The notes beneath the pieces were generated by a model. That model did no database searches and was not told the DNA's origin. It saw only the letters and a list, made by a program, of their open reading frames with translations. A DNA stretch of 64,000 nucleotides from a virus. Both the position numbers and the translations under genes were made by a program. Position 1 is the stretch's first letter; every line of letters starts with the position of its first letter. The DNA lies in the IMG/VR virus record IMGVR_UViG_3300042402_001861, positions 62,001 to 126,000 of that record. The stretch is one strand, 5' to 3'. This document shows positions 1-64,000 of this stretch, piece after piece.

Positions 1-459
1 CGTAGATACGAAAGAGTTCCATACAACCTAGAACTGTCTTTGAGCATCCTTGCCAAGAACACCGAGGATGCATTGCAGATTTTTGAGCAGATCATCCCGT
101 ATTTCCAACCCGAATACACGGTGACGGTTGACATGAATCAAACCGACAAGGCGGTATCTGTTCCTGTCGTATTCAAGAACGCCGTGCTTTCGGAAGGAGA
201 TGACGGAAGTTACGGAGACTATGGTACGAGAAAGGTCACCATCATGACCCTATCGTTCACCATGAAACTGTATCTCTATGGCCCAATCAGCACACAGGGA
301 ATCATCACATCCTCGCAAGTCAACATGTCAAGTACGGGACTTACCTCGGGGTTCGGTCCATCGGGTTCAGGTACATCTGTGGTTTCCAATGCTGTCACGG
401 GAGGGGCTACGGGCTGTGGTGCAACAGGCACCGTCAGCAGCAGCACGAATACATACTAA
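1..459 (+). CDS. 15: gp15-like tail sheath stabiliser/tail completion protein (5' truncated)
   Basis: The reading frame is open from base 1, so the gene starts left of the window and only the C-terminal ~152 residues are present. In T4, gp15 caps the tail tube and sheath and joins tail to neck. The fragment has an RVPYNLELSL stretch and a YGPI segment of the kind seen in gp15 homologues, then a Gly/Ser/Thr-rich tail. Identification rests mainly on position directly before gp16-gp17-gp18, the usual T4-like order. The low-complexity C-terminus is likely disordered. Confidence 0.75.
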   Translation, partial: RRYERVPYNLELSLSILAKNTEDALQIFEQIIPYFQPEYTVTVDMNQTDKAVSVPVVFKNAVLSEGDDGSYGDYGTRKVTIMTLSFTMKLYLYGPISTQGIITSSQVNMSSTGLTSGFGPSGSGTSVVSNAVTGGATGCGATGTVSSSTNTY

Positions 460-478
460 TCAAGGGATTTTATGAATC

Positions 479-940
479 ATGAGTGATGTTGATGATAATC
501 TATCCAATGCATTGAACTTGCCCGAACCAATCAAGGAAACACAAATTGTTCCTCCCGTGGTTGGACCCAAGGAAATAGAGGCACGGGTGGTAAAGCCCGA
601 TGCCGAGCGTGACTATGCCGAAGTCAGGCAGAATCTCAAGCGCATCATCGAGAAATCCGAAGAGGCCGTAGAGAACATCCTTGAGGTTGCCGTTGAAAGT
701 CAGAATCCAAGGGCATATGAGGTGGTGGCACAATTGCTTGCGGCATCACTTGAAGCCAACAACAAGTTGATGCATCTGCATCGGCAAATCAAAGACATCA
801 ACAAGGAAGAACCGGGCAAGACCACGAATGTGACCAACAACAGCATTTTCGTCGGAAACACGGCAGACTTGCAGAAGATGATTCGCAACCTGAATTCCCC
901 AAAGCAGTTGGAAGAGAAGAAGCCCGACGATGCCTCGTAA
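479..940 (+). CDS. 16: Small terminase subunit gp16
   Basis: 153 residues, close to T4 gp16 (164). The protein is helical, with a central coiled-coil-like segment (residues about 45-105, NLKRIIEKSEEAVENIL...) as in small terminases that form rings and regulate the large subunit during headful packaging. It overlaps the large terminase start by 11 nt, which suggests translational coupling. Family assignment comes from the coiled-coil layout, size and position. Confidence 0.88.
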   Translation: MSDVDDNLSNALNLPEPIKETQIVPPVVGPKEIEARVVKPDAERDYAEVRQNLKRIIEKSEEAVENILEVAVESQNPRAYEVVAQLLAASLEANNKLMHLHRQIKDINKEEPGKTTNVTNNSIFVGNTADLQKMIRNLNSPKQLEEKKPDDAS

Positions 941-2624
941 GCAAGGAAACACTTACCTTGGCAACCCCCTTCTCAAGGGGCCGAATGTACAGGTACAGTA
1001 CACCAAGCAGCAACTTGAGGAGTTTGTCCGCTGCTCCAAGGATCCGGTCTATTTCCTTGAACACTACATGAAGATCGTGACCATCGACTCTGGTCCGATG
1101 CTTTTCAAGATGTATGAGTTTCAGCGGCAGATCATCAGGGAAATCCATTCCAATCGTTTTGTGATTTCCAAGATTCCCCGACAGAGCGGAAAGTCCACCG
1201 TGATGTTGGGATACATTCTGTACAGCATTCTGTTCACTCCCAACTACAAGGTGGCAATCCTTGCCAACAAGTTGAAGACCGCTGGTGAATTGCTGAACCG
1301 TCTGAAGTTTGCGTATGAGAATCTTCCCAAGTGGTTGCAGCAGGGTGTAATTGAATGGAACAAATTGAGCATCACCTTGGAGAACGGGTCGAAGGTCGTG
1401 TCTTCTGCAACGAGCGCATCTGCCGTCCGTGGAGACAGTTTCAACTTCCTGCTGCTTGACGAGTTTGCCTTCGTTCCTCCGAACATTGCCGAAGAGTTCT
1501 TTTCGTCGGTGTATCCAACCATCTCGTCGGGAAAGACATCCAAGGTGGTCATTGTTTCCACGCCATGCGGCATGAATATGTTCTACAAGTTGTGGAAGGA
1601 TGCCATTGCCAAGCGAAACGAATACATTGCCGTTGAGGCGCATTGGTATCAGGTTCCCGGTCGTGACGAGAAGTGGAAGGAAAGCACAAAGAAGAGCCTT
1701 TCCTCTGAAAGACAATGGCTTCAGGAATATGAATGCGAATTCCTTGGCTCTGAAGACACCCTCATCAAGCCTGCGAAGATATCGTCATTGGCATACGAGA
1801 AGCCAATCTTTCAAAATGAGGAAGGGCTTGTTGTTTATGAAGCACCCATCAAGGATCACATCTATGCAATGTGCGTTGATACTGCCCGTGGGCAGGGTCA
1901 GGACTACCATGCCCTCACCGTGGTTGATGCGACAAATATTCCCTACAAGGTAGTTGCCAAGTTCAGGAACAACACCATGCCCGTCATGGTATTTCCCAAT
2001 CTTATTGAAGTTGTGGGTAATCGATATAACGAAGCATACGCCCTCATCGAATTGAACGACACCGGACAACAGGTTTCCGACATTCTGAGAGAAGAACAGG
2101 AATATGAAAATCTCATAACCATCACAGTCAAGGGAAAGAAGGGACAGAAAGCAGGCGAAGGATTCGGTGCAGGAAGGGTGCAGTACGGCATCAAGATGTC
2201 CATACAGACAAAGAAGACGGGATGCCTTGTCCTCAAGGAGATGATCGAAGGAGATAAGATCATCCTCAACGACTTTGACATCATTGCCGAACTTTCCACC
2301 TATATCGCCAAGGGTGCCGCTTACGAGGCAAGTTCGGGCTACAACGATGACCTGATATCTACCCTTGTTATGTTTGGTTGGTTGACTACGCAGCCATATT
2401 TTAAGGATTTGGTGAATACCGACATACGCCGCAAACTGTTTGAAGACAAACTCAAAAAGTTAGAAGATGACCTCGTTCCGTTTGGCTTCTTGGAGATGGG
2501 AATGGACGATGATCGTAGCGAGGACGAGATCGAATTGTCCCGAGAACTTTCACCAAAGCAGAAGCGATTGCAGGAGAATGACCCGTTCATGGACGAGGAC
2601 ATCATTCCAAGGGGTAACTGGTAG
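930..2624 (+). CDS. 17: Large terminase subunit gp17 (packaging ATPase/nuclease)
   Basis: 564 residues. The N-terminal ATPase domain has a Walker A (PRQSGKST, about 83-90) and a Walker B (LLLDE, about 174-178) followed by the FVPPN coupling region. The C-terminal RNase H-like nuclease starts with CVDTARGQGQDYHA, in which Asp317 is the first expected metal ligand. It drives DNA translocation through the portal gp20 and cuts concatemers. The ATG lies inside the end of gp16. Confidence 0.97.
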   Translation: MPRKQGNTYLGNPLLKGPNVQVQYTKQQLEEFVRCSKDPVYFLEHYMKIVTIDSGPMLFKMYEFQRQIIREIHSNRFVISKIPRQSGKSTVMLGYILYSILFTPNYKVAILANKLKTAGELLNRLKFAYENLPKWLQQGVIEWNKLSITLENGSKVVSSATSASAVRGDSFNFLLLDEFAFVPPNIAEEFFSSVYPTISSGKTSKVVIVSTPCGMNMFYKLWKDAIAKRNEYIAVEAHWYQVPGRDEKWKESTKKSLSSERQWLQEYECEFLGSEDTLIKPAKISSLAYEKPIFQNEEGLVVYEAPIKDHIYAMCVDTARGQGQDYHALTVVDATNIPYKVVAKFRNNTMPVMVFPNLIEVVGNRYNEAYALIELNDTGQQVSDILREEQEYENLITITVKGKKGQKAGEGFGAGRVQYGIKMSIQTKKTGCLVLKEMIEGDKIILNDFDIIAELSTYIAKGAAYEASSGYNDDLISTLVMFGWLTTQPYFKDLVNTDIRRKLFEDKLKKLEDDLVPFGFLEMGMDDDRSEDEIELSRELSPKQKRLQENDPFMDEDIIPRGNW

Positions 2625-2628
2625 AAAT

Positions 2629-2636
2629 GCTAAATA
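2629..2636 (+). promoter_or_regulatory. T4-type late promoter for gp18
   Basis: GCTAAATA just after gp17, 42 nt before the gp18 ATG. A ribosome binding site (AGGAG) lies about 10 nt before the ATG. Confidence 0.6.
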
Positions 2637-2678
2637 CCTCCGTTCGCATCTTTTCAATAATCACAGGAGACAGCGCAC

Positions 2679-4457
2679 ATGGCATTTCAACTTAGCCCCG
2701 GTGTGTCAATCACAGAGAGAGACTTGACCACAATCATCCCTGCCGTTGCGACTACGAATGCAGGCTTTGCAGGTTACTTCCGGTGGGGTCCAGCCGATCA
2801 GCGAGTGGTTGTGAGTGATGTTTCCAACCTCGTCCAACTCTACGGAACGCCCGACGACAACAACTTCAAGCATTGGTTCAGCGCCGCCAACTTCCTTGGC
2901 TACGGCAACAACCTTCAGATCGTTCGTGCCTGCCACACCGGTGCGGCCAACGCAAGCCAGACTACGGGTGCTGCTTATCTTCCCAACAACGAGTCCGACT
3001 TTGCTGGTACTTCTACAGCCATCTACGGAATGTTTGCTGCCCGTTATCCGGGTCAACTTGGAAACAGCCTTGCCGTGGAAATCTGTGGAGCCGATGCTGG
3101 CGTGACTTCGTTCAATACTTGGACTTACTCGTCTGAGTTTGACGGTAAGCCCTCTACCTCGTTCTTTGCAGAAAATTCGCTTGGTCTGACTCAGGCCAAC
3201 GATGAATTCCACATGGTGGTTCTTGACCGCCTCGGTCGCTTCACGGGAGCCGTGAATACGGTTCTTGAGCGTTTCGCCGGTCTTTCGATTGATCCTGCCG
3301 CAGTTGCACAGGATGGAACCTCGATGTACTTCAAGGCAAAGATCAACAATGAATCAAAGTATCTTGTTGCTCTTGGGTCGATCACCACTCTTGATGGCAC
3401 AGCCTTCAAGATTAATGGTGTGACTGGTTCGGGTGTGACTGGCTGGAGTGGTTCAGGCACATGGGCCTACAATTCGACCGACTACACCTCCAACCGTTAT
3501 GACACGGGTTCGGGTGCAGGAGCCACCGGTGGCGTGTTCCGTGTAGAGTTCCAGGGTGGTACGGGAGAATGGGATTCGACCGGCAACCGACTCTTCACCG
3601 AAGGCTACGGATATCAGTTGTTTGCTGATGCCGATACTTCCAATGTCTCCCTGCTCATCGGTGGGCCTCTCACCGCCAGCACGGTAAACAGCCTAGTAAC
3701 GATTGCCAATGACCGCAAGGACTGCGTTGCCTTCGTATCTCCCGAGATCAACAATGCCTCGGTATCCGAAGCATCAAAGTTGGCAGCAGCCAAGACTTTC
3801 CGTGATGCTGTAGGAAACTCCTCCTACACGGTCATCGACACGGGCTACAAGTATCAGTACGATTCTTACAATGATACCTACCGCTATGTCCCGCTGAACG
3901 GAGACATCGCCGGTCTGTGCGTCCGTACCGACCTGACCAATGATCCTTGGTACAGCCCCGCCGGATTCAACCGTGGCGTGATTCGCAACACGATTCGTCT
4001 TGCTTATAACCCAAACAAGACCCACCGTGACGAACTTTATAGTTACGGCATCAACCCCGTGATTACCCTGCCCGGTGAGGGAACCCTTCTGTACGGCGAC
4101 AAGACCGCACAGACCAAGCCCTCGGCATTTGACCGCATCAATGTCCGTCGTCTGTTCATCGTCCTTGAGAAGGCCATCGCAACGGCTGCCAAGTACAGCC
4201 TATTCGAATTCAACGATGCCTTCACACGGTCGCAGTTCCGTTCGATGATCGAGCCGTTCCTCCGTGATGTTCAGAGCCGCCGTGGCATCACCGATTTCTT
4301 GGTGAAGTGCGACGAGTCCAACAACACTTCGGAGGTCATCGACAGCAACCGCTTCGTCGCTGACATCTTCGTCAAGCCTGCCCGTAGCATCAACTTCATC
4401 CAACTCAATTTCATCGCCACTAAGACCGGAGTATCGTTCACCGAAGTAGGTGGATGA
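2679..4457 (+). CDS. 18: Tail sheath protein gp18
   Basis: 592 residues; T4 gp18 is 659. The N-terminus (LSPGVSITERDLT, then AGFAGYFRWGP) is the classic contractile sheath start. The C-terminal part (FMIEPFLRDVQSRRGI-like, VADIFVKPARSINFI) is the conserved sheath domain that packs on the tube and its neighbours. The middle is a variable Gly/Ser/Thr-rich insertion. It sits upstream of the tube gene gp19, as in all T4-like phages. Confidence 0.97.
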   Translation: MAFQLSPGVSITERDLTTIIPAVATTNAGFAGYFRWGPADQRVVVSDVSNLVQLYGTPDDNNFKHWFSAANFLGYGNNLQIVRACHTGAANASQTTGAAYLPNNESDFAGTSTAIYGMFAARYPGQLGNSLAVEICGADAGVTSFNTWTYSSEFDGKPSTSFFAENSLGLTQANDEFHMVVLDRLGRFTGAVNTVLERFAGLSIDPAAVAQDGTSMYFKAKINNESKYLVALGSITTLDGTAFKINGVTGSGVTGWSGSGTWAYNSTDYTSNRYDTGSGAGATGGVFRVEFQGGTGEWDSTGNRLFTEGYGYQLFADADTSNVSLLIGGPLTASTVNSLVTIANDRKDCVAFVSPEINNASVSEASKLAAAKTFRDAVGNSSYTVIDTGYKYQYDSYNDTYRYVPLNGDIAGLCVRTDLTNDPWYSPAGFNRGVIRNTIRLAYNPNKTHRDELYSYGINPVITLPGEGTLLYGDKTAQTKPSAFDRINVRRLFIVLEKAIATAAKYSLFEFNDAFTRSQFRSMIEPFLRDVQSRRGITDFLVKCDESNNTSEVIDSNRFVADIFVKPARSINFIQLNFIATKTGVSFTEVGG

Positions 4458-4462
4458 TAACC

Positions 4463-4470
4463 GATAAATA
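4463..4470 (+). promoter_or_regulatory. T4-type late promoter for gp19
   Basis: GATAAATA 19 nt before the gp19 ATG, followed by an AAAGGAG ribosome binding site. Confidence 0.6.
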
Positions 4471-4489
4471 AGGCAAAGGAGACACATCG

Positions 4490-5122
4490 ATGGCATATAG
4501 CCAATTCAGCCTAGACGCTTTCCGAGCGAACCTTATCAATGGTGGAGCGAGAGACAACCTTTATCTCGTCACGGGTTCATTCCCAAATGGCGGAAGCCGT
4601 TCGATCAATGCTGCGGCAGGAATTGCAGGAGCAATCTTCGGAACTGCTGCTGCCGGTGCCGTGTCTGCGGTTGGTGGGTTGGTAAACAATGGAAATGCAA
4701 ACGGTCAGATCACCTTCCTGACGAAGGGTGCCAAGATTCCGGCTGCCAAGATGTCCGAGGGGACAGCCAACTTCATGGGTCGTACCCTGAAGTTCCCGGC
4801 TGACAGGACTTTCGACAACTGGACAATCAATGTCTACAACGATGGTTCCTACAACCTTCGCAAGGCATTCGAGTCTTGGTCGAACCTGATCAACACCTAT
4901 GCAAGCAATGTTGGTCCCAACAACTTCAATTCCTTCTTGATGGACTGGTCCGTACAGCCCCTCACTCGCGAAGGAAACGCAATCTGCACCTACAAGTTCA
5001 TCGGCTGCTATCCTGCAACCGTTGGAGAAGTGAACCTGTCCTTCGAAGCAAAGAATTCGATTTCGGAGTTCCAAGTCGATCTGTCGTATCAATACTACGA
5101 ACTAGTCGGAACAACCACCTGA
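4490..5122 (+). CDS. 19: Tail tube protein gp19
   Basis: 210 residues, somewhat longer than T4 gp19 (163). There is an Ala/Gly-rich insertion at about residues 40-70. The C-terminal half contains the tube-fold features expected of the family (DNWTINVYND, then the cysteine-containing ICTYKFIGCYPATVGEVNLSF strand pair). It forms the inner tube inside the gp18 sheath. Position between sheath and portal supports the call. Confidence 0.93.
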   Translation: MAYSQFSLDAFRANLINGGARDNLYLVTGSFPNGGSRSINAAAGIAGAIFGTAAAGAVSAVGGLVNNGNANGQITFLTKGAKIPAAKMSEGTANFMGRTLKFPADRTFDNWTINVYNDGSYNLRKAFESWSNLINTYASNVGPNNFNSFLMDWSVQPLTREGNAICTYKFIGCYPATVGEVNLSFEAKNSISEFQVDLSYQYYELVGTTT

Positions 5123-5151
5123 TAGTCAGGCAACAAGGAGAGATTTAAACT

Positions 5152-6651
5152 ATGGAGTTGTTTGGCTTCAAACTTGAACGGTCACCGAAGCAGAAGAGCG
5201 ATTTCAAGGCACTAAAGTCATTCGTAGTCCCAACTACGGATGACGGTGCCATTCCGGTGGAGGCTGGTGGCTTCTACGGGCAATATGTCGATCTTGACGG
5301 TTCTGTACGCAATGACTTTGAACTGGTTGCCAAGTATCGCGAAATGTCCATGGACCCGATCTGCGAGATCGCCGTCGATGACATCGTGAACGAGGCCATT
5401 GTGACCGAGCCGGGAAAGATGCCGATCAAGTTGGCATTCATAAACGACAAGACCATTTCGCCAAAAATCAAGAATAAGATTGAGGAAGAATTCAAGAATC
5501 TTCTTCGGTTGATGTCCTTTGATACAAAGGGGTATGAAGTCTTTCGCCGTTGGTATGTTGATGGAAAGATTTACTTTCACATCATCGTTGACGAGGAGAA
5601 GCCAGAGAAGGGAATCCTTGAACTTCGCTATGTTGATCCCCTGAACATTCAGAAGATCCGTGAGTTCAAGAAGGAAACCCGTCCTGATGGAACCAAGTTA
5701 ATCACGGGATTCCGCGATTTCTACCTCTACAACAAGGACAATCCCCGTGTGGGATCGGCGCAAGGTATCAAGATCAGCGACGATGCAATCGCATTCTGCT
5801 CTTCTGGTCTGTTTGACAGCCGCTATCGTCGCACCGTGGGATTCATGCATAAGGCAATCAAGCCCCTGAATCAGTTGCGAATGATGGAAGATGCCGTAGT
5901 CATCTATCGCATCTCCCGGGCACCTGAGCGCAGGATTTTCTACATCGATGTCGGAAACCTTCCCAAGACAAAGGCTGAAGCCTATGTCAAGGACATCATG
6001 AACCGATATCGCAACAAGTTGGTCTATGACGCAACCACAGGCGAGATTCGCGATGACAAGAAGTTCCTCTCCATGCTTGAGGACTATTGGCTTCCTCGTC
6101 GCGAAGGCAGCAAGGGAACCGAGATCAGCACCCTATCGGGAGCGCAGAACCTCGGTGAACTTGCAGATATCGTGTATTTCCAGAAGAAACTCTACCGTGC
6201 TTTGAATGTGCCCGTGAGTCGCTTGGAACAGGACAGGGGAATTGCCCTTGGTCGTTCGTCGGAAATAAACCGCGATGAACTCAAGTTTTCAAAGTTCGTG
6301 ACCCGTCTACGCAGCAAGTTCAACGAACTGATTTATGACTTGCTCCGAAAGCAGTTGCTGCTCAAGAATGTCATCACGCAGGACGAATGGCCGAACATCA
6401 AGGAGATCATGTTCCTTGACTACCTTAAGGATTCATACTATGTGGAGGCCAAGAACGCCGAACTCCGCAAGCAACGCAACGGCGAACTGAACGATGTTGA
6501 AAAATACATAGGTAAGTATTATTCTCACTATTGGGTCCGCACTCAGGTGCTTGGCATGACCGAAGGCGAGATTGCGGAAATGGACAAGCAGATGGCTCAA
6601 GAGAGGGACAGCGGGCTTTATACCCTGTCCAACGAACCAGGAATTGTATAA
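5152..6651 (+). CDS. 20: Portal protein gp20
   Basis: 499 residues; T4 gp20 is 524. It carries T4-portal hallmarks: DPICEIAVDDIVNEAI near residues 65-80, a central RAPERRIFYIDVGNLPKTKAE segment, and VPVSRLEQD in the clip/wing region. The dodecameric ring is the packaging channel for gp17, the nucleation point of the prohead, and the attachment site for the neck. A strong AAGGAG site precedes the ATG. Confidence 0.97.
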   Translation: MELFGFKLERSPKQKSDFKALKSFVVPTTDDGAIPVEAGGFYGQYVDLDGSVRNDFELVAKYREMSMDPICEIAVDDIVNEAIVTEPGKMPIKLAFINDKTISPKIKNKIEEEFKNLLRLMSFDTKGYEVFRRWYVDGKIYFHIIVDEEKPEKGILELRYVDPLNIQKIREFKKETRPDGTKLITGFRDFYLYNKDNPRVGSAQGIKISDDAIAFCSSGLFDSRYRRTVGFMHKAIKPLNQLRMMEDAVVIYRISRAPERRIFYIDVGNLPKTKAEAYVKDIMNRYRNKLVYDATTGEIRDDKKFLSMLEDYWLPRREGSKGTEISTLSGAQNLGELADIVYFQKKLYRALNVPVSRLEQDRGIALGRSSEINRDELKFSKFVTRLRSKFNELIYDLLRKQLLLKNVITQDEWPNIKEIMFLDYLKDSYYVEAKNAELRKQRNGELNDVEKYIGKYYSHYWVRTQVLGMTEGEIAEMDKQMAQERDSGLYTLSNEPGIV

Positions 6652-6660
6652 GGAACGCAA

Positions 6661-7779
6661 ATGGAAATCAATCATCTTTCAAACGCTCTTGATTCGGTCA
6701 ACGAAAAGGATGCTGTTTCCTTCAAGTCCGCCCTTTCTCAGCATTTGAACAACCGTCTTTTCACCGCATTGCAGGCAAGAAAGGCTGAAGTTGCCAAGGA
6801 GATGATTGGTGAAAAGTCCGTTGTTTCTGAAGCCAATGTAATCGCTCCTTCTGCTCCCCCTACACAAGGATTTGCAAAGAAGCCCGATGCATTCAAGGTC
6901 GATCCCGCCAAGGCAAAAATCGAAATGCAGAAAGCAAAGTCGATGGTCGTGGCCAATAAGGCAAAGATGGCGGCGGTCGATGTCAAGAAGAATGTCCTTG
7001 GTCCCAAGGAACTTGAAACCATGCAGAAGCAGATCGCTGCTGTTGCTGACAATAGCGTTGACATCGGATCGCTAAAGCCTGTTCCCGGCGGCTTTGAAGT
7101 AAAGAAGGCTGCTGACGGAGGGCTTGATCCAAATCAGGAAAAGGAATACCTGATGAAGACCTTCAATCACAACGGGAAAGTTGTCGAATTGAAGCAAGTC
7201 GGCCTTGGGTTCTCCCGTCCGATCCGTGCATACATCGACGGTGTTCGTTGGAATTTCTTCCCGAGCATGGGCAAGGCCATGGAAATGACTAAGGAATACA
7301 TCGAGATGGAAAGTGGCGCTGCAAAGAAGGAAGAGGTGCAGCAAGATGGGCAATTGGCCGAGAAGGTCGATCTTGACGGCAGAACGAAGATTGTTCGTGA
7401 TACCGTTGCGAGAATCGAACAGTATCGCAAGTTGCGTTCGGAGAAGACAAAGCCTGCTGTGGAAAACAAGGAAAACAAGTTTGCCGGAATCTATGATGAC
7501 GGCAGCGGTAAGGGAGCCTTCATTCCGCAACCAATCGACACGGGCAAGCAACATCCGTTCTTCAGAAAGACCGTGACCGAAGGTGTTCTTGACGAATTCA
7601 AGTCGATGTTTAAGAAGGAAAACATCACGGTTCGCGAGGGCGACAAGGAAGAGTACGAGCGTTTCTTCAAGGTAGCCATGAAGAAGTTTGGAATCTCAAG
7701 CCCCACCGATCTCAAGACCCCCGAGCAAAAGAAGAAGTTCTTCGATTATGTCAAGAAGAACTACAAGGGAAACGATTGA
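6661..7779 (+). CDS. Probable prohead core protein (gp67-like N-terminus, extended)
   Basis: 372 residues, between portal and protease where T4 encodes gp67/gp68. The N-terminus (LSNALDSVNEKDAVSFKSAL...) resembles the short helical gp67-type core proteins, but this protein is several-fold longer. It is Lys/Glu/Ala-rich and contains a VSE|A site of the kind cut by the prohead protease. Near residues 275-295 it has YDDGSGKGAFIPQPIDTG, a motif repeated in the scaffold gp22. It most likely belongs to the internal core that is degraded or retained on maturation. The function of the C-terminal half is unknown. Confidence 0.6.
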   Translation: MEINHLSNALDSVNEKDAVSFKSALSQHLNNRLFTALQARKAEVAKEMIGEKSVVSEANVIAPSAPPTQGFAKKPDAFKVDPAKAKIEMQKAKSMVVANKAKMAAVDVKKNVLGPKELETMQKQIAAVADNSVDIGSLKPVPGGFEVKKAADGGLDPNQEKEYLMKTFNHNGKVVELKQVGLGFSRPIRAYIDGVRWNFFPSMGKAMEMTKEYIEMESGAAKKEEVQQDGQLAEKVDLDGRTKIVRDTVARIEQYRKLRSEKTKPAVENKENKFAGIYDDGSGKGAFIPQPIDTGKQHPFFRKTVTEGVLDEFKSMFKKENITVREGDKEEYERFFKVAMKKFGISSPTDLKTPEQKKKFFDYVKKNYKGND

Positions 7780-8225
7780 TGCCCAAGTCAGTATTCAACT
7801 TCAATAGCAAGGAAGTCCTTGATGAGGCAATCGGCTATCTCTTGCCGAGAATGCCGGGTGGCCTGAAAACTACCACGGTAGATGGTGTGAAGTTGTGTGT
7901 TGAGGCGAGAGATTCCGGTCATATGGATGAGTTTCGCGAGGAACTGAACAATTTCAAGGAACTTCGCAGACTTGACAAGTTGACCGCAAAGGTGATTTCG
8001 ACCCTTGCTTCAATCGTCAAGGAGAACAAGAACCACACTCTTCGACTGATGAACGGAGACTTGGTTCGTCTTTCTCCCGACAATGCAAGAAAGATCGTTT
8101 CAATTCATGACCAACTTGACCATCGGGAGAATCAGGCTGCTCTTCGCATGATGGTCATCGAAAGCAAGAAATCGCATGAGGCAGCAATTCAGTTCTGCCT
8201 AGAAAAGACCAAGGAGACTGAATAA
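7779..8225 (+). CDS. Conserved prohead-region protein, possible gp68-like core protein
   Basis: 148 residues starting at the ATG that overlaps the preceding stop (TGATG). An in-frame TTG three bases upstream is less likely. It is highly charged and mostly helical (FREELNNFKELRRLDKLTAKV). Size and position match the slot of T4 gp68 between gp67 and gp21, but no diagnostic motif was seen, so the function is inferred from location. Confidence 0.45.
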   Translation: MPKSVFNFNSKEVLDEAIGYLLPRMPGGLKTTTVDGVKLCVEARDSGHMDEFREELNNFKELRRLDKLTAKVISTLASIVKENKNHTLRLMNGDLVRLSPDNARKIVSIHDQLDHRENQAALRMMVIESKKSHEAAIQFCLEKTKETE

Positions 8226-8611
8226 TGGCCAACTCATTCAACTACATCGTGAAGACCAAGAATCGTTGCGTGGTTTCCGTCATTGGAGATACCGCCGGTG
8301 GAATAACATTTGGAATCAGCGGTCCAGCGTTCACCCAACCCGGCGGTTATCCCGACTTCAACGATCCAAACATCACCAATTCCTCTGCCTGCCTGTCGAG
8401 AATCCACTATGGACTCAGCGGTTCTTCCTGCCTGTTGCAGTTCTTGGGCGGAACTCCCGGCAACGCATATGTCCTGACACCGGGAACCACGGAAGTCAAC
8501 TTTGATCGTATGACGGTTCCAAACAACGCAGTAACGCCAAACGGAATCTTCTCGGTCAATGTCCCTGCGTCCACCGTTGTGACGGCTTATTTGGAATTCA
8601 CAGCCTTCTAA
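8225..8611 (+). CDS. Hypothetical structural protein
   Basis: 128 residues, start overlapping the previous stop (TAATG). The composition is Gly/Pro/Thr/Asn-rich with alternating hydrophobic residues (RCVVSVIGDTAGGITFGISG), suggesting a beta-sandwich rather than a core helix bundle. It lies inside the head-gene cluster, so a head decoration or minor virion protein is plausible. No family was recognised. Confidence 0.45.
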   Translation: MANSFNYIVKTKNRCVVSVIGDTAGGITFGISGPAFTQPGGYPDFNDPNITNSSACLSRIHYGLSGSSCLLQFLGGTPGNAYVLTPGTTEVNFDRMTVPNNAVTPNGIFSVNVPASTVVTAYLEFTAF

Positions 8612-8632
8612 ACAAACGGAGCATACCAACAA

Positions 8633-9280
8633 ATGAAACTGTTCTGCGACCTAAACGAAAGCATCGAAGTCCTGACCGAGGAGACTGCTCCCGGACAGAA
8701 GAACTATTACATCGAAGGCGTGTTCCTGCAAGGGGACATCACCAACCGCAACAAGCGCCGCTATCCGATTGAAACCTTGATGAAGGAAGTAAAGCGGTAC
8801 AACGAGCAGTTTGTCAAGCAGAAGCGGGCTTTCGGTGAGTTGGGCCACCCCGAGGGTCCGACCATCAATCTTGAGAGAGTCAGCCACATGATCACCGAAC
8901 TTCGCTGTGAAGGCAAGAACTTCATGGGCAAGGCCAAGATCATGGACACCCCATACGGCAAGATTGTAAAAAACCTCATTGATGAGGGTGCAAAGTTGGG
9001 TGTTTCTAGCCGTGGAATGGGTTCCCTAGAAGAGCGCAATGGAGTCAATGTCGTAAAGGATGACTTCCAACTTGCAACAGCAGCAGACATCGTTGCCGAT
9101 CCATCGGCTCCCGAGGCATTTGTCCGTGGGATCATGGAAGGCAAGGAATGGGTATGGGAAAGCGGACGGTTGGTCGAAAAGGACATAGTACAGATCAAGA
9201 AGGACATTTTGAAAACCAACTCCCGCAAGTTGGAAGAAGCCAAGATAAACGCATTCAATAAGTTCCTCCGGGGACTTTAA
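8633..9280 (+). CDS. 21: Prohead core protease gp21
   Basis: 215 residues, similar to T4 gp21 (212). It has the serine protease signature of this family: a catalytic His in GELGHPEG (His72) and Ser in KLGVSSRGMGS (Ser125/126). gp21 cleaves scaffold, major capsid protein and internal proteins after Glu in (L/I)-x-E sites. The window contains many candidate substrates (see the polyprotein at 19715-22189 and the internal-protein genes), so this enzyme is central to interpreting the phage. Confidence 0.96.
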   Translation: MKLFCDLNESIEVLTEETAPGQKNYYIEGVFLQGDITNRNKRRYPIETLMKEVKRYNEQFVKQKRAFGELGHPEGPTINLERVSHMITELRCEGKNFMGKAKIMDTPYGKIVKNLIDEGAKLGVSSRGMGSLEERNGVNVVKDDFQLATAADIVADPSAPEAFVRGIMEGKEWVWESGRLVEKDIVQIKKDILKTNSRKLEEAKINAFNKFLRGL

Positions 9281-9286
9281 CCAAAG

Positions 9287-9294
9287 TATAAATA
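9287..9294 (+). promoter_or_regulatory. Late promoter, exact T4 consensus TATAAATA, for gp22
   Basis: A perfect match to the T4 late -10 element between gp21 and gp22. A ribosome binding site AAGGAG lies 30 nt downstream, just before the gp22 start. Confidence 0.8.
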
Positions 9295-9326
9295 ACAAGC
9301 ACCCTCACTAATCAAGGAGAGAGTTC

Positions 9327-10454
9327 ATGGACTCATTCAAGAACAACGAAGTAGAGGAAATCCTCGAAGAGGAAATCCTCGAAACCGAAGAGCAGACCGA
9401 CGAGGCCACCAACGAGGCTGACGAAGCCATCGAAGAGGCCACAGATTCCGCATCCAAGCAGAAGTCCAATGTGGCTGCTGCCAAGCAAATGGGTCAGGGT
9501 GCTGCCGTTGGTGCTGCTTCCCTCCCCAAGGAGTCCCCCAAGTACAAGGGACTCTACAAGGACGGCACAGGCAAGGGTGCAATCATCCCTGAGCCAATCG
9601 ACACCGATGATGTCGAGGGTGATGCCGATGTTGCTTCCAACGAGAAGCAAATGAAGAATGTGGACAAGAAGCGTATGGCCAAGGAAGATGTTGCCGTACA
9701 CATGGATGCCATGTTCAACGGCGAAGAACTCAGCGAAGAGTTCAAGACCAAGGCTTCCACAATCTTCGAAACCGCCGTCAACGAGCGCATCGAAGCCATT
9801 GCCGAGGAACTTGAGACTGAATTCGAGACTCGTCTTCTGTCCGCACAGGAGCAGATCAAGAACGAGTTGACCGAGCAGTTGGATTCCTACCTCTCCTATG
9901 TAATCGAAGAGTGGATGGAAGAGAACCGCCTCGCCGTGGAGAAGGGCATTCGCAACGAAGTCACCGAGCAGTTCATCGAAGGTCTTCGTTCGCTCTTCCT
10001 ACAGCACAACATCGAAGTTCCTGCTTCCAAGGTTGATCTTGTCGATGAGATGGCCGAGAAGGTCGAAGAACTCACCGGCAAACTCAACGAAGAAATTCAG
10101 AAGAATGTCGAGATGTCCAAGACTGTCGGTCAGTTGCGCCGCAGCGACATCCTTGACGAACAATGCGATGGTCTTGCCGATACGCAGAAGGAGCGTTTCA
10201 AGAAGTTGGCCGAGGGCGTAGCCTTCGAAAGCGAAGATGATTACCGCAGCAAGTTGGAAATCATCCGCGAGTCCTACTTCGGCGTTGGCTCGACCGAGAC
10301 AGACTCGGAGGGCGGCGAAGAGACAGTTGCTGAGGCTTCGGATGAAGTTGGCGACAGCATCGACGGTGATGATGTTGCTGCCGAGCCAAAGGAAACCATC
10401 AGCGAGTCGATGAGTGTGTACGCAAAGGCACTCTCGCGACTCAATCGTAAGTGA
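9327..10454 (+). CDS. 22: Prohead scaffold protein gp22
   Basis: 375 residues, very acidic and helical, with long Glu/Ala/Lys coiled-coil stretches (residues about 120-290) as expected for the assembly core digested by gp21. The N-terminal 45 residues are dominated by EEILEEEILE-type repeats. At about residue 75 it shares the YKDGTGKGAIIPEPIDT motif with the core-like protein at 6661-7779. It precedes the major capsid gene in canonical order. Confidence 0.9.
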   Translation: MDSFKNNEVEEILEEEILETEEQTDEATNEADEAIEEATDSASKQKSNVAAAKQMGQGAAVGAASLPKESPKYKGLYKDGTGKGAIIPEPIDTDDVEGDADVASNEKQMKNVDKKRMAKEDVAVHMDAMFNGEELSEEFKTKASTIFETAVNERIEAIAEELETEFETRLLSAQEQIKNELTEQLDSYLSYVIEEWMEENRLAVEKGIRNEVTEQFIEGLRSLFLQHNIEVPASKVDLVDEMAEKVEELTGKLNEEIQKNVEMSKTVGQLRRSDILDEQCDGLADTQKERFKKLAEGVAFESEDDYRSKLEIIRESYFGVGSTETDSEGGEETVAEASDEVGDSIDGDDVAAEPKETISESMSVYAKALSRLNRK

Positions 10455-10470
10455 TCAAAAACAGTTGATT

Positions 10471-10478
10471 TCTAAATA
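10471..10478 (+). promoter_or_regulatory. Late promoter for major capsid gene
   Basis: TCTAAATA 61 nt before the gp23 ATG. The leader carries an ACAGGAGACA ribosome binding site. Confidence 0.6.
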
Positions 10479-10539
10479 ATGAGTCAGTAAATTCAGTTAG
10501 CACTTTCAATCAAAAATTAACCTGTCACAGGAGACAAAA

Positions 10540-11910
10540 ATGGACTTGACAATTTCCGAAGCACTACAGAAGAAGTGGAAGGCCATCGTTGAACACGCTG
10601 ACCTCCCTGAGATCAAGGATTCGTGGCGCAAGACCGTCACGACTCAACTCCTTGAGAATCAGGAGCAGTACCTCAAGGAAGCCGCTCCCACCAACCTCTC
10701 TAACAACCTCCCCGGCGATTCGACCGGCAATGTGGCTAAGTGGGATCCGATCCTCATCAGCCTCGTTCGCCGTGCAATGCCGAACCTGATCGCCTATGAC
10801 ATCTGCGGCGTTCAGCCGATGAGCGGCCCGACTGGGCTTATCTTCGCCCTCCGCAGCCGTTACAACAGCCAGACTGGTGCCGAGGCTCTGTTCCAAGAGG
10901 CCGACACTCGCTTTGGTGGTTCGGGTGGCACACCGTCCTACACCGGCGCTGGTTACACCGGTGGCCTCACGCAGGGTCCGGGCGTTGATCCCTTCTTCGG
11001 TGCTGCTGATGCCTCGCTGGCTGATGGCGTTGCCGATTCGTCGGCTGTCAGCCGTGCCATGACCACCCTCATGGGTGAGGCTCTTGGTGATGCTGCTAAC
11101 AATGCCTTCGCTCAGATGGCATTCAGCATCGAGAAGACCACGGTAACTGCCAAGACTCGTGCCCTGAAGGCCGAGTACACGATGGAACTCGCCCAAGACC
11201 TGAAGGCTATTCACGGTCTTGATGCCGAGACAGAACTCGCCAACATTCTTTCGAGCGAGATTCTGGCTGAGATCAACCGCGAGGTTGTTCGCACCATCTA
11301 CCGTAACGCCAAGTTGGGCGCTAAGGCTGGCACGACACAGACCCGTGGAGTGTTCGATCTCAATGTCGATTCCAACGGTCGTTGGTCGGTTGAGAAGTTC
11401 AAGGGTCTGCTGTTCCAGATTGAGCGTGAGTGCAACCAGATCGCCAAGGAAACTCGTCGTGGCAAGGGCAACTTCGTCCTCTGCTCGTCGGATGTTGCTT
11501 CGGCTCTGGCCATGTCGGGCGTTCTTGACTATGCTCCGGCTCTCAGCACCAACCTTCAGGTGGACGATACGGGCAACACCTTCGCCGGTGTTCTCAACGG
11601 TCGCCTCCGTGTTTACATCGATCCGTATTACTCATCGACACTCGCTTCGGACTTCTTCTGTGTCGGCTATAAGGGTTCCAGCCCATACGATGCTGGTATG
11701 TTCTACTGCCCCTATGTGCCGCTACAGATGGTCCGTGCAGTCGGTGAGCAGTCTTTCCAGCCGAAGATCGGCTTCAAGACTCGCTACGGCATGGTCAACA
11801 ACCCCTTCATCATTGGCAACGACAACTCGCCAATCGCTGATGTGGACAATGCCAACGCTGCTCGTAGCAACCAGTACTACCGTATCGTCAAGGTCAACAA
11901 CCTCTTCTGA
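10540..11910 (+). CDS. 23: Major capsid protein gp23
   Basis: 456 residues with clear gp23 features: AKWDPILISLVRRAMPNLIAYDICGVQPMSGPTG near residues 70-100 and the C-terminal GKYAR-like HK97-fold region ending in YRIVKVNNLF. The maturation cleavage site is probably YLKE|AAPT at Glu47, matching the LxE|A rule of gp21. That gives an internal reference for the protease specificity of this phage. No separate gp24 vertex gene was found in this window. Confidence 0.97.
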   Translation: MDLTISEALQKKWKAIVEHADLPEIKDSWRKTVTTQLLENQEQYLKEAAPTNLSNNLPGDSTGNVAKWDPILISLVRRAMPNLIAYDICGVQPMSGPTGLIFALRSRYNSQTGAEALFQEADTRFGGSGGTPSYTGAGYTGGLTQGPGVDPFFGAADASLADGVADSSAVSRAMTTLMGEALGDAANNAFAQMAFSIEKTTVTAKTRALKAEYTMELAQDLKAIHGLDAETELANILSSEILAEINREVVRTIYRNAKLGAKAGTTQTRGVFDLNVDSNGRWSVEKFKGLLFQIERECNQIAKETRRGKGNFVLCSSDVASALAMSGVLDYAPALSTNLQVDDTGNTFAGVLNGRLRVYIDPYYSSTLASDFFCVGYKGSSPYDAGMFYCPYVPLQMVRAVGEQSFQPKIGFKTRYGMVNNPFIIGNDNSPIADVDNANAARSNQYYRIVKVNNLF

Positions 11911-11949
11911 TACAAGTACGGTACGACAAGTTACCCCCACACTTGGAAT

Positions 11950-11980
11950 GGGAGCGGAGAAATCCGCTCCTGTTCTTTTT
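11950..11980 (+). terminator. Rho-independent terminator after gp23
   Basis: GGAGCGGA, GAAA tetraloop, TCCGCTCC, then TGTTCTTTTT, about 40 nt after the gp23 stop. It would confine the very strong capsid transcript. Confidence 0.9.
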
Positions 11981-11983
11981 CAC

Positions 11984-11989
11984 TAAATA
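11984..11989 (+). promoter_or_regulatory. Late promoter for tail-tube-like pair
   Basis: CTAAATA directly after the terminator and 13 nt before the ATG at 12003. CGGAGG sits in the short leader. Confidence 0.6.
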
Positions 11990-12002
11990 GTTCGGAGGTT
12001 CC

Positions 12003-12551
12003 ATGCACTACGAAATACCCGATGAAGGTCCGTTGGGTGCTGCTTGTTCCACTCCGACGAATACCAATCTAACCGCTCCGACGAACTACAAGTTCAGCAT
12101 CAAGCGGATACCAAACATGGTGTACTTCTGCACGGGTGTATCGTTGCCGGGTTGGTCTAATCCCACGATCAATGTGCCAACAGGCTTTCCTGGTGGCAGG
12201 AATACCCTGAAGGCAAAGAGCGAATCTATCAGTCACGGGGATGCAACCTTTCGCTTTCTCGTCAACGAAGACTATTCAAACTATGACGAGGTGGCCAAGT
12301 GGTTCCGTCAATGCGTTGGACTCAATGACTACAGCCAAGTTGCATGGCGAAACTGGATGTCCGAGGAAGGATATCTGCTTGTGTTGAGCAATCGCAAGAA
12401 TCCCGTCTTCCGCATCACCTTCCGTGGACTCTTCCCCACAGGAATAAGTGACCTGAATTACAAGGCAAACGAAACCGAGAATACACCATTGGTTGCAACG
12501 GTGACCATGAACTTCACCTATTACACCTACGAATCTCTACTCAATCCATGA
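12003..12551 (+). CDS. Tail tube-like structural protein, paralogue 1
   Basis: 182 residues. The N-terminus (GAACSTPTNTNLTAPTNYKFSIKRIPNMVYF, here quoted only in part) and the pattern IP...YF...SLPG are shared with the next gene. They resemble the tail-tube/baseplate-tube fold family (gp19/gp54-like proteins) of T4-like phages. In related phages the slot after gp23 holds small tail completion genes. It overlaps the next gene by 4 nt, so the two are made together. The exact role (tube initiator, terminator or completion) cannot be set from sequence alone. Confidence 0.6.
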   Translation: MHYEIPDEGPLGAACSTPTNTNLTAPTNYKFSIKRIPNMVYFCTGVSLPGWSNPTINVPTGFPGGRNTLKAKSESISHGDATFRFLVNEDYSNYDEVAKWFRQCVGLNDYSQVAWRNWMSEEGYLLVLSNRKNPVFRITFRGLFPTGISDLNYKANETENTPLVATVTMNFTYYTYESLLNP

Positions 12552-13120
12552 GCATACTTGACGAAAAGGGTCTGACAGGCAAGGATTACGGAATCGCAGA
12601 TCGTGATTCTTTCGGTGCTGCATGTTCCACGCCGCTGAACACGAACACAACGATCCCGACAAATTTTCTGTTCATGTGTCGGAAGATACCGTCCTTTACC
12701 TACTTCATTCAGGACTTTTCCCTGCCCGAAACAAGCAAGGAATCTATTGCGTCTGACTTCATGTTCGGACCTTCCGTGAAGTTCCCCAATGCCACTATTG
12801 GTTATGGCACCCTAACAATCAAGTTTATCATTAATGAGGATTTCTCAAACTATCACTCCATAGTCAAGTGGATGCTTGAGAATACTGGTTACACGGAATT
12901 CGTTGCTGACCAGAAGTACAACGAAGGAGCGAACGAGGAAGGAACTCTGATTCTCCTATCCAACAAGAAGAATCCGATTCGAAGAATCAATTTCGAAGGT
13001 CTGATTCCAACAGAACTCTCTGGCATAGACTTTGCTAGCGATGTCACCGATATCAACACGCTGACCGCAACATTGAAATTTGCCGTGTCGGCATTCAGCA
13101 TCAAGACCGTTTCTCCTTGA
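12548..13120 (+). CDS. Tail tube-like structural protein, paralogue 2
   Basis: 190 residues, ATG overlapping the preceding stop (ATGA). It shares FGAACSTPLNTNTTIPTN, IPSFTYF, a NEDFSNYHSIVKWM segment and LLSNKKNPIRRINFEGL(I/F)PT with the gene before it, so the pair arose by duplication. The fold is probably the same tail-tube type, with a different position in the tail. Its last codons overlap the -35 of the uvsY promoter. Confidence 0.6.
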   Translation: MSILDEKGLTGKDYGIADRDSFGAACSTPLNTNTTIPTNFLFMCRKIPSFTYFIQDFSLPETSKESIASDFMFGPSVKFPNATIGYGTLTIKFIINEDFSNYHSIVKWMLENTGYTEFVADQKYNEGANEEGTLILLSNKKNPIRRINFEGLIPTELSGIDFASDVTDINTLTATLKFAVSAFSIKTVSP

Positions 13121-13144
13121 CTTTGTTGTGTGGGGTGTTATACT
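13117..13144 (+). promoter_or_regulatory. Early sigma70-type promoter for uvsY
   Basis: TTGACT, 16 nt, TATACT. The -10 ends 9 nt before the uvsY ATG and there is no ribosome binding site, so the transcript is leaderless or nearly so. It allows early expression of uvsY inside a late structural cluster. Confidence 0.8.
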
Positions 13145-13153
13145 GTTCTCACC

Positions 13154-13591
13154 ATGAACTTTGAGAAGATCAAGGAGATGGCCGAAAAAGACTTGGCCAT
13201 CGATGACACGGAACTTGGCAATGAGTCAACTCGCATTCCGCAACTTCACAATAAGTATCTCGTCATCTTCCATGATGAGAGACTTGTCCTTCGCAAGGCA
13301 CAGTCCGACTACAGGACATTGAGGAAGGACAAGTGGGAGTACTATACGGGAAAGATGTCTCAGGAACGACTGACAGAACTCGGGTGGCAGCCGTTTCAGT
13401 CGCGGATACTACGAAACGATCTGGATGTCTACATGGACTCCGATCCCGATCTGTCTGCCCTGCGGGTGAAGATAGAATATCAGGAGGAGAAGGTGGATTA
13501 TCTGGAGTCCGTGCTGAAGGGAATATCACAGAGACATTGGGTGATTCGCAATTCAATCGAATGGCGAAAGTTCACCAACGGCATCGTCTGA
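13154..13591 (+). CDS. uvsY: Recombination mediator UvsY
   Basis: 145 residues from the first ATG after the promoter; T4 UvsY has 137. UvsY loads the UvsX recombinase onto ssDNA coated by gp32. The N-terminal layout matches T4 (short helix, LAIDDTELGNESTRIPQLHNKY, then a Lys/Arg-rich helix RKAQSDYRTLRKDKWEYYTGKMS). The DYYSG-like YYTGKM is a family landmark. uvsY next to uvsW is the standard order in cyanophage-type T4-like genomes. Confidence 0.85.
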   Translation: MNFEKIKEMAEKDLAIDDTELGNESTRIPQLHNKYLVIFHDERLVLRKAQSDYRTLRKDKWEYYTGKMSQERLTELGWQPFQSRILRNDLDVYMDSDPDLSALRVKIEYQEEKVDYLESVLKGISQRHWVIRNSIEWRKFTNGIV

Positions 13592-13610
13592 ATCAACCTG
13601 GTTTGGGCAC

Positions 13611-13618
13611 CCTAAATA
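13611..13618 (+). promoter_or_regulatory. Late promoter for uvsW
   Basis: CCTAAATA ending 5 nt before the uvsW ATG at 13624. The predicted transcription start coincides with the start codon and no ribosome binding site fits. T4 uvsW is also a late gene. Confidence 0.65.
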
Positions 13619-13623
13619 ATGGG

Positions 13624-15150
13624 ATGCCTGAAGTAATCGTTCATCGGCACAATACTGTTCATGTTCGTCTGTCATGCGAACCTGCGATAGCCCGTGAGAT
13701 TCAGGAGTACTTCACCTTCGAAGTACCCAATGCACGGTTCACCCCTGCTTTCCGCAATCGACATTGGGACGGCAAGATACGGATGTTCCACCCAAGGAAC
13801 GGACTGCTGTATGTTGGTCTGTTGGATTACCTTGCACAGTTCTGCGAGGAACGCAAGTATCACCTGACGGTTGACCGCAAGTTGATAAACCCCGTGGAGC
13901 CCTGCACACGGGAGGAATGCGTCAGCAAGATCATCAAGAACTTGAATCTGTCCGCACAAGGACAATCGATTGATCCACATGAACATCAAGTGGATGCGAT
14001 TCACCATGCACTCAACAGCAATCGATGCCTGCTGCTTTCTCCGACTGCAAGCGGAAAGAGCCTCATCATCTATGTCTTGTCTCGATTTTATTCGCAGTTG
14101 CTTGCGGCTAGGGAGCAGCGAGTACTGATCGTGGTTCCGAGCATTTCGCTCGTCACTCAGTTGTTCAATGACTTCAAGGACTATGCCACGAACGATCCAA
14201 ACGGATGGACGGCAGAGGATCATTGCCACAAGGTCTACGGTGGCGAGGAGAAGGACGATCCGACAAAGCAGATCGTCATCACGACATGGCAGTCTATTTA
14301 CAAGTTGCCCAAGGACTACTTCGATCAGTTTGGTGCCGTGGTCGGGGACGAAGCACATTTGTTCAAGGCCGCAAGCCTGACGAGCATCATGTCCAAGTTG
14401 GTCGATTGCCCTTATCGCATCGCATTGACGGGAACTCTTGACGGTACGCAGACACACAAGTTGGCAATTGAAGGGCTGTTTGGTCCCGTGAAGCAAGTCA
14501 CCACGACCAAGGAATTGATCGACAAGAAACTTCTTTCCAACCTTGAGATCGACTGCATCCTCCTGACCTATCCCGATGAAGTCTGCAAGACAATCGCGGG
14601 AATACAGTATCAGGAAGAGATCGAATGGATAGTCTGCTGCGAGGCACGGAACAAGTTGATTTCCAAGTTGGCAAATTCGACCAAGGGCAACACGCTTGTG
14701 CTTTTCCAATTTGTCGAGAAACACGGCAAGCCACTTCATGCATTGATTTCATCCGAGGCAGGGGACACACGCAAGGTCTTCTATGTGTCGGGCGAAACCG
14801 AGGGCGAGGTTCGCGAAGACATTCGGCAGATTACCGAGAACGAGGACAATGCAATCATCGTAGCATCGTATGGAACATTCAGCACGGGAATCAACATTCG
14901 CTCGCTCAAGAACATCATCTTCGCTTCCCCGTCAAAGAGCCGAATCCGTGTGTTGCAAAGCATCGGCAGACAGTTGAGAAAGTCAAGCCGCAAGGACAAG
15001 GCAAGGCTCTATGACATTGCAGATGACTTGCATTGGAAGTCAAGGAAAAATCACACCCTGAAGCATTTCATCGAAAGGGTGAAAATCTACAACGAAGAAT
15101 CCTTCGAATACAAGATGGTAAAGATACCCATCAAGGGAGCAACCACATGA
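13624..15150 (+). CDS. uvsW: UvsW RNA-DNA/DNA helicase
   Basis: 508 residues (T4 UvsW 503). The longer open frame upstream belongs to another frame of uvsY, and the ATG after the late promoter gives the expected N-terminus. That N-terminal domain (FTFEVPNARFTPAFRNRHWDGKIR) is diagnostic. SF2 motifs follow: Walker A SPTASGKSL, DEAH in VVGDEAHLF, SAT-like ALTGTLDG, and QSIGRQLRKS as motif VI. UvsW unwinds R-loops and branched DNA and helps switch from origin- to recombination-dependent replication. Confidence 0.96.
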   Translation: MPEVIVHRHNTVHVRLSCEPAIAREIQEYFTFEVPNARFTPAFRNRHWDGKIRMFHPRNGLLYVGLLDYLAQFCEERKYHLTVDRKLINPVEPCTREECVSKIIKNLNLSAQGQSIDPHEHQVDAIHHALNSNRCLLLSPTASGKSLIIYVLSRFYSQLLAAREQRVLIVVPSISLVTQLFNDFKDYATNDPNGWTAEDHCHKVYGGEEKDDPTKQIVITTWQSIYKLPKDYFDQFGAVVGDEAHLFKAASLTSIMSKLVDCPYRIALTGTLDGTQTHKLAIEGLFGPVKQVTTTKELIDKKLLSNLEIDCILLTYPDEVCKTIAGIQYQEEIEWIVCCEARNKLISKLANSTKGNTLVLFQFVEKHGKPLHALISSEAGDTRKVFYVSGETEGEVREDIRQITENEDNAIIVASYGTFSTGINIRSLKNIIFASPSKSRIRVLQSIGRQLRKSSRKDKARLYDIADDLHWKSRKNHTLKHFIERVKIYNEESFEYKMVKIPIKGATT

Positions 15151-15698
15151 TCGAATTCTCAAAGGAAAGACCGGTCGAAACGAAATTGGTTCGCCTGCGC
15201 TCAGGGGAGACATTGATATGTTGCTTGCAGGAATTTGAGACAGGTTATGTCGTGGAGAAGCCTATGTCCGTCACATCCGTGCCGCTTATGGACAAGCAGG
15301 GCATGGTTCAGAAGGTAGGTGTATACCTCAAGGATTGGATCGATTACACGGACGATACATACTTTGTCATCACGAAGGACATTGTTCTTGTCTTGGCAAA
15401 TCCTGACAAGAAGATGGTTGAGGATTACATTGAGGCAAAGATCAAGTCTGACATACAACGCTCAGAGATAGAACTTGCCGAGACAATGCAGGAATATCTT
15501 CAACAAATGGGGTCAATCGATCAGTCTAAGTTGCAGGAAGAGCGTGACATGGGGGACGAAAGCGACTACACTCCCCCACAGCAGGAAGAACAGACAGAAC
15601 AGGACAATGATGATCAAGAGGAACAGGATGAAGAGGAAGATGATGGGGATGACGGGACTCCACCGTGGTGGAACAACAATCCCCGTGTCAAATTCTGA
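15147..15698 (+). CDS. Sm/SH3-like protein with acidic tail
   Basis: 183 residues, ATG overlapping the uvsW stop (ATGA). Residues 1-90 look like a small beta-barrel (RLRSGETLICCLQEFETGYVV, FVITKDIVLVLANP), similar in style to the short protein at 17488. Residues about 130-175 are almost entirely Asp/Glu/Gln, ending in TPPWWNNNPRVKF. Homologous small genes occur after uvsW in cyanophages, but their role is not known to me. The acidic tail could bind basic proteins or act as a DNA mimic; that is speculation. Confidence 0.6.
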   Translation: MIEFSKERPVETKLVRLRSGETLICCLQEFETGYVVEKPMSVTSVPLMDKQGMVQKVGVYLKDWIDYTDDTYFVITKDIVLVLANPDKKMVEDYIEAKIKSDIQRSEIELAETMQEYLQQMGSIDQSKLQEERDMGDESDYTPPQQEEQTEQDNDDQEEQDEEEDDGDDGTPPWWNNNPRVKF

Positions 15699-15840
15699 CC
15701 TAACAGTTCCGTACTGGATAAACCAATAGAACCATTCATTTCATCCCGGACACCGGTATTTAGTACCTAGACCACGACAGCACCAATAATTATTCTGGTT
15801 TCATGCGAATTTCTTTTCTGAAAAAGTGAGAGTAAAAACA

Positions 15841-16416
15841 ATGGGTAAGAAGGCAAGTCATTACATAGACAACAAGCGATTCCTGAAGGAAATAACCGAT
15901 CACCGAAAGGCCGTCAGGAGAGCCAATCGTGCAGGAGAGAAGCCGCCGGGAGTAACCGATTACATCGGGCAATGCTTCCTTGACATCGCCAACAATCTTG
16001 CAAAGAAGCCCAACTTTGCAAATTACAGTTTCAAGGAAGAGATGGTCGGGGATGCCGTGGAGAACTGCATCATGTATGCGACCAACTTCGATCCCAAGAA
16101 ATCAAAGAATCCGTTCGCCTTCTTCACGCAGATAACCTTCTATGCCTTCCTTCGTCGCATAAGCAAGGAGAAGAAGCAACTCTACATCAAGTTGAAGTGC
16201 TTTGAGGACAATGACCCATCGGGCAAGTTCCGTAATTGGATGGATGAAGGCAAGATTCCCGAGAGCAGCGATGAAGTTGCCGAGATCATCGGACTTTCAG
16301 AAACAGACATGAACAACTTCAAGAACGAGAAGGAAAAGAAGTTGAAGAAGAAGAGCCGCAAGAAGAAAGACGCTGCTGGTGCCAAGAATGTCCTTGACGA
16401 CTTCATGGATGAGTGA
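15841..16416 (+). CDS. 55: Late-transcription sigma factor gp55
   Basis: 191 residues (T4 gp55 185). Diagnostic segments are DNKRFLKEITDHRKA, FSFKEEMVGDAVENC-like IKGLHNFD equivalents, and NPFAFFTQITFYAFLRRISKEKKQ, which corresponds to the sigma region 2 core that reads TATAAATA. The Lys-rich C-terminus ends in LDDFMDE, the clamp-binding tail that contacts gp45. A GTG 15 nt upstream is in frame but the ATG is preferred. It explains the TAAATA promoters throughout the window. Confidence 0.95.
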   Translation: MGKKASHYIDNKRFLKEITDHRKAVRRANRAGEKPPGVTDYIGQCFLDIANNLAKKPNFANYSFKEEMVGDAVENCIMYATNFDPKKSKNPFAFFTQITFYAFLRRISKEKKQLYIKLKCFEDNDPSGKFRNWMDEGKIPESSDEVAEIIGLSETDMNNFKNEKEKKLKKKSRKKKDAAGAKNVLDDFMDE

Positions 16417-16430
16417 TAGACTCTGACTCA

Positions 16431-17477
16431 ATGCGTATCGCCATCGTTACGGATACACACTTCGGAGCAAGATCGGATTCACCGATCTTCCTTCATCATT
16501 TCTTCAAATTCGTTGAAGAGGTGTTCTTTCCGTATCTTGAAAAGAACAAGATTGACACGGTTCTTCACTTGGGCGACTTGCTTGATCGCCGCAAGTTCGT
16601 GAACTTTGCAACTCTGAATGAGGTACGCAAGCGGTTCATGGAACCGTTGGTGAGCAAGCATCGGGTGTATGCCATTCCCGGCAACCACGATGTGTACTTC
16701 AAGAACACGAACCAAGTAAACTCGCTGCGTGAATTGTTCCATGATGACTTGGGAGATGGACTGATCGAACATCCACGAATCATCGATTTCGCTGGCTGTC
16801 GCATCGGATTCGTGCCTTGGATCACCAAGGACAACACCGACGAATGCATGAAGTTCATCAAGGACGCTGCCGATGCAAAGGTGCCGTTCCTGATGGGTCA
16901 CTTCGAACTCAACGGATACGAAGTCATGCGTGGCGTGAAGTTTGAGGAAGGCATGGATCCCGATACCCTGAAGGATTTTGAAGCGGTCTTCAGCGGACAC
17001 TTCCACCAAAAGCACAGCAAGGGCAATGTGCATTACTTGGGTACGCCCTATCAGATCACATTTGCAGATTTGAACGAGCCAAAGGGCTTCCATGTCCTTG
17101 ATACAGACAAGCACACCATTGAATACATAAAGAACCCGCTGACGATTTTCACTCAGTTGGTCTATGATGACGATAAGACCGATTACACAAACCTCAACCT
17201 CGACAAGTACAAGCACACATTCGTCCGCATCGTTGTCAAGTCCAAGACAAATCCCGTTATGTTCGATGCCCTGATTGACAGACTGACGGACTGCGGCGTG
17301 TATGGAGCGACGGTAATTGAGGACAAGGAATTGGGAATCACCTTGACCGAACAGGTCGATGTCGCTCAGGACACATTGTCCCTGATCAACAACGAGATCG
17401 ACCAGTTGAAGGTCAAGAATCCCGGCAAACTCAAGGGCATTCTGAAAGAATTGTATCTTGAATCACTCTACTCTTAA
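16431..17477 (+). CDS. 47: Recombination nuclease subunit gp47 (Mre11/SbcD-like)
   Basis: 348 residues (T4 339). Calcineurin-like phosphoesterase motifs are intact: DTHFG, GDLLDRR, GNHD, and SGHFHQK with GTPYQ. The preferred ATG gives the expected MRIAIVTDTHFG start; an in-frame GTG lies 18 nt upstream. With gp46 it forms the end-processing nuclease for recombination-dependent replication and degrades host DNA. Confidence 0.96.
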   Translation: MRIAIVTDTHFGARSDSPIFLHHFFKFVEEVFFPYLEKNKIDTVLHLGDLLDRRKFVNFATLNEVRKRFMEPLVSKHRVYAIPGNHDVYFKNTNQVNSLRELFHDDLGDGLIEHPRIIDFAGCRIGFVPWITKDNTDECMKFIKDAADAKVPFLMGHFELNGYEVMRGVKFEEGMDPDTLKDFEAVFSGHFHQKHSKGNVHYLGTPYQITFADLNEPKGFHVLDTDKHTIEYIKNPLTIFTQLVYDDDKTDYTNLNLDKYKHTFVRIVVKSKTNPVMFDALIDRLTDCGVYGATVIEDKELGITLTEQVDVAQDTLSLINNEIDQLKVKNPGKLKGILKELYLESLYS

Positions 17478-17487
17478 GGAGATCAGT

Positions 17488-17802
17488 ATGGCACTTCCCG
17501 TGAAGATTTTCGGTTTGCAGACAGGAGAACAGGTTCTTGGCCAGATTGTTGCCGAGAACATGGATAACGGCACTTGCACGATCAAGAACCCTGCGGTTCT
17601 TGTTCCTGCCGGACAGGGCAAGTTGGCCCTTGTTCCTTGGCTTCCCTACGCAGAGTACGAGGATGGCGTGAGCGTCCGTGGCGTACTCTTCAGCGTGGTT
17701 CCCACCGATGGGCTGCTCAAGGAGTACACCACAGGCTTCGTGAGTGGGTTGGTGGTTCCTTCGAACAAGATCGAAACACCGACATTGAAGATCACACAAT
17801 AA
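17488..17802 (+). CDS. Small SH3/Sm-like protein
   Basis: 104 residues with a TTAAGGAG ribosome binding site. The pattern VKIFGLQTGEQVLGQIVAENMDNGTCTIKNPAVL is that of a small beta-barrel of the Sm/SH3 type, found between gp47 and gp46 in cyanophage-like genomes. It may bind RNA or a protein partner in replication or transcription. It is distantly similar in layout to 15147-15698. Function unknown. Confidence 0.65.
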   Translation: MALPVKIFGLQTGEQVLGQIVAENMDNGTCTIKNPAVLVPAGQGKLALVPWLPYAEYEDGVSVRGVLFSVVPTDGLLKEYTTGFVSGLVVPSNKIETPTLKITQ

Positions 17803-17820
17803 CAAAGAAAGGAGGCTCCA

Positions 17821-17943
17821 ATGGAATTCATTCAGAACGCCCTTGGGACTTTCTTCTACACGGTAGTCGTGTTCATCGCTGGTGCGGTGATCGGCGTTCC
17901 GATGTGGAAGTGGCTGTCCCCGAAGATGCCTTGGAACAAGTAA
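17821..17943 (+). CDS. Small single-pass membrane protein
   Basis: 40 residues, preceded by an excellent AAAGGAGG site 5 nt upstream. A hydrophobic helix (residues about 11-28, FFYTVVVFIAGAVIGVPMW) is followed by a positively charged end. Short membrane proteins of this kind are frequent in T4-like phages. The role is unknown. Confidence 0.6.
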   Translation: MEFIQNALGTFFYTVVVFIAGAVIGVPMWKWLSPKMPWNK

Positions 17944-17983
17944 TCCAAGGATTCGTGATGCTGTCCGGTAGGGAGTATTTACC

Positions 17984-19711
17984 ATGATTAGATTTGAAAA
18001 ACTCCGATGGAAGAATTTGCTCTCTACCGGACAGTATTTCACGGAAATCGACCTGACAAAGGCCAACACGACATTGATTTGTGGAGAGAACGGCGCAGGG
18101 AAATCCACGATGCTGGATGCCCTGTGCTTCGTTCTTTTTGGAAAGCCTTATCGCAACATCAACCTTCCGCAGTTGGTCAACAGCATCAATCAGAAGGATT
18201 CCGTGGTGGAGATTGAATTCACCATCGGCAAGGATTCCTACAAGGTGATCCGTGGTCAGGCACCGAAGTTGTTTGAAGTACACAAGAACGGCAAGTTGAT
18301 AGATCAGGAAGCAAAGAGCAAGGACTATCAACGAATGTTCGAAGAGCAGATTCTTCGAATGAACTACAAGTCGTTCTGTCAGGTTGTCATCCTTGGTTCG
18401 GCCAACTATGTTCCGTTCATGCGGCTTGTGGCTGCGGAGCGACGATCCATCGTTGAGACTATCCTTGACATCAACATCTTCAGCACGATGAATGTGATCC
18501 TCAAGGGAAAGGTTTCGCAGAACCGAGAGGAACTTGTCGAACTTGAGGGCAAGATTGCCGTCCTGAAGGAGCGTATCTCCTTGCAGAAGAAGTACATGGA
18601 GGAGAAGACCAAGGACGAGAAGGACATCGTTGAGAAGTATCAGACCGAGATCAACGAGGCATTGGAGCGAATCGAAACTATCAAGAAAGAACTTTCCGAT
18701 CATCAGCAGCATCTGTCAGAATACCTTGAGAAGATCGATGACAAGCCCCTGATCGAAAGCAACAAGGCGAACCTTGATTCGTTGCAGAAGCAGTTGACAA
18801 CAAAGATCAAGAGCCTGAACACAAGCATCGACTTCTACGAAAAGAACGACACTTGTCCAACCTGTACGCAGTCCATCGGGAGCGATTTCAAGGAATCCGC
18901 CAAGAGCGGACTTGCATCGAAGAAGAGGGAAGTGGAGACTGCCATGGAAGAGATTGGCAAGCAGATGACCAAGGTGGCAGAACGGATGGAGGAATTGCGG
19001 GAAACCGTCCTTGCAATGAAGGAGATTGAGTCGGACATCAATGACTGCAAGAATGAACTGTCCATGCAGAAGAAGTTCATCGACAAGACCAAGCAGAAAC
19101 TTGAGGAAGCCAAGGCTCCCAAGACCGATGATTCGAAGGAAAAGGAGGAGTTTGCCAAGAGCATTGCCGATGAGGCAGAACTTGTATCCTCACGCAACGA
19201 GTTGGTGGACACTCAGTACTACTATGGCGTGGCTTCAACCCTCCTGAAGGACTCGGGCATCAAGAGCAGGATCATCAAGCATTACATTCCCGTCATCAAC
19301 AAGGTAATCAATCAGTACCTGACGCAGATGGGCCTGTTCGTGAATTTCAATCTTGACGAGGAGTTCAACGAAACGATCCTGTCTCGCCATCGCGATACCT
19401 TCACCTATGCATCCTTCAGCGAGGGAGAGAAGAAGAAGATCGATCTTGCCTTGCTGTTTGCATGGAGGGCAATTGCACAGATGAAGAATTCGGTGTCAAC
19501 AAACCTGTTGATCCTTGACGAGGTGCTTGACGGAAGTCTTGATGATGCAGCCTCCGAGTCCTTCCTTGACTTGCTGAAGGGATTGGACAACGACACGAAT
19601 GTGTTCGTGATAAGCCACAAGCCCAAGGAACTACTTGAGTCCAAGTTCAGCAGGCTACTTACCTTCGTCAAGCGAAACAACTTCAGCAGTATCGCAAGCA
19701 CGAAGGCTTGA
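17984..19711 (+). CDS. 46: Recombination nuclease subunit gp46 (Rad50/SbcC-like)
   Basis: 575 residues (T4 560). Walker A GENGAGKST (about 36-44), two coiled-coil arms, and a zinc hook CPTC near residue 291 are visible. The C-terminal ABC signature is FSEGEKKKIDLALLFA, with Walker B LLILDEVLDGSLD and a D-loop. It is the ATPase partner of gp47. The end is 4 nt from the convergent minus-strand gene at 19715. Confidence 0.97.
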   Translation: MIRFEKLRWKNLLSTGQYFTEIDLTKANTTLICGENGAGKSTMLDALCFVLFGKPYRNINLPQLVNSINQKDSVVEIEFTIGKDSYKVIRGQAPKLFEVHKNGKLIDQEAKSKDYQRMFEEQILRMNYKSFCQVVILGSANYVPFMRLVAAERRSIVETILDINIFSTMNVILKGKVSQNREELVELEGKIAVLKERISLQKKYMEEKTKDEKDIVEKYQTEINEALERIETIKKELSDHQQHLSEYLEKIDDKPLIESNKANLDSLQKQLTTKIKSLNTSIDFYEKNDTCPTCTQSIGSDFKESAKSGLASKKREVETAMEEIGKQMTKVAERMEELRETVLAMKEIESDINDCKNELSMQKKFIDKTKQKLEEAKAPKTDDSKEKEEFAKSIADEAELVSSRNELVDTQYYYGVASTLLKDSGIKSRIIKHYIPVINKVINQYLTQMGLFVNFNLDEEFNETILSRHRDTFTYASFSEGEKKKIDLALLFAWRAIAQMKNSVSTNLLILDEVLDGSLDDAASESFLDLLKGLDNDTNVFVISHKPKELLESKFSRLLTFVKRNNFSSIASTKA

Positions 19712-19714
19712 TCG

Positions 19715-22189
19715 TCAGTCCGACAACTTGACAGTAATCATGTACTGCTTCTTGGGTGATACCTTGAGCATTGCCGCTGCCTTCTGTTGTGCAGCGAAAG
19801 AAGTTGGAGCCTGAACCGAAATCTTCTTTCCCGAATAGAATGCGATGTAATTGTACATCTTCTCTTCGGTGACTTTGGTTTCTTCCTTCTTTGAAGATTT
19901 GCCTACCTTTTGTCCCTTACCGATCTTCTTCAACATCTTTTCTCTTTTGGCATCTGCACGAAGACCGGCTTGAACCTTGGCCTGAGCCTCGCGGGAAGTC
20001 TCAAATCCGCCACCCCAACTTCCTGCCTCGTCAAGTTCTACTTCTTCCTTCTTGATCTTCGAACCATACTTCTTGCCGAAGGAAATCATGTCCATTGCGG
20101 CGGCAAGATTGTCCTTGGCATCCTGAAGGCTCATGCCATTTTCCCTCAGTTTCTTGGGATCGTTGATGATCGACTTGAGCCAAACGACGGAATTCTTTAA
20201 TTGCTTTTCTGTCGGCTGTGCAAATCCCTCGGCTACGACCATCTGATTGTCGTTGATTGCCTTGGCGATCTTCTTGCCGGAGATGCGTCCCGATGGCTTC
20301 TTGCCGGGTGCGCTCAGGCGATACATCGGCTCACCCATGTAGGAAGTGTCATACATCAGGGTGTAGACGGGACCAACCTCTAGGTTTGCAAATGCCACGG
20401 GTCGGTTCAACTTGATCATACGGACACCCTTGAGGACTGCCTTGTAGTCCTCAACCACTTCGACTTCTTCATTCTCCTCAACGCTTTCGCCAAAGAAAGT
20501 CTCAAAGTGATCGTTGACGAGATTGGCGGTGTTGAACCCCATGAACCTCTTCTCAACCCCGTGCTTGTTGAGAATGGCAGTAACGGATGCAAGACGCATG
20601 ACTCCTTGAGCAACACCACCACCCTTCTGCTGCTTCATCAGAGACTTGAGTTCTGCAATTGCAGCCTTGGGAATCGAATACATGAAGTTTTCGATTGCTC
20701 TCTTGGTTGCACTCTCAGAAACTTCGACTTCTTCTTTCTTGAGCATCTTGGTTGGATTCGCCTTGAAGAGTTCTGATGCTTTGAACTGTTTTTGTTTATT
20801 GTCGGGAAGCACAAGAGTGAACAATCCACCTACCACATTCTTGGATGCGGTATAACCAATCAGTTGCCCTCTCTTGTTCATTCCAGGAATCCATAGCATC
20901 TCGCCCTTCTTGAATGGCTTTGGGAATGAATCCTTTGCTTCTGCCACTTCGACTTCTTCCTTGTGAACCTTCTGCTTCGGAACTGTGATACTTGCAGGCT
21001 CACCGACATCAACCACATAGCCACCGCCATGTTGCTGTGCCTTGCCTGTGCCGCCATCATCGAAGCGAACAATCTTGCCGCTGACCATCTTGCCCTTGTG
21101 GGGAACCTTTACCTTGTCGCCTGCCTTGAACTGTTCGGTAACCTCAACATCAACCTCAAAGCCCTCTGCCTTCACATACTTGATATGCCTTGTGATATCC
21201 CATTTTTCAACTACAGGCTTTCCACCTTCGCCTTCGTCTGTGACAATGTAGCAAACGGTTCCCTTGACATTCGCTGCCCGCCAGTCTCCCTTGCTCGTAT
21301 AATCCTTTCGAGAAACACAAACTTCGTGAGGATAGCCATGACTCTTGCCCCATGAGTCCTGCGAGATGCGATATTCAAATGCTTGCTTGCCCGTCTTCTC
21401 GTAGAATCTGCCAAGGACTTTTTCATCGGGATGTGCGTATGCTTCATCGACTTCTTCCTTCACGGGATTGCCTGTCATCGCATGTTTACGAGCAGCCCGT
21501 TCGGTTCGATAAATCTTCACAACCTTGCCGTCCTTGGTGACTACTGCCTTGCCCTTGGGGTGGTGAAGATTGGTGCGAAGTCCGTTGTCCTTTGCCTCTT
21601 CGATCTCACCGTCTTCGATGATTTCCTCTTCCTCTACCTCTTCCTTCTTGCCCTGCTTCTTTGCAAGGATCTTTGCCTTCACCCCTTGATTTACTTGCTT
21701 GAGTTGGTCGGGAGTCAACTTTGTCTTTTCGGTCAGGGTCTGCTCACGCATTTCCCAAGCCTCTTCGACGGTTTCGATGATGACCCATCCGCTCTTGATG
21801 TAACTCTGCACATCCTTAGCGGCAATGACATCAAGGTCTTGGTCATCCTTGCCCCACATGATTCGGCTTCCCGGCATCCCCTGCTTCTTCTTGCGAAGTC
21901 CGCTGAACTGCTTGACGAAGAACATCGGAACCTTGTAGTGCATCAGACGGGCAACCGTGGGGTTCACGGTCTTGGTCTGTCCCGGCGTGGCTACAGCCAC
22001 GGCTTCACGCATGATCTCCATCCCACGGGAGTCCTTGATAATCTGTGCAATGGCTGCATCGTCAGCACACTCAACGATGACCATTCCGTTGGCGCTGCCG
22101 ATTACCTTACCGGCGGCCTGCTTGCGGATCGTGTTTGCGGCAAAGTTAGCGAGGGAAAAGGTCGGAAACTTGAAAGTCAAACGATGCAT
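19715..22189 (-). CDS. Giant multi-domain protein, probable prohead-cleaved polyprotein
   Basis: 824 residues made of 7-9 short domains separated by near-identical acidic linkers of the type KKEEVE(V/L)xEA. Linkers fall at about residues 181-200, 253-261, 340-353, 399-408, 484-493, 571-582, 713-722 and 767-777. At each there is a (I/L/V)-x-E site, often followed by Ala: IEE|A, VDE|A, VAE|A, VSE|S, LDE|A. These match the gp21 cleavage rule and the LKE|A site of the capsid protein. Several domains look like small beta-barrels (KOW/SH3-like, e.g. FKAGDKVKVPHKGKMVSGKIV); the last is a 45-residue alpha/beta unit. It has its own late promoter. I infer an internal-head polyprotein; domain functions are unknown. 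Confidence 0.7.
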   Translation of the reverse strand: MHRLTFKFPTFSLANFAANTIRKQAAGKVIGSANGMVIVECADDAAIAQIIKDSRGMEIMREAVAVATPGQTKTVNPTVARLMHYKVPMFFVKQFSGLRKKKQGMPGSRIMWGKDDQDLDVIAAKDVQSYIKSGWVIIETVEEAWEMREQTLTEKTKLTPDQLKQVNQGVKAKILAKKQGKKEEVEEEEIIEDGEIEEAKDNGLRTNLHHPKGKAVVTKDGKVVKIYRTERAARKHAMTGNPVKEEVDEAYAHPDEKVLGRFYEKTGKQAFEYRISQDSWGKSHGYPHEVCVSRKDYTSKGDWRAANVKGTVCYIVTDEGEGGKPVVEKWDITRHIKYVKAEGFEVDVEVTEQFKAGDKVKVPHKGKMVSGKIVRFDDGGTGKAQQHGGGYVVDVGEPASITVPKQKVHKEEVEVAEAKDSFPKPFKKGEMLWIPGMNKRGQLIGYTASKNVVGGLFTLVLPDNKQKQFKASELFKANPTKMLKKEEVEVSESATKRAIENFMYSIPKAAIAELKSLMKQQKGGGVAQGVMRLASVTAILNKHGVEKRFMGFNTANLVNDHFETFFGESVEENEEVEVVEDYKAVLKGVRMIKLNRPVAFANLEVGPVYTLMYDTSYMGEPMYRLSAPGKKPSGRISGKKIAKAINDNQMVVAEGFAQPTEKQLKNSVVWLKSIINDPKKLRENGMSLQDAKDNLAAAMDMISFGKKYGSKIKKEEVELDEAGSWGGGFETSREAQAKVQAGLRADAKREKMLKKIGKGQKVGKSSKKEETKVTEEKMYNYIAFYSGKKISVQAPTSFAAQQKAAAMLKVSPKKQYMITVKLSD

Positions 22190-22222
22190 AGGATCTCCTA
22201 TAGGGATGTAAAGACGCTCCCA

Positions 22223-22230
22223 TATTTAGG
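22223..22230 (-). promoter_or_regulatory. Late promoter for the polyprotein gene
   Basis: On the minus strand CCTAAATA, 33 nt before the ATG at 22189. The leader contains AGGAGATCCT right before the start codon. Confidence 0.6.
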
Positions 22231-22242
22231 AAATCCAGCGGA

Positions 22243-22686
22243 TTACTTAAGCCACTTCTTGTGCGTCAGCAGCATGAAGTCGATGACCTGTTGGGGGGTC
22301 TTCTCCACACACTCCAACTTGTGGACATTCTCCGACAGCACCCTGTCCTGCTCTATTTCTCGTTCAATTTTTTCAATTTCTTCCTTGGACGGGGGTGTCC
22401 AAGTATGAAGAACAACCGGAGTGTTTTTCAGTTCGCTCATGGAAGGCTCAAGTCCGTTCTTGGGTATGCAGTCCCAATCAAGAATGGGCTTGGACAGCCC
22501 CATGAGCATCAGATAGACATCCCGCATCAATTCTATTACCGTTTCCCCCATTGGCTGCACGGGCTCCTCGGTGACAGCCTGTATTCGGTTCTTGTTGTCG
22601 TAGAAGACTTCGTGAATGCCGTAGGAATAATACTTCTTGCCGTTGAAGGTGGTTGTCTTACGGACGATTCTGTAATCCCAACTCAT
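22243..22686 (-). CDS. Conserved phage protein of unknown function
   Basis: 147 residues from an ATG with a GGGAGG site. MSWDYRIVRK...YYSYGIHEVFYD followed by PMGETVIELMRDVYLMLMGLSKPILDWD is a pattern I have seen in many environmental phage and bacterial proteins, with no known function. The C-terminal half is helical and charged. It has its own late promoter. Confidence 0.55.
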   Translation of the reverse strand: MSWDYRIVRKTTTFNGKKYYSYGIHEVFYDNKNRIQAVTEEPVQPMGETVIELMRDVYLMLMGLSKPILDWDCIPKNGLEPSMSELKNTPVVLHTWTPPSKEEIEKIEREIEQDRVLSENVHKLECVEKTPQQVIDFMLLTHKKWLK

Positions 22687-22719
22687 CCGTTCCTCCCTTC
22701 TCCTACGGGACAAGACAAG

Positions 22720-22727
22720 ATTATTTA
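22720..22727 (-). promoter_or_regulatory. Late promoter
   Basis: On the minus strand TCTAAATA, about 35 nt before the ATG at 22686. It lies between that gene and the metallopeptidase gene upstream. Confidence 0.55.
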
Positions 22728-22741
22728 GAAGAGTCCGAATC

Positions 22742-23338
22742 CTAGATGCGATCCGCGAGAACATCATATACCCTTCTTGGGATCTTCCTGTGTGCCTGCG
22801 CTCGGAAGTTTGCAGGCATCTTGGAAATCACTTTGTTACTGTGCATCAGGTCGGTTTCGAATGGCCAGAACTTGCGGTACTCCCGCATGAAGTAGTGGGC
22901 ATAGATGTAGCAGTTGGCCATCCGTGTGTATCTGTCAACATTCACGGGAAGGTTGTATTTCTTGATCAGGCGGATTGTACGCATCTCGCAATCCCGCTCC
23001 ATCTCACGAACGACTTCGAATGCAAGATCGATCTTCTTGTTTGGGTATTGCTTGCCGTTGAACCAATCATCGATGATTGCGTTGGACTTGTCGCTGCGTC
23101 GATAGACAGGTGACTTTTCGATCCATTGAAGGAAGTGGCAGTATTCGTGTAGCAAAGTTTCAAACCACAGTATGGATCTTCGTCCCACACGAATCTCCCC
23201 ATCACCGTCGTTGAAGTAACCCGATGTTCTGTATCCCCCGCAATTGACTTCCTTGCCTCGTCCCAAGACAAGGATGCAACCATGCTCTCGTAGATGCTCT
23301 CTGACATGACGCACAAACTTCCGTTGCGCTGCAAGCAT
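22742..23338 (-). CDS. HExxH metallopeptidase-like protein
   Basis: 198 residues. TLLHEYCHFLQW (His64-Glu65-x-x-His68) is a zincin active site motif, and a glutamate-rich helix downstream (FEVVREMERDCEMR) could supply the third ligand. The protein is otherwise rich in aromatic and basic residues. It has an early promoter and a strong AAAGGAG site. The substrate is unknown. Confidence 0.6.
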   Translation of the reverse strand: MLAAQRKFVRHVREHLREHGCILVLGRGKEVNCGGYRTSGYFNDGDGEIRVGRRSILWFETLLHEYCHFLQWIEKSPVYRRSDKSNAIIDDWFNGKQYPNKKIDLAFEVVREMERDCEMRTIRLIKKYNLPVNVDRYTRMANCYIYAHYFMREYRKFWPFETDLMHSNKVISKMPANFRAQAHRKIPRRVYDVLADRI

Positions 23339-23363
23339 GGATATCTCCTTTCCTTGTAAAGAG

Positions 23364-23672
23364 TTACGCTAGCGTAGCATAGTCCTTTCCATCGGTCAAG
23401 AGCATGATCTTATGTCCAATAACTGTACGAATGTACTCTTTATGTTCATCAGATAGATTATCGGGCAAACGATACATGGCCGTTTTTAAAGAATCGTAGT
23501 GGCTTTTTGTCTTTTGGCAGGAGCAGGCATTTGGGTCCAGATAATTACGCATGGCCCCCATCCAAGAATCCAAGGCATGGATCCTACCCTTCGCCAGAAG
23601 GGCTTTCTTGCCCACCAGAATGCCATACAGGGCTTCCGGCGTTTCGGCGGTCTTGGGAGGCGGTTCAGCCAC
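23364..23672 (-). CDS. Hypothetical protein
   Basis: 102 residues from a GTG with TTGGAG 9 nt upstream. A TTG 15 nt further upstream is an alternative. It contains PEALYGILVGKKALLAKGRIHALDSWMGAMRNYLDP and two cysteines in NACSCQ. The 5' end overlaps the preceding membrane protein gene by 8 nt. No family recognised. Confidence 0.5.
   Translation of the reverse strand: MAEPPPKTAETPEALYGILVGKKALLAKGRIHALDSWMGAMRNYLDPNACSCQKTKSHYDSLKTAMYRLPDNLSDEHKEYIRTVIGHKIMLLTDGKDYATLA
23371..23399 (-). promoter_or_regulatory. Early promoter for the HExxH gene
   Basis: Minus strand TTGACC, 17 nt, TACGCT, 33 nt before the ATG at 23338. It lies within the 3' end of the upstream gene. Confidence 0.5.
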
Positions 23673-24048
23673 CCGAACGCTCTCCAAGCCATCTATTGGC
23701 GATTGTAAACAGCCGATAACACAGAATACCCCCTAGGTAAGTTATCGGTACTTCCTGCCATTTTGAGAATGCGAAGGATGCCGCGACCGACAGGGCGACT
23801 CCGATGCAGTACGGGCAAGTTGCCCATCGGACCAGAAATGCGTCATGGTGCTGCCGTAGGTACTGTCCATAGGACAGGAACAGGTAGTTGCCGTCGAATT
23901 CTTGCAGGAAGCAGTACTTGGAATACTCCTTAAGCCGAGAAATGAAATTTGGAATCCGCAGAACCTTGAAGTATTCATAGACTGAACTCGTTTCGAACAG
24001 GACAAATAACGCCATCGCCACCCACAGCATTGCAAAGATGGTTTCCAT
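23665..24048 (-). CDS. Membrane protein with CPYC motif (DUF1360-like)
   Basis: 127 residues. An N-terminal membrane helix (FAMLWVAMALFVLF) and a C-terminal pair around WATCPYCIGVALSVAASFAF and YLGGILCYRLFTIA. The CPxC-G pattern at the start of a membrane helix is typical of DUF1360-type proteins found in phages and bacilli. Function unknown. It is tightly packed between its neighbours. Confidence 0.55.
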   Translation of the reverse strand: METIFAMLWVAMALFVLFETSSVYEYFKVLRIPNFISRLKEYSKYCFLQEFDGNYLFLSYGQYLRQHHDAFLVRWATCPYCIGVALSVAASFAFSKWQEVPITYLGGILCYRLFTIANRWLGERSGG

Positions 24049-24050
24049 GT

Positions 24051-25112
24051 TTACTCCTTCGGTGCGGCCTGAATGCCGTACTTGCTACGAGCAGTATCGC
24101 CTTCGTGATCGTTGTAGATTTTCTCAAAGTCACGCACAACAGAACTTGGTGGGACATTCTGTGCGATCAACTTTTGAATCGAATCGATGTCGCTTCCAAG
24201 GTAATGTGCCAACGACTTCCGTAGGCTGTCATCGGAAACCGGGGAGGACACACCGGCATTCTTGATCTTGAGTCCTACGAAACTCTTGATGACTCGCTGA
24301 GGAATCGTTGGACGAGGGATGTTCTTTCCCTTGGCATCCTTGACATCGATGCCAATCATGCTCGTAACAAGTGTCTTGCCGTCAAGAGGCTTGCCGTTCT
24401 TGTCGGAATAGAACACTTGTCCTTGACCGCCGCCAAGCACAAGATGGACTTCACCGTTGAGATTTGGAGGATATGCACCCTTGGCGACTTCACCCATGGT
24501 CTTGCCGACACCTTCGTGTGTCAGAAGCAGAATGTGGTCTGGAACACGGCGTGGGCGGTTGTCGTTGTTGACCATTGCCACTCGCCAGTTGGTGAGAACC
24601 CAGATGATGTGCAGATTGTTCTTTTGGTAGCCTGCGGAAATTAGGGTATCGGTGAGATTCTTGATCTCTTCGACATTCTTGAGGGTACGGTCAAAGATGA
24701 TGTTTGGCAACTGACCACCGTAAGCCTTTACCCCGATCTTCTGCTTGGCGTTGGCAATGATATGCGGAAGGAGCATGGTGGCAATGTGCTTCTGCTCAAT
24801 CGGCCAGTCCTTCAAGGCAAGGTGAATCTTTGAGACATCCTCGGGATTCCTGAAGTTGATGTCCTTGAACTGCACGAACTTGCTTTCCTTACCGGCAGCA
24901 AAGTGCAACTTTCCGATCTTTACGACCGCTTCCTTGAACGCATCGGGATCAACGACCTTGTAGTCGAATCCGTTCATCAGATTGGAGATTGCGTAACCCT
25001 TGCCACTACCGGCACCGCCTGCCATGAATACCACTTGACCGCTTCTTGCCCCGTTGTTGGGCATGATCAACTTTTCCTCAAGATAGTCTTTGAGTCCTTG
25101 AAACTCTTTCAT
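24051..25112 (-). CDS. P-loop kinase/zeta-toxin-like ATPase, late expressed
   Basis: 353 residues. Walker A GGAGSGKG at residues 32-39, then DYKVVDPDAFKEA and IIFDRTLKN as in zeta-toxin/AAA-like kinases that act on small molecules. Similar proteins are common in marine T4-like phages; the substrate is unknown. The N-terminus MKEFQGLKDYLEEKL resembles a capsid targeting sequence, and the gene has a late promoter, so it may be virion cargo. That part is inference. Confidence 0.6.
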   Translation of the reverse strand: MKEFQGLKDYLEEKLIMPNNGARSGQVVFMAGGAGSGKGYAISNLMNGFDYKVVDPDAFKEAVVKIGKLHFAAGKESKFVQFKDINFRNPEDVSKIHLALKDWPIEQKHIATMLLPHIIANAKQKIGVKAYGGQLPNIIFDRTLKNVEEIKNLTDTLISAGYQKNNLHIIWVLTNWRVAMVNNDNRPRRVPDHILLLTHEGVGKTMGEVAKGAYPPNLNGEVHLVLGGGQGQVFYSDKNGKPLDGKTLVTSMIGIDVKDAKGKNIPRPTIPQRVIKSFVGLKIKNAGVSSPVSDDSLRKSLAHYLGSDIDSIQKLIAQNVPPSSVVRDFEKIYNDHEGDTARSKYGIQAAPKE

Positions 25113-25130
25113 GGCATCTCCTTGTTGGGG

Positions 25131-25138
25131 TATTTATT
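25131..25138 (-). promoter_or_regulatory. Late promoter for the P-loop kinase gene
   Basis: Minus strand AATAAATA, 18 nt before the ATG at 25112, with AAGGAG in the leader. Confidence 0.6.
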
Positions 25139-25145
25139 CCAATAG

Positions 25146-25171
25146 AAAACCCCCGAGTCGCATATCGGGGG
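25146..25171 (-). terminator. Rho-independent terminator (minus strand)
   Basis: Minus strand CCCCCGA, 8-nt loop, TCGGGGG, then TTTTC. It ends the operon 25219-26655 and isolates the late kinase gene. Confidence 0.75.
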
Positions 25172-25218
25172 TGTCGCACCGAGGAAACGGTTGGAGGGAG
25201 AGGGGTGCTTCGACCGCC

Positions 25219-25629
25219 TCAAGCCTCCGTATTATCTATTGATTTTGAAGATTCGGCGGTTTCGATGTCCTTGGCGTACTTCTCAAACGCTTCCTCGCAT
25301 TGTTCGCGAGTGAGGAAAGGCCCGAAGAAATCCGTTGAGGCTTCGTTCCAGAAAATCCACCCCATGTGAACGGGGGAATAATCAACCGGATCGTTCTTAC
25401 GCAACTTGATCACGCTTGCCTTGGGGTTGTTGTAACGCTCGTTGGCAACCTTCTGATAGGTGCTGATCCACTCGCAAACCTCAAAGTCTGCGGGGAAGTG
25501 CTTGAGCAGATTCCGTGCCCGTTGCCGAATTGGCTTTGGAACCTTCGGAGACTTCTCGGGGTCCATCAAGTCCTTCAGGAAATTGCGAGTGTTCATGAGC
25601 GAAATGTAGTTTTCGTAAGGCAGCGTCAT
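25219..25629 (-). CDS. BPSL0761-like protein
   Basis: 136 residues. The N-terminus MTLPYENYISLMNTRNFLKDL, DPEKSPKVPKPIRQRARNLLKHFP is the signature of the BPSL0761 family, small proteins of bacterial chromosomes with no known function. The C-terminal 60 residues, with an aromatic GWIFWNEASTDFFGPF patch and an acidic end, are extra. Likely an accessory gene from a bacterial source. Confidence 0.6.
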   Translation of the reverse strand: MTLPYENYISLMNTRNFLKDLMDPEKSPKVPKPIRQRARNLLKHFPADFEVCEWISTYQKVANERYNNPKASVIKLRKNDPVDYSPVHMGWIFWNEASTDFFGPFLTREQCEEAFEKYAKDIETAESSKSIDNTEA

Positions 25630-25630
25630 G

Positions 25631-25909
25631 TCAACCTCCGTATTGGTCAGGAATCATTTCATCTGCAAGCAAGGCAACCGACAATTCTCTAATCACCTTG
25701 TATGCCCAAGTTCGCCGTTCTTCCTTCATGGAATCGGGCAACCTTTCATACGGCACGAAATTCTTTTTCATTTCCTGTGCCTCGTCTTGGTTGATCTTGC
25801 CCGAATCGATGAGATTGGAGACTATCGACAGCCAATGGGCGTGTTCGATTTCCGCCATCCGTTCGATGAACTTCGGATCATTGATCGTCTGTATTGGGCT
25901 TTGCTTCAT
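25631..25909 (-). CDS. RyR-like domain protein
   Basis: 92 residues. MAEIEHAHWL near the N-terminus and VPYERLPDSMKEERRTWAYKVI at the C-terminus fit the RyR-like domain found in bacterial and phage proteins; the repeat in ryanodine receptors reads similarly. In phages the role is not established. It overlaps the 3' part of the next gene upstream by about 30 nt. Confidence 0.55.
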   Translation of the reverse strand: MKQSPIQTINDPKFIERMAEIEHAHWLSIVSNLIDSGKINQDEAQEMKKNFVPYERLPDSMKEERRTWAYKVIRELSVALLADEMIPDQYGG

Positions 25910-26168
25910 TTGGCTTTTCCTTCGCCACGCTCACAGCGAGGACTTGTTGCAGTTTGCTGAGAGTGTTCTTGAGAAAGTCCCGACTTGGAATCACGCCGGG
26001 GCGAGGATACACGGCAGAATCAAGAACCATCTTGAGTCGATTGAGCAATGCTTCCTTGCTTTGAAGCCTTTCCTCAAGTTCGCGATAGCGAATGCGATCA
26101 GCCTCGGTTGGCTTTCCTTGCCATCCGAGCATCATGTCCCCAATTCGATTTCTGATCGTTCTCTTCAT
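25878..26168 (-). CDS. Hypothetical protein
   Basis: 96 residues, helical and basic with ELEERLQSKEALLNRLKMVLDSAV as a short coiled coil and a Lys/Pro/Asn-rich C-terminus. It is part of the early minus-strand operon that begins at the promoter near 26690. No family recognised. Confidence 0.5.
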   Translation of the reverse strand: MKRTIRNRIGDMMLGWQGKPTEADRIRYRELEERLQSKEALLNRLKMVLDSAVYPRPGVIPSRDFLKNTLSKLQQVLAVSVAKEKPNEAKPNTDDQ

Positions 26169-26202
26169 GGCGAATCCCCATCCTACACATTATGTAGGTT
26201 GT

Positions 26203-26655
26203 CTAACGGGAATGCCTCTTCCGTGCTGCAAAGAATACTGCAATGCCAAGGACAGCAAGGGCACCCGGCGCAGGAACATCAGGCGGTTCACAATCTGCGC
26301 CATTGGCTAGCGTCGAAGCAGCCATGCAGACGCTTTCGACCCGATCATGGATAACAGGAATGAACATCTCCTGATCCACTCCCTGAACGGTCATCACAAG
26401 CCGTCCTTCATTGTAGATTTTGTGAATCCAGAATCCTTGGAAAGATCCCATGAAGTGCTTGTTTGGCACGACAGGATAGTTTGCCACCGTGTTGCCGTAA
26501 ATCGACGGTGCGATGGGTTCTGTGATCGTGAACTGCGTGTCAAACACCAATCGGTCGGTGAAGGTGACTTCTTGGTAGATTGCGCCTTGATACTCAGACC
26601 GCGAGAAGGTCTGGCCGTTTGTCATGTACAGGGTTGATGTATTGCTGATAGCCAT
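26203..26655 (-). CDS. Secreted-type protein with PEP-CTERM-like C-terminal anchor
   Basis: 150 residues. The body is beta-rich (VTFTDRLVFDTQFTITEP). The last 24 residues read VPAPGALAVLGIAVFF followed by AARKRHSR: a Pro-rich signal, a hydrophobic helix and an Arg/Lys/His tail, the PEP-CTERM architecture used for exosortase-type sorting. No N-terminal signal peptide is obvious. This is very unusual in a phage. The -10 of an early promoter ends 7 nt before the ATG, so the mRNA is leaderless. Such tails are abundant in Planctomycetota and Verrucomicrobiota. Confidence 0.65.
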   Translation of the reverse strand: MAISNTSTLYMTNGQTFSRSEYQGAIYQEVTFTDRLVFDTQFTITEPIAPSIYGNTVANYPVVPNKHFMGSFQGFWIHKIYNEGRLVMTVQGVDQEMFIPVIHDRVESVCMAASTLANGADCEPPDVPAPGALAVLGIAVFFAARKRHSR

Positions 26656-26662
26656 TTGGATC

Positions 26663-26691
26663 AGTATAGGCACGAACGCAATTCAGGTCAA
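26663..26691 (-). promoter_or_regulatory. Early promoter, leaderless
   Basis: Minus strand TTGACC, 17 nt, TATACT, ending 7 nt before the ATG at 26655. It overlaps the stop of the upstream deaminase-like gene. Confidence 0.75.
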
Positions 26692-27068
26692 GTGTTTGCT
26701 TGCGTGAATTTGGCGATTCCGCTGCCCGTGGTGTAGTAGATGTTGTCAAACACTTCCATGCACCAAGGCAGACACTTGGGACATGGGCGACTCAGCCTTT
26801 CATTGCCGAACCGATTGAACCTGAAATTCCAAAGTTCAATGCCTTCCCTGTCTTCGCACTTTCTAAATGCATCAAGTTCAGAGTGCAGTTCATCGAAAAG
26901 GTAGCCGTACTTCTTTGCCATTGGATGGGTCTTCATCAGGTTTGTCCCAACGGAGATCACCCGTCCTCTCTTGAGGATGATGCTGCAATGGCGCTTCGGC
27001 CTGTCAATGTGCAGGCAGAGTTCCTTTGCAAGGCTGTAGATGTTGCACGGACAGTCGATGTTCTTCAT
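26688..27068 (-). CDS. Cytidine/deoxycytidylate deaminase-like protein
   Basis: 126 residues. His62-Ser-Glu64 in LHSELDAFRKC and Cys96-x-x-Cys99 in RPCPKCLPWC form the zinc and proton-shuttle motifs (HxE...PCxxC) of the cytidine deaminase superfamily. It is short and has extra cysteines. The substrate could be a nucleotide or a nucleic acid base. ATGA overlap with the upstream gene indicates an operon. Confidence 0.65.
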   Translation of the reverse strand: MKNIDCPCNIYSLAKELCLHIDRPKRHCSIILKRGRVISVGTNLMKTHPMAKKYGYLFDELHSELDAFRKCEDREGIELWNFRFNRFGNERLSRPCPKCLPWCMEVFDNIYYTTGSGIAKFTQANT

Positions 27069-27475
27069 GCCGTCAGGGCATACGAAGTGCTGTAATTATT
27101 TTCGAGATTTCCGTTGGTCAACGACAAATCCGACTGCTGCTTCTTGATCAAGACTTTCCCGTCTTCATCAAGAACGGGAACAAGCCCATCCTTGATGTAT
27201 TCGTCCCACAATCGCCTCGCTTCTTCCCGAGTCACGGTGAGCATGGTTGTCTTTCCAATCATGCTTGTGCCGTCAGGAAGTCTCCGAATGAACACAGTCA
27301 TGTGATCGGTGGATTCCGGCTTCTTGAGCGAAACGCCATCACGGAACACTTCTGCAAAAGCAAACTCAACGGTGTGTGGCAGGCTTGCGGTGTCGAAGCC
27401 AACCGGTGCCGTCAGCGTGTAGTAGAAAGTGATGACACAGAAACCGTTTGCGGGTTGGTTGTTGAATTCGCCCAT
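27065..27475 (-). CDS. Hypothetical protein, leaderless early gene
   Basis: 136 residues. The protein is beta-rich at the N-terminus, then TREEARRLWDEYIKDGLVPV, a helix also found in small phage and bacterial proteins of unknown function. An early promoter's -10 (TAAGAT) ends 6 nt before the ATG. No family recognised. Confidence 0.55.
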   Translation of the reverse strand: MGEFNNQPANGFCVITFYYTLTAPVGFDTASLPHTVEFAFAEVFRDGVSLKKPESTDHMTVFIRRLPDGTSMIGKTTMLTVTREEARRLWDEYIKDGLVPVLDEDGKVLIKKQQSDLSLTNGNLENNYSTSYALTA

Positions 27476-27693
27476 TCCCGCATCTTATCAGATGTCTTCT
27501 TGTGTGTCAAGCGAGAATTTTCACGCTGCTTGGCTTTGTAAAGACCTTCTGTCATGCCACAATGCTTTCCGATCCCATAACCTCGCTTATACCCGAAACT
27601 GTAAAGCCAGATTTGCGATGCGGTCAGTAGGGTTGCGAGGGAGATTCCAAAAAAGACTGTTTCGATTACTTCCAATGCTTTGATGTTTACCAT
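27412..27693 (-). CDS. Small membrane protein
   Basis: 93 residues from MVNIKALEV. One membrane helix (TVFFGISLATLLTASQIWLYSFG) is followed by a basic tail with KHCGMTEGLYKAKQ. It overlaps the next gene and contains that gene's promoter. A CATACT 5 nt before the ATG may be its -10, with no clear -35. Confidence 0.5.
   Translation of the reverse strand: MVNIKALEVIETVFFGISLATLLTASQIWLYSFGYKRGYGIGKHCGMTEGLYKAKQRENSRLTHKKTSDKMREWANSTTNPQTVSVSSLSTTR
27482..27510 (-). promoter_or_regulatory. Early promoter, leaderless
   Basis: Minus strand TTGACA, 17 nt, TAAGAT, 6 nt before the ATG at 27475. It lies inside the 3' end of the upstream gene. Confidence 0.7.
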
Positions 27694-27745
27694 AGGACAG
27701 TATGTTGCCCTTCGCAACTTTTGAACCAAACCTGAATGTTTGAAA

Positions 27746-28045
27746 TCAGGATCGGCGCTTGACCGTCTTCTTGGCGATCTTCTTCGTCTTGGTCTTCAAC
27801 TGTGTGATGACCTCGGCTTCCTTCCGTGCCTTTCGCTTGTTGATGTACTCAATGATGATGGACGGCTCAAGCAGGCCAAAGAGGGTAAAGAATGCCCCAA
27901 ACAGCATATATTCCTTGCCGTGGTTGCTGCCGAGCGAGAACCAACACATTGCCATCAGTCCGCAACCAAACCCAAACCAACGGGTAAAGATCATGTCACC
28001 GATGTTATACGAATTGTCGCCAATCTTTTCCTTGATGAGTCTCAT
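27746..28045 (-). CDS. Small membrane protein
   Basis: 99 residues with a GGAGG site. Two membrane helices (FTRWFGFGCGLMAMCWFSL and YMLFGAFFTLFGLLEPSII) and a strongly basic C-terminus (TKTKKIAKKTVKRRS) that would face the cytoplasm. ATGA-type overlap with the upstream gene. Function unknown. Confidence 0.55.
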   Translation of the reverse strand: MRLIKEKIGDNSYNIGDMIFTRWFGFGCGLMAMCWFSLGSNHGKEYMLFGAFFTLFGLLEPSIIIEYINKRKARKEAEVITQLKTKTKKIAKKTVKRRS

Positions 28046-28344
28046 TGTGAAGCCTCCATTGCTTCTTCTAGGGTGCATCGAACCATGAAGCCGGGTGTGC
28101 CTTCGCCCATCCATGCTCCAACTACATTGTGTTCCATCCATTCGATGGCTTCTTCCTCTGTGGGAATGCCTTGAGCCAAGAGTATACCAACACACTTCTG
28201 ATAGTCATAGACAAATATCGCCGGTTTTCCGACTCTTCGAATGACTCCGATGAATGCCTTCTCAAAGCCATCGGCCTTGAGTGTTTCATTCAGGTTGGGC
28301 TTGACTTCATCCCAAGTCTTCTTGGGCTTCGCTGTCTCGCTCAT
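28042..28344 (-). CDS. Conserved small phage protein
   Basis: 100 residues. FEKAFIGVIRRVGKPAIFVYDYQKCVGILL, EEEAIEWMEHNVVGAWMGEGTPGF is a pattern widespread in phages and proteobacterial prophages, without known function. The start overlaps the 3' end of the preceding gene by 38 nt. Confidence 0.6.
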   Translation of the reverse strand: MSETAKPKKTWDEVKPNLNETLKADGFEKAFIGVIRRVGKPAIFVYDYQKCVGILLAQGIPTEEEAIEWMEHNVVGAWMGEGTPGFMVRCTLEEAMEASQ

Positions 28345-28972
28345 AGTCGCTTTCCTTCAACTTTCTCTGGATCTTCTTGGCCCAGATTTCCATGATTGAC
28401 AAAGGATACTCAATCGACTCAAACTTGAAGCCTCGGGCGGTGGGAGAATTGCGTCCCTTGACCAACTGCGTGTAGATGCCGTCCAACTTCATCGGGCTGA
28501 ATTCACCGATTGGTGCAACGACATTCATACCTGGCCATGCATCTGCCCGTGTGCCGATTAGGACTGCATCCTTGCGATTGGGATCCTTGAATAGGACGCA
28601 ATCCTGCCCAAACTTCTGTCCCATGCGCTTGGCGAATCCCTTCACGGCTCCTACCTGTGCAGGGCTGTTGTCCCTGCCGATGACCATGAAGGATTCCTCG
28701 GTGACCTTTACCTTCTTGTCGCCGTAATCTTCCTCGTATCGTCCGAGCATCTTGACGAACCCGAACCCCGCAGAGCGAATGTCATTTTCCAACTTTGCAT
28801 TGTTGGAACGATTGGTCTGCAAGGAGATAAGTTCTCCTGTCTGCTTGTCCTTGAATCGGAACGCAGTAAGCAGGGCAAACGGGCGATCCTTGATATGCGA
28901 AGCAACTCGCGAAAGCGAGATTTCGTTGAGTGGCTGACGGTCGAATCTGTCGTTTGTATCGTCATCATGCAT
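28307..28972 (-). CDS. DUF3293-like protein
   Basis: 221 residues. The middle has PFALLTAFR, NRSNNAKLENDIRSAGFGFVKMLGRYEED and VTEESFMVIGRDN, as in DUF3293 proteins (N...L...GF, E-S-F patterns). The C-terminus is a basic helix. The start chosen is the ATG overlapping the previous gene by 8 nt. Function unknown. Confidence 0.5.
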   Translation of the reverse strand: MHDDDTNDRFDRQPLNEISLSRVASHIKDRPFALLTAFRFKDKQTGELISLQTNRSNNAKLENDIRSAGFGFVKMLGRYEEDYGDKKVKVTEESFMVIGRDNSPAQVGAVKGFAKRMGQKFGQDCVLFKDPNRKDAVLIGTRADAWPGMNVVAPIGEFSPMKLDGIYTQLVKGRNSPTARGFKFESIEYPLSIMEIWAKKIQRKLKESDYERDSEAQEDLG

Positions 28973-29153
28973 CGCTTGCGCTCCCGTTTGAATCCTGATT
29001 TCTTGAGTTCTCCAACTGTATGTAGAGTCTCTTGATTTCCTCAAACGCCTTGGAAGAAGTGAACTTCCCTTCCTTCTCCAATTGCAAAATCCATGCTGTC
29101 TTTCTCGCAAACTCTCCGATGTTCGCATGGACAATGAAATCTTCAATAAGCAT
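28965..29153 (-). CDS. Small helical protein
   Basis: 62 residues, helical, with FARKTAWILQLEKEGKFTSSKAFEEIKRLYIQLEN. An AAAGGA site precedes the ATG. It sits 28 nt downstream of the tmRNA 3' end. Function unknown. Confidence 0.5.
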   Translation of the reverse strand: MLIEDFIVHANIGEFARKTAWILQLEKEGKFTSSKAFEEIKRLYIQLENSRNQDSNGSASDA

Positions 29154-29181
29154 GAAAGTCCTTTCTTTGGTGACTAGTGAG

Positions 29182-29520
29182 TGGAGATGAGGGGAGTCGA
29201 ACCCCTGTGTTGAAATGACCTACGCAACGGCACCTACATGAATAGTCCCTGTCTGTTGTACTTGCCTTGGGCAGGGACACCCTTGGCAAGTTTTTCGCCG
29301 TTCATCTTATGAACCAAAGCACGGCGAAGGCTTTGTGTTCAAGTCCCGATGTCTTCGAATCGTACCCTATCGGGGTCAGTCACGATTCGTTCGCCGCTTA
29401 AGCAGCGAGGGCAAGTCTGCGGTTGGCAGTTCTTGTTTTGATTGCATTTTTACGAAGCCTAGCAATCTTCTTCGTCATGCTCCGTTGTTTTGCTCATCCA
29501 ATCGAAACCTATTCATCCCC
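29182..29520 (-). ncRNA. ssrA: Phage-encoded tmRNA (ssrA)
   Basis: The 5' end GGGGATGAATAGGTTTCGAT and the 3' end (GGGGTTCGACTCCCC T-arm, then TCATCTCCA) form a 7-bp acceptor stem with a G3-U70 wobble, the alanyl-tRNA synthetase identity element. The CCA is not encoded. The tag frame (29398-29445) encodes AIKTRTANRRLALAA followed by TAA; LALAA is the classic degradation signal. tmRNA rescues stalled ribosomes and tags the products for ClpXP. Length 339 nt is typical. Pseudoknots were not folded by program. Confidence 0.9.
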
Positions 29521-29525
29521 AAAAA

Positions 29526-29635
29526 GGTTAGGAGGGATTTTCACCCTCTTTCCTGCTTCATCGGTCAATTGAGTAGACCGTTTTACGCAGGCGAGTCTCT
29601 TGTCAAGACCGTGTGTTCATACCACACCGCTAACC
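29526..29635 (-). ncRNA. tRNA-like RNA of unknown type, upstream of tmRNA
   Basis: About 110 nt, closed by GGTTAG/CTAACC. Inside are a hairpin GTGTG-7-CACAC, a hairpin GTCT-7-AGAC, a long arm CCTGC...GCAGG with inner stem CGGTC/GACCG, and a T-arm-like hairpin GAGGG-TGAAAAT-CCCTC directly before the closing strand. The T-loop has G at the usual Psi55. No clear anticodon loop. Five T's separate it from the tmRNA 5' end. It resembles the RNA at 60191-60294 in layout. Confidence 0.4.
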
Positions 29636-29652
29636 AAACGAATCCAAGTGAA

Positions 29653-29847
29653 TTACTTGGCAACAGCAGTCGTGACGATTTGCCAAGCGGCGGTCAGCCC
29701 CTCGGCCACAAAGTTCACGCCCTGCCAAGCGAACGGCAGCAGAGCAAGCGTGATCATGAGGCTGCGGGTAACGCCGACCTTCGAAAGAAGGCACGACAAC
29801 TTGTCACAACCACCTGTGACCGGGCAACTGTTCTTAACCTTATCCAT
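29653..29847 (-). CDS. Small protein with membrane segment
   Basis: 64 residues, AAAGGAG 8 nt before the ATG. N-terminal Cys-rich part (CPVTGGCDKLSC) followed by a hydrophobic region LMITLALLPFAWQGVNFVAEGLTAAW. It is the last gene before the tRNA-like/tmRNA pair on this strand. Unknown function. Confidence 0.5.
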   Translation of the reverse strand: MDKVKNSCPVTGGCDKLSCLLSKVGVTRSLMITLALLPFAWQGVNFVAEGLTAAWQIVTTAVAK

Positions 29848-30004
29848 TTGAATTCTCCTTTCTGGAATGGTTAATATCTCTGGTCTTCCTGACCTTGGTA
29901 CGCCTCGGCTTCTTCTTGCCGAACACAGCGTCCCAATTCTTAGACCACATCCTGTAGTCTACGGGGCGATATGAATCGCCCTTACCGGCTTCTCCGTTGA
30001 GCAT
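29840..30004 (-). CDS. Small conserved phage protein (NGEAGKGDxYRPVD type)
   Basis: 54 residues. LNGEAGKGDSYRPVDYRMWSKNWDAVFGKKKPRR is a pattern shared by short basic proteins in very many tailed phages, with no known role. Its ATG overlaps the upstream stop (TGATG) and its end overlaps the next start by 8 nt. Confidence 0.7.
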   Translation of the reverse strand: MLNGEAGKGDSYRPVDYRMWSKNWDAVFGKKKPRRTKVRKTRDINHSRKENSNG

Positions 30005-30345
30005 CAGAAATCGACCTTCTCGCGGAAGGCAGAAACCTTGAACCGAACGGAGGATAGTTTTTCCTTAGTCATCGGATCTTCCGAGTCTTCCATGAAAATC
30101 TCAGACACGAAACGACCATCCCCGACGATGCCGTACATCATCAGGTCATCACCGATTGCCACCATCGGACCACCCTCAAAGTCCGCATAGATGAGTCGCT
30201 TGTCGTTGCTTCCGCCACGCATGAAGCGACTGTGGCCTTCGATCTTGTATTCGTTCTCCGACAACTTCCATACGGTTCTGCGATCACCGTATCGGGAGTT
30301 GAATGAGGAAACGATCCAAGGAAGGATGGTATCGGTGTTGCTCAT
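30004..30345 (-). CDS. Hypothetical early protein
   Basis: 113 residues from the ATG 10 nt after an early -10. It is beta-rich (YKIEGHSRFMRGG, RLIYADFEGGPMVAIGDDLMMYGIVGDGRFVSEIF) and may be a small barrel domain. No family recognised. Operon with the conserved small gene downstream. Confidence 0.5.
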   Translation of the reverse strand: MSNTDTILPWIVSSFNSRYGDRRTVWKLSENEYKIEGHSRFMRGGSNDKRLIYADFEGGPMVAIGDDLMMYGIVGDGRFVSEIFMEDSEDPMTKEKLSSVRFKVSAFREKVDF

Positions 30346-30355
30346 ATGGTCTATG

Positions 30356-30384
30356 AGTATACCCCCACCTACCAATCAGGTCAA
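30356..30384 (-). promoter_or_regulatory. Early promoter, very short leader
   Basis: Minus strand TTGACC, 17 nt, TATACT, 10 nt before the ATG at 30345. It overlaps the end of the upstream gene. Confidence 0.75.
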
Positions 30385-30740
30385 GCCAACCTCAACAGAT
30401 ACTTGGTCTGATTGAGGACGGCAACCATCTCGTCGCGAATATTCAAAAGATCGCTATCGCCTTCTTTGAGAATCAAGGGAAGATCATTCATCAGATAGGC
30501 AATGTAAGAATCGATCACGGACATGGCATTCGTGTCCTTATAATTCACAGCAGACATTTGAAAATTTGTCTTGGCGAGGGTGTTGCCGTACTTACCCGAA
30601 TGCACCTCAACGAATTGATCCATTAGACCGTCAAGGGCATCGTAAGCCTTGCCGAAAGCCTTGTGTTCGGCATAGGACTTGGTTTGCCAATGAAGAATCT
30701 TGAGTTGAGACTGAATGGTCAGAAAGGTATTGATGTGCAT
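30381..30740 (-). CDS. Ferritin/Dps-like helical protein (DUF5856-like)
   Basis: 119 residues, all helical. QLKILHWQTKSYAEHKAFGKAYDALDGLMDQFVEVHSGKYG matches the Dps/ferritin-like first two helices (HW-T...H...Y..LD.L.D...E), as in small phage proteins of this type. Iron-binding residues are partly present. It has a late promoter, so it might be packaged or protect DNA late; that is inference. Confidence 0.6.
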   Translation of the reverse strand: MHINTFLTIQSQLKILHWQTKSYAEHKAFGKAYDALDGLMDQFVEVHSGKYGNTLAKTNFQMSAVNYKDTNAMSVIDSYIAYLMNDLPLILKEGDSDLLNIRDEMVAVLNQTKYLLRLA

Positions 30741-30759
30741 GGAATTTCTCCTGAACTTA

Positions 30760-30767
30760 TATTTAGC
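30760..30767 (-). promoter_or_regulatory. Late promoter
   Basis: Minus strand GCTAAATA, 19 nt before the ATG at 30740, with CAGGAG in the leader. Confidence 0.6.
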
Positions 30768-30793
30768 ACTTGTCCACGGTCCAAGTCTAGATT

Positions 30794-31027
30794 TTAGAAA
30801 TCAGGATTTGAATTTTCAGAGAGGAAGGTGCGGCTTTCGTTCATCTGCCGTTTCTTGGCATCTTCAAGAATTTTGGTGTTGGCCTCGGTGTAACCGTGGT
30901 TGTACTCGCTCCAATATGGATCGGCATTGTTGAGTGCGCTTTCAAAGAATCGACTGGCTCGCCCCATCAGGCGATCTGTCCATCCGTCACGGAAGCCCTT
31001 TCCCGGTATGTAATCGTTAGATTGCAT
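30794..31027 (-). CDS. Hypothetical small protein
   Basis: 77 residues, rich in aromatic and polar residues (FRDGWTDRLMGRASRFFESALNNADPYWSEYNHGY). GAGGAGAA lies before the ATG. It follows gmd in the same direction with a 9-nt gap. No family recognised. Confidence 0.5.
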   Translation of the reverse strand: MQSNDYIPGKGFRDGWTDRLMGRASRFFESALNNADPYWSEYNHGYTEANTKILEDAKKRQMNESRTFLSENSNPDF

Positions 31028-31036
31028 TTCTTCTCC

Positions 31037-32050
31037 TCAATAGATGACCGAGCCGCAAGAGATCATGGCCAAGTCGCTGTTGTACATGACCTGTGCCAAC
31101 TTTCTCATGTCATATTCAGGAACCCATCCAAGTTCTTTTCGAGCCTTGGATGAATCCCCAAGTAGATATGGAACTTCGTTGGGACGCATCAGGCGAGGAT
31201 CGACGACCACATAGTCATGCCAATCCCCAAGCCCTGCATGGGTGAATACTTCATGCAAGAAGTCCTCAACTCGGTATGTCTCGCCCGTGGCAACCACATA
31301 GTCGCTTGGATTGTCCTGCTGCAACATCAGCCACATGGCCTTCACATAGTCCATGGCATGACCCCAATCTCGCTTGGCATCAAGATTTCCTAGACGCAAC
31401 TTGTCCTGCATTCCCTTGGCGATCCTTGCAGCAGCCATCGTGATCTTTCGGGTCACGAATGTCTCGCCTCGCCGTGGGCTTTCGTGGTTGAACAGGATGC
31501 CGCAGGAAGCGTGGATTCCATAAGCCTCGCGATAGACACGGACCATGTTGTGTGCATACAACTTGGCAACCGCATAGGGAGACACGGGCATCATCCTGCT
31601 GTTTTCGTTGTAACCCTTTGGTCCGAAATCCGTGCTGTCTCCGTACATTTCCGAAGACGATGCCTGATACATCTTTGTCATCGGGGAGATGGAACGAATT
31701 GCATTGAGGATGTTCTGTGTGCCTTGGCAGATTCCGTTGGTTGTGTAGTCGGGAATCTCAAAGGAAACCGCAACATGGGACTGCGCCGCAAGATTGTAGA
31801 TTTCGTCAACTTCCTCGGTCATGAGCAGATGGTTCATGAACGATGCGTCCTGAAGGTCATAGTACTTCAGGACGAAGTTTGGATGTGCAATGAGATGGTC
31901 AATGCGACCCGTGCTGATGGTCGAAGTCCTGCGCTTCAATCCAATGACACGATAGCCCTTGGAGAGGAGCAGTTCGCCAAGATAGGAACCGTCCTGTCCG
32001 TTGACCCCCGTTATTACGGCAGTCTTCTGTAGATTAGAATCTTCCTGCAT
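31037..32050 (-). CDS. gmd: GDP-mannose 4,6-dehydratase
   Basis: 337 residues. Rossmann NADP motif TGVNGQDGSYLGELLL, then the SDR catalytic elements (ASSSEMYGD with Ser/Thr-Glu, and SPYAVAKLYAHNMV with Tyr-x3-Lys), and NHESPRRGETFVTRKIT, all typical of Gmd. It converts GDP-mannose to GDP-4-keto-6-deoxymannose, the first step to GDP-fucose or related sugars. Phage copies are known in large myoviruses and cyanophages, perhaps for surface glycan changes. The next pathway enzyme is not in this window. Confidence 0.95.
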   Translation of the reverse strand: MQEDSNLQKTAVITGVNGQDGSYLGELLLSKGYRVIGLKRRTSTISTGRIDHLIAHPNFVLKYYDLQDASFMNHLLMTEEVDEIYNLAAQSHVAVSFEIPDYTTNGICQGTQNILNAIRSISPMTKMYQASSSEMYGDSTDFGPKGYNENSRMMPVSPYAVAKLYAHNMVRVYREAYGIHASCGILFNHESPRRGETFVTRKITMAAARIAKGMQDKLRLGNLDAKRDWGHAMDYVKAMWLMLQQDNPSDYVVATGETYRVEDFLHEVFTHAGLGDWHDYVVVDPRLMRPNEVPYLLGDSSKARKELGWVPEYDMRKLAQVMYNSDLAMISCGSVIY

Positions 32051-32065
32051 GATGTACCTTTCATT

Positions 32066-32596
32066 TCAATAACCCAATGTCTTGAGTTTCTTCAAAGTAT
32101 CTTCGGTGCTGGTGTGAAGAATCCCGATTCCACCGGCAGCCTCCCACTCACGGATGTTCTGTGCAAAGTCATCAATCAGGATGTTTGGAATCCCGTTGGT
32201 CTTTGCGTAGTCTTTCTTCTGTGCCCGAAGCACAAGGTGAATCTTGCTCGGCTTGGGACTCATGTTGGCGTTGATCCAAGTCATCTTGTCTTCCTTGGAT
32301 GTCGGTTGCCAAGTCCTCGTATGTGCCGACAGAATGTGTGCGCCGTGCTTTGAGATGTATGCCCACAGACGCTTGCCATCGGACTTCCAAGGCAAATGTG
32401 CGAAAAGCCTTGGATGTTCCTTGTCGAAGATGGCCTTGTGGGTTTCAAGCCATTTCTCAAAATCAGCATTGTTCTTGAAGCAGGGGATTCCCTTGAGTTT
32501 GCACATTCCCCCGATGATGTCAACCAACACACCGTCCATGTCGCAATGGATAATGCCCTGCGGCTTCTCGTTGATGTGTTGGTGAAAGTCTCTCAT
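32066..32596 (-). CDS. HAD-like 5'(3')-nucleotidase
   Basis: 176 residues. HAD motifs: HCDMDGVLVD (I), ILSAHTRT (II), a Lys region in RAQKKDYA (III) and ILIDDFAQNI (IV). These fit the phage 5'(3')-deoxyribonucleotidase-like subgroup, acting in nucleotide recycling. The start MRDFHQHINE resembles a capsid targeting sequence, but no late promoter was found nearby. Confidence 0.8.
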   Translation of the reverse strand: MRDFHQHINEKPQGIIHCDMDGVLVDIIGGMCKLKGIPCFKNNADFEKWLETHKAIFDKEHPRLFAHLPWKSDGKRLWAYISKHGAHILSAHTRTWQPTSKEDKMTWINANMSPKPSKIHLVLRAQKKDYAKTNGIPNILIDDFAQNIREWEAAGGIGILHTSTEDTLKKLKTLGY

Positions 32597-32600
32597 CCTC

Positions 32601-32900
32601 TTATGTAGTCGGTGGCTCATTGGGCTTGGAACGCTCGTCCTTGATGAATTCCACGCCATCGACCTTGGTGAAGGTGAGGGCATAATCCACGGCTCTCTTC
32701 CAGAGTTCGTGGTCTACTTCCTTCACATACTCGCTGAACTTGAACGAAAATTCTATGAGAGCCTTGCGGACAAGGATGTCGTCTTCGTCTTCCTCGTCTT
32801 CAGGAAATTCTTCAACATCATCTTCATCTTCTTCGTCATCTCCATAAGAGGCGGCTTCTTCCTGCGGGTCGTATTCTTCTTCGTTGTCTTCAAAGTCCAT
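32601..32900 (-). CDS. Very acidic small protein
   Basis: 99 residues. The N-terminal half is nearly all Asp/Glu (DDEEDEDDVEEFPEDEEDED), then a helical domain (VRKALIEFSFKFSEYVKEVDHELWKRAVDYAL). Possibly a DNA-mimic or a binder of basic proteins; no family recognised. It lies between the tRNA block and the nucleotidase. Confidence 0.55.
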   Translation of the reverse strand: MDFEDNEEEYDPQEEAASYGDDEEDEDDVEEFPEDEEDEDDILVRKALIEFSFKFSEYVKEVDHELWKRAVDYALTFTKVDGVEFIKDERSKPNEPPTT

Positions 32901-32908
32901 CGTTGAAT

Positions 32909-32978
32909 TCTCCCGCTAGGATTCGAACCTAGACAAGCAGGACCAAAACCTGCTGTGCTACCGTTACACTACAGGAGA
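32909..32978 (-). tRNA. tRNA-Gln(TTG)
   Basis: 70 nt, acceptor TCTCCTG/CGGGAGA, anticodon loop TTTTGGT (anticodon TTG), T-arm CTAGG-TTCGAAT-CCTAG. CCA not encoded. Confidence 0.92.
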
Positions 32979-33037
32979 GCATTTATGCTGCCCTGCGTTG
33001 GTGATGGTTGTTCATGTGACTCATTGCGACTCAAGAA

Positions 33038-33045
33038 TATTTAGG
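33038..33045 (-). promoter_or_regulatory. Late promoter-like element in the tRNA block
   Basis: Minus strand TCCTAAATA read as TAAATA, between tRNA-Lys and tRNA-Gln. It could give late transcription of tRNA-Gln and genes 32900 downward. Confidence 0.4.
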
Positions 33046-33048
33046 AAT

Positions 33049-33120
33049 GCTCTCGGCGGGACTTGAACCCACAACCAATTGATTAAAAGTCAACTGCGCT
33101 ACCGATTGCGCTACGAGAGC
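33049..33120 (-). tRNA. tRNA-Lys(TTT)
   Basis: 72 nt, acceptor GCTCTCG/CGAGAGC, anticodon loop CTTTTAA (TTT), T-arm TGTGGG-TTCAAGT-CCCGC-like. CCA not encoded. Confidence 0.92.
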
Positions 33121-33125
33121 GTAGC

Positions 33126-33197
33126 GTCCCTGACTGGATTCGAACCAGTAGCCTACTGCTTAGAAGGCAGTTGCACTATCCATTATGCTACAGGGAC
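33126..33197 (-). tRNA. tRNA-Arg(TCT)
   Basis: 72 nt, acceptor GTCCCTG/CAGGGAC, anticodon stem ACTGC/GCAGT with loop CTTCTAA (TCT), T-arm CTGG-TTCGAAT-CCAG. CCA not encoded. Confidence 0.93.
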
Positions 33198-33210
33198 ATT
33201 TCTCTCCCCG

Positions 33211-33489
33211 TCATTTGCTTTCAACAATCTCACGCACCGTTTCAAACTTGATGATCGAATCGATGCGGAACGAACGCCAAGCGGACTTGTCCGTGTCCCA
33301 TGCCACGATATGGTCGTTGCTTTCTGTGAGCCCACGATTCTTCTTCGTGGACGAAGAGGGTTCCTTCGGTGGCGGAAGGATTGATTCATGAAGCGTACAA
33401 GTCATGTCACGCTCCGTGCCGTCAACCTTCTTGAACTTGACTGAGCAGATTCCGATCTTCAGATTGTCGATGATTTCTTGCTTGTTCAT
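33211..33489 (-). CDS. SH3 beta-barrel protein (WYL_2/DUF2693-like)
   Basis: 92 residues. ICSVKFKKVDGTERDMTCTLHES and VAWDTDKSAWRSFRIDSIIKFE are the conserved ends of this short phage family, a Sm-like SH3 barrel of unknown role. It lies immediately upstream (5') of the tRNA block. Confidence 0.7.
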   Translation of the reverse strand: MNKQEIIDNLKIGICSVKFKKVDGTERDMTCTLHESILPPPKEPSSSTKKNRGLTESNDHIVAWDTDKSAWRSFRIDSIIKFETVREIVESK

Positions 33490-33493
33490 GGTG

Positions 33494-33607
33494 TTACTTC
33501 TTTGGCTGCTTTGGCTTCTTCGGTGCCGCTGCCTTCTTTGGTGCCTTCGTCTTCTTCGGTGCTACTGCCTTCTTTGGCCCTACGGGTTTCTTTGGCTTAA
33601 TTGCCAT
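33494..33607 (-). CDS. Lys/Pro/Ala-rich histone H1-tail-like peptide
   Basis: 37 residues built from repeats of the type APKKxxAPKK, about 40% lysine. The composition is that of an H1-tail or other nucleic-acid-binding tail. The ATG overlaps the stop of the preceding gene by 11 nt. A GGAGG lies 10 nt upstream. It is real only if this overlap is translated; no homology test was possible. Confidence 0.45.
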   Translation of the reverse strand: MAIKPKKPVGPKKAVAPKKTKAPKKAAAPKKPKQPKK

Positions 33608-34019
33608 CTCCAAACAACCTCCACTTTCGGCTGAAAGTCTTCCACTTCGTGATGTCATCATCCTGCGACTTGATCTCGTCCTTGGGATGATACACACCGT
33701 TGTCCCACTCGGGTGCTTCCTGCTGTTCGTCCTCGTATTGCTTGAGTTCTTCCTCAAATTCATCAAGGACTTCGTGGATCATCTTGGCCTTGAACTGCAA
33801 AATCACGCAGTCTCGCTCATCGGCGTTCTTGGCCTGAAGCAATTCTGCAATGATGTCGATTGGCACCGCCACATTCTTGGCCTTGCATAGAGTGCCGAAC
33901 ATATCGATGATGCACAGATAAGCGGAGATGCGCTCGTTCTGACGGTCGATCAGAACCCGCTGCTTGTCCACGATGCTCTTCAGCAGGGTGTTGGAATTGT
34001 CTTCGGGGGTGGTTTCCAT
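33597..34019 (-). CDS. Hypothetical helical protein, leaderless early gene
   Basis: 140 residues. Helical and charged: a coiled-coil N-terminus (LLKSIVDKQRVLIDRQNERISAYLCIIDMFGTLCKAK), then an acidic segment and a basic aromatic C-terminus (KWKTFSRKWRLFGDGN). An early TATACT ends 7 nt before the ATG. No family recognised. Confidence 0.55.
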   Translation of the reverse strand: METTPEDNSNTLLKSIVDKQRVLIDRQNERISAYLCIIDMFGTLCKAKNVAVPIDIIAELLQAKNADERDCVILQFKAKMIHEVLDEFEEELKQYEDEQQEAPEWDNGVYHPKDEIKSQDDDITKWKTFSRKWRLFGDGN

Positions 34020-34026
34020 TGACGAA

Positions 34027-34055
34027 AGTATAGGTGACGCTTGATTACCTGTCAA
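34027..34055 (-). promoter_or_regulatory. Early promoter, leaderless
   Basis: Minus strand TTGACA, 17 nt, TATACT, 7 nt before the ATG at 34019. It is back to back with the late promoter of the ADP-ribosyltransferase gene. Confidence 0.85.
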
Positions 34056-34056
34056 G

Positions 34057-34064
34057 GATAAATA
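34057..34064 (+). promoter_or_regulatory. Late promoter, leaderless, for ADP-ribosyltransferase
   Basis: GATAAATA ending 5 nt before the ATG at 34070. No ribosome binding site is possible. It overlaps the -35 of the divergent early promoter's flank. Confidence 0.65.
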
Positions 34065-34069
34065 CGGGC

Positions 34070-34768
34070 ATGAAGAGCCTGTTGGAACATCTTTTGCAGG
34101 AGGATGACTGCGCCAAGATTTTTGGAAATGTGCTTTTTGGAAATCCTCCCGGCGAAGAGCGAGACAGCACCAAGGAAAGAGACATTAGAAAGGCAGTCAT
34201 GTCCTTCTTCGGTGATAACTTGACCTACAAGCAGAAGCCCGAAACGGTGGTCAGAGCATTCCGTGAATTATTGAAATGCAAGGGCAAGTTCCCCGACGAA
34301 CTTCAACCCAATGTCAGCCTGCTGTATCGGGGCATCCGCCTGAAAGAAAGTGAAATTGTGAAAATCAAGGATTGGAAGTTTGCCGACGATACAAAGCAGG
34401 AATTGGTCGGCACCGGGACATACAAGTCCAAGTATCCGATTCAGTCATGGTCGGCAAGCAAGATCCGTGCAGAGTTCTTCTCAATCGACTTCCCCGAATG
34501 GCGAAGACAGAAGATGCTGCCTGCAATCGTCATGGCGGTTCCTGACAAGTCCGAAATGCTCTTCAACACCAAGTTCGTCATGGAACTGAAGAAGAGCGCA
34601 AGAGGAACGCAGAAGTACTACATGGAGCAGGAGATCGTCCGTGTCAGCGAGAAGAAGATCAACTGCAAGTTCTTCCTACCCACCCAATATGTCAGGATGG
34701 TCGATGGCCTGTCACGAAAGACAATCGATCACCTCGTCAGCACGGCAGGTTTCCGCCCGACAGCCTAA
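34070..34768 (+). CDS. Putative mono-ADP-ribosyltransferase, virion cargo candidate
   Basis: 232 residues. R-S-E class motifs are in order: Arg87 in LLYRGIR, Ser-Trp-Ser at 126-130 in IQSWSASKIRAEFF, and Glu186-x-Glu188 in YYMEQEIVRVS, which is the biglutamic ExE of arginine-targeting enzymes such as T4 Alt and ModA. The N-terminus MKSLLEHLLQE|DD resembles a T4 capsid targeting sequence. It is the only plus-strand gene in a long minus-strand region and has a leaderless late promoter. T4 Alt is injected and modifies host RNA polymerase; a similar role is inferred. It is related in sequence pattern to 49656-50618. Confidence 0.7.
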   Translation: MKSLLEHLLQEDDCAKIFGNVLFGNPPGEERDSTKERDIRKAVMSFFGDNLTYKQKPETVVRAFRELLKCKGKFPDELQPNVSLLYRGIRLKESEIVKIKDWKFADDTKQELVGTGTYKSKYPIQSWSASKIRAEFFSIDFPEWRRQKMLPAIVMAVPDKSEMLFNTKFVMELKKSARGTQKYYMEQEIVRVSEKKINCKFFLPTQYVRMVDGLSRKTIDHLVSTAGFRPTA

Positions 34769-35004
34769 AGAATGTTCTTGGCCTTGAGCCGCTGCACGAT
34801 CTGATCGAACTCTGTATTCTTGCCGTCGATCAGCAACTGAGCCGCATCGGCAAGGGCAAGAAGTTCCCTCAAGGATTCCACGGTCTGGTTCACGAAGGGG
34901 TATGTCACCTCCATGAATATCTTGTTCCTCTCCGATTTCTTCTGCATCGCTGCGGCACTCTCAAGGCGATCAGCAAGTTCTCGGGCGGTGTGGTGGTGTC
35001 TCAT
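34765..35004 (-). CDS. Small helical protein
   Basis: 79 residues, AAGGAGG site. ARELADRLESAAAMQKKSERNKIFMEV...LRELLALADAAQLLIDGK is fully helical. It overlaps the convergent ADP-ribosyltransferase gene by 4 nt. Late promoter upstream. Unknown function. Confidence 0.5.
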   Translation of the reverse strand: MRHHHTARELADRLESAAAMQKKSERNKIFMEVTYPFVNQTVESLRELLALADAAQLLIDGKNTEFDQIVQRLKAKNIL

Positions 35005-35043
35005 GGAACCTCCTTGGGTAAGACATGGCAAAGAGAACAAATG

Positions 35044-35051
35044 TATTTAAC
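35044..35051 (-). promoter_or_regulatory. Late promoter
   Basis: Minus strand TGTTAAATA, 39 nt before the ATG at 35004, just after the tRNA-Thr 3' end. Confidence 0.5.
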
Positions 35052-35056
35052 ACGAA

Positions 35057-35127
35057 GCCATCTGCGGGAATCGAACCCGCGATCTGCTCATTACAAGTGA
35101 GCCGCATTACCACTCTGCTAAGATGGC
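35057..35127 (-). tRNA. tRNA-Thr(TGT)
   Basis: 71 nt, acceptor GCCATCT/AGATGGC, anticodon stem GCTCA/TGAGC with loop CTTGTAA (TGT), T-arm GCGGG-TTCGATT-CCCGC. CCA not encoded. Confidence 0.93.
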
Positions 35128-35132
35128 GTGAA

Positions 35133-35214
35133 TGGGAGCGGAAGGATTCGAACCTTCGTAGCCAATGGCAGCAGATTTACAGTCTGCCCTCGTTGTCCGC
35201 TTGAGTACACTCCC
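35133..35214 (-). tRNA. tRNA-Tyr(GTA)
   Basis: 82 nt with a long variable arm as expected for bacterial tRNA-Tyr. Anticodon stem GCAGA/TCTGC with loop CTGTAAA (GTA), T-arm GAAGG-TTCGAAT-CCTTC, discriminator A. Confidence 0.93.
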
Positions 35215-35219
35215 TGAAT

Positions 35220-35462
35220 TCAGAATGTCCGCAGGGCGATGATGAGACTCATCGTCATGAAGAATGCCGTCAGGATCGTCGTTGTGACGAGGGGATGATC
35301 GAATGCAAAGTACTGCGCTTGCGTCAATGTCTTCACCGTGTCAAACTTCTTTTTCATCTTTGTAACTCCTTTGGTGTCATGGTTCGCCAAGTGGTCAAGG
35401 GCATGGGAGTGCCTTCGATTCACTTCTTCTATTGATCTCAGCAACTTTTCCTTCGGTCGCAT
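35220..35462 (-). CDS. Small membrane protein with possible internal start
   Basis: 80 residues from the ATG at 35462 (AGGA site), or 45 residues from an in-frame ATG at 35357 that has an excellent AAAGGAG site. The C-terminus is a membrane helix (FDHPLVTTTILTAFFMTMSLIIALRTF). Both forms may be made. Function unknown. Confidence 0.5.
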   Translation of the reverse strand: MRPKEKLLRSIEEVNRRHSHALDHLANHDTKGVTKMKKKFDTVKTLTQAQYFAFDHPLVTTTILTAFFMTMSLIIALRTF

Positions 35463-35471
35463 ATGTCGTTC

Positions 35472-35915
35472 CTATTCGCCGTCCGTCTTGCGAAATTGAC
35501 TGTTGTTTGCGTTTGCCTCTTCCAACTCAGCGAGTTTTTCCGATGCCCACTTGCGAACGGCTATCTCCCGATCAGTCGGGGGAACCTTGGTAGTCCCGTA
35601 CACAACCATCTTTTCGTGGACTTTGCGAATCTCATCGGCTACCAACTCGGCAAGGATCGGCTCACGGATTCGATATTGGTCTTCCATGAATTCGTCCGTG
35701 ATACGCATCCATGTATCGGTGGATCGATTCACCATGTCATACTTCACGAAGTACATGAACGGTGCGGTTTCGATCTTGATGAGTCGCCGCTCCAACTCAC
35801 CGATGGTGTGATATGCCTCGGAAAGAGTCTCAATGACTTCAGGAGCAAACAGATCGCTGCGCTTGGTCAACTCGCGAATCTTGTACGCGACCTCTTCGAC
35901 TTCTTTTCTGTTCAT
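35472..35915 (-). CDS. Hypothetical protein
   Basis: 147 residues, helical, charged (EVEEVAYKIRELTKRSDLFAPEVIETLSEAYHTIGELERRLIKIE). C-terminal REIAVRKWASEKLAELEEANANN. ATGA overlap with the methylase gene upstream. No family recognised. Confidence 0.5.
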   Translation of the reverse strand: MNRKEVEEVAYKIRELTKRSDLFAPEVIETLSEAYHTIGELERRLIKIETAPFMYFVKYDMVNRSTDTWMRITDEFMEDQYRIREPILAELVADEIRKVHEKMVVYGTTKVPPTDREIAVRKWASEKLAELEEANANNSQFRKTDGE

Positions 35916-36667
35916 GGCGTATCCTTGTTTTCTTCAGCAAACAAAAGATCAAGTCCGTTCTTTGTAGTGCGCTGTCGTGCAATTCTACACGCTTCGGGAT
36001 TCTTGTCAACCAATACAAATTTTCGATTCATCTGCATCGCCGCCTCTCCCGTTGTTCCTGATCCACAGAAGAAGTCAAGGACAAGATCGCCCTCGTCGGT
36101 GTAGGATTTCAACAATCGCTTGAGCAATTCCAAGGGTTTCTGCGTTGGATAACCGTTTCGTTCCTTGGCGGTCGTTGACAGAATTCCTATCTGCCACCAA
36201 TCATTCATGATGCGTCCATCGGGATGGAATCCATCTCGGTCGCCGTAGTCACGGGGATAGGGTTCACGCTGAACATTGAACTTGCACTTATCCGCATCCT
36301 TGGAGAACACGAACAGGTTGTCATGCTTGCGTGAGAAGTGTCGCTTGGACGCACCTCCCGAAGAGTAGCACCAAATGATCTCGTTTCTGAAGTTGTCCTC
36401 CCCAAACACTTCCTCCAATGCAACACGGACATGATGCGCCCCGTGCCAATCGACATGGACGCAGATGTTGCCGTGATCCTTCAGCACCCGCTTGGATTCG
36501 ATGAACAGGGGCTTGAGCATCGATATGTACTCGCCCACATTCTCCCAATTGTCGTTGAACTGCCCGAAGTCCCGTTGGCAGTAGTAGGGTGGATCGATAT
36601 AGATGAAGTCATACTTCCCATCGGGTTCACCGATGAGAAAGTCGATTGCATCGGATTGGACAATCAT
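35912..36667 (-). CDS. DNA adenine N6-methyltransferase (beta-class)
   Basis: 251 residues from an ATG overlapping the previous stop (TGATG). Catalytic motif IV DPPY in YDFIYIDPPYYC (about residue 22) precedes the SAM-binding motif I VLDFFCGSGTTGEAA (about 205), the beta order of N6-adenine or N4-cytosine methylases (Pfam N6_N4_Mtase). No restriction enzyme partner is next to it, so it likely protects phage DNA. The target site cannot be read from sequence. Confidence 0.92.
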   Translation of the reverse strand: MIVQSDAIDFLIGEPDGKYDFIYIDPPYYCQRDFGQFNDNWENVGEYISMLKPLFIESKRVLKDHGNICVHVDWHGAHHVRVALEEVFGEDNFRNEIIWCYSSGGASKRHFSRKHDNLFVFSKDADKCKFNVQREPYPRDYGDRDGFHPDGRIMNDWWQIGILSTTAKERNGYPTQKPLELLKRLLKSYTDEGDLVLDFFCGSGTTGEAAMQMNRKFVLVDKNPEACRIARQRTTKNGLDLLFAEENKDTP

Positions 36668-36834
36668 CAGTCCATCCACTTCCCATGCTTGAACAGGTGC
36701 CACAGTCTATGGGACAGGATCGACCAACCAAGGCCAATCCAAGTCTTTGACTGATACACGCCTGCGGGACAGAGCATCGTGTATCTGCAAAGTTCCATGT
36801 CACTCATGTCTTTGATGCTTTTCTTCTTGCTCAC
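36667..36834 (-). CDS. Small hypothetical protein
   Basis: 55 residues from a GTG with AGGAGGA 7 nt upstream. DMSDMELCRYTMLCPAGVYQSKTWIGLGW has three cysteines and several aromatics. Overlaps neighbours at both ends by 1-4 nt. No family recognised. Confidence 0.45.
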   Translation of the reverse strand: MSKKKSIKDMSDMELCRYTMLCPAGVYQSKTWIGLGWSILSHRLWHLFKHGKWMD

Positions 36835-37187
36835 TTGCCGTCCTCCTGTTTGAAGCAGTCCCAGCCACGCCGATTCGCAACTTGATTTGCCGTGCATGGC
36901 GGTGATGGTGAAGGACGATATGCTTCATCCCTGCATACCTCCCGCCGTGCCTCATCACGCTCATTGCGAAGTTTTTCAATCTCAATGCGGCAGTCGGTCA
37001 CGGTAGACCGCAGCAACTCAATCTCGCCCAATGCCTCGTTCCGTTCCTTCATCAGACGCAGAGCATCATCTTCCCATCGCTCTGCCTGTTCGGTCAGGTA
37101 TGCGATCTTCTTGTGGAGTTGTTCGGTTTGTGCCATCAACTCTTGATTTCTCATGAGAATGTCCTCGTACTCCATGCCCGTGTTCAT
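36831..37187 (-). CDS. Coiled-coil protein with C-terminal GWDCF module
   Basis: 118 residues. A long coiled coil (QELMAQTEQLHKKIAYLTEQAERWEDDALRLMK...) and a C-terminus ERDEARREVC...RRGWDCFKQ. The last module is shared with 37429-37953 (ERDEARRTLC...ELGWDCFGTKEE). Function unknown. Operon member with 4-nt overlaps. Confidence 0.55.
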   Translation of the reverse strand: MNTGMEYEDILMRNQELMAQTEQLHKKIAYLTEQAERWEDDALRLMKERNEALGEIELLRSTVTDCRIEIEKLRNERDEARREVCRDEAYRPSPSPPCTANQVANRRGWDCFKQEDGK

Positions 37188-37432
37188 GGTGCTTCCTCTC
37201 TTGACAAATCATCCCCGCCCGTACTCATTCTTTCGTTTATTTGTTTCATTGCTGCATTTACAAGAGTATCTTCAGTATAGCCCGAAGATCGAAGACAAAC
37301 CATAAACCGTCTAATTGCATTTGAGAAAGTTGGATCGTTTTCCTCCGCAATTGTCAATGCTGTCAGCATATCCAACGCATACATTGGACTCATGCTGAAC
37401 TGAATTCGTGGAATTTCCTCGTTGTCGTTCAC
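37184..37432 (-). CDS. Small hypothetical protein
   Basis: 82 residues from a GTG with AAAGGAGG 7 nt upstream. IPRIQFSMSPMYALDMLTALTIAEENDPTFSNAIRRFMVCL is helical. Overlaps the next and previous genes by 4 nt. Unknown. Confidence 0.5.
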   Translation of the reverse strand: MNDNEEIPRIQFSMSPMYALDMLTALTIAEENDPTFSNAIRRFMVCLRSSGYTEDTLVNAAMKQINERMSTGGDDLSREEAP

Positions 37433-37953
37433 TTGGTTTCCTCCTTTGTGCCAAAGCAATCCCAACCAAGTTCCGCTGCATAGTCTTCCTTGGTCATCTT
37501 ACTTGCCGGTGGTTGATGCTGTGCATACATCTCGCAAAGTGTTCTCCTCGCCTCGTCCCTCTCTCTTTGCAACTCATCGGCATTTGGAACTGGAACGATG
37601 CTTGAGCCGTATCCATCGGGCAGGAATACCATCCTGTTTTTGTACATCTCTGCATCGGTGTAGATTGAATTGTGGATGTCAAGGTATCCACAGTCCATGC
37701 CGATTGAGTATGCATCGGGACCAAACCCGAACACGGTGTAAAGCACATAGCGATACGAACCGCGATCCTCCATGTCTCCCTTGTGAATTCGCTTGCAGAC
37801 GCTGTAGAAAGCCTTCAGGCGATCATCGTAGGAGAGGCCGTTCCAGAATGCATCGGCGGATGCGGAGAATGCCTGCTTGGACTCTTCAAGCCGGTCGGCC
37901 AAGGTCTTGCCCTCGCTGTCGGGACGGTTGATGATGTCGATGATGTCTTTCAT
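37429..37953 (-). CDS. Hypothetical protein with C-terminal GWDCF module
   Basis: 174 residues. N-terminal helical region, a central aromatic part (GSYRYVLYTVFGFGPDAYSIGMDCGYLDIHNSIY), then ERDEARRTLCEMYAQHQ and AAELGWDCFGT as in 36831-37187. ATGA overlap with the upstream gene. Unknown function. Confidence 0.5.
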   Translation of the reverse strand: MKDIIDIINRPDSEGKTLADRLEESKQAFSASADAFWNGLSYDDRLKAFYSVCKRIHKGDMEDRGSYRYVLYTVFGFGPDAYSIGMDCGYLDIHNSIYTDAEMYKNRMVFLPDGYGSSIVPVPNADELQRERDEARRTLCEMYAQHQPPASKMTKEDYAAELGWDCFGTKEETK

Positions 37954-38234
37954 GGTTCCCATCGTGTATTGTCCTGCATGTCGAAGATTCGGTCACGCAG
38001 GGATTCGATCTCTGCCTGCATGGAAAGAAAAGACTCCTTGAGGAAGTTGAAGTTCTTGCGCTCTGATGCCGAATATGCCTCCCTGTCGGCAAGAAGGCGG
38101 TCGATCACTTCGACGGGATTGACCTTCTTCTTCGGTTCCGGCTTGGGCTTGGGAGCATCCCATTCGATGTGGATGCCACGCTTGAGGCCGTTTGCGGTGC
38201 GAGAATTCCGTGGACGGTTGGGTGCGGTTGCCAT
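37950..38234 (-). CDS. Hypothetical protein, leaderless early gene
   Basis: 94 residues. Basic, Pro/Lys-rich N-terminus (DAPKPKPEPKKKVNPVEVIDRLL) and a helical C-terminus. First gene of the early operon 37950 to 35472. The -10 TATGAT ends 6 nt before the ATG. Confidence 0.55.
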   Translation of the reverse strand: MATAPNRPRNSRTANGLKRGIHIEWDAPKPKPEPKKKVNPVEVIDRLLADREAYSASERKNFNFLKESFLSMQAEIESLRDRIFDMQDNTRWEP

Positions 38235-38240
38235 GGTGAA

Positions 38241-38269
38241 ATCATATCACCCATGGCCGAATCAGTCAA
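38241..38269 (-). promoter_or_regulatory. Early promoter, leaderless
   Basis: Minus strand TTGACT, 17 nt, TATGAT, 6 nt before the ATG at 38234. Confidence 0.75.
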
Positions 38270-38276
38270 GCAAAAC

Positions 38277-38426
38277 TTACCCGCACTCCAATTCGTAAAT
38301 TGCACGAATCTCCTGCTGCCGAATTGTCCTCTGATTTTCAAATTCCTGCCACTTCAGGAGTTTGGCGACGATCTGTTCGTCGGTTGCCAAAGTCAAAGAT
38401 TGAATCTCGGGCTGTTGCTCTTGCAT
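38277..38426 (-). CDS. Very small hypothetical protein
   Basis: 49 residues, a single charged helix (EQIVAKLLKWQEFENQRTIRQQEI). An early promoter's TACAAT ends 9 nt before the ATG, and no ribosome binding site is present. Not a clear family. Confidence 0.45.
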   Translation of the reverse strand: MQEQQPEIQSLTLATDEQIVAKLLKWQEFENQRTIRQQEIRAIYELECG

Positions 38427-38429
38427 ATG

Positions 38430-38822
38430 TCAGGTATTGTACTGCAAAAGCCAGACAAGGCAAGCGATGTCGATGGTAGAAAGTTGGCTTCCCGTCCAGT
38501 TGGCTTCCATCTTTGAAACCGAAGACCCCTTGTATATCGCTCTTCGCGAGATGTTGTAGAGCGCCGTGCTTGTGCCTGCTCCCTTGTAGACGAGATTGCC
38601 CTTGATGGTGTAGAGGCAGTTGCTTGTGCCCGAGCCCGAGAAGACCTGGTTTCCGCGAAGGTTCATCAATGCCTTGGATGTGGACGATCCAAGGAAGACG
38701 ATGTTGCCACGAATCTTCAGCAATGCGTTTCCCGTGGATGACTGGTCATAGAAGATGTCACCGTACTTCTTGACGAAGGCGGTGCTTGTGCCGAGTCCCT
38801 TGTATACCTGTGTCAGTCCCAT
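38430..38822 (-). CDS. Repeat protein (six ~18-residue beta repeats)
   Basis: 130 residues. Six tandem units of the form (I/V)(F/Y)xG(S/A)(G/S)TSxALxxI(R/K)GN between residues about 5 and 115, ending in a short hydrophobic helix. Such units appear in beta-solenoid or four-fold beta-flower proteins of bacteria and phages. It may be structural or surface-exposed. It follows the cargo-candidate genes in the same direction. Confidence 0.6.
   Translation of the reverse strand: MGLTQVYKGLGTSTAFVKKYGDIFYDQSSTGNALLKIRGNIVFLGSSTSKALMNLRGNQVFSGSGTSNCLYTIKGNLVYKGAGTSTALYNISRRAIYKGSSVSKMEANWTGSQLSTIDIACLVWLLQYNT
38436..38463 (-). promoter_or_regulatory. Early promoter, very short leader
   Basis: Minus strand TTGCCT, 16 nt, TACAAT, 9 nt before the ATG at 38426. 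It lies within the end of the repeat-protein gene. Confidence 0.5.
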
Positions 38823-38829
38823 TTCGTCC

Positions 38830-40215
38830 TCATTCCTCGTTGACGGGCTTTCGCGGATCAAATGGCTTCTTGCCCATCATCAGGCCGCTGTATATGTTGT
38901 TGTAGACATTCTGCATCTTGGTGCCATCGGTTCGCTTCATGTTGGCGATTGCCTTGTTGAATTCCTGAACGGTAGGAACCTTGCCCTGCGCCATTCGGGA
39001 ATTGTACTCGCTGATGATGTTTCTGACATCCTGCAAGAGCGAAACGGTTCGCGACAGGAACTTCTCCCTGCGCTTGGGTTCCTCAAGGAAGAACTTTGCC
39101 GTGCTGTATGCCTGCCACGAAACGAATATGAGGCAGAAGTTGCCCACCGCACCCATGTTGTACTTGTCGAGCCCGAACTTGGTCGCATGTTCCCTTGCCC
39201 AAGGCTCCGCGATTGCATCGGACATCTTCCGATACAGTTCCGCGACCACCACCTCGGCAACCTCCTTGCACCTTGCGGTGGGAGTCATGGTGTTGAAGTT
39301 TGAATTTGCGGCCAATGCCTTTGCGGCAGAGCGTTCATTGGTGGCAGCGATCAGGAACGACTGCACGGCATTCTCAACGATCTCAGCCGCACTCTGAAAG
39401 TATGCATTCCACTCCGCATCGCTTGTGTAGTAGTCCTTCTTGAAGACATCCTTGCTGTCATATGACGCATCGATTCCACGCTTGATGTTGCCGGGATGGC
39501 TTGACTTGGACTTGTACCGAAAGTCATCGAACAGGTGGATGAATTCGTGGATGTAGATGTCAGCCGTGTTGGACAATTCGGCCTCGAATTGGTCAAGCCA
39601 CTTGTTCAGGGGCCGTGCAAGTGCCTGAGCCGACTTTCCCTCAATCTTGCCACGAAGAGTCTGTATGATGGCATGGTGGAAGGGCTTGTCGGGCTTGAAC
39701 TGCAATGTCTCCATGTGGTGAATCTGAACCTCGGGATTGTTTCGTCCCATCTTTCCCGAATGGTAGGTTCCCTTGGCATTGCCGCTGCTGAACATGGACC
39801 GACCCGTGGTGCTTCGAAGCGTTGTCTGCAACAGGACGATGTTTCCCTTGTCAACCAACTGACGATACTGCTTCATCGTGATGTAGGAAGGCAGCACCAT
39901 CTGCGACTCGTCCCTGATGCACATGGCGATCACCACATCCCATCCGTTCTTTGTGGCAAGGACAAAGTGCGAGGAAGGCTGGTTCAGCGTGAAGGCATGG
40001 ATCAGGTTGTTGGCAATGGTATGGTCGCTGTCCATGGTGTAGTGGAAGACTCTGTTCTCTGCCATGTCCTTGACGAAGGCGGCGACCTGCCTGCGGAGTA
40101 TGACCATCAGGTTCTTCTTGAATCTTTCAAATGACTTCCTTGCCGCATCCCGTGTCGGGCGGTCAAGTTCACGCTCAAGCAGCAGGGCTTCCATCATCTC
40201 TTCGAAAGTCTTCAT
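38830..40215 (-). CDS. HExxH metalloprotease-like protein, virion cargo candidate
   Basis: 461 residues. HEFIHLFDD (His223-Glu224-x-x-His227) is a zincin motif; a downstream Glu (AAEIVENAVQ) could be the third ligand. The N-terminus MKTFEEMME|A resembles a capsid targeting sequence with the gp21 site, and the gene is co-transcribed from a late promoter with 40212-40454. The long helical C-terminus has no clear family. A zinc protease injected with DNA is the inference. Confidence 0.6.
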   Translation of the reverse strand: MKTFEEMMEALLLERELDRPTRDAARKSFERFKKNLMVILRRQVAAFVKDMAENRVFHYTMDSDHTIANNLIHAFTLNQPSSHFVLATKNGWDVVIAMCIRDESQMVLPSYITMKQYRQLVDKGNIVLLQTTLRSTTGRSMFSSGNAKGTYHSGKMGRNNPEVQIHHMETLQFKPDKPFHHAIIQTLRGKIEGKSAQALARPLNKWLDQFEAELSNTADIYIHEFIHLFDDFRYKSKSSHPGNIKRGIDASYDSKDVFKKDYYTSDAEWNAYFQSAAEIVENAVQSFLIAATNERSAAKALAANSNFNTMTPTARCKEVAEVVVAELYRKMSDAIAEPWAREHATKFGLDKYNMGAVGNFCLIFVSWQAYSTAKFFLEEPKRREKFLSRTVSLLQDVRNIISEYNSRMAQGKVPTVQEFNKAIANMKRTDGTKMQNVYNNIYSGLMMGKKPFDPRKPVNEE

Positions 40216-40454
40216 CGCTTGCCCTTTTGCCCTATTCCGTACTTTCTGAAAATCTCGTCCCGCTTGGCCTGAAGTTCTCTCTGCCGTGGAGAACCCGCCA
40301 TGGCACGAAAGATCAACTTGGTCAGTCGATTGGCTTCCCGACGATCCTCGGGGGACATGACAGCCCAAGGATCCTTGAAACCCTTGAATGAATGGGAAGA
40401 GGAAGCCGACGAAGCCGACGAAGCCTCAAGGATGTGCTGCCGAAAACTCTGCAT
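40212..40454 (-). CDS. Small internal-protein-like gene with capsid targeting signature
   Basis: 80 residues. The N-terminus MQSFRQHILE|ASSASSASSSHSF closely resembles T4 internal proteins (MKTYQEFIAE|A), with cleavage expected after Glu10. The remainder is basic and helical (RREANRLTKLIFRAMAG, RQRELQAKRDEIFRKYG). The late promoter's TAAATA ends 8 nt before the ATG, and the stop overlaps the next ATG (ATGA). Confidence 0.65.
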   Translation of the reverse strand: MQSFRQHILEASSASSASSSHSFKGFKDPWAVMSPEDRREANRLTKLIFRAMAGSPRQRELQAKRDEIFRKYGIGQKGKR

Positions 40455-40462
40455 GGCGAGGG

Positions 40463-40470
40463 TATTTAGA
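40463..40470 (-). promoter_or_regulatory. Late promoter, leaderless
   Basis: Minus strand TTCTAAATA, 8 nt before the ATG at 40454. It overlaps the end of the PAP2 gene. Confidence 0.6.
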
Positions 40471-41140
40471 AACCCATGGTCCGCAGCCCGTAGGCAGCGA
40501 CCATCTCGCCTGCAACCAAGTCGGAAGGAAAGTGGACTCCAAGGATCATTCGGCTGTCTGCGATCTTCCGTGCCATTGATTCAAATTCTGCCTTATGCTC
40601 AGGATGGAACTTGGAGAGCATCCCTGCCACGAAATGAGAATCGGCAGCATGGCCAGACGGATACGATGCGGTGTCGATGTTGCCGATGAGGCTCGAAAGC
40701 GTTCGGTTCATGTACGGGGCTATCTCGTAGGGACGAGGACGGCAGTACTTGATCTTGAGATGGTTGGTCAGCCCGTCAAGCCTTGAGGCATGGTCACGAA
40801 GCCAGCCGTAGCCATAGCCCTTGCCGGTGAGTCGGAAAGCCTCACGATCAAACCATTCATAGACTTCAAGAATGTCATCCATCTTTCTTGAAAATTCAAT
40901 CTCTTCGTGAGTGGCATCTGCCTGACGCTGAATCACGATGTCAAGTTCGATGCGAGTCTCGTTGGAGGAGTTTCGTGGAGGATCGGGAATGTGGCAGGGT
41001 TCATTGGAATTCAAATGATGCCACAGGGCCGTCGATGAATCCTTGGCCTGCCGCTTGACCTTGCTGACATACTTTGCAATGTCCCCGTCATGGCGAAGGG
41101 AGTCAAGGAAAGAGATGTGCGAAAGGTGAGGCAGGCTCAT
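40466..41140 (-). CDS. PAP2-family phosphatase
   Basis: 224 residues. All three PAP2 motifs are present: KYCRPRPYE (K-x6-RP type), SYPSGHAADSH (PSGH) and SRMILGVHFPSDLVAG (SR-x5-H-x3-D). The family dephosphorylates lipid phosphates or small phosphate esters. No membrane helices are obvious, so it may be soluble like acid phosphatases of this family. There is no ribosome binding site; translation may be coupled to the leaderless mini-ORF that stops 4 nt upstream. An in-frame start at 41185 is an alternative. Confidence 0.85.
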   Translation of the reverse strand: MSLPHLSHISFLDSLRHDGDIAKYVSKVKRQAKDSSTALWHHLNSNEPCHIPDPPRNSSNETRIELDIVIQRQADATHEEIEFSRKMDDILEVYEWFDREAFRLTGKGYGYGWLRDHASRLDGLTNHLKIKYCRPRPYEIAPYMNRTLSSLIGNIDTASYPSGHAADSHFVAGMLSKFHPEHKAEFESMARKIADSRMILGVHFPSDLVAGEMVAAYGLRTMGF

Positions 41141-41144
41141 GGAA

Positions 41145-41228
41145 TTATGTATCGGAAGGCGGTAACTGACTTGCCCCATTACCACTCTTTTTCAAATACT
41201 CAGGGAAAGAATTGTTGGAAGCGGTCAT
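41145..41228 (-). CDS. Leaderless 27-codon upstream ORF before PAP2
   Basis: MTASNNSFPEYLKKSGNGAS... ATG 10 nt after an early -10, stop 4 nt before the PAP2 start. It may exist to start translation on the leaderless transcript and couple to PAP2. Speculative as a protein. Confidence 0.4.
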   Translation of the reverse strand: MTASNNSFPEYLKKSGNGASQLPPSDT

Positions 41229-41238
41229 ATGGGGGGAG

Positions 41239-41267
41239 AGTATAGGTCAAGGAGGGAAAGAAGTCAA
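41239..41267 (-). promoter_or_regulatory. Early promoter for uORF-PAP2
   Basis: Minus strand TTGACT, 17 nt, TATACT, 10 nt before the ATG at 41228. Confidence 0.8.
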
Positions 41268-41552
41268 AAACCACTCTGAGACATTGCAAATGAGGTTTGG
41301 GGGGAAAACGATTTGAAGAAAGTACTCTGCGCCCCCCGTGGGGGAGGGTGGGGGAATATGGGGATGAGTGGAGATGAATGGGGAAGAGGTGGGGAAAGAA
41401 AAGGTAAGTGTCCGTCTTAGGGGCCGAAATCCCGAGTCACTTCGGACGAAAATTTCACGAAATCCGTTGGGATTTTCCCAGAATTTATTTTCCGTTGTAA
41501 CTCGTTGTTGCGGCGTAACTTACGCTCACACACTCCCCCGAATTCTTGTCAC
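41268..41552. other. Intergenic region without a gene
   Basis: About 285 nt between two minus-strand transcripts. G-rich on the plus strand (runs of GGGG, GTGGGGGAGGGTGGGGGAA). It also has an AT-rich stretch near 41450-41500. No convincing ORF, terminator or promoter other than the PAP2 promoter at its edge. Confidence 0.5.
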
Positions 41553-41807
41553 TCAGATTTCGCCCTGCACTACAGCGCCGATGAAGGCACGAAACTTTTT
41601 CTCGTCGGCTCCGTTGGCAGTCACGAATCGCTGAAACACTTTGCCACTCTCCAAGTCAACCCATCCACAGTTGAAAGTGTACGCAGGATTCCCATAGAAA
41701 TCCTTGGTGTTGTAATGCTTGAGTATCTGTAGGAAGACATGCGGAGGAATCTCCACGAATTCCTGAGTCCACAAATCCTGAGCGATGAAGACGGTGCTTT
41801 CGTTCAT
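41553..41807 (-). CDS. Hypothetical protein, leaderless late gene
   Basis: 84 residues. STVFIAQDLWTQEFVEIPPHVFLQILKHY, GWVDLESGKVFQRFVTAN. TAAATA ends 6 nt before the ATG and there is no ribosome binding site. No family recognised. Confidence 0.5.
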   Translation of the reverse strand: MNESTVFIAQDLWTQEFVEIPPHVFLQILKHYNTKDFYGNPAYTFNCGWVDLESGKVFQRFVTANGADEKKFRAFIGAVVQGEI

Positions 41808-41813
41808 TGGATG

Positions 41814-41821
41814 TATTTATG
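41814..41821 (-). promoter_or_regulatory. Late promoter, leaderless
   Basis: Minus strand TCATAAATA, 6 nt before the ATG at 41807. Confidence 0.6.
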
Positions 41822-41874
41822 ACAACCCCCCTATGGTGAGGGGGGTGGCTGTGAGAGGGGGGGGGTGGTATGCC

Positions 41875-42486
41875 CTAGGGGGTAGGGTTGTTGTAGTTGA
41901 TGGGGTGGTACTGGGAGCGGTGGCTCCTGCGTGGCGGTGGGGGTGGGGTGGCCGCAGGCGGGGAGGAGTTGTCGAAGGCGTAGTAGGGGCCACCGAAGTA
42001 CTTGTTGGCCGACTGGATCGCGATATCGATGATGTGCGGCCACGCCATCCCCCCGTCATGCAACTTCAACAGTTCATCCTCAAACTCCTCGGCGGTGTCC
42101 ACGGTGCCCATGGTGTTGGAACCCTTGCAGCGGTAAGTCCACTCGGCATCGATCAGGCTCTCCCACAGGGAACGGGCGATGGGGGTCGGCAGGCTGTTGC
42201 ACACACCGTGCTTGTGGGGCAGTCCTGCTGCCTTGATCTCGGGGAAGGCATCCCACATAGGCGGGTCTTTGCCGTCACAGGTACGGTAGATGACCGTCAT
42301 CTCGCTGGTGTCTTTCGGAAGCAGGACACGGAGTTTCGTGAAGATGAGGAAGATGTTGGAATTGGTGGGATGCCACATTCGCCAGAAAGCCATGGGGCGA
42401 ATCTTGTTGTGCAACAGATGGTTGCTCCACTCTGCCCTAGGCATGGAGGGGTAGGTCAGGAATCTGGCAGTCGCACTCTTGTTCAC
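41875..42486 (-). CDS. Hypothetical protein with Pro-rich C-terminus
   Basis: 203 residues from a GTG overlapping the previous stop (GTGA). A globular N-terminal domain with several Trp/Cys and a C-terminal Pro/Ser/Asn-rich tail (SSPPAATPPPPPRR). No family recognised. Last gene of the operon starting at 45557. Confidence 0.5.
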   Translation of the reverse strand: MNKSATARFLTYPSMPRAEWSNHLLHNKIRPMAFWRMWHPTNSNIFLIFTKLRVLLPKDTSEMTVIYRTCDGKDPPMWDAFPEIKAAGLPHKHGVCNSLPTPIARSLWESLIDAEWTYRCKGSNTMGTVDTAEEFEDELLKLHDGGMAWPHIIDIAIQSANKYFGGPYYAFDNSSPPAATPPPPPRRSHRSQYHPINYNNPTP

Positions 42487-42710
42487 TTCTGTCTCTTGGC
42501 CAGCAGGCGGTAGTACAGGCTCGGCAGGGCCATGATGGTGAAGCCGGTGGCGATCAGGGCATTGGATGACCAAAACCCGTAGCCACGGTCACGCAGGAAT
42601 TGGTAAATTCCAAAGAGCAGGCTCTGCCCGATGAAGACCACCGATGCGTACAGGGGAAGCACGACCAACATCGTGGTCAGGGTAATCAGAATGGGCTTCT
42701 TGGAATTCAC
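42483..42710 (-). CDS. Small membrane protein
   Basis: 75 residues from a GTG overlapping the preceding stop (GTGA). Two membrane helices (ILITLTTMLVVLPLYASVVFI and SNALIATGFTIMALPSLYY). Function unknown. Confidence 0.55.
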   Translation of the reverse strand: MNSKKPILITLTTMLVVLPLYASVVFIGQSLLFGIYQFLRDRGYGFWSSNALIATGFTIMALPSLYYRLLAKRQK

Positions 42711-42820
42711 TTGTTCATCTCCTCAAAGAGAAAGCCACAGACGACAATCCACAGCAGGATGATGACTGAAATCAAAAACAGTCCCAATCCCATGTTGAAG
42801 ACCACCGAAAGAAATGTCAT
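42707..42820 (-). CDS. Very small membrane protein
   Basis: 37 residues, almost entirely one membrane helix (VFNMGLGLFLISVIILLWIVVCGFLF). ATG overlaps the upstream stop (TGATG). Part of the chain of 1-4 nt overlaps. Confidence 0.5.
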   Translation of the reverse strand: MTFLSVVFNMGLGLFLISVIILLWIVVCGFLFEEMNK

Positions 42821-43197
42821 CACGGCTTCAACTCCTTCGTGAGAGTGCCAGCGAACGGCGGCAGGTTCTTCACCCACATCAGAATCTCAACCAACTCGTC
42901 AGGACTCACATGGCCCTTGACTTGCTGATCGTCGGAAAAGAGGATGAAGTCCTCGTTGGGATCGAAGATTGCAACTTCAACATTGGCAGCAGGCTCAAGT
43001 TCAAGATGCTCACTCGGTGCAGGGTACTTGTCCCTCTCATAAGTATTGCTTCGATGGGGTTCGCTGTACATGCCAACCCCATACACGACCGAAACCTTGT
43101 AGCCGTTACGGAAACGCATCACCATCGATCCCTTGGGATACTCTCCGGGACCGTGGCGTTGAACCATGAACAACTGCGGGAATTCTTGAATATCCAT
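42820..43197 (-). CDS. Hypothetical protein
   Basis: 125 residues: FMVQRHGPGEYPKGSMVMRFRNGYKVSVVYGVGMYSE, then an acidic C-terminal part (IFDPNEDFILFSDDQQVKG, SPDELVEILMWVKNLPPF). Directly downstream of the VWA protein gene. No family recognised. Confidence 0.5.
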   Translation of the reverse strand: MDIQEFPQLFMVQRHGPGEYPKGSMVMRFRNGYKVSVVYGVGMYSEPHRSNTYERDKYPAPSEHLELEPAANVEVAIFDPNEDFILFSDDQQVKGHVSPDELVEILMWVKNLPPFAGTLTKELKP

Positions 43198-43199
43198 GT

Positions 43200-45557
43200 T
43201 CAGTCTCGCTTGCTCACTCGGGCGGCGATACGAGCCATCAGCGGACGGCTCGACTTGTTCTTGGAAATCTCGTCGGAGAGGGCACGGGCCAACTTGGCCT
43301 TCGTCGCCGTGGTGCCGTCGATGGCATCAAGGTAGTCCTCCTCGTCGGCCTCAAGGTCGGTCAGGCCGAACCACTCGGAGTAGCCCATCCACTCCTCGCC
43401 CGAAACCCAACCCTCGTCGCGGAGGAACTTCTTCTTGGCCGCGATGTAGGCCTCGCCGTTGACAACGGCCTTGGCATACTCCTTGGTCTTCTTGCTCATT
43501 CGGGCCACGCAAGTCTGCATGTAGGAGTTGAGGGCACGGGTTCCGTCGATGCGGAAGCCGATCACATTGCAGTCAGCCTCAACCCGAAGGTAGCGAAGGT
43601 AGGCATCCTCGGCACCCGTGTAGGCTTCCACCGCCCGCTTGCCCTGAATGTTGACTTCAGCGAAGTCGCGGCTGTAGCCCGTGGGCGAGTTATCGTCGGT
43701 CCACACATTCACCCAACGGTCAGCCACATAGCGGTAGCCCGTCCGATCCGTAGCCTCGCCATCGGTGAGGATGACGGTGTTCACGATCTGGACACCGGTC
43801 TTTGCACGGAACATCGGGACCACGGTAGCCATCGAAGCGATGGCCGCATTCAGCGGAGTGCCGTTGAGGTAGTACTTGGAGGCAAGGTGATCGCCCTTGG
43901 CATTCTTGCCAAACATCTCGTCGTGACGGTAGGACCGGCTGTGCTTGGCCCAAGCGAGGAGTCCCGCGAGGGCAGTACGAATCTGCACGGGCTTGGCCGA
44001 AGCCGACAAGATGTTCAGCAGGCGGAAGTCGGAGAAGATGAGTTCGCCGTCATTGCGAGTCCAAACCTTTTCCTTAACGATGCCGTGAGCATCGGAGAAA
44101 GCGTAGACTTCGCAGGGGATGTTCGCCGCAGCGCAGAACTGCACCAAGCAGCCCAACTGCATGATCGTGGGCTCAAGGATGCGATTCATGCTGCCCGACC
44201 AGTCAAGCAGGAACACAAGTCCGTGATTCTTGCCTTCCTTCTTGACTTCGTAGGAACCGAAGATTTCCTCCGAAATCCGATAGGCCCACAGGCGGCTGGG
44301 GTCGATGGCACCCGTATCGGCGGTGCGAGTGCGGTTAGCCTCGTCAGCGGCCTTGCGGCGCATGAATTCCTGAACAAGCGCCGTGATCGAACGGCGATTC
44401 TTGGCCATGAACTGCTGATAGAGGGCGAAGCCGTCACCCTTCTCGGCCATCAGCCGAAGATCATCGATAACCTCGCTGAAGGGCAGGATGCCCTTGGCGG
44501 CATCGAAGGTCGGCATTCTGACCGTGGAAGTCCCATAGTTGGAATGCTCGTCGCGGTTCTGCTTGGCAAGTTCCTCGAAAGCCGAATCCGTCACCGACTC
44601 ACGGGGAGTCCGATTCTTGGATTCCTTCGTTGACTTGCCCTGAGCCTCGCCCTCGCTCTCATCGTCCGAATCCGACTCCGACTCCTCGCCCTCGTCGCTG
44701 GCGTTATCGGACTCCTCGCCCTCCTCGCCACCTTCGGTGCTTTCGTCGGCGTTTTCGTTCTCGCCCTCGTCGGCGGTATCGCCCCGCTCCTCGCCCTCTT
44801 CGGACTCGTCAGAACCCGACGAATCGCCCTGCTCCTCGTCGGACTCCTGCTTTTGGTTGTCCTGCGGACTGCCGCTGCCCTCGCCTTCCTCACCGTCCTG
44901 CGGCTCGGACATGTCGCCGTCCTCGCCCTGCGACTCTTCCTGCGAGGAGTAGTCGAAGAGTTCCTTGGCAAGGGCAACAACCTCGTCCCAAGACTTGGTA
45001 GTCGCGACCCGCTTGACAAGGGGAAGTTCAGCGGCAGAGAACGGGACATTGACCGCGAAACCAACCTTATAGTGAATGTTGATTCGGTCAATCAGCGGGA
45101 GTTCCGAAAGATCCTTGTCAAGGGCAAGCAACTTCGGGTTCGTGATCGTCAGACTACGGTACGCCTTGGCGAAGGTCGAACGCAGGCCGGGATAGGTATC
45201 CTTCATGCTGCGTTCGATTCGGGCATCCTCAACGATGTTCACATAGCCCTTGAAGGAGTTGAAGCCTTCCTTGCCGACGAGTTCGGTGAGTTCCTTCACC
45301 CATGCGTCACCCTTGGGGCTGTGCATGGCGTGGCCGACTTCGTGAGCGACGAGCATGTCGTACAGGTCGCCGTCCATCGCCTTCCAAACAGGAAGGGTCA
45401 GAAGACGGGTCTTGGTGTCAAACGATGCGGTCGCGGCCCGATGCGAGTGCTGCACCCGAATGTTTTCGGTCGCAAGCAGACGGGCCAGAAGCGAAAGAGC
45501 CTCAACCTGACGGCGGTTCAGGTTTGGCTTCGGGGTGTTGGCTAGGGTAGGGGTCAC
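43200..45557 (-). CDS. CobT-like VWA/peptidase-domain protein
   Basis: 785 residues. N-terminal HEVGHAMHS (His72-Glu-x-x-His76), a very acidic linker (about residues 200-330, Glu/Ser/Asp/Gly), and a C-terminal von Willebrand A domain with MIDAS DWSGSMN. This is the CobT-like partner of the CobS/MoxR-like AAA ATPase encoded divergently at 45842, a pair common in T4-like cyanophages and large phages. In bacteria such pairs remodel or metallate complexes; the phage substrate is unknown. It starts with GTG 6 nt after an early -10. Confidence 0.85.
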   Translation of the reverse strand: MTPTLANTPKPNLNRRQVEALSLLARLLATENIRVQHSHRAATASFDTKTRLLTLPVWKAMDGDLYDMLVAHEVGHAMHSPKGDAWVKELTELVGKEGFNSFKGYVNIVEDARIERSMKDTYPGLRSTFAKAYRSLTITNPKLLALDKDLSELPLIDRINIHYKVGFAVNVPFSAAELPLVKRVATTKSWDEVVALAKELFDYSSQEESQGEDGDMSEPQDGEEGEGSGSPQDNQKQESDEEQGDSSGSDESEEGEERGDTADEGENENADESTEGGEEGEESDNASDEGEESESDSDDESEGEAQGKSTKESKNRTPRESVTDSAFEELAKQNRDEHSNYGTSTVRMPTFDAAKGILPFSEVIDDLRLMAEKGDGFALYQQFMAKNRRSITALVQEFMRRKAADEANRTRTADTGAIDPSRLWAYRISEEIFGSYEVKKEGKNHGLVFLLDWSGSMNRILEPTIMQLGCLVQFCAAANIPCEVYAFSDAHGIVKEKVWTRNDGELIFSDFRLLNILSASAKPVQIRTALAGLLAWAKHSRSYRHDEMFGKNAKGDHLASKYYLNGTPLNAAIASMATVVPMFRAKTGVQIVNTVILTDGEATDRTGYRYVADRWVNVWTDDNSPTGYSRDFAEVNIQGKRAVEAYTGAEDAYLRYLRVEADCNVIGFRIDGTRALNSYMQTCVARMSKKTKEYAKAVVNGEAYIAAKKKFLRDEGWVSGEEWMGYSEWFGLTDLEADEEDYLDAIDGTTATKAKLARALSDEISKNKSSRPLMARIAARVSKRD

Positions 45558-45563
45558 GACCCA

Positions 45564-45592
45564 ATTGTAACAGATTCGCCCTCGCTCCGCAA
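45564..45592 (-). promoter_or_regulatory. Early promoter, leaderless, for CobT-like gene
   Basis: Minus strand TTGCGG, 17 nt, TACAAT, 6 nt before the GTG at 45557. The -35 is weak. Confidence 0.55.
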
Positions 45593-45612
45593 GAGCCTAC
45601 CCCCGTAGAAGG

Positions 45613-45741
45613 TTATAGGACGAAAAACAAATAATAGACGATATTGTATTCTGTAATTACCGCTATCGGACGCTGATAAGTTATCGGACTCTGTGCCGCC
45701 CCCCTCTACTATAGAGAGAGTTGACCGAAAGTTATCGGACT
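45613..45741 (+). repeat. Four TTATCGGAC direct repeats in the CobS/CobT divergent region
   Basis: TTATAGGACG 45613, CTATCGGACG 45663, TTATCGGACT 45681, TTATCGGACT 45732. The last two extend to a 13-bp perfect match AAGTTATCGGACT, 51 bp apart. The spacing pattern 50-18-51 is regular. Probable binding sites for a regulator of the divergent pair. Confidence 0.7.
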
Positions 45742-45784
45742 TTAAGAAAAAAGATTATTGGCTAGCAAAACGCACCCATGGGGA

Positions 45785-45813
45785 TTGACTTTTGAGAATG
45801 CTTCGTTTACACT
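45785..45813 (+). promoter_or_regulatory. Early promoter for CobS-like gene
   Basis: TTGACT, 17 nt, TACACT, 28 nt before the ATG at 45842. AAAGGAG is in the leader. Confidence 0.7.
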
Positions 45814-45841
45814 TTGGTCAGCCAAAGGAGCAATCGACCCC

Positions 45842-47110
45842 ATGAAGCGTTCTGAAGCCAAGTCCAAGTTCCTCACCGCCGCCTACGCCATTACGGGCGG
45901 CTCCCGTGAGATTACCCGCCCACAAGTAGTTCAGGCCGCCGATGACGCAGGGCTTCCGATCCCTGCGTGGTTCGTCAACGACCGCGAGTATCGGGTCGCT
46001 TGGGGACGCTACCGCCTGCCGCTACAGGATGGCGTGGTCGCTCCTCGCAAGGCGACTGCCCCGTCCGTGACCGTCCGTCCCGCCCCCGTGGCGACTCCCG
46101 TTCAGGTGGCCCCGCCGCCGATGGTTGAGTCCGCTCCCGTGGCTCAGACTTCCCTTGACCTTGCCATCCTGAGTGGCGAGGCCGTTGTTCCGACCGTGGA
46201 TCCCAACTATGTGGCTTGGGGCAACCACGACACGATTTACGAAATCGTCAAGAGCGGACGGTTCTTCCCCGTCTATGTGTGGGGTCTGTCCGGTAACGGC
46301 AAGACCTTCACTACCGAACAGGTCTGCGCCATGCTTGGCCGCGAGTACTATCGGGTGAACATCACCCCCGAGACTTGCGAAGACGATTTGCTTGGCGGGT
46401 TCCGACTCGTCAGCGGCGAAACCAAGTTCGTGTACGGGCCGGTGTCCCTCGCGATGGAGCGGGGCGGCGTTCTCCTGCTTGACGAGGTTGACCTTGGGTC
46501 GGATAAGATCATGGCGCTTCAGCCCGTCCTTGAGGGCAAGCCCGTGTATCTGAAGAAAATCAACAAGTGGGTCCGTCCCGCCCCCGGCTTCACGGTCGTG
46601 ATGACCGGTAACACCAAGGGTCTTGGCGACGAGACTGGCAAGTTCGCGGGAACTCGCATCCTGAACACGGCCTTCCTTGAGCGAGTGAACATCATGCTCA
46701 AGCAGGAATACCCCCGTCCCACGGTTGAGAAGAAGATTCTCACGAAGATGATGGAATCTTCGGGTTGCGTGGACGAGAAGTTCGCTGATGCGCTGGTCCG
46801 TTGGGCCGAGGCCATCCGCAAGACCTACGACGAAGGCGTGAGCGAGGAAGTCATCACGACCCGCCGCCTCGTCCAGATCGTCAGCGGGTACTGCATCTTC
46901 AAGGATCGCCTGACCGCCGTTCGTCACGGCGTGGGCCGGTTCGATGATGTCACGGCTGAAGCCTTCCTCAATCTCTACCAGAAGATTGACGCTGAGGCTA
47001 CCGCCGCCGATCCCGATGCGTCCAAGGCGGGTGCAGCCCCTGATGAACACCTTCAGGCTCACGCTGCCGCCGCTGCGGCCACGGCTTCCACGACCAAGGC
47101 TCCCTTCTGA
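45842..47110 (+). CDS. CobS/MoxR-like AAA+ ATPase
   Basis: 422 residues. Walker A GLSGNGKTF (about 148-156), Walker B LLLDEVDLG (about 210), arginine finger region after TNKAFLERVN-like NTAFLERVNIML. The first 60 residues (FLTAAYAITGGSREITRPQVVQAADDAGLPIPAWF...YRLP) form a separate module repeated as a stand-alone protein at 47495-47788. It is divergent from its CobT-like VWA partner. Cyanophage homologues are annotated cobS; the function in phage is unresolved. Confidence 0.88.
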   Translation: MKRSEAKSKFLTAAYAITGGSREITRPQVVQAADDAGLPIPAWFVNDREYRVAWGRYRLPLQDGVVAPRKATAPSVTVRPAPVATPVQVAPPPMVESAPVAQTSLDLAILSGEAVVPTVDPNYVAWGNHDTIYEIVKSGRFFPVYVWGLSGNGKTFTTEQVCAMLGREYYRVNITPETCEDDLLGGFRLVSGETKFVYGPVSLAMERGGVLLLDEVDLGSDKIMALQPVLEGKPVYLKKINKWVRPAPGFTVVMTGNTKGLGDETGKFAGTRILNTAFLERVNIMLKQEYPRPTVEKKILTKMMESSGCVDEKFADALVRWAEAIRKTYDEGVSEEVITTRRLVQIVSGYCIFKDRLTAVRHGVGRFDDVTAEAFLNLYQKIDAEATAADPDASKAGAAPDEHLQAHAAAAAATASTTKAPF

Positions 47111-47130
47111 GAAATTAAGAAAGGCAAGCC

Positions 47131-47412
47131 ATGGAACTACCTGACGAGCGTACATTCTCCGTAACTGACTACTACCAAGGAACAGTCAACCTTTGGATGC
47201 ATTCTGATTGGCAGGATAATCCAAAGAGTTTCCACAACCTCCGTTCCTTGATAGAGTACTTCGTGCTGGCCCTTGAGAACAATCCCTTCCTCTGGCTTAT
47301 GGATGAGGAAGAGGAGTTGGTCCGTGCCATCGCTGAGGATGTCAAACTTTCCAAGTTCTACCCTGAACGATTTCATCCCATTGAGGAATGGGGAAACCCG
47401 CCTCAAAAATAA
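47131..47412 (+). CDS. Small acidic hypothetical protein
   Basis: 93 residues, acidic with many aromatics (DYYQGTVNLWMHSDWQDNPKSFHNLRSLIEYFVLALENNPFLWLMDEEEEL). GAAAGG site. 20 nt after the ATPase gene, so likely the same transcript. Unknown. Confidence 0.5.
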   Translation: MELPDERTFSVTDYYQGTVNLWMHSDWQDNPKSFHNLRSLIEYFVLALENNPFLWLMDEEEELVRAIAEDVKLSKFYPERFHPIEEWGNPPQK

Positions 47413-47436
47413 AACTTCCCTTTGACGAAATACCTC

Positions 47437-47464
47437 TTGACAAACGGTTTGTCAGGGGTACAAT
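47437..47464 (+). promoter_or_regulatory. Early promoter with palindromic operator over the -35
   Basis: TTGACA, 16 nt, TACAAT. The 17-bp palindrome TGACAAAC-G-GTTTGTCA (47438-47454) covers the -35 and spacer and is a good repressor operator. Confidence 0.75.
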
Positions 47465-47494
47465 CTACGCAACATCTCTTCGGAGAACTTCACC

Positions 47495-47788
47495 ATGACG
47501 ATGAACACCATCAACCTGAACAAGCGCCAGATCAACTTCCTCGCCGCCTTTGAGGCCGCTAACGGCCAGCCGGACACGGTGACGAGGCAGGAACTGCTCA
47601 ACTTCAAGAATTCACTTGGCCCGAATCAGACTGGCCCCCTTGGCTATGTGATTCGTTGGCCTGCATGGCTTACCAACAGCGGCACCTTTACCACTTCCCG
47701 AGCGGTCTATACCCTCCCGTGGGGGAAGTACAACGAATGGAAGGCAGCAAACGCCGCCTCCGTCACTCCCGCCGCCGCTGTTGCGTGA
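47495..47788 (+). CDS. Stand-alone copy of the CobS N-terminal module
   Basis: 97 residues. RQINFLAAFEAANGQPDTVTRQELLNF, WPAWLTN, AVYTLPWGKYNEW aligns with FLTAAYAITGGSREITRPQVV, IPAWFVN, YRLPL at the start of the ATPase at 45842. It may bind the same partner or DNA site and compete with or regulate the ATPase; inference. CGGAGAA precedes the start. Confidence 0.55.
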   Translation: MTMNTINLNKRQINFLAAFEAANGQPDTVTRQELLNFKNSLGPNQTGPLGYVIRWPAWLTNSGTFTTSRAVYTLPWGKYNEWKAANAASVTPAAAVA

Positions 47789-47802
47789 TGAGGGTCGCTT
47801 CA

Positions 47803-47899
47803 GATCAGAGCGTAGGGGTCATGCTCTGATCAATCGTCGTGTGGAGAGGGAAACCTCTCCTCACGATTTCCCAACCTAGCCAACCGTCAGGGCTGACGG
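47803..47899 (+). other. Cluster of three hairpins between genes
   Basis: GATCAGAGC/GCTCTGATC (47803-47831), GGAGAGG-GAAA-CCTCTCC flanked by CGTG/CACG-like pairs (47843-47860), and CCGTCA-GGGC-TGACGG (47884-47899). No T-run follows, so this is more a structured leader of 47929-48234 or an RNA processing region than a terminator. Confidence 0.5.
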
Positions 47900-47928
47900 A
47901 TATTGGCGCAACTCTTTTAGGAGATACT

Positions 47929-48234
47929 ATGCCCACGATGACCGTGAATGGACCGAATGTCAAGATCCGCAACCGCAGCCGCATCGCTGTTCAGAACCTC
48001 ATGGAGGGCGATGAGTTCCTTCTGCGTGGTGAGCCGAGCCTGGTGGTCGATTCGATCACCCGCAACGAGGACAAGGGCACCGTCAAGGTGACCTTCGACA
48101 CCGGCGAGTCTCGTCGGTTCGCTTGGAACTCCAAGGTTTCGATCAAGGAGACTGCCGAGCGTAACTCGTTCCGTCGCAACTCGCTGCGTCGGTACGGCTA
48201 CCCCAACTACATGGATTACATCTACGGCGGCTAA
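47929..48234 (+). CDS. Small basic SH3/KOW-like protein
   Basis: 101 residues, AGGAG site. VKIRNRSRIAVQNLMEGDEFLLRGEPSLVVDSITRNEDKGTVKVTFDTGESRRFAWNSKV is a compact beta-barrel pattern; the C-terminus is Arg/Asn/Tyr-rich (RRNSLRRYGYPNYMDYIYGG). The protein probably binds RNA or DNA; no family assigned. Terminator downstream. Confidence 0.55.
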   Translation: MPTMTVNGPNVKIRNRSRIAVQNLMEGDEFLLRGEPSLVVDSITRNEDKGTVKVTFDTGESRRFAWNSKVSIKETAERNSFRRNSLRRYGYPNYMDYIYGG

Positions 48235-48250
48235 TCGCCCGTAGTCCATG

Positions 48251-48307
48251 CGGCGGGGCAGGAGCCAATAGATGATGGCTTTCCTGTGACGGCTCCTGCC
48301 CCCGCCG
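48251..48307 (+). other. Strong long hairpin
   Basis: CGGCGGGGCAGGAGCC pairs with GGCTCCTGCCCCCGCCG across a 24-nt loop, no T-tract. It may protect the 3' end of the mRNA. Confidence 0.55.
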
Positions 48308-48352
48308 TTGGGTGACATTCAAATTTCCCTGAAGCCCTAGTCTTCTGGGTTT

Positions 48353-48380
48353 GCCCCGCCGAAAGGCGGGGCTTTCTTAT
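48353..48380 (+). terminator. Rho-independent terminator
   Basis: GCCCCGCC-GAAA-GGCGGGGC followed by TTTCTTAT. It closes the early CobS transcript. Confidence 0.92.
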
Positions 48381-48596
48381 ACCCATTTTGCATTTTCAAA
48401 AGTCCGCGGCAACTGTAGCCGGGGCAGCCTGACCTGCTGTTCGAGTAGCCCCACAGTCTCAACCCAACTTCAACGCATTCGTTGGATTCAACTCCAAATG
48501 ACCTCAACTTGCCCTCCGGCGGAGTCACCGGCTGTACCGGTTTTGGATGTGCCCGCCGGTCACGAGAACTCCTGCTCGCTACATACTTTCAACCCA

Positions 48597-49091
48597 ATGC
48601 TTGAGAAACTGCTCCAATCCCTCAACAAAGCCAACGAATACCTCAACTCTTCGTTGCATTTAAACGCTGTCGAGAAGACATCGAGCGAGCCAACCAGCAG
48701 ACAATCAAGCCAGTCTCAAGCCAATTACAACGACTCCAACGACGATCTCACCGAAGCCCCAATTTCAAAGATACTGAATGTAAACGGGAAGGCAGCAAAG
48801 ACTCTGGACTTCTCCTCCAACCCCAACGACCCCAATGTCAATGTCTTTGGTCTAGGCACATACAGCCTTTCAAATCTCAAGAAGATGACAATCATGGATG
48901 CAAAGAAACTTGCGGAAATCATCGCAAGCGACAATGCAGACTATGGGAGAGTCCTGAAGATGATGTCTGATGTAGAGGGCAAGGACTCATCTGTCTACCT
49001 AGCCTACAGGTTGCTTGCATTGGCAGAGGTACAGCAGTACATGAAGCAGCCTGCCACCAAGAGAAGAATCACCCTGATGAAGAGAGGGTGA
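48597..49091 (+). CDS. Hypothetical protein with LTE|A site
   Basis: 164 residues. Helical N-terminus (MLEKLLQSLNKANEYLNSS), a Ser/Gln/Asn-rich linker ending in DDLTE|APISKIL, then a helical C-terminus. The LTE|A could be a gp21 cut. The open frame extends further upstream without a start that looks better; no ribosome binding site. Possible internal protein; weak. Confidence 0.45.
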   Translation: MLEKLLQSLNKANEYLNSSLHLNAVEKTSSEPTSRQSSQSQANYNDSNDDLTEAPISKILNVNGKAAKTLDFSSNPNDPNVNVFGLGTYSLSNLKKMTIMDAKKLAEIIASDNADYGRVLKMMSDVEGKDSSVYLAYRLLALAEVQQYMKQPATKRRITLMKRG

Positions 49092-49608
49092 CTCTCGCAG
49101 TCAACTGCGGAGCAGAGTGTGTGCGAGGATGTGTGCGAGGGCTTGAGTGATTTCATATTTTGGAATGCGGACCCCCACCTTATATTTTGGAAAATGGTTT
49201 TGAAGGAGTGGGGTTTAGGTCTACCGAACCTTCGCACAAAAGGGTTCCCATTCCACACTTAAACCCCCGCCCATCCCATAGTCACAACTCAACTCTCCCC
49301 GTCGATCCCCGCATATGACTTGGGCATCCCCCTCTCTCTCCCAAACCACTTACGGCTTCCCCAAAACACTTACCTAGCCGCCCCCTCTCCCCAAACCACT
49401 TATTCCGATCTCTCATTCCAATCTGTCCTTCCCATACGGCCAGATTTCCCCCAAACTGTCCTTCTCAGACGGCCACTTTTGAAACCTTCGTGAAATCAAA
49501 TTCCCAAAATTTGCAAAAATCCCTTGGTACATTTTTGGCCAAAACAGGTCGCACTCCCCTCACCACATATCCCTCTCTCCTTCACCCCTTTCCTAAATAT
49601 CCCTTGTC
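49092..49608 (+). other. Pyrimidine-rich intergenic region with short repeats
   Basis: About 515 nt without a convincing gene. Two copies of CTGTCCTTC(C/T)CA(T/G)ACGGCCA-like 18-mers (near 49424 and 49458), three copies of CCCAAA(A/C)CACTTA (near 49344, 49361, 49392), and two ATATTTTGGAA. Inverted GGAATGxGGA / TCCCATTCC parts lie about 90 nt apart near 49160-49256. It ends with the late promoter of the ADP-ribosyltransferase. Confidence 0.6.
49592..49599 (+). promoter_or_regulatory. Late promoter before uORF and ADP-ribosyltransferase
   Basis: CCTAAATA, 9 nt before the mini-ORF ATG at 49609 and 56 nt before the ATG at 49656. Confidence 0.6.
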
Positions 49609-49659
49609 ATGTTGCGTCTGCATTCTCTGCATCCCCATCTTCCCTGCACAGCCCCATGA
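49609..49659 (+). CDS. Leaderless 16-codon upstream ORF
   Basis: MLRLHSLHPHLPCTAP; ATG 9 nt after the late -10; its TGA overlaps the ADP-ribosyltransferase ATG (CCATGA). Same design as the mini-ORF before PAP2. Confidence 0.35.
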   Translation: MLRLHSLHPHLPCTAP

Positions 49660-50618
49660 GAAGTTTCTACGATTTCTCAAAGTCTGTCCCTGTCACTCCT
49701 GTCACTCCTGTCAATTTGAAACTTGACGAGGCGAGCAGGGTGAAGTCTTCAGAGGACTTGCAGAAATTGGCAAAGAAGATTCGTCCCATCACCGTATGCG
49801 ACATCTTCTCTGATTCCACTCCCAAGCGTCTGTATGAATTGATGGACGAGAATCTTTGGCATCAGACACTTGTTTCAAATGGCATCATCTCAAGCAGGGG
49901 GTATTCCTACGATTATGATGCTCCTGCATGGATGGAAAGGCTCAAGCGTGACATCTGGTCACCCTTTGTTGAATGGTTCGAAGCCGAGGGTGGTTCCAAG
50001 CAGGGGATGATTCCCAAGATCGCGGCGATGGCCTCATGCAGGAAGAGGGCAGCATGGGCGAACTGGTCGGGAACCGCCTATCGCGGACTCAGCCGAAGCC
50101 TTGCACGGATCGCCAAGTACGAGTACACCAGCAAGACCGAGGCTGTCGGTGGCAGGACATGGCTTGTGGCAAGTGTCTCCTATCAGAGCAAGTATGCCAT
50201 TCAGTCATGGACGAGTGAACCTAAGGTTGCCAAGAACTTTGCCGATGGCGGCATGGATGTTGCCGTGATGTTGCAGATGGACATAAAAAAAGGCGAGGGG
50301 TTCCTGTCGCCCGAGGTGAGCAACAGATTGGGCAAGCACTACAAGGAGAGCGAGGTGCTGCGAATCGGCAACGCCAAGACGAGGGTGAAGGCTCTGGTTG
50401 ACATGAGAGACTTGCTGAACGAACTTGACGAGATCCTTGGTGTCATGCGTCTTCCCGCATCATGGGATACGATGCCCACGAAGATGCGTAAGCAGGCATG
50501 GCCCGAGGCCGTGGCGGCGAAGATGATTCGACTTGGATTCTCAAAGTCCTCTGTCGCAAGCCTCATGTCTTCGGGGCATCCATTTTACGCATCGGTGATG
50601 AAGAGGGTGCCATGGTAA
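49656..50618 (+). CDS. Putative mono-ADP-ribosyltransferase, virion cargo candidate
   Basis: 320 residues. R-S-E motifs: Arg143 in TAYRGLSRSL, Ser184-Trp-Thr-Ser in YAIQSWTSEPKVAKNFA, Glu231-Ser-Glu233 in YKESEVLRIG (ExE). The N-terminal MRSFYDFSKS and LKLDE25|A look like targeting and cleavage signals for gp21. It shares the YxSKYxIQSW segment with 34070-34768, so both belong to one family. Targets may be host RNA polymerase or translation proteins as for T4 Alt; inference. It starts the internal-protein cluster. Confidence 0.7.
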   Translation: MRSFYDFSKSVPVTPVTPVNLKLDEASRVKSSEDLQKLAKKIRPITVCDIFSDSTPKRLYELMDENLWHQTLVSNGIISSRGYSYDYDAPAWMERLKRDIWSPFVEWFEAEGGSKQGMIPKIAAMASCRKRAAWANWSGTAYRGLSRSLARIAKYEYTSKTEAVGGRTWLVASVSYQSKYAIQSWTSEPKVAKNFADGGMDVAVMLQMDIKKGEGFLSPEVSNRLGKHYKESEVLRIGNAKTRVKALVDMRDLLNELDEILGVMRLPASWDTMPTKMRKQAWPEAVAAKMIRLGFSKSSVASLMSSGHPFYASVMKRVPW

Positions 50619-50917
50619 ACTTCAAGTCATACATCAGCGAGGCAAAGGTCAGGATGTCGTGGAAGCGATATGTCATGAAGACTGTTGATGGAAAGATTGC
50701 AGATTGGATAGAGGCTGCTTACGAAAGCAGCAACAAACGATTTGTCATCAAGAAGCACAGACGAAGTTCGACATATGAACTGTTTGACAGACGGCATCCG
50801 AGGACATCTTTTGGATCATATGAAACCCTTGATGCGGCAAAGGAGAGTGCAGAGTGGGCATTGCTGAACGATCCACGGACAGAGTGGCATCCTTCTCTGC
50901 GTGAGGGCACGGCATGA
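50612..50917 (+). CDS. Internal-protein-like, capsid targeting signature
   Basis: 101 residues. MVNFKSYISE|AKVRMSW is a T4 internal-protein-type start. The rest is basic and aromatic (RFVIKKHRRSSTYELFDRRHPRTSFGSYETLDAAKESAEWAL), resembling a small domain. Overlaps both neighbours by 4-7 nt. Unknown activity. Confidence 0.6.
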   Translation: MVNFKSYISEAKVRMSWKRYVMKTVDGKIADWIEAAYESSNKRFVIKKHRRSSTYELFDRRHPRTSFGSYETLDAAKESAEWALLNDPRTEWHPSLREGTA

Positions 50918-51654
50918 AGTCTTTCCGTGGCCACATCACCGAGGTGTTCGACACGACACACTCATGGGAGCCTGTGTCCACGGGAGGCAACCATTGGGTC
51001 TATCGCTTTGCCTTGGCAAAGGTTCGCCGTGGTTTGTTCCTTCCTGCTCCCCTGCGTGGCGAGGAGATCGTCAAGTTCTACGAAAAGCAGGGAATGAGAA
51101 TCACGGGCAAGGATGGGCAGAACCGTCCCTTGGTAAACGGCAAGGACATTGCAAGCACTCCTCTTGCGGGTGCGATGTACGAGGTTGGCTTTCGTTCATT
51201 GGGACACAACATGGAGAAGTATTCCGAGTTGTTCAAGCGTTCCAACCTTGGCGGCAACGACAAGTATCTCCTGTGGGAAATAGACTTTGCACGAAACGAT
51301 TCGATGCTCAAGTGGTCAAACGGAAACTGGCAATGGGACTATGAATCGAATTCAGGGGGTTCTGACGAGGATCTTGGAATCATGGGAGGCGGCGATGCTG
51401 CTGCCATACTGTCCACGGTGGTCGCCATCGCCAAGGAATTCGTCGCCAAGGTCAAGCCCATGGGAATTCTCCTTGGCACGAAGATGGACGCAAAGGGAGC
51501 AAGGAGCCGAATCTATGCTGGCCTTGCAAGCAGAAACAATGCACGGATGATTCCCATTCCCTACTCGCCAAGGTCAGGCATGGGCAATGCGAACATGCTG
51601 TGGTTTGGCAAGGACAAGGACTTCCAGCCCGTCAGCAAGGAAGGCAAGCCATGA
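50914..51654 (+). CDS. Internal-protein-like, capsid targeting signature
   Basis: 246 residues. MKSFRGHITE|VFDT at the N-terminus. The body contains GGNHWVYRFALAKVRRGLFLP, DKYLLWEIDFARND and a Gly-rich GIMGGGDAAAILSTVVAIAKEF segment, ending in basic residues. No known family. ATGA overlap with the previous gene. Confidence 0.6.
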   Translation: MKSFRGHITEVFDTTHSWEPVSTGGNHWVYRFALAKVRRGLFLPAPLRGEEIVKFYEKQGMRITGKDGQNRPLVNGKDIASTPLAGAMYEVGFRSLGHNMEKYSELFKRSNLGGNDKYLLWEIDFARNDSMLKWSNGNWQWDYESNSGGSDEDLGIMGGGDAAAILSTVVAIAKEFVAKVKPMGILLGTKMDAKGARSRIYAGLASRNNARMIPIPYSPRSGMGNANMLWFGKDKDFQPVSKEGKP

Positions 51655-52298
51655 AGTCATTCATCGCATTCATCAGCGAGGCACAGTCCTTCGCACAATG
51701 GGTTGCACGGAATGCCGAGAAGCGCAAGGCACCCGCATCGGGTTCTCCCCGCAGTTCCTTCCCGTGGATGCAGAATGCCAACATGGTTCCCGGTTGGTGG
51801 CATCCGACCAAGCAATGGTTCACTTTCGCCCACGGCAAGCAGGGCTACCATGTCACGCATCTTGTGAACAACCTCTCAAAGTTCGGCATTTCCGAAAAGG
51901 AGTTGATGGCTGCTGCGGCGAAGGAAGCGCAGAGGCCATATTGGGACAACGAATTGAGAAAGCAACGGGGACACAATCTTGTCGATGCCGAGCGGGTGAT
52001 CCACATGATCAAGAACGAGAACATCGACAACTCCTATCCGATCATGGCACTAGCCTACAAGCGTGGATGGCTCAAGGCATACGGCGGGAAGTTCCACACC
52101 GGCGACCGTGGCGGCGCAATCGAAGGTTCCGACAAGAAGAGCATCAAGGCCGCGATCCGCGAGATAGAGCAGGCGGCATCCATGGCAGGAATCGATGACA
52201 TCCGTATCGATGCAACGGAGCGGTCAAACACCACATACGAGCCAAAGTTCTTCGTTCTGGATTCAAAGTTCAAGCGTGATGGATACATGAGGCAATGA
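51651..52298 (+). CDS. Internal-protein-like, capsid targeting signature
   Basis: 215 residues. MKSFIAFISE|AQSFAQWVARNAEKRK is the closest match in the window to T4 IPIII (MKTYQEFIAE|A). The remainder is basic and helical with IDDIRIDATERSNTTYEPKFFVLDSKFK at the end. No known family. ATGA overlap with its upstream neighbour. Confidence 0.65.
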   Translation: MKSFIAFISEAQSFAQWVARNAEKRKAPASGSPRSSFPWMQNANMVPGWWHPTKQWFTFAHGKQGYHVTHLVNNLSKFGISEKELMAAAAKEAQRPYWDNELRKQRGHNLVDAERVIHMIKNENIDNSYPIMALAYKRGWLKAYGGKFHTGDRGGAIEGSDKKSIKAAIREIEQAASMAGIDDIRIDATERSNTTYEPKFFVLDSKFKRDGYMRQ

Positions 52299-52299
52299 C

Positions 52300-52773
52300 A
52301 TGAGCAACCACTTTTCACAACTTCGTTTCTCTCCCGTCAGCAAGAGGAAGGTTCTGTATTCCTTCTATGACCTGACCATCCGCCCGATGCGGACCATGCC
52401 GCCATTCTCCTACGGTGTCAACAACATCGAAGGGCTCCGTGTCGTTACGATGACACCCGATGGCAAGGAGACTTCCAACACAGCATCCAAGGGAGACATC
52501 ATCATGAGCGGGGTAAGCCGCGAGAAGTATGTCATCCGTGGGGCGAAGTTCGGGAAGTTGTATGTGGGCACCATCGGTTCCACCGTATATCCCGAGCAGT
52601 CACCGAGGATGGTCGCAAGGTATGACGGTCCCAATGTCACATTCAAGGCTCCGTGGGGCGAGGACATGGTTGCCAAGAAGGGCGACTACATCGTCCGCGA
52701 GGGCGATGGTGCAGGATTCTACCGTGTGGCCAAGGCCGAATTCGAGAAGACCTACAACCCTCTGCCGAAATAA
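52300..52773 (+). CDS. Hypothetical phage protein
   Basis: 157 residues. C-terminal APWGEDMVAKKGDYIVREGDGAGFYRVAKAEFEKTYNPLP is a segment widespread in phage proteins, often at the end of otherwise unrelated proteins. The N-terminus has no targeting signature. Part of the late cluster. Confidence 0.55.
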   Translation: MSNHFSQLRFSPVSKRKVLYSFYDLTIRPMRTMPPFSYGVNNIEGLRVVTMTPDGKETSNTASKGDIIMSGVSREKYVIRGAKFGKLYVGTIGSTVYPEQSPRMVARYDGPNVTFKAPWGEDMVAKKGDYIVREGDGAGFYRVAKAEFEKTYNPLPK

Positions 52774-52776
52774 ATA
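52769..52776 (+). promoter_or_regulatory. Late promoter for EF-hand-like gene
   Basis: AATAAATA, 18 nt before the ATG at 52795, with ACAGGAG downstream. It lies over the stop of the previous gene. Confidence 0.6.
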
Positions 52777-52794
52777 CAAAAACAGGAGAACGCC

Positions 52795-53271
52795 ATGGGA
52801 TTCAACGACAACTGGGACGGAGTGAAGCGCATCGACCTCAACGAAAAGTTGATCGGCAAGCAGCACAAACTTGACTTCAACAAGGACGGCAAGTTGACCA
52901 AGACCGACTTCGACATCCTCAAGGGAATCCGCAAGGATGCCGAGAAGAAGAAGGACAAGAAGGAGTCCGTCGAAGAAGTCGATGAGGCCACGAATCAGGC
53001 ACCGAGACTGCCGCACTTCACCGACCTGAAGGACTTCGCTGCCAATGTCCGAAAGACAGCAATGACAGTCAAGTCTTCGGACATGCAGAACTATCTCCTG
53101 CAAGTCTCGGGTTCACTTGCTCATGCCGGTCAGCAGCAGGCATATTTCTTTGAAGGACTCATCAGTTCCCTTACGGACATTCACCGCAAGACCATGAGTC
53201 CTTCCAAGCACGGCAACATGGAAATACTGAAAGACCTTGAGATGGTGATCAAGGAACTCAAGAAGTATTGA
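52795..53271 (+). CDS. EF-hand-like protein with protease-type linker
   Basis: 158 residues. DFNKDGKLTKTDFDIL (about residues 27-42) fits the calcium loop of an EF-hand. It is followed by KKDKKESVEEVDE|ATNQ, a (V)xE|A linker as in the polyprotein. The C-terminal part is helical. Late promoter and position suggest a virion or internal protein. Domain functions are inferred. Confidence 0.6.
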   Translation: MGFNDNWDGVKRIDLNEKLIGKQHKLDFNKDGKLTKTDFDILKGIRKDAEKKKDKKESVEEVDEATNQAPRLPHFTDLKDFAANVRKTAMTVKSSDMQNYLLQVSGSLAHAGQQQAYFFEGLISSLTDIHRKTMSPSKHGNMEILKDLEMVIKELKKY

Positions 53272-53286
53272 AATAGGCATTCGTGG

Positions 53287-53340
53287 GGTTGCGACATTTG
53301 ACTTGCATTCGGCGGTTCATGCTGTATACTTGTCGCAACC
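53287..53340 (+). promoter_or_regulatory. Early promoter flanked by a 9-bp inverted repeat
   Basis: TTGCAT, 16 nt, TATACT (53303-53330). GGTTGCGAC (53287-53295) and GTCGCAACC (53332-53340) flank it exactly. Likely operator half-sites. Confidence 0.65.
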
Positions 53341-53356
53341 ATCAAGGACAAACACC

Positions 53357-53539
53357 ATGCAGAAAGCGGAAAATACGATTCAGCGGCTCCTTGCCCTGCG
53401 AGACAAGTACGAGTACAACGACGATATTCGTGATGTGTGCAATCTCGCGATTTCTCAACTTCAGATGTTCGTCAAGGAAGATCGAAACACGATTGATCGT
53501 TTCTTCTTCCGTGGATGGGGAAAGGGAAAGGACGAGTGA
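53357..53539 (+). CDS. Small hypothetical early protein
   Basis: 60 residues: MQKAENTIQRLLALRDKYEYNDDIRDVCNLAISQLQMF, helical. AAGGACAAACACC before the ATG. First gene of a small early operon 53357-54004. Unknown. Confidence 0.5.
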   Translation: MQKAENTIQRLLALRDKYEYNDDIRDVCNLAISQLQMFVKEDRNTIDRFFFRGWGKGKDE

Positions 53540-53793
53540 TGATGGATATTGCAAGATATCGCTTCCTGTCCAATGGGACGGGACCGTGTGTGAGGCTGAC
53601 GAGGGAAGAGCAAGAGCAGGGATGGCATTGGTGTTGGGAGTGGGATGACATGCTTGTCGGTCCCCACATGGCCGAGGCTTTCTCATGCACCTGTGGCGTG
53701 AAGAATCTTGAGGAGTGGAAGAACTCCCCCGAGGGAAAGAAGTTCGAAGAGGAACAGTTCAAGTGCGAACCCTTGGACGGTGGAACTTTCTGA
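53539..53793 (+). CDS. Small hypothetical protein
   Basis: 84 residues, TGATG overlap with the previous gene. Four cysteines (CVRL, WCWE, CTCG, FKCEP) and aromatics; could bind zinc. No family recognised. Confidence 0.5.
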   Translation: MMDIARYRFLSNGTGPCVRLTREEQEQGWHWCWEWDDMLVGPHMAEAFSCTCGVKNLEEWKNSPEGKKFEEEQFKCEPLDGGTF

Positions 53794-54004
53794 TTTCCTA
53801 AACACTTGGGTGAAAGAACCCGAGCGAAGAAACATCCGCACCGTAAACTTCAAGATCGAAGGCGGTATCTCTGCAACTCTCGCAAGCAACATGATGATCC
53901 GTGAGAGCAACCGTGCCAAGGCTGAGGGATGGGAACAGGTATTGCTTGAAGTCCACACCAAGAACAACACATTTCAGTTGACCCTGACGGGCATCAAGTA
54001 CTGA
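53780..54004 (+). CDS. Small hypothetical protein
   Basis: 74 residues from a GTG overlapping the previous gene by 14 nt. MELSDFLNTWVKEPERRNIRTVNFKIEGGISATLASNMM; mixed alpha/beta. Its stop abuts the convergent nuclease-like gene. Unknown. Confidence 0.45.
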   Translation: MELSDFLNTWVKEPERRNIRTVNFKIEGGISATLASNMMIRESNRAKAEGWEQVLLEVHTKNNTFQLTLTGIKY

Positions 54005-55282
54005 TTACTTGACGCAGCCCCAGAAAAGGTCTGCGCCAGCCTTGCTTGTTATGTCTATGCCCTTTTTGGCGGTAGTCTTTGACTTCGAACCCTCAACACG
54101 GGGAGCGATGGCAAAGGTCACTCTTGCCTTCTTGCTCTCTATTGTGCAAGACACATCAAATACGGACATTGATCTAGCCTGACGGTTTATGTCGGTTGCC
54201 TTTGTCGGAGTTGAGTGTACTTGTGTTATCTTTCCGATTTCTAGGTTTCCTGATGTTGCAGGGAACGGTTTCATGCTATAGATGTACTGTTGACCGTTCA
54301 CCTTGATCGTCTTGCTTGATGTGTTGAAGTCCACGGCTCCTGTCTTGGCAAGATTCGACAGGACTTTCTCTTCCATGTAGACGGGCTTCCCTACCTTTAT
54401 ATCGTTTATGGATGCCGCTTGGATTCTTATCCTTCTTTTCAGGGCAACCGTGGTTTCGCTCAATGATCCTCGCTTGAGGCGAACCTCCATCTCTCTCGCA
54501 GAATCATCCATCTTGTCAAGTGAGGAAATCGATGGGACTGTTCCGCCAACAAACCACGAAGGAAGTTTGGCACCAGAGTAAAGAAGCCCGATGTTTTCAA
54601 TATAGACAAAGTGGTCACCGCCATTCTTTGCAAGACCTTGCAAAGTTGCCCAGTAACTGTCTAGGGTGATTCTCCACTTTTCGCCGCTTTCCTGTGTCGT
54701 GTACTTCTTCAGTATTGGATTCCATATTTCCTTTGTGACCCAGAAGTGTATGTTTCCCGAGATAGTGGATTGATCGTTCATCCACTTTCCGATAGTCGGC
54801 AACATGACATCAAGTCTGGCTTCCACGGTTGTCAACTTCTTGAGTACCGACTTTCGGTTTATCTCACTCATGGAGTTCCACTTGCCAAGGGACACCTCTG
54901 TGGGGCTCCACTTCTTGTTGTTTCGATTGAGAGTGATGCTGACTCCCTGTGCTTCTTCTTTCTTCACTTCGATCACGATAGGATCGCTGAGTCTCTTTCC
55001 GTTCTTGTCTAGTTTGTAGATTGTAATGTCAGGCTGTACAGAACCAATTCCCTTGTCTCCTCCACCTTGAGAGAAATTGCTTACGACCTCTATCTTTCCC
55101 TGAAGATGCGAAGGCATTTCCTTGAGAAGTGCCTTGGCTATTTTGTTCTGCAACACACCGCCAGCCTGCCCACGAATCGACTTCTGCGGAGCCTTGGCTT
55201 CGAGGAACATACGGGCAGCAGGGGACAGCAGAGGAGAACTCTCGTCCAGATGGATGAACTGTTTTAGGGTTAGTGGCTTCAT
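54005..55282 (-). CDS. PD-(D/E)XK nuclease-like protein, virion cargo candidate
   Basis: 425 residues. The N-terminus MKPLTLKQFIHLDE|SSPLLSP, then FLE|AKAP, looks like two gp21 sites after a targeting sequence. Asp85 in QPDITIYKL and Glu105-x-Lys107 in IVIEVKKEEAQG form a D-(x)19-ExK active site of the restriction-endonuclease-like fold. The rest has no clear family. TAAATA ends 6 nt before the ATG (leaderless late). A DNA-cutting cargo injected with the genome is the inference; the target is unknown. Confidence 0.6.
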   Translation of the reverse strand: MKPLTLKQFIHLDESSPLLSPAARMFLEAKAPQKSIRGQAGGVLQNKIAKALLKEMPSHLQGKIEVVSNFSQGGGDKGIGSVQPDITIYKLDKNGKRLSDPIVIEVKKEEAQGVSITLNRNNKKWSPTEVSLGKWNSMSEINRKSVLKKLTTVEARLDVMLPTIGKWMNDQSTISGNIHFWVTKEIWNPILKKYTTQESGEKWRITLDSYWATLQGLAKNGGDHFVYIENIGLLYSGAKLPSWFVGGTVPSISSLDKMDDSAREMEVRLKRGSLSETTVALKRRIRIQAASINDIKVGKPVYMEEKVLSNLAKTGAVDFNTSSKTIKVNGQQYIYSMKPFPATSGNLEIGKITQVHSTPTKATDINRQARSMSVFDVSCTIESKKARVTFAIAPRVEGSKSKTTAKKGIDITSKAGADLFWGCVK

Positions 55283-55288
55283 GCTCGG

Positions 55289-55302
55289 TATTTATCTAAA
55301 TA
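55289..55302. promoter_or_regulatory. Bidirectional late promoter
   Basis: Minus-strand TAAATA (55289-55294) and plus-strand TAAATA (55297-55302), 2 bp apart, serve the nuclease-like gene and the gene at 55321. Confidence 0.75.
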
Positions 55303-55320
55303 AAAACCGAGGATACCCCC

Positions 55321-55578
55321 ATGAAGAGTTTCAAGAAACTTAAGGAAGAGTTGGCAGGCCGTGTTCAGGTTCACTACGGATCGAAGGACGGCTTTGGTAA
55401 GGATGTCAAGATCATCGCCACGGTTCCCCCGATGACTGAACCTGCCATCGAAAACAAGTACGACCTCATGCGAAAAATTGAAAAGTACATCAAAGACATG
55501 AAGACAAAGGGGTTGATCAAGGGGAATGGCTACAAAATCGTATACCCACATGACCCACAATGGCGTGGGAGTAAGTGA
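55321..55578 (+). CDS. Small basic protein with possible targeting start
   Basis: 85 residues. MKSFKKLKEELAGRVQVHYGSKDGFGKDVKIIATVPP; the start has the M-K-S-F signature and a KEE site. ACCGAGG in the leader. Late promoter shared with the divergent nuclease-like gene. Unknown. Confidence 0.5.
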   Translation: MKSFKKLKEELAGRVQVHYGSKDGFGKDVKIIATVPPMTEPAIENKYDLMRKIEKYIKDMKTKGLIKGNGYKIVYPHDPQWRGSK

Positions 55579-55584
55579 GCAAAC

Positions 55585-55752
55585 ATGGGAAGAGAGCGTA
55601 AGGGAAAGATGGACAAGGGGGGCAAGAAGCCCGGACTTTCGTTGCAGGGACTGCCGAAGATTTATCCACCCAATGGTCAACCCATAAGCAAGGAACTTCG
55701 TGCTTGGGCAGAGCGGAAGATTGCCGCCAACAAGGCAGCAGGCAAGCGTTAA
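55585..55752 (+). CDS. Small basic hypothetical protein
   Basis: 55 residues, Lys/Arg/Gly-rich (GRERKGKMDKGGKKPGLS) with AWAERKIAANKAAGKR at the end. Overlaps the convergent gene by 4 nt. Not in a known family. Confidence 0.45.
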   Translation: MGRERKGKMDKGGKKPGLSLQGLPKIYPPNGQPISKELRAWAERKIAANKAAGKR

Positions 55753-56048
55753 CGGTAGCGGACGATCAGGGTCTTCTGCCAGATCGACCAAGTGACCTTC
55801 TCGTCATCGCCAACGATGTCCGAGAGAAGTTGCTCCACTTTTTGCCGAGCAGACTTGCGTAGTTCTGAATCGTCCTGCCGTTGCGAGTCACCAATTGGAA
55901 TCTGTCCGTTGAGTCCCTGTATCAGGTTGAAGTCGGGTGCATTCCTGAATTCAGGTATCTCCATCATTAGCCAACTAATGTCATAGGTCTTGATGACATC
56001 GGGACACATGAGCATCAGGCTCGTAAGCAGGACGGGAAGAATCTGCAT
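55749..56048 (-). CDS. Hypothetical protein with N-terminal hydrophobic segment
   Basis: 99 residues from an ATG overlapping the previous stop (TGATG). N-terminal ILPVLLTSLMLMCPDV; no lipobox is clear. C-terminal helical, basic. Unknown. Confidence 0.45.
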   Translation of the reverse strand: MQILPVLLTSLMLMCPDVIKTYDISWLMMEIPEFRNAPDFNLIQGLNGQIPIGDSQRQDDSELRKSARQKVEQLLSDIVGDDEKVTWSIWQKTLIVRYR

Positions 56049-56323
56049 CAGTATTGCTCCGAATAGGGCTTGGCCCATGACAGGGCGATGATGTCCTCTA
56101 TGCCTAGAGGATTTGCGATCCTACGCAGCACACCCTTTTCCGTGGATGTTGGCTCTCCCGGCGTACCATTACGCATGGCACGGACGCACTTTTCAAGTGT
56201 TGCCTCGTCCAAGGATTTCAAAATTTCAAGGTATTCCTCGGGAATCGAAGCGGATTCGGGGACAGCCTCGTAGGCAATTTCAATCGGAGGCATTGAGATG
56301 TTTCCGTATCGGAATCTTGGCAT
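56048..56323 (-). CDS. Hypothetical protein
   Basis: 91 residues, GAGGAG site. MPRFRYGNISMPPIEIAYEAVPESASIPEEYLEILKSLDEATLEKCVRAM; helical. First gene of a two-gene minus-strand unit. Unknown. Confidence 0.45.
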   Translation of the reverse strand: MPRFRYGNISMPPIEIAYEAVPESASIPEEYLEILKSLDEATLEKCVRAMRNGTPGEPTSTEKGVLRRIANPLGIEDIIALSWAKPYSEQY

Positions 56324-56389
56324 GGAAGTCTCCTCTGTATCTATGGGGGCAGGCGAATTTGAGGAATAGATACAGTAGAGGAATTCCCC

Positions 56390-56860
56390 ATGGCATATGC
56401 ACACAAGTTGGCAGAACTAGCCAACCAAATCACTAATCTCACCGAGGCTCCGATGCTTGCTCCAAGCACGGACACCGGCATGTTCGGCTACAGCAAGTCG
56501 CAGTTTGAGATGAAGATTCGCCAACTGCTTCAGAGAATGGGATTTGAGAAGGGCATCAACAAGATGGAGATCGGCTCCAACGGTAAGATGATGCTCCACT
56601 TCGCCAATGCAGCGAAGGCACGGGACTTCATGATCACATTCAACGGCATGGTTCGTCGCATGGCCAAGGGCGGTGCCACGGCTGCACAGATGGTGACTTC
56701 CTTCGACAAGAACAAGTCTCCCGGCACGGCTGCCGTTGTATCCGTTGACTTCTCCGTGATGATGAAGAAGGAAGGTGTCGAGGTCACCGAGGACATCTTC
56801 GTGATGCTCGAAAGCCTGCACGATTCGTTCATCAAGGAACAAACTTCTACGGAAGAATAA
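56390..56860 (+). CDS. Hypothetical protein with N-terminal LTE|A site
   Basis: 156 residues. NQITNLTE|APML near residue 19 could be a gp21 cleavage site after a short leader. The body FEMKIRQLLQRMGFEKGINKMEIGSNGKMMLHFANAAKARDFMITF is alpha/beta. Stop overlaps the next ATG (TAATG). Possible internal protein. Confidence 0.5.
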   Translation: MAYAHKLAELANQITNLTEAPMLAPSTDTGMFGYSKSQFEMKIRQLLQRMGFEKGINKMEIGSNGKMMLHFANAAKARDFMITFNGMVRRMAKGGATAAQMVTSFDKNKSPGTAAVVSVDFSVMMKKEGVEVTEDIFVMLESLHDSFIKEQTSTEE

Positions 56861-57174
56861 TGCACTATCGTGACTTGAAGAAAAAGTTGGAAGAGGAGAT
56901 TGCCAACACCACGGCGATCATCAATTATCCCGCAGGGTTCCAAGTAGACACGGTTCCATCTGACTTCGATGTCGAAGACTTTCCCGAGGATGATGAGTGG
57001 AGCAGAGACAGAAAAGACCTTGGCGACAAGTGGGAAGTTGCAAATGCAGCGGCAGCACGGGAACGCCGTGAGACTGTACTTCGCTGGCTTAAAGCCGCCT
57101 CTGGCAATCAGTTAAATGCGGTTGACAACAAGAGCCTCCCCAAGGTTCCCGGTTGGCAATCCGAGAAGTATTAA
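56860..57174 (+). CDS. Hypothetical protein
   Basis: 104 residues, charged (MHYRDLKKKLEEEIANTTAI, SDFDVEDFPEDDEWSRDRKDLGDKWEVA). No family recognised. Operon with 56390. Confidence 0.45.
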   Translation: MHYRDLKKKLEEEIANTTAIINYPAGFQVDTVPSDFDVEDFPEDDEWSRDRKDLGDKWEVANAAAARERRETVLRWLKAASGNQLNAVDNKSLPKVPGWQSEKY

Positions 57175-57176
57175 AC

Positions 57177-57206
57177 TTGACACGAATTGTGGGGTGAATG
57201 TAGACT
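57177..57206 (+). promoter_or_regulatory. Early promoter for outer-membrane protein gene
   Basis: TTGACA, 18 nt, TAGACT, 59 nt before the ATG at 57266. It overlaps the previous stop region. Confidence 0.55.
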
Positions 57207-57265
57207 CCCTCCCTATACATACCTATCCCTATCCATTGTGGGTCGGGAGTTACAAAGGAGAAATG

Positions 57266-58033
57266 ATGAAGAAAGTAATTACCTACGCTGCGGCTATGGT
57301 TGCCGCTCTTTCCTTCGGCCACATGGCTGCTGCTCAGGAGGCTGCTGCTCCTGCCGCTGCTCCGGTGTTCGAAGTCAAGAATTGGTACTTCCGCGAGAGC
57401 ATCGATGTGAATGCCCTCAAGGATAACGGCGGCACCTTCGTTGGACTGAACCAGACCCTAGGATTCGACATCATGAAGGATGTGACTGTCGATTTCAATG
57501 TTCCCGTGTATGCACAGAATGGCTACACCTCGGTGGCCAACCTCATGCTCGGTGCAAATTGGGCTGCGTTCAAGGGCAACAACAGCGTCCTTGGTGACTG
57601 GATGCTGAACTTCGGTGGCGGTTTCTACATTCCCGTTGGTACGGAATACTTCCGCAATGCGAATGTGAACCCGTTCGTGAACACCAAGTTCGGCTTCGAT
57701 CTGTGGAAGTTCGACTTCGCACAGACCGTTGACTACCGCTTCAACGGTGGAGAGTCCTACATCACTTGGCTCGGAGCCAAGACCGATTCGGATGTCCTCA
57801 CCCTTGTGTCGGATCTGTCCTATGCTTGGAACGCTTGGAACTTCGGCCTACAGTTTGACCAGTTGTACTATGTCAACAGCGGCGAGTACCAGTTGTTCCT
57901 TGGTCCGGTTGCTTCGTGGGAGGTTGCTTCGAATGTTTCGTTCGACGCTGCCATCCTCATCCCTGTTGCACAACAGGTCACTAGCGCCGAGTCCAATGCC
58001 TTCGTGAAGGCTGGCATCGAAGTCAAGTTCTGA
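57266..58033 (+). CDS. Outer-membrane beta-barrel-like protein
   Basis: 255 residues after an N-terminal signal peptide (KKVITYAAAMVAALSFGHMAAAQ|E, cleavage near residue 23). The mature part alternates aromatic and polar residues in beta strands (KNWYFRESIDV, TVDFNVPVYAQ, WDLSKFDFA-like LWKFDFAQTVDYRF) and ends in GIEVKF with a terminal Phe, typical of outer-membrane barrels. A phage-encoded OM protein could block superinfection or change permeability. A second ATG one codon upstream exists. Strong AAAGGAG site and terminator. Confidence 0.7.
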   Translation: MKKVITYAAAMVAALSFGHMAAAQEAAAPAAAPVFEVKNWYFRESIDVNALKDNGGTFVGLNQTLGFDIMKDVTVDFNVPVYAQNGYTSVANLMLGANWAAFKGNNSVLGDWMLNFGGGFYIPVGTEYFRNANVNPFVNTKFGFDLWKFDFAQTVDYRFNGGESYITWLGAKTDSDVLTLVSDLSYAWNAWNFGLQFDQLYYVNSGEYQLFLGPVASWEVASNVSFDAAILIPVAQQVTSAESNAFVKAGIEVKF

Positions 58034-58057
58034 TTTCAAATTTCTGCTACTTCAACG

Positions 58058-58088
58058 GCAGGGAGTCGAAAGACTCCCTGCTGTTTTC
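58058..58088 (+). terminator. Rho-independent terminator
   Basis: GCAGGGAGTC-GAAA-GACTCCCTGC followed by TGTTTTCC, 25 nt after the OM protein stop. Confidence 0.9.
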
Positions 58089-58095
58089 CTAAATA
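58088..58095 (+). promoter_or_regulatory. Late promoter, leaderless
   Basis: CCTAAATA ending 5 nt before the ATG at 58101, in the tail of the terminator. Confidence 0.65.
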
Positions 58096-58100
58096 TCCAT

Positions 58101-58985
58101 ATGCGTAGATTCCGAAGTTTCGTTTCCGAAGGTTACAACGGCGATGGCGATTGCATGGAAGCCGCCGCCAACCTAATGATGCGTTTTCACACTCCTTTCT
58201 TCGGAAAGCAGTTGCAGTCCAAGTCGGGAAATCCCATTCTCGTCCATGCCCTCGTCTACGGACAGGGGCCGGTGAAGAATCTTCGGTTCCCCCATGCATG
58301 GGTTGAGGATGGAGATACCGTCATCGACCAATCCAACGGTCGCGATATCCAAATGGACAAGCGAGTTTACTACGCAGTAGGCAAGATTGATCCCAAGCAG
58401 AAGGGTGCCTACAAGACATATACCTTCAAGGAAATGAAGAAGAAGTTGACATCTACAGGTCACTACGGACATTGGGACTTGGATGAGAAACTTGAGGAAG
58501 TCACTTCGCGAATTGGCAAGATGCGAAAGCCGGTTGGACGCAAGGTGATGGACATCCTGAAGGAAGCAATCGTCAGCGGAGTGGGCGGTGGCGTAAGAAA
58601 GCCGATGCCCCCTTCATCCCCCGTCAAGAAGATTGAGTGGAACGAGTTGAAGCGGCTTGAGTCGATGCTTGACAATCTGTTCGCCGCTGCAAAGTTGGAC
58701 ATCAAGTTCACCAAGCACTTCCTTGAGAGAGTCAACGGTTCCCGTGGGTACGGCGGCACCGTGACGATGGGTGAGATTCAGGATGCCTTCAACAAGACAT
58801 TCAAGAAGTATGCAAGCGTCATTCAGAACAAGCCCGTCGATTGGAAGGCAGTCATCAACGATGTCTCCAAGAATCTCAACATGCCGTTTGCGTTGGATTG
58901 GGACGCAAGCAAGAAAAGCATGGTGATCCTGACGGCGATGAAGAAACCCAACTTTGCCTCGCCCGACCCAAAGTTGAAGGTCTGA
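58101..58985 (+). CDS. Two-domain cargo candidate with Cys-His-Asp domain
   Basis: 294 residues. MRRFRSFVSE|GYNG targeting signature. Domain 1: Cys18 in GDCMEAAANLM, His65 in FPHAWVEDGD, Asp76 in VIDQS, the layout of papain/transglutaminase-like cysteine enzymes. A linker with MDILKE|AIVSG (LKE|A, the same site as in the capsid protein) separates it from domain 2 (FTKHFLERVNGS...KMPFALDWDASKKSMVILTAMKKPNF), a module common in T4-like phage proteins. The site would let gp21 split the two domains. Confidence 0.6.
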   Translation: MRRFRSFVSEGYNGDGDCMEAAANLMMRFHTPFFGKQLQSKSGNPILVHALVYGQGPVKNLRFPHAWVEDGDTVIDQSNGRDIQMDKRVYYAVGKIDPKQKGAYKTYTFKEMKKKLTSTGHYGHWDLDEKLEEVTSRIGKMRKPVGRKVMDILKEAIVSGVGGGVRKPMPPSSPVKKIEWNELKRLESMLDNLFAAAKLDIKFTKHFLERVNGSRGYGGTVTMGEIQDAFNKTFKKYASVIQNKPVDWKAVINDVSKNLNMPFALDWDASKKSMVILTAMKKPNFASPDPKLKV

Positions 58986-59029
58986 TAACAAACAAAGTTA
59001 TTGGTCAAATTCCGCAGCATCCAAGGGGG

Positions 59030-59058
59030 TTGACGGCGAGAACGGATTTTGCTAAACT
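59030..59058 (+). promoter_or_regulatory. Early promoter
   Basis: TTGACG, 17 nt, TAAACT, 12 nt before the ATG at 59071. Confidence 0.65.
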
Positions 59059-59070
59059 TGGGTCAGACAA

Positions 59071-59943
59071 ATGACCACGACGATGACCGCCAACTCCCCA
59101 ACCGTCACGAACCGCCCCCTGCTGCCCGAGATGCAACCGGACTTCGCGACGATGGCGGTGCCTTCGACCGCCGATTGGGATTTTGTCAGGGAAACGGTTT
59201 CTATGACAAATTTTGTCAGGGAAACCTACCGTGGTGTCGTGTTCAGCGCCAAAAAGGTGGAAGATGCCCTAGAGCAACTACGCTCTCGCGGGGAAGTCTA
59301 CGCCGCCGTCATGACGGTCGATGTTGATGAGTCCCGCCCCGTATCCTCCGACTACGATCCTACCGTGTTTGGTAGGGTCTACCTTCGGGTGGCTTATCGG
59401 AACAACGCAACACCGAACAATCCCGTCGATGTCACCGCCATTCCCTTGGCTTCGATGTACACGCAGTTCTATCCGACCGCGAGTGACCGTGAGCGGCTGA
59501 GGGCCACCGTCACCGAGATGGTGGAAACCGTCAGTCCGCTGACGGATTATTGGAAGTCCCTGCTCACCACGGCCAAGTCGATGGTGGCTTCTCCCGACCG
59601 TGTTGAAGCAGCACGGACGGAATTGATCCTTGGGATGATGGAGCAAATCCGCAACGATATGCGGGCTGCTCTCAACGACAAAATGCGCCGTGGCTGCAAC
59701 ATCGGAGTCAAGGTCGTGAGAGGACGCAAGGTTCCTGTTGGCACCATGGGCAAGGTCTTTTGGGCAGGCAAGAATCAATGGGGTCTTCGGGTCGGGCTGA
59801 AGACGGACAAGGGAACCGTCTATTGGACCAGCGTGGCAAATGTTGAAGTCACCGACCAGCCCAACGAAATGGAAGTCCTGGCCACGGCTAGGCAGCGATA
59901 CACCAACATCTACTCCGACCTGTTCGGTTCCGCCCGAGACTAA
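59071..59943 (+). CDS. Hypothetical protein with C-terminal KOW/SH3-like domain
   Basis: 290 residues. The C-terminus GCNIGVKVVRGRKVPVGTMGKVFWAGKNQWGLRVGLKTDKGTVYWTSVANVEV is KOW-like, suggesting nucleic acid or ribosome/RNA polymerase contact. Within the N-terminus an in-frame 16-bp direct repeat (59180, 59210) encodes DFVRE/NFVRE. No further family. Early promoter and terminator make it a single-gene unit. Confidence 0.55.
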   Translation: MTTTMTANSPTVTNRPLLPEMQPDFATMAVPSTADWDFVRETVSMTNFVRETYRGVVFSAKKVEDALEQLRSRGEVYAAVMTVDVDESRPVSSDYDPTVFGRVYLRVAYRNNATPNNPVDVTAIPLASMYTQFYPTASDRERLRATVTEMVETVSPLTDYWKSLLTTAKSMVASPDRVEAARTELILGMMEQIRNDMRAALNDKMRRGCNIGVKVVRGRKVPVGTMGKVFWAGKNQWGLRVGLKTDKGTVYWTSVANVEVTDQPNEMEVLATARQRYTNIYSDLFGSARD

Positions 59944-59962
59944 CAAAAGTTTGTCTTTGCTG

Positions 59963-59990
59963 CCCCGCCCAAGAGGCGGGGTTTTTCTTT
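59963..59990 (+). terminator. Rho-independent terminator
   Basis: CCCCGCC-CAAGA-GGCGGGG followed by TTTTTCTTT. Confidence 0.95.
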
Positions 59991-59991
59991 G

Positions 59992-60019
59992 TTGACATCA
60001 ACCCCCCATGGGGTATAAT
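59992..60019 (+). promoter_or_regulatory. Strong sigma70-type promoter for tRNA cluster
   Basis: TTGACA, 16 nt, TATAAT, ending 9 nt before the first tRNA. The spacer contains the palindrome CCCCATGGGG. Confidence 0.9.
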
Positions 60020-60028
60020 CCCGACAAT

Positions 60029-60101
60029 GGCACGGTAGACCAACGGCAGAGTCAGTTGACTCAAAATCAACATAGTGTGGGTTCGAATCCCACCCGTGCT
60101 A
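60029..60101 (+). tRNA. tRNA-Leu(CAA), class I-like structure
   Basis: 73 nt. Anticodon stem GTTGA/TCAAC, loop CTCAAAA (anticodon CAA), T-arm GTGGG-TTCGAAT-CCCAC, discriminator A. The variable region has only 5 nt, whereas bacterial tRNA-Leu has a long variable arm. First acceptor pair is G-T. Confidence 0.75.
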
Positions 60102-60113
60102 CTATAGATACTT

Positions 60114-60185
60114 GCGAATGTAACTCAGCGGTAGAGTCTCGGTTTTCCAAACCGATGGTCGTGGGTTCGAATCCCATCATTCGCT
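60114..60185 (+). tRNA. tRNA-Gly(TCC)
   Basis: 72 nt. Acceptor GCGAATG/CATTCGC, loop TTTCCAA (TCC), T-arm GTGGG-TTCGAAT-CCCAT-like. CCA not encoded. Confidence 0.93.
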
Positions 60186-60190
60186 TATAT

Positions 60191-60294
60191 GCGTAGTTAA
60201 GCAGCAGGGGATAAACCGCTAGGCTTACTAGGGTCGCCTACTTGCAAGGGGTGATCTGATACAGAGCAACAGAGGTGCAAGTCCTCCGCTACGC
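60191..60294 (+). ncRNA. tRNA-like RNA of unknown type
   Basis: 104 nt between tRNA-Gly and tRNA-Asn. Closing stem GCGTAG/CTACGC, T-arm-like GAGG-TGCAAGT-CCTC (G at the Psi55 position), a long arm TTGC...GCAA with inner stem TCTG/CAGA, and an irregular 5' half. A CTTGCAA segment would read as an Ala(TGC) anticodon loop but lacks a good stem. Either a degenerate tRNA or an RNA like 29526-29635. Confidence 0.4.
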
Positions 60295-60300
60295 TTCGAT

Positions 60301-60370
60301 GGCCCATAGCACAACGGTAGTGCGATCCGCTGTTAACGGATAGGTTGAAGGTTCGAATCCTTCTGGGCCA
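60301..60370 (+). tRNA. tRNA-Asn(GTT)
   Basis: 70 nt. Anticodon stem ATCCG/CGGAT with loop CTGTTAA (GTT), T-arm GAAGG-TTCGAAT-CCTTC, acceptor GGCCCA/TGGGCC, discriminator A. Confidence 0.93.
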
Positions 60371-60373
60371 GTT

Positions 60374-60381
60374 TATAAATA
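60374..60381 (+). promoter_or_regulatory. Late promoter, exact TATAAATA
   Basis: 36 nt before the ATG of the secreted protease at 60417. AAAGGAGG follows. Confidence 0.75.
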
Positions 60382-60416
60382 ACCGTGTATGAGCCGATGT
60401 TGAAAGGAGGCTCACC

Positions 60417-61214
60417 ATGCGGATGCGTAATCTAGCGGCGGCTGCACTTGCGGTCGCTCTTCCCACGGTAGGGCTGAATGCCTGCAAAGGTGTCAGCCCT
60501 TTGTCTTTCCATGAGTCGATGGAGGCACAGCGAACGGTGGTGATACGCAGGATAATTTCCTGCAATATTGCAATCTCGTACAACAATGCATTGGGTTCGG
60601 GTGTTGTGTATCGCAAAGATGGAAAGTTGTATGCACTTACCGCTGCCCATGTCGTTGAAGACGAACCCACCACGGTCGCAGCATTTTCGGTAAACGGTTC
60701 AGCACCGATTCCTTTCGTCACAAAGACCCACGGAACCAAGGACATACTTGTGTTTGCCGTGGAGGAAAATGGAACGAATGTGTATTATGCCTGCAAGGCA
60801 GACATTGTTCTTGTGGTTCCAGAAGAGGACATAGCGGTCTTGCAGTTGCAGGAAATACCCGGCTTGGTTGAAAACATTGGCAATTCAACTTTTGACTTTT
60901 CGACTCCAACCATTGGTGAAAGAGTCTTTGCCGTTGGCAACACCTCTTTCGAAATTGGAACTTTGTCGGCAGGGATAGTTCAGCATGGAAACAGAAAGCC
61001 CGCAGGAAGCACAGGAGAACAAAGATTCGTACAGAGCGACTGTGCAGGAGGACCGGGGATGAGTGGTGGTGGGCTGTTCCTGCAAAGCACGGGAGAGTGC
61101 ATCGGAATCGTGTCCATGAAGAGCGATATCACGGGAAGCATTTATGCCATCCCTATGAGCAAAGTCAAAACTTCAATTTTGAATTCCCTTCGGAAGGATG
61201 TCTGTCCCGACTGA
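60417..61214 (+). CDS. Trypsin/HtrA-like serine protease with lipobox
   Basis: 265 residues. Signal-peptide-like N-terminus (AAAALAVALPTVGL) with lipobox LNAC (Cys23), so probably a lipoprotein. Catalytic triad in order: His78 in LTAAHVV, Asp138 in EEDIAVL, Ser216 in GGPGMSGGGLF. Size and layout fit trypsin-like periplasmic proteases. Late expression suggests action at the envelope at the end of infection, or on the virion's exit. The next gene is a second secreted protease. Confidence 0.85.
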   Translation: MRMRNLAAAALAVALPTVGLNACKGVSPLSFHESMEAQRTVVIRRIISCNIAISYNNALGSGVVYRKDGKLYALTAAHVVEDEPTTVAAFSVNGSAPIPFVTKTHGTKDILVFAVEENGTNVYYACKADIVLVVPEEDIAVLQLQEIPGLVENIGNSTFDFSTPTIGERVFAVGNTSFEIGTLSAGIVQHGNRKPAGSTGEQRFVQSDCAGGPGMSGGGLFLQSTGECIGIVSMKSDITGSIYAIPMSKVKTSILNSLRKDVCPD

Positions 61215-61256
61215 ACATCCATTGTCTCTATCTCGTACTTCTAGCAGGAGATCACC

Positions 61257-62663
61257 ATGCTGCTACCTCTAGCAACCACCCTGTCGCTTCTCGCCCCTCC
61301 ACAGATTGCCGAAGTTCCGCAAGTGGATACCATGTTCATCCAATGGAAGCAGTCAGCAGACAAGGCACGAATACTTTCCTCGCTTGATGGCATTGAATCC
61401 GTACACCACTACGAGAACATTCCCAACCTTACTTTGGTTGACATGGTTGATGTTTCGTCAATGCAGCAGGCAACATCTAAACTTTCGGGAAATCCAAGCA
61501 TTGAATTCATCGAAGAGGATCGATGGGTCATCGTTGAGAGGCAGACTTTCCCACCACCGAATGATCCCGGCTTCTCTCAATGTTGGGGTCTTCGCAACAC
61601 CGGCTCAAGTGGCGGTCAGGCGGGATGGGACATGAATGCCTTGGGTGCTTGGGATGTAACCACGGGGAATCCTGCCGTCAGAGTGATGATCATCGAAACG
61701 GGAGTGGATGAGACACATGCTGACCTGAACCTAGACCAAGGCAGGGACTTTACCACAGGTGCCGTAAATGGCATCTTGGGTGGGGGGCCAAGCAATCAAT
61801 GTGACAATCATGGCACAGCCGTGGCAGGATGCATCTCCGCAAGGATCAACAACGCATCAGGCACGGTCGGGATCGCTCCCAATTGCAAGGTGGTATCGGC
61901 AAAGGTAGGCATTGCAACTACGCCATGCAGCGGCTCATGGAATGGACAGATCAGTTGGACGGTGAATGCCTTGAATTGGGCAATCGGTGCAGGCATAAAG
62001 GTGACCAACAACAGCAACGATTACGGCACATCCTCCAATGCAATGAGCAGCGCATATTCGGCAGGCCGTGCAGCAGGCATCGTGCATTTTGCAAGTGCAG
62101 GCAACGGAGGAACGGAGGGCATGGGATTCCCCGCAAGATTGAGCAGCGTCAATGCTGTAGGCTCTGCCTCAAGGAATGGAACCAAGTCTTCTTTCTCAAG
62201 TTACGGCAACGGAATTGCATTCGTTGCTCCCGGTCAGTCCATCTATACAACCGACAGAACAGGAAGTGCAGGATACAATTCAACAAATTGGGTTACCATC
62301 GACGGCACATCGTTCTCGTCGCCATATGCAGCCGGTGTCGCTGCCCTGCTGTTTTCCGTAAATCCAACCTTGACTCCCACGCAAGTTGAAAATGCGATGA
62401 AGTCAACAGCCGATGACATGGGAACCGCAGGCTATGACACACTTACGGGATGGGGAATGATCGATGCAGCAAAGGCCGTGCAGGCAGTTGCACCACAGCC
62501 CTGTCCTGCCGACTTGAACGGGGATTCAATCGTAGACGGAAATGATCTTGGAATTTTCCTGAGCCTGTGGGGGCAGTCAAATTCAGCAGCCGATTTCAAC
62601 AATGACAATTTTGTAGATGGAATCGATCTTGGAATTTTGCTAAACGCTTGGGGTGGCTGCTGA
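61257..62663 (+). CDS. Subtilisin-like protease with Planctomycete-type dockerin-like tail
   Basis: 468 residues. Peptidase S8 motifs: the Asp position is Glu147 (IIETGVDETHAD; usual form DTG), His185 in DNHGTAVAG, Ser352 in DGTSFSSPYAAG, and Asn in NNSND. The last ~45 residues are two calcium-loop repeats, PADLNGDSIVDGNDLGIFL and ADFNNDNFVDGIDLGILLNAW, flanked by Cys, a GC-type dockerin arrangement abundant in Phycisphaerae. An N-terminal hydrophobic segment may be a signal peptide. The gene is probably host-derived. The Asp-to-Glu change may weaken catalysis. Confidence 0.88.
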   Translation: MLLPLATTLSLLAPPQIAEVPQVDTMFIQWKQSADKARILSSLDGIESVHHYENIPNLTLVDMVDVSSMQQATSKLSGNPSIEFIEEDRWVIVERQTFPPPNDPGFSQCWGLRNTGSSGGQAGWDMNALGAWDVTTGNPAVRVMIIETGVDETHADLNLDQGRDFTTGAVNGILGGGPSNQCDNHGTAVAGCISARINNASGTVGIAPNCKVVSAKVGIATTPCSGSWNGQISWTVNALNWAIGAGIKVTNNSNDYGTSSNAMSSAYSAGRAAGIVHFASAGNGGTEGMGFPARLSSVNAVGSASRNGTKSSFSSYGNGIAFVAPGQSIYTTDRTGSAGYNSTNWVTIDGTSFSSPYAAGVAALLFSVNPTLTPTQVENAMKSTADDMGTAGYDTLTGWGMIDAAKAVQAVAPQPCPADLNGDSIVDGNDLGIFLSLWGQSNSAADFNNDNFVDGIDLGILLNAWGGC

Positions 62664-62680
62664 AAGAAACCGAGAGTGGC

Positions 62681-62708
62681 TTGACTTTGCTGTCCCTGTC
62701 GTTATACT
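62681..62708 (+). promoter_or_regulatory. Early promoter for gp45
   Basis: TTGACT, 16 nt, TATACT, 27 nt before the ATG at 62736. TTGGAG is in the leader. Confidence 0.85.
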
Positions 62709-62735
62709 GTGAGCAACACTTTGGAGAACTACACC

Positions 62736-63443
62736 ATGAAGATCAGCCAAGACACACTCGCAATCCTCAAGAACTTCAGCACGATCAACAGCAATCTGCT
62801 CGTTCGTCCGGGAAACACCCTGACCACGATCAGCCCCACCAAGAACATCCTCGCTGAAGCCACCGTCACCGAGACATTTGATGTTGAGTTTGGAGTTTGG
62901 GATTTGTCCAAGTTCCTCGCCACCATCAGCCTGTTCAAGGATCCCGAGTTTGACTTCAGCGATTCCTATGTGGAGATTTCCTCCACCGGCAGCAAGGCTT
63001 CGGTGAAGTACTACTACAGCGAACCCGAACTGCTCGTCAAGGCCGATAAGAAGTTGAAGATGCCGGGGACTCCCGTGAACTTCACCCTCACGGCCAAGGA
63101 CTACACGGAGTTGCAGAAGGCTGCATCCGTCCTTCAGGCACCTGACCTTGCATTGGAGTCCACCGACGATGACCGCATGGTTCTCCGTGTCTTTGATCGC
63201 AAGGACAGCACAAGCCACTCCTACAGCATCGATGTCGGAGAGAACAAGAGCGGTGCGGCTTTCTCTTTCCTCTTCAAGACCGAGAACCTGAAGATGATTC
63301 CTGGCACCTACGAGGTGGGCATCAGCGAGAAGAAGGTGAGTCAGTTCCGCAACAGCAACGGCATCACCTATTGGATTTCACTAGAGGCAGACAGCGAGTA
63401 CGAGGCTTCCAACAACAAGATCGCCAATGTCGCTTCTCGTTGA
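62736..63443 (+). CDS. 45: DNA polymerase sliding clamp gp45
   Basis: 235 residues (T4 228). MKISQDTLAILKNFSTINSNLLVRPGNTL and the C-terminal MIPGTYEVGISEKKVSQF match the trimeric clamp. It tethers gp43 polymerase and also gp55 for late transcription, so it links replication to the TAAATA promoters. The C-terminal end overlaps the gp44 start by 17 nt. Confidence 0.96.
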   Translation: MKISQDTLAILKNFSTINSNLLVRPGNTLTTISPTKNILAEATVTETFDVEFGVWDLSKFLATISLFKDPEFDFSDSYVEISSTGSKASVKYYYSEPELLVKADKKLKMPGTPVNFTLTAKDYTELQKAASVLQAPDLALESTDDDRMVLRVFDRKDSTSHSYSIDVGENKSGAAFSFLFKTENLKMIPGTYEVGISEKKVSQFRNSNGITYWISLEADSEYEASNNKIANVASR

Positions 63444-64000
63444 AAAGTATCGTCCCGCCAAAATTGCCGATTGCGTCCTGCCCAAGAACATCAAGAAGAT
63501 GTTTGAGGATATCGCCAAGACTGGCGACATCCCCAACTTGATTCTCAACGGCGGTGCGGGTTGCGGCAAGACTACGGTAGCCAAGGCACTATGCAACGAA
63601 CTAGGCATCGACTACCTGTTCGTGAATGCTAGTGAGGACAGCGGCATCGATGTGCTGCGGACTCGCATCCGCAACTTTGCATCGACCGTTGCCCTTGGTG
63701 GAGGGAAGAAGGTTGTCATCCTTGATGAGGCTGACTATCTCAATCCGCAGTCCACGCAACCCGCACTCCGTGGGTTCATCGAAGAGTTCGCGGCAAACTG
63801 TCGCTTCATCATGACTTGCAACTTCAAGAGTCGGATCATCGAACCGCTGCACTCCCGCTGCACGATGATCGACTTCAAGATTCCAAGCAAGGAGAAGCCA
63901 ACGCTTGCATCGGAGTTTCTTGAACGGGCGAAGTTCGTGCTTGGCAGCGAGGGGATCGCTTATGACGAGAAGGTGGTTGCCCAACTCATCGTAAAGAACT
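63427..64000 (+). CDS. 44: Clamp loader large subunit gp44 (3' truncated by window end)
   Basis: At least 191 codons; it runs off the right edge. MSLLVEKYRP is the standard clamp-loader start, then Walker A NGGAGCGKTTVAKAL, Walker B VVILDEADYLNPQ and RFIMTCNFKSRIIEPLHSRC (sensor 1 / SRC). gp44 with gp62 loads gp45 on primed DNA. ATG overlaps the gp45 end. Confidence 0.96.
   Translation, partial: MSLLVEKYRPAKIADCVLPKNIKKMFEDIAKTGDIPNLILNGGAGCGKTTVAKALCNELGIDYLFVNASEDSGIDVLRTRIRNFASTVALGGGKKVVILDEADYLNPQSTQPALRGFIEEFAANCRFIMTCNFKSRIIEPLHSRCTMIDFKIPSKEKPTLASEFLERAKFVLGSEGIAYDEKVVAQLIVKN

What the first reader, a model, noticed from the sequence alone, without database searches (positions are those of the whole stretch)
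29182..29520. Phage-encoded tmRNA with an LALAA tag
Seen: paired 5'/3' tRNA-like ends with G3-U70, canonical T-arm, and a tag frame ending LALAA-stop. Known: tmRNA is common in bacteria and rare in phages. Inference: it may rescue ribosomes on damaged host mRNA or support translation of leaderless mRNAs; the tag differs from common bacterial tags, so its source may show the host.
Basis: partly seen in the sequence, partly recalled or inferred. Interest (0 to 1): 0.75.

Follow-up and report, generated by a model that had tools for sequence, protein, structure and literature searches.

The report
Phage tmRNA beside a tRNA-like RNA
A T4-like virus of bacteria carries its own copy of tmRNA, the RNA that rescues stuck ribosomes, which is a known kind of thing; but next to it sits a conserved, apparently undescribed tRNA-like RNA that recurs in related viruses, sometimes inside split tmRNA genes and sometimes among tRNA genes.

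Summary
Rfam RF00023 scores 129.3 bits (gathering score 47). It has an acceptor with G3-U70, T-arm, H5 and all four pseudoknots. Four relatives keep the fold with 11 compensatory pairs, and the same tag, ANRRLALAA, with only synonymous or stop-codon changes. ARAGORN misses it. The record is a 177-kb T4-like virus contig without a detectable smpB, so it probably borrows host SmpB, AlaRS and ClpXP. Phage tmRNAs are known (about 2% of phage genomes; PMC9004378), so this part is a new member of a known kind.

Outside the coordinates, 29526-29635 (-), five bases from the tmRNA, holds a conserved 110-nt tRNA-like RNA that matches no Rfam family. It occurs in 23 viral contigs: directly upstream of one-piece tmRNA (5), inside the intervening segment of permuted tmRNA (6), packed in tRNA arrays (10), and upstream of tRNA-Pro plus permuted tmRNA (2). 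Covariation is strong and the fold is recovered de novo. Its function is unknown; a tRNA-like processing unit or stable phage RNA seems likeliest. The leaderless-mRNA idea and host inference are not supported.

The parts
29182..29520 (-). one-piece tmRNA (ssrA), 339 nt mature, CCA not encoded
   Evidence: RF00023 129.3 bits; 463 of 480 pair cells kept and 11 compensatory pairs over 5 phage relatives
29398..29427 (-). tag reading frame ANRRLALAA + TAA (resume codon GCC)
   Evidence: identical tag in five phages; only AAC/AAT and TAA/TGA changes
29514..29520 (-). acceptor stem 5' strand GGGGATG (G3 of G3-U70)
   Evidence: sequence; pairs with 29183-29189
29183..29189 (-). acceptor stem 3' strand CATCTCC; discriminator A at 29182
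   Evidence: sequence
29190..29206 (-). T-arm AGGGG-TTCGACT-CCCCT
29440..29475 (-). pseudoknot PK1
   Evidence: 60 of 60 cells paired, 1 compensatory pair
29391..29408 (-). helix H5 with the tag stop codon in its loop
   Evidence: 30 of 30 cells paired
29345..29389 (-). pseudoknot PK2
   Evidence: 70 of 70 cells paired, 2 compensatory pairs
29294..29341 (-). pseudoknot PK3
   Evidence: 88 of 90 cells paired, 4 compensatory pairs
29245..29291 (-). pseudoknot PK4
   Evidence: 75 of 85 cells paired, 2 compensatory pairs
29526..29635 (-). conserved tRNA-like structured RNA directly upstream of the tmRNA
   Evidence: 15 distinct homologs, 95.8% of pair cells standard, 17 pairs with changes on both sides; de novo RNAalifold fold; no Rfam family
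29653..29847 (-). 64-aa small ORF with a hydrophobic stretch, upstream neighbour; similar sequence seen upstream of the element in L088, L112, L101 and L107
   Evidence: no Pfam match
28965..29153 (-). 62-aa ORF, DUF7219 family, downstream neighbour
   Evidence: 42.3 bits
28307..28972 (-). 221-aa S-AdoMet lyase family protein, second downstream neighbour
   Evidence: PF23780 42.7 bits; 78% and 72% identical homologs in the two related tmRNA phages

Best explanation
The feature is a functional one-piece tmRNA of a T4-like phage. It is most likely expressed during infection, matured by host RNase P and 3'-end enzymes, given CCA, charged with alanine through the G3-U70 pair, and delivered with host SmpB and EF-Tu to ribosomes stalled on cut or truncated mRNA. 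It then switches them to a nine-codon frame that adds ANRRLALAA for host ClpXP-type proteolysis, so that ribosomes remain available during infection. Immediately upstream lies a separate conserved 110-nt RNA with tRNA-like topology: a closing stem, two small arms, a long two-part variable-like arm, and a 5-bp/7-nt T-arm-like hairpin stacked on the closing stem. It is probably tRNA-derived or a tRNA mimic that is cut out of tmRNA and tRNA precursors and helps to separate them (tRNA punctuation), possibly persisting as a stable RNA. Shown: structure, conservation, tag constraint, phage context, lack of a detectable smpB on this contig, and the recurring locations of the element. Inferred: expression, charging, tagging, use of host SmpB, and every function of the upstream element. 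The confidence below is for the tmRNA part; the processing role of the element alone I would put near 0.4.
For: Full-length RF00023 match; fold better than all shuffles; all helices including four pseudoknots kept with 11 compensatory pairs and a conserved tag in five related contigs; T4-like structural genes in the window; no SmpB in the 177-kb record, with the control positive in 10 of 14 named genomes. Element: a covariance model built from three sequences finds more copies at 64-130 bits; 95.8% of cells paired against 78.2% shuffled, covariation 0.529 against 0.214 and at most 0.112 when slid; a sequence-only alignment gives the same fold; located 5' of one-piece tmRNA, in the intervening segment of permuted tmRNA, or packed between tRNA genes; weak cross-matches of its model to class II tRNAs (17.1 bits to window tRNA-Tyr; 19.9 bits to T4 tRNA-Ser).
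Against: No transcript data. No promoter-like site in 28900-30000. ARAGORN does not call the tmRNA. The pairing counts use a structure drawn on the window sequence. For the element: its 6-bp closing stem, mostly non-canonical T-loop (TGCAAAT), and the T-loop insertion in L101 and L107 argue against recognition by all tRNA enzymes; Rfam's tRNA model does not match the window copy.
Confidence: 0.8

Rival explanations
1. The tmRNA is a captured bacterial gene that no longer works or only marks a former integration site.
For: Prophage integration into ssrA is well known, and fragments occur in phages (discussed in PMC9004378).
Against: The gene is complete; five relatives keep every helix with compensatory changes and an identical tag; the contig carries T4-like structural genes, typical of lytic phages.
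Confidence: 0.05
2. The upstream element is a genuine but highly divergent class II tRNA.
For: Cloverleaf-like topology with a long variable-like arm; tight packing between tRNA genes; the L181 copy has a canonical-looking T-loop TTCAAGT; model cross-hits to tRNA-Tyr and tRNA-Ser.
Against: ARAGORN finds none of the 15 at default thresholds; no tRNA match from Rfam at E below 10 for the window copy and only a 17-nt T-arm match for L181; 5-nt or otherwise non-standard anticodon-like loop; T-loop insertion in L101 and L107.
Confidence: 0.12
3. The element is an anti-defence decoy or guard RNA that occupies host tRNA-targeting nucleases, such as those that cut anticodon or variable loops.
For: Phage-restricted so far (0 exact matches in 84,980 cellular species), tRNA-like, elaborate variable-like arm; a defence system that cuts the variable loop of tRNA-Tyr is known (Septu, PMC13096335 abstract).
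Against: No direct evidence; strict conservation is in the small arms and their loops (CGG.GUGGUA.GAACAC.CGG), not in the variable-like arm.
Confidence: 0.2
4. The element is a self-cleaving ribozyme or riboswitch that controls or trims the neighbouring RNA.
For: Invariant unpaired nucleotides (18 of 36 invariant columns); Pistol ribozymes lie about 2 kb downstream in four related contigs.
Against: No match to any Rfam ribozyme or riboswitch above threshold; in arrays and intervening segments it is followed by other RNAs rather than by an mRNA leader.
Confidence: 0.15

Closest known systems
Standard one-piece tmRNA (Rfam RF00023) and its phage copies
   Same: Full architecture: tRNA-like domain with G3-U70, PK1-PK4, H5, tag frame ending LAA.
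   Different: Short tag ANRRLALAA with two arginines; missed by ARAGORN; tRNA-like RNA directly upstream.
Permuted two-piece tmRNA of marine T4-like phages (Pelagibacter phage Mosig, Melnitz, cyanophages)
   Same: Same phage superfamily and function class; the same upstream element lies in the intervening segment of permuted genes in six contigs.
   Different: The window gene is one-piece; Mosig, S-SSM7 and S-CAM1 have permuted genes without the element.
T4 species 1 and 2 RNAs (rnaC, rnaD)
   Same: Small stable phage RNAs annotated without a function in a tRNA cluster (AF158101); rnaC has a T-arm-like 3' hairpin.
   Different: No significant match of the element model (rnaC 10.5 bits, below T4 tRNA-Ser at 19.9); different junction.
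tRNA-Ala gene inside the intervening sequence of one permuted tmRNA (nominally archaeal, PMC11915505)
   Same: A tRNA-type RNA placed in a tmRNA intervening sequence.
   Different: [quoted passage not shown] here it is a recurrent non-canonical RNA in phages.

Membership tests
tmRNA (RF00023) | covariance-model score above the curated cut-off over the whole length | tested here: met
   129.3 bits against 47, positions 1-374
tmRNA (RF00023) | alanine identity pair G3-U70 and T-arm | tested here: met
   sequence; invariant in five relatives
tmRNA (RF00023) | four pseudoknots and H5 | tested here: met
   all present; 11 compensatory pairs in the whole RNA
tmRNA (RF00023) | tag reading frame under selection, hydrophobic AA end | tested here: met
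   ANRRLALAA in five of five; synonymous or stop changes only; few sequences
tmRNA (RF00023) | works with SmpB | tested here: inconclusive
   no smpB in the 177-kb record or in six related or element-bearing contigs; host SmpB presumed; the records may be incomplete
tmRNA (RF00023) | alanylation and trans-translation | not testable with these tools
   needs experiment
permuted tmRNA (RF04321) | acceptor piece upstream of the coding piece | tested here: not met
   RF04321 24.2 bits, below its cut-off of 47; the gene order is standard
tRNA (upstream element) | tRNA model match and canonical anticodon and T loops | tested here: not met
   ARAGORN default 0 of 15; no RF00005 match at E below 10 for the window copy
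T4 species 1/2 RNA (upstream element) | homology to rnaC or rnaD | tested here: not met
   no match above tRNA background; none in whole T4
any Rfam 15 family (upstream element) | score above threshold | tested here: not met
   best match within 29510-29660 is RAGATH-18, 15.4 bits against a gathering score of 44.9, E 1.9

The most novel reading that the evidence does not exclude
The upstream element founds a previously undescribed class of phage-restricted tRNA-like noncoding RNA with its own role in infection (for example tmRNA/tRNA precursor maturation, a stable regulatory RNA, or a decoy for tRNA-cutting defences), which has settled repeatedly next to, or inside the intervening segment of, phage tmRNA genes and in phage tRNA arrays.
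Probability: 0.5. Interest if true: 0.7.

Novelty: new variant of a known kind. Interest (0 to 1): 0.5.

Why it matters
The tmRNA itself adds one more T4-like phage to those that carry their own ribosome-rescue RNA, and one that ARAGORN-based pipelines overlook. The neighbouring RNA matters more: a strongly conserved, covarying RNA that sits at the 5' boundary of one-piece tmRNA, in the excised segment of permuted tmRNA, and between tRNAs. It gives a concrete handle on how phage tmRNA and tRNA precursors are cut apart, on how one-piece and permuted phage tmRNA genes relate, and perhaps on what stable RNAs in phage tRNA clusters do, a question open since T4 species 1 and 2 RNAs (general knowledge; annotated without function in AF158101).

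Tried and rejected
Permuted reading of the gene: the RF04321 score is below cut-off. Two weak tmRNA hits elsewhere in the record (14.3 and 11.9 bits) fall on the tRNA genes at window 60029-60185. Element as T4 rnaC/rnaD homolog: rejected. Element in isolate phages: nothing credible by BLAST and none in seven T4-like isolates by model. A resemblance to SAM or cobalamin riboswitch motifs (GGTGCAAATCC) was considered because an S-AdoMet lyase gene is near, but no Rfam riboswitch matches. About half of the 36 contigs from the first element pattern, and three of the five new ones from the second, were chance (no model match). No Pistol ribozyme was found in window 25500-28500 although relatives have one.

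Full report
Observation. RF00023 matches 29179-29520 at 129.3 bits over the full model, E = 2.9e-50, with a gathering score of 47. G1 is at 29520 and the discriminator A at 29182; the bases after it are CTC, so CCA must be added. The third acceptor pair is G-U, the T-arm is AGGGG-TTCGACT-CCCCT, and the tag frame is GCC AAC CGC AGA CTT GCC CTC GCT GCT TAA = ANRRLALAA. The minimum free energy is 3.83 standard deviations below dinucleotide shuffles. ARAGORN does not find it at default settings, and at half its thresholds it builds a wrong model, which explains why such a gene can go unannotated.

Constraint. A scan of viral contigs for the 3' end gave 32 loci. Four of them (L088, L112, L101, L107) hold close relatives of this tmRNA, and a protein search with the S-AdoMet lyase-like neighbour returned two of these same contigs at 78% and 72% identity. 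Aligned over 344 columns, 463 of 480 pair cells are standard pairs, and 11 pairs show compensatory changes, spread over helix 2 and PK1, PK2, PK3 and PK4 (the structure was drawn on the window sequence, so the pairing percentage is biased upward, the compensatory changes less so). The tag is ANRRLALAA in all five; the only differences in the frame are AAC/AAT and TAA/TGA. This is what a working tmRNA should look like.

Context. The window is positions 62001-126000 of a 177,364-base virus record. It encodes a T4-type terminase, tail sheath, gp20 portal and gp23 capsid protein. gp20 is nearest to cyanophages and to Pelagibacter phage Mosig, at only about 51-53% identity. No SmpB is found in the record, so host SmpB must serve if the RNA works. 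Neighbours on the same strand are a 64-aa ORF upstream, then the element described below, the tmRNA, a DUF7219 protein and an S-AdoMet lyase family protein. The immediate flanking sequences look alike in L088, L112, L101 and L107.

What is known. Phage tmRNAs are established: 402 of 18,146 phage genomes (about 2%; the paper gives 2.3%) in one survey (PMC9004378), and 79 unique phage sequences among 97,179 in the 2025 tmRNA database (PMC11915505). They have been proposed to keep host translation running or to recycle host proteins (PMC9004378). The finding itself is therefore a new member of a known kind. The leaderless-mRNA idea has no support here, and the host could not be named: an exact pattern from the 5' end has no match in 84,980 species genomes.

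A second RNA next door. Reading upstream, 29526-29635 (minus), separated from G1 by five T, folds as a multi-arm junction with z = -3.19 (on 29521-29650). The same element stands at the same place in L088, L112, L101 and L107. A covariance model from three copies (R1) found further copies in contigs drawn by short sequence patterns, and a second model (R2) found two more after another pattern. Together there are 23 viral contigs, several of them near-identical. In 15 distinct sequences (pairwise identity 56-99%), 95.8% of pair cells are standard, 17 of 31 pairs have changes on both sides, and the covariation score is 0.529, against 0.214 for shuffles and at most 0.112 for slid partners. RNAalifold on a sequence-only alignment returns the same fold for 26 pairs, 16 of them with two-sided changes.

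Where it sits. In five contigs it is directly upstream of a one-piece tmRNA. In six (L151, L143, L149, L127, L160, L163) it lies between the acceptor piece and the coding piece of a permuted tmRNA, that is, in the segment that is removed on maturation. In ten it lies in tRNA arrays, in L142, L157 and L138 two bases after tRNA-Arg and three bases before tRNA-Gln; in the seven of these contigs searched in full with one or both models no tmRNA was found, though all are fragments. In L181 and L182 it precedes tRNA-Pro and a permuted tmRNA. Five element-bearing contigs carry gp23, so the carriers that can be typed are T4-like. There is no exact match to its core in 84,980 cellular species, none in seven T4-like isolates by model, and no credible BLAST match in 50,697 phage records.

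What it may be. Topology and place say tRNA-like: a closing stem, a 5-bp/7-nt arm, a second small arm, a long two-part arm in the variable position, and a 5-bp/7-nt hairpin stacked on the closing stem. Its model cross-matches class II tRNAs weakly, and the L181 copy has a canonical-looking T-loop. But it is not a canonical tRNA: ARAGORN calls none of 15 at default settings, Rfam's tRNA model does not match the window copy, the closing stem has six pairs, and L101 and L107 carry an insertion in the T-like loop. It is not T4 rnaC or rnaD by model and matches no Rfam family. My leading view is a tRNA-derived unit that is cut from tmRNA and tRNA precursors and may persist as a stable RNA; a decoy for tRNA-cutting defences and a ribozyme or riboswitch remain open. 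The nearest precedent I found is a single permuted tmRNA, nominally archaeal, with an intact tRNA-Ala in its intervening sequence, called unique by its authors (PMC11915505).

Limits.

Noticed in passing
window 29526-29635 (-): Conserved tRNA-like structured RNA upstream of the tmRNA, present in 23 viral contigs in several kinds of place (described in the report).
   Followed up: yes
L088:4010-4077, L101:5030-5097, L107:2895-2962, L112:3260-3327: Pistol ribozymes (RF02679, 58-61 bits) about 2.2-2.3 kb downstream of the tmRNA in four related phage contigs; none found in window 25500-28500 at E up to 5.
   Followed up: partly
window 28307-28972 (-): S-AdoMet lyase family protein (PF23780) two genes downstream of the tmRNA; possible anti-restriction enzyme.
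   Followed up: partly
window 31037-32050 (-): GDP-mannose 4,6-dehydratase family protein (PF16363, 395.9 bits), a sugar-nucleotide enzyme.
   Followed up: no
L181, about 170 to 28 (-): Permuted tmRNA whose intervening segment lacks the element and instead seems to hold several other small hairpins; the element lies upstream of tRNA-Pro.
   Followed up: no
window 32908-35214 (-) and 60029-60371 (+): Eight tRNA genes in separate groups (Gln, Lys, Arg, Thr, Tyr; Leu, Gly, Asn).
   Followed up: no
L100:3687-3779: Bacterial small SRP RNA match (42.7 bits, cut-off 40) just before a tmRNA in a 309-kb viral contig.
   Followed up: no

Follow-up and report, generated by a model that had tools for sequence, protein, structure and literature searches.

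The internal proteins of phage T4 are among the closest described counterparts of the proteins considered here. IPI, IPII and IPIII carry the capsid-targeting sequence (CTS) MKTYQEFIAE/A, where the slash marks the gp21-type cleavage site, in front of unrelated, basic mature parts, and they are expressed late. These small T4 proteins inhibit GmrSD restriction (PMC12373910), and mutants of IPIII map targeting and processing to CTS positions 4, 7, 8, and 10 (PMC9026906). Other head-packaged payloads with several enzymes include polyvalent proteins, MuF-fused effectors, and the ejection proteins of phage P1 (DarA, DdrB) and of SPN3US, the last of which also undergo processing by a prohead protease. 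Those are portal or MuF fusions or large multidomain proteins, whereas in the phage analyzed here a short cleavable tag precedes separate proteins. Our window is a stretch of 64,000 nucleotides (positions 62,001 to 126,000 of IMG/VR record IMGVR_UViG_3300042402_001861) from a 177-kb genome. Its tagged genes share with the T4 IPs the length, spacing, and key residues of the CTS, a Glu/Ala, Glu/Gly, or Glu/Ser site of gp21 type, basic mature proteins, and one tag on unrelated mature parts; to judge from TAAATA elements, late expression may be a further likeness. They differ from the small T4 IPs in being larger, enzyme-like, more numerous, and from a different phage family. We consider it very likely that they encode head-carried proteins of a marine, uncultured phage that is T4-like (Kyanoviridae-like), together forming a multi-protein first-strike kit.

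Genes are named here by the window coordinate of their start, with a trailing hyphen for the minus strand. All nine N-termini on which the original prediction of a packaged suite was built are present in the DNA at the positions given, but the exact 10-residue spacing of the T4 CTS is found in five of them (40454-, 50612, 50914, 51651, and 58101), the other four (34070, 40215-, 49656, and 55282-) being variants only. We defined a strict pattern that keeps the spacing of T4 exactly, M-x-x-[FY]-x-x-[FYH]-[ILV]-x-E, in which the His at position 7 was prompted by this same genome. Five of the 186 genes called in the genome begin with it, and two more that the gene caller had missed or mis-started bring the total to seven strict gene starts, against 0.08 expected. 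All seven have the residue classes of a T4-type CTS, aromatic at positions 4 and 7 (His being admitted at position 7), hydrophobic at position 8, and Glu at position 10, and none of 1058 internal methionines begins the strict motif. The DNA form of the motif matches seven times in this genome, and the reversed DNA pattern, used as a control, gave 0 to 2 matches per strand in any of 19 records. Two strict members had escaped the original prediction: 32596-, within the window but outside the predicted range (34070-58985), and a gene at genome position 153924, outside the window (MQRFKNYISE/D). A T4-like consensus that was not derived from this genome, MK[ST]FxxFI[AST]EA, had at least 120 matches in a scan of viral contigs, every one at a gene start and spread over 31 unrelated families, versus five matches in a single family for the scrambled consensus. 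In addition, all 11 candidates are basic (pI ≥9.2, against a median of 6.0 in the rest of the genome, p = 5e-7). The motif statistics, the scrambled and reversed controls, and the common basic pI leave almost no probability to the view that short N-termini were alike by chance and picked by eye. Speaking for it is the fact that the nine listed genes include four loose variants, and it could apply to single ones such as 49656 and 55282-, but it is contradicted for the strict set.

When the same pattern was applied to T4, three CTS-like starts were found (IPII, IPIII, and gp61.1), as compared with seven strict starts and about four to eight variants here. T4 has other known internal proteins besides these three. 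The suite had been expected to be far larger than that of T4; it is indeed larger, but the excess is moderate for this genome. We count at least eight tagged, unrelated proteins in this virus, and there are probably about a dozen.

The strict member 32596- (32066..32596, minus strand) joins MRDFHQHINE/K to an NT5C/HAD-type nucleotidase domain that starts at residue 15 (PF06941, 6e-5, just under the cut-off). It has a pI of 9.2, and its CTS is retained in four related contigs. In 34070 (34070..34768, plus strand) a variant one residue longer, MKSLLEHLLQE, precedes an ADP-ribosyltransferase (ART)-like protein. The small, very basic product of 40454- (40212..40454, minus strand; pI 10.9) begins MQSFRQHILE/A, and its homologue in related record G010 begins MKSFLTHITE/A. 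A variant one residue shorter, MKTFEEMME/A, fronts the HExxH metallopeptidase-like protein (HEFIHLFD motif) of 40215- (38830..40215, minus strand); a single-protein search found no relatives of it, and homologues in four related records start MK[TSA]F. The first gene of a four-gene operon, 49656 (49656..50618, plus strand), encodes a second ART-like protein whose targeting-like and cleavage-like parts are set apart (MRSFYDF, then LKLDE/A); its G010 homologue has a full CTS at its start, MKDFKKYISE/A. Basic proteins are also encoded on the plus strand by 50612 (50612..50917; MVNFKSYISE/A, pI 9.6), 50914 (50914..51654; MKSFRGHITE/V), and 51651 (51651..52298; MKSFIAFISE/A). Homologues of 50914 begin MKSFSSHITE and MKYFESYITE; those of 51651 begin MKTYSQLILE and MKTLSQLLSE, after which about 20 residues cannot be aligned. 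The PD-(D/E)xK nuclease-like protein of 55282- (54005..55282, minus strand; pI 9.8) carries the variant MKPLTLKQFIHLDE/S; a search of 12 related records yielded no homologue. Two possible further members have weak CTS variants: 55321 (55321..55578, plus strand; MKSFKKLKEE, pI 9.8), with a homologue beginning MKTYKQLKEE, and a zeta-toxin-like kinase at 24051..25112 on the minus strand (MKEFQGLKDYLEE; PF06414 2e-7, pI 9.4). Three other genes considered for membership, 56390, 56860, and one at genome position 156096, lack a basic product (pI 4.9-6.8) and were set aside on that ground.

Lastly, 58101 (58101..58985, plus strand; family A4) has the CTS MRRFRSFVSE/G followed by a Cys/His/Asp domain and then a second domain, with a conserved gp21-like site, ILKE/A, at residue 155 between the two. 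Its counterpart in relative L209 consists of two separate ORFs with a CTS on each. This arrangement suggests that some cargo is made as polyproteins that gp21 would divide inside the head.

The prediction of several enzyme types holds for the window cargo only at the level of motifs. Both ART-like proteins contain R-S-E type motifs (YRG, QSWS, and EQE in 34070; YRG, QSWT, and ESE in 49656), as does T4 Alt, a head-packaged and injected ADP-ribosyltransferase. Within the 34070 family, Y86, R87, G88, S126, E186, and E188 are invariant in nine diverged homologues; R87, S126, E186, and E188 correspond to the motif signature of this type (Arg in strand 1, SxS/T before a helix, ExE). The two proteins also resemble Alt in having a gp21-like site near the N-terminus, but they bear a tag of the IP type. 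For both ART-like proteins, the HExxH and nuclease-like proteins, and 58101, no significant match emerged from whichever of the Pfam, PDB sequence, and Foldseek searches were run on each; the enzyme types are for this reason assigned by motif only, with no confirmation from fold searches. Pfam and PDB profile searches gave no hit to an ART, and a significant match in sequence or fold to a solved ART was likewise absent. For both modeled proteins, Foldseek and profile searches left the enzyme fold unconfirmed: the 34070 model (pLDDT 73) had a best PDB hit with E 0.12 and TM under 0.2, and the 58101 model (pLDDT 61) had no significant hit. Matches of 58101 to papain-like proteins were too faint to rely on. 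Most of the window cargo received no name from PDB sequence, Pfam, PHROG, or NCBIfam searches.

As read from the sequence, TAAATA elements precede five cargo transcription units. The element lies 5 to 8 bases upstream of the ATG in 34070 (5 nt), 55282- (6 nt), 40454- (8 nt), and 58101, and 56 bases upstream of the start in 49656. The other four listed genes (40215-, 50612, 50914, and 51651) overlap at their start with the tail of the cargo gene before them; thus, the claim that most of these genes have late promoters holds per transcription unit and fails per gene. Several of the tagged genes have the promoter 5 to 8 nt from the ATG and no Shine-Dalgarno sequence, and several cargo genes may give late messages with almost no leader. 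Under such spacing initiation could constrain the first codons, and the tagged genes might then encode ordinary cytoplasmic late or host-takeover proteins whose shared N-terminus serves leaderless or near-leaderless translation, or stability. We regard this as very improbable, since conservation sits at amino-acid positions 4, 7, 8, and 10, the motif is also found on operon-internal genes, and tagged proteins of related phages occur in virions. Among homologues, within-family difference rates at these four positions were 0.13, 0.35, 0.43, and 0.00, respectively, versus 0.57-0.78 at positions 2, 3, 5, 6, and 9, in agreement with the T4 IPIII mutant data and with selection on targeting and processing.

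The head machinery that the tag would need is encoded in this phage. The gp21 prohead protease (S77), the predicted tag cutter, lies at 8633..9280 (PF03420, 125 bits; phrog_207 head maturation protease, 5e-80), the gp22 scaffold, which is expected to draw CTS proteins into the core of the prohead, at 9327..10454 (phrog_237 head scaffolding protein, 8e-81), and the gp23 major capsid protein at 10540..11910 (phrog_138, 2e-164), all on the plus strand. The predicted LKE/A of the capsid protein is a gp21-type site, YLKE/AAP, at residue 47, close to the cut position of T4 gp23 in an alignment of the two. S77 was found in five of 14 related contigs, most of which are fragments. The N-terminus of gp21 is itself CTS-like (MKLFCDLNE/S), and T4 IPIII influences head assembly (PMC9026906). 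Both observations would fit a reading in which the tagged proteins help to build the prohead as parts of its core or scaffold and are kept after cleavage, without acting in the next host cell. We consider this unlikely because one tag sits on 31 unrelated families, several with recognized enzyme domains (SAM lyase, glucosaminidase, GNAT, and kinase domains among them), because cargo presence is patchy among close relatives, and because T4's tagged proteins are ejected and active in the host (PMC12373910, PMC9026906).

Published virion proteomes of cyanomyoviruses point the same way. All three strict CTS proteins of S-CREM2 were detected in virions by mass spectrometry (Fisher p = 0.013 for CTS versus detection, and 0.003 among non-structural proteins), together with several proteins without a CTS. 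Virion NMNAT of S-SCSM1 begins MKSFLQFLKE/A, a virion kinase of S-CRM01 begins MISFDQFLSE/K, and the cytidylyltransferase of S-SZBM1 (MRFRQFIIE/A) is the sole enzyme detected there; ORF30 of S-SCSM1, a strict CTS gene, is not among the detected proteins. Co-purified protein is possible in such lists, as the S-CREM2 authors state, and this holds for all these studies. The available text of these reports does not mention the tag and leaves the enzymes (NMNAT/cytidylyltransferase, SAM lyase, kinases) undecided between cargo and contaminant. These phages belong to the Kyanoviridae, and the genome analyzed here shares with them a DUF6267/cytidylyltransferase/DUF5824 block. Its window cargo families differ from their virion enzymes.

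Taken together, the statistics, pI, conservation, split cargo, and virion proteomes make the proposed head-packaged, CTS-tagged suite the best reading. Packaging and gp21 cleavage are probable, and we infer the cleavage itself, what each cargo does, and injection into the host with the DNA. Late in infection, each cargo would be synthesized with its CTS of about 10 residues, of which residue 4 (aromatic, usually Phe) and residue 7 (Phe, Tyr, or His) would dock onto the gp22 prohead core. During head maturation, gp21 would cleave after the Glu at position 10 (position 8 being Ile, Val, or Leu), the basic mature protein would stay beside the DNA, and the head contents would enter the next host together with the genome. 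The tag would thus act as a module fronting unrelated domains (ART-like, nucleotidase, metallopeptidase-like, nuclease-like, kinase, and others), with proposed roles in countering host defense and in host takeover.

Public data suggest that this tag serves many marine phages in the delivery of a sizeable and diverse set of enzymes. We lean toward the broader view that marine T4-like phages in general use the T4 CTS as a modular tag for delivery and would thereby pack and inject enzymes of many unrelated families, from dozens to hundreds, some as polyproteins and several from nearly leaderless genes. These may include SAM lyases, ADP-ribosyltransferase-like proteins, nucleotidyltransferases, kinases, peptidoglycan enzymes, and nucleases. 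An oddity of three small T4 proteins would become a signature to search for, with which sequence by itself would predict the proteins that an uncultured phage injects as infection begins. For the enzymes that recur in cyanophage virions, the tag offers a specific explanation, and it puts forward many unstudied families as candidate effectors in anti-defense or takeover.

The 177,364-base virus record, of which the window covers bases 62001-126000, encodes a T4-type head module within that window: gp21 (8633-9280; PF03420, 125 bits; phrog_207), as had been predicted, the gp22 scaffold (9327-10454), and gp23 (10540-11910). Since the capsid protein is nearest to those of Pelagibacter phage Mosig (63%), Methylophilales phage Melnitz, and cyanophages, we placed the phage near the family Kyanoviridae.

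All nine N-termini for which the original prediction proposed a T4-like capsid-targeting sequence (CTS) exist in the sequence. Five have the exact T4 spacing, but 34070, 40215-, 49656, and 55282- (genes are named by window start position, with a minus sign for the minus strand) are variants. Following gene calling across the whole genome, done in pieces, the strict form M-x-x-[FY]-x-x-[FYHLMI]-[ILVM]-x-E was found at 5 of 186 called starts and at 40454- and 32596-, which the caller had missed or started late. By chance, 0.08 were expected as computed from internal positions, and none of 1058 internal methionines carried it. At the DNA level, the pattern has 7 sites in the phage genome. Related contigs are comparable (7 sites in one of 148 kb, 7 in one of 119 kb, and 5 in one of 49 kb), and contig G007 has 8 in 88 kb; with a reversed control pattern, each of 19 records had 0-2 sites per strand. 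T4 scanned likewise yielded IPII, IPIII, gp61.1, and one further match resembling chance. The 54-residue hypothetical protein gp61.1 (NC_000866 18966-19130), with its CTS-like start MKTFKEFIKE, is a candidate overlooked T4 internal protein.

In T4 IPIII, residues 4 and 7 govern targeting and residues 8 and 10 processing (PMC9026906). Upon comparison of diverged homologues within five cargo families, we found difference rates of 0.00 at position 10, 0.13 at position 4, 0.35 at position 7 (H/Y/F/L exchanges), 0.43 at position 8 (I/L/V exchanges), and 0.57-0.78 at positions 2, 3, 5, 6, and 9. For instance, starts in the 58101 family are MRRFRSFVSE, MINFKTYISE, MLNFKTYISE, MKTFNTYLNE, and MKSFKSYLTE, and relatives of 51651 retain the tag, yet their next ∼20 residues are not alignable. 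On these rates, the tag behaves in line with T4 genetics.

T4 internal proteins are basic (PMC9026906), and because our candidates were picked by N-terminus only, pI offers an independent test. All 11 candidates have a pI of 9.2-10.9, versus a median of 6.0 for the remaining 166 proteins, 15% of which reach pI ≥9 (p = 5e-7). Weak CTS variants were split, with 25112-, 55321, genome 149483, and genome 150733 basic and 56390, 56860, and genome 156096 not. Basic pI is not universal, since the related phage S-CREM2 has tagged proteins of both kinds: gp6 and gp13 are basic, whereas gp14 and gp154 are not. A basic zeta-toxin-like kinase (24051-25112, minus strand) with a late promoter and the start MKEFQGLKDYLEE is possibly further cargo.

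Two cyanophage proteome papers describe enzymes in purified virions, their authors being undecided between cargo and contamination (PMC10665884, PMC9602691). S-CREM2 virion-listed proteins start MKDFDSFLEE (gp6 SAM lyase), MKDLHSFLTE (gp13), (V)KRFDAFLTE (gp14 kinase), and MKNFSSFLTE/A (gp154 cytidylyltransferase; the slash marks the predicted gp21 cut); its Cas9-like gp12 has LRFASFMAE/A beginning at residue 17. All three strict CTS proteins of S-CREM2 were detected in virions (Fisher p = 0.013; 0.003 with structural proteins left out), as were four of five with Leu permitted at position 4. In S-SCSM1, the NMNAT (MKSFLQFLKE/A) was detected and ORF30 (MKTFKQFMSE) was not among the detected virion proteins. 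The S-SZBM1 cytidylyltransferase (MRFRQFIIE/A) is the sole enzyme detected in its virions. The S-CRM01 kinase, which starts MISFDQFLSE/K, is reported in virions by Dreher 2011, as cited in PMC10665884. We found no earlier report of a link between CTS and cyanophages in the literature searched, where one review alone mentions both and which left out preprints and most subscription papers. Separately, genome 149483-154190, downstream of a DnaB-like helicase, holds a block with CTS-like starts (DUF6267, a 1061-aa cytidylyltransferase/ATP-grasp/Zn-protease-like protein, and DUF5824); comparable blocks occur in Melnitz and in S-SCSM1, where the annotation lists several of the block's members as virion proteins.

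The tag system is widespread. A consensus not derived from this genome, M-K-[ST]-F-x-x-F-I-[AST]-E-A, matched at least 120 stretches of viral contigs. Among the matches listed, 122 of 122 head open frames (random ATGs, 20%), there are at least 31 unrelated families once the tag is removed, and the named domains behind it include cytidylyltransferase, DUF6267, S-adenosylmethionine lyase, glucosaminidase, DPBB/RlpA-like, GNAT, and AAA_33 kinase. A scrambled pattern of the same degeneracy matched 5 stretches of one family. These control matches (L130-L134) are small basic-looking proteins starting MKSFKEFEAIAYKG, which resemble a CTS variant that lacks the standard cleavage site.

The tag is also a module. 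DUF6267 proteins carry it in locus L011, Melnitz, and G007 and lack it in S-SZBM1. In locus L209, the 58101 protein is encoded as two genes, each half with its own tag (MKSFKSYLTE, MKSFKSYIIE/A). In fused versions, a gp21-type site, L-[KD]-E/[AG], sits where one domain meets the other (ILKE/A at residue 155 of 58101-58985; ALDE/A or ALDE/G in relatives), and it is conserved in L205-L208; its place suggests that the cargo may be a polyprotein cut apart inside the head. A TAAATA late promoter element lies 5-8 nt from the ATG, without a Shine-Dalgarno, in 34070, 40454-, 55282-, 58101, and the L174 and L173 homologues, so their late mRNAs would have little or no leader. In most other TAAATA genes, the element is 13-43 nt ahead of the start, and many of these genes have a GGAG-type Shine-Dalgarno.

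The predicted variety of enzyme types held as far as enzyme-like motifs occur in the cargo. 34070 and 49656 have YRG, QSW, and ExE motifs that are invariant across nine homologues and that mark R-S-E ADP-ribosyltransferases, T4 Alt among them, but neither profile nor fold searches confirmed that identity. The 32596- product matches a deoxynucleotidase family slightly under the cut-off, beginning past the tag; 40215- has the motif HEFIHLFD, and the 55282- protein sequence reads as a PD-(D/E)xK-like pattern. On the sequence-level features tested, the strict set belongs to the T4-type CTS cargo class, with presence in virions, cleavage, and injection predicted for its proteins. The CTS mechanism has been described before; for a use of this size, enzyme content, and breadth, the literature searched offered no precedent. 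T4 IP1-3 each block one GmrSD restriction enzyme subtype (PMC12373910), and by this analogy, together with the tagged SAM lyases, the likeliest shared purpose of the cargo would be early counter-defence.
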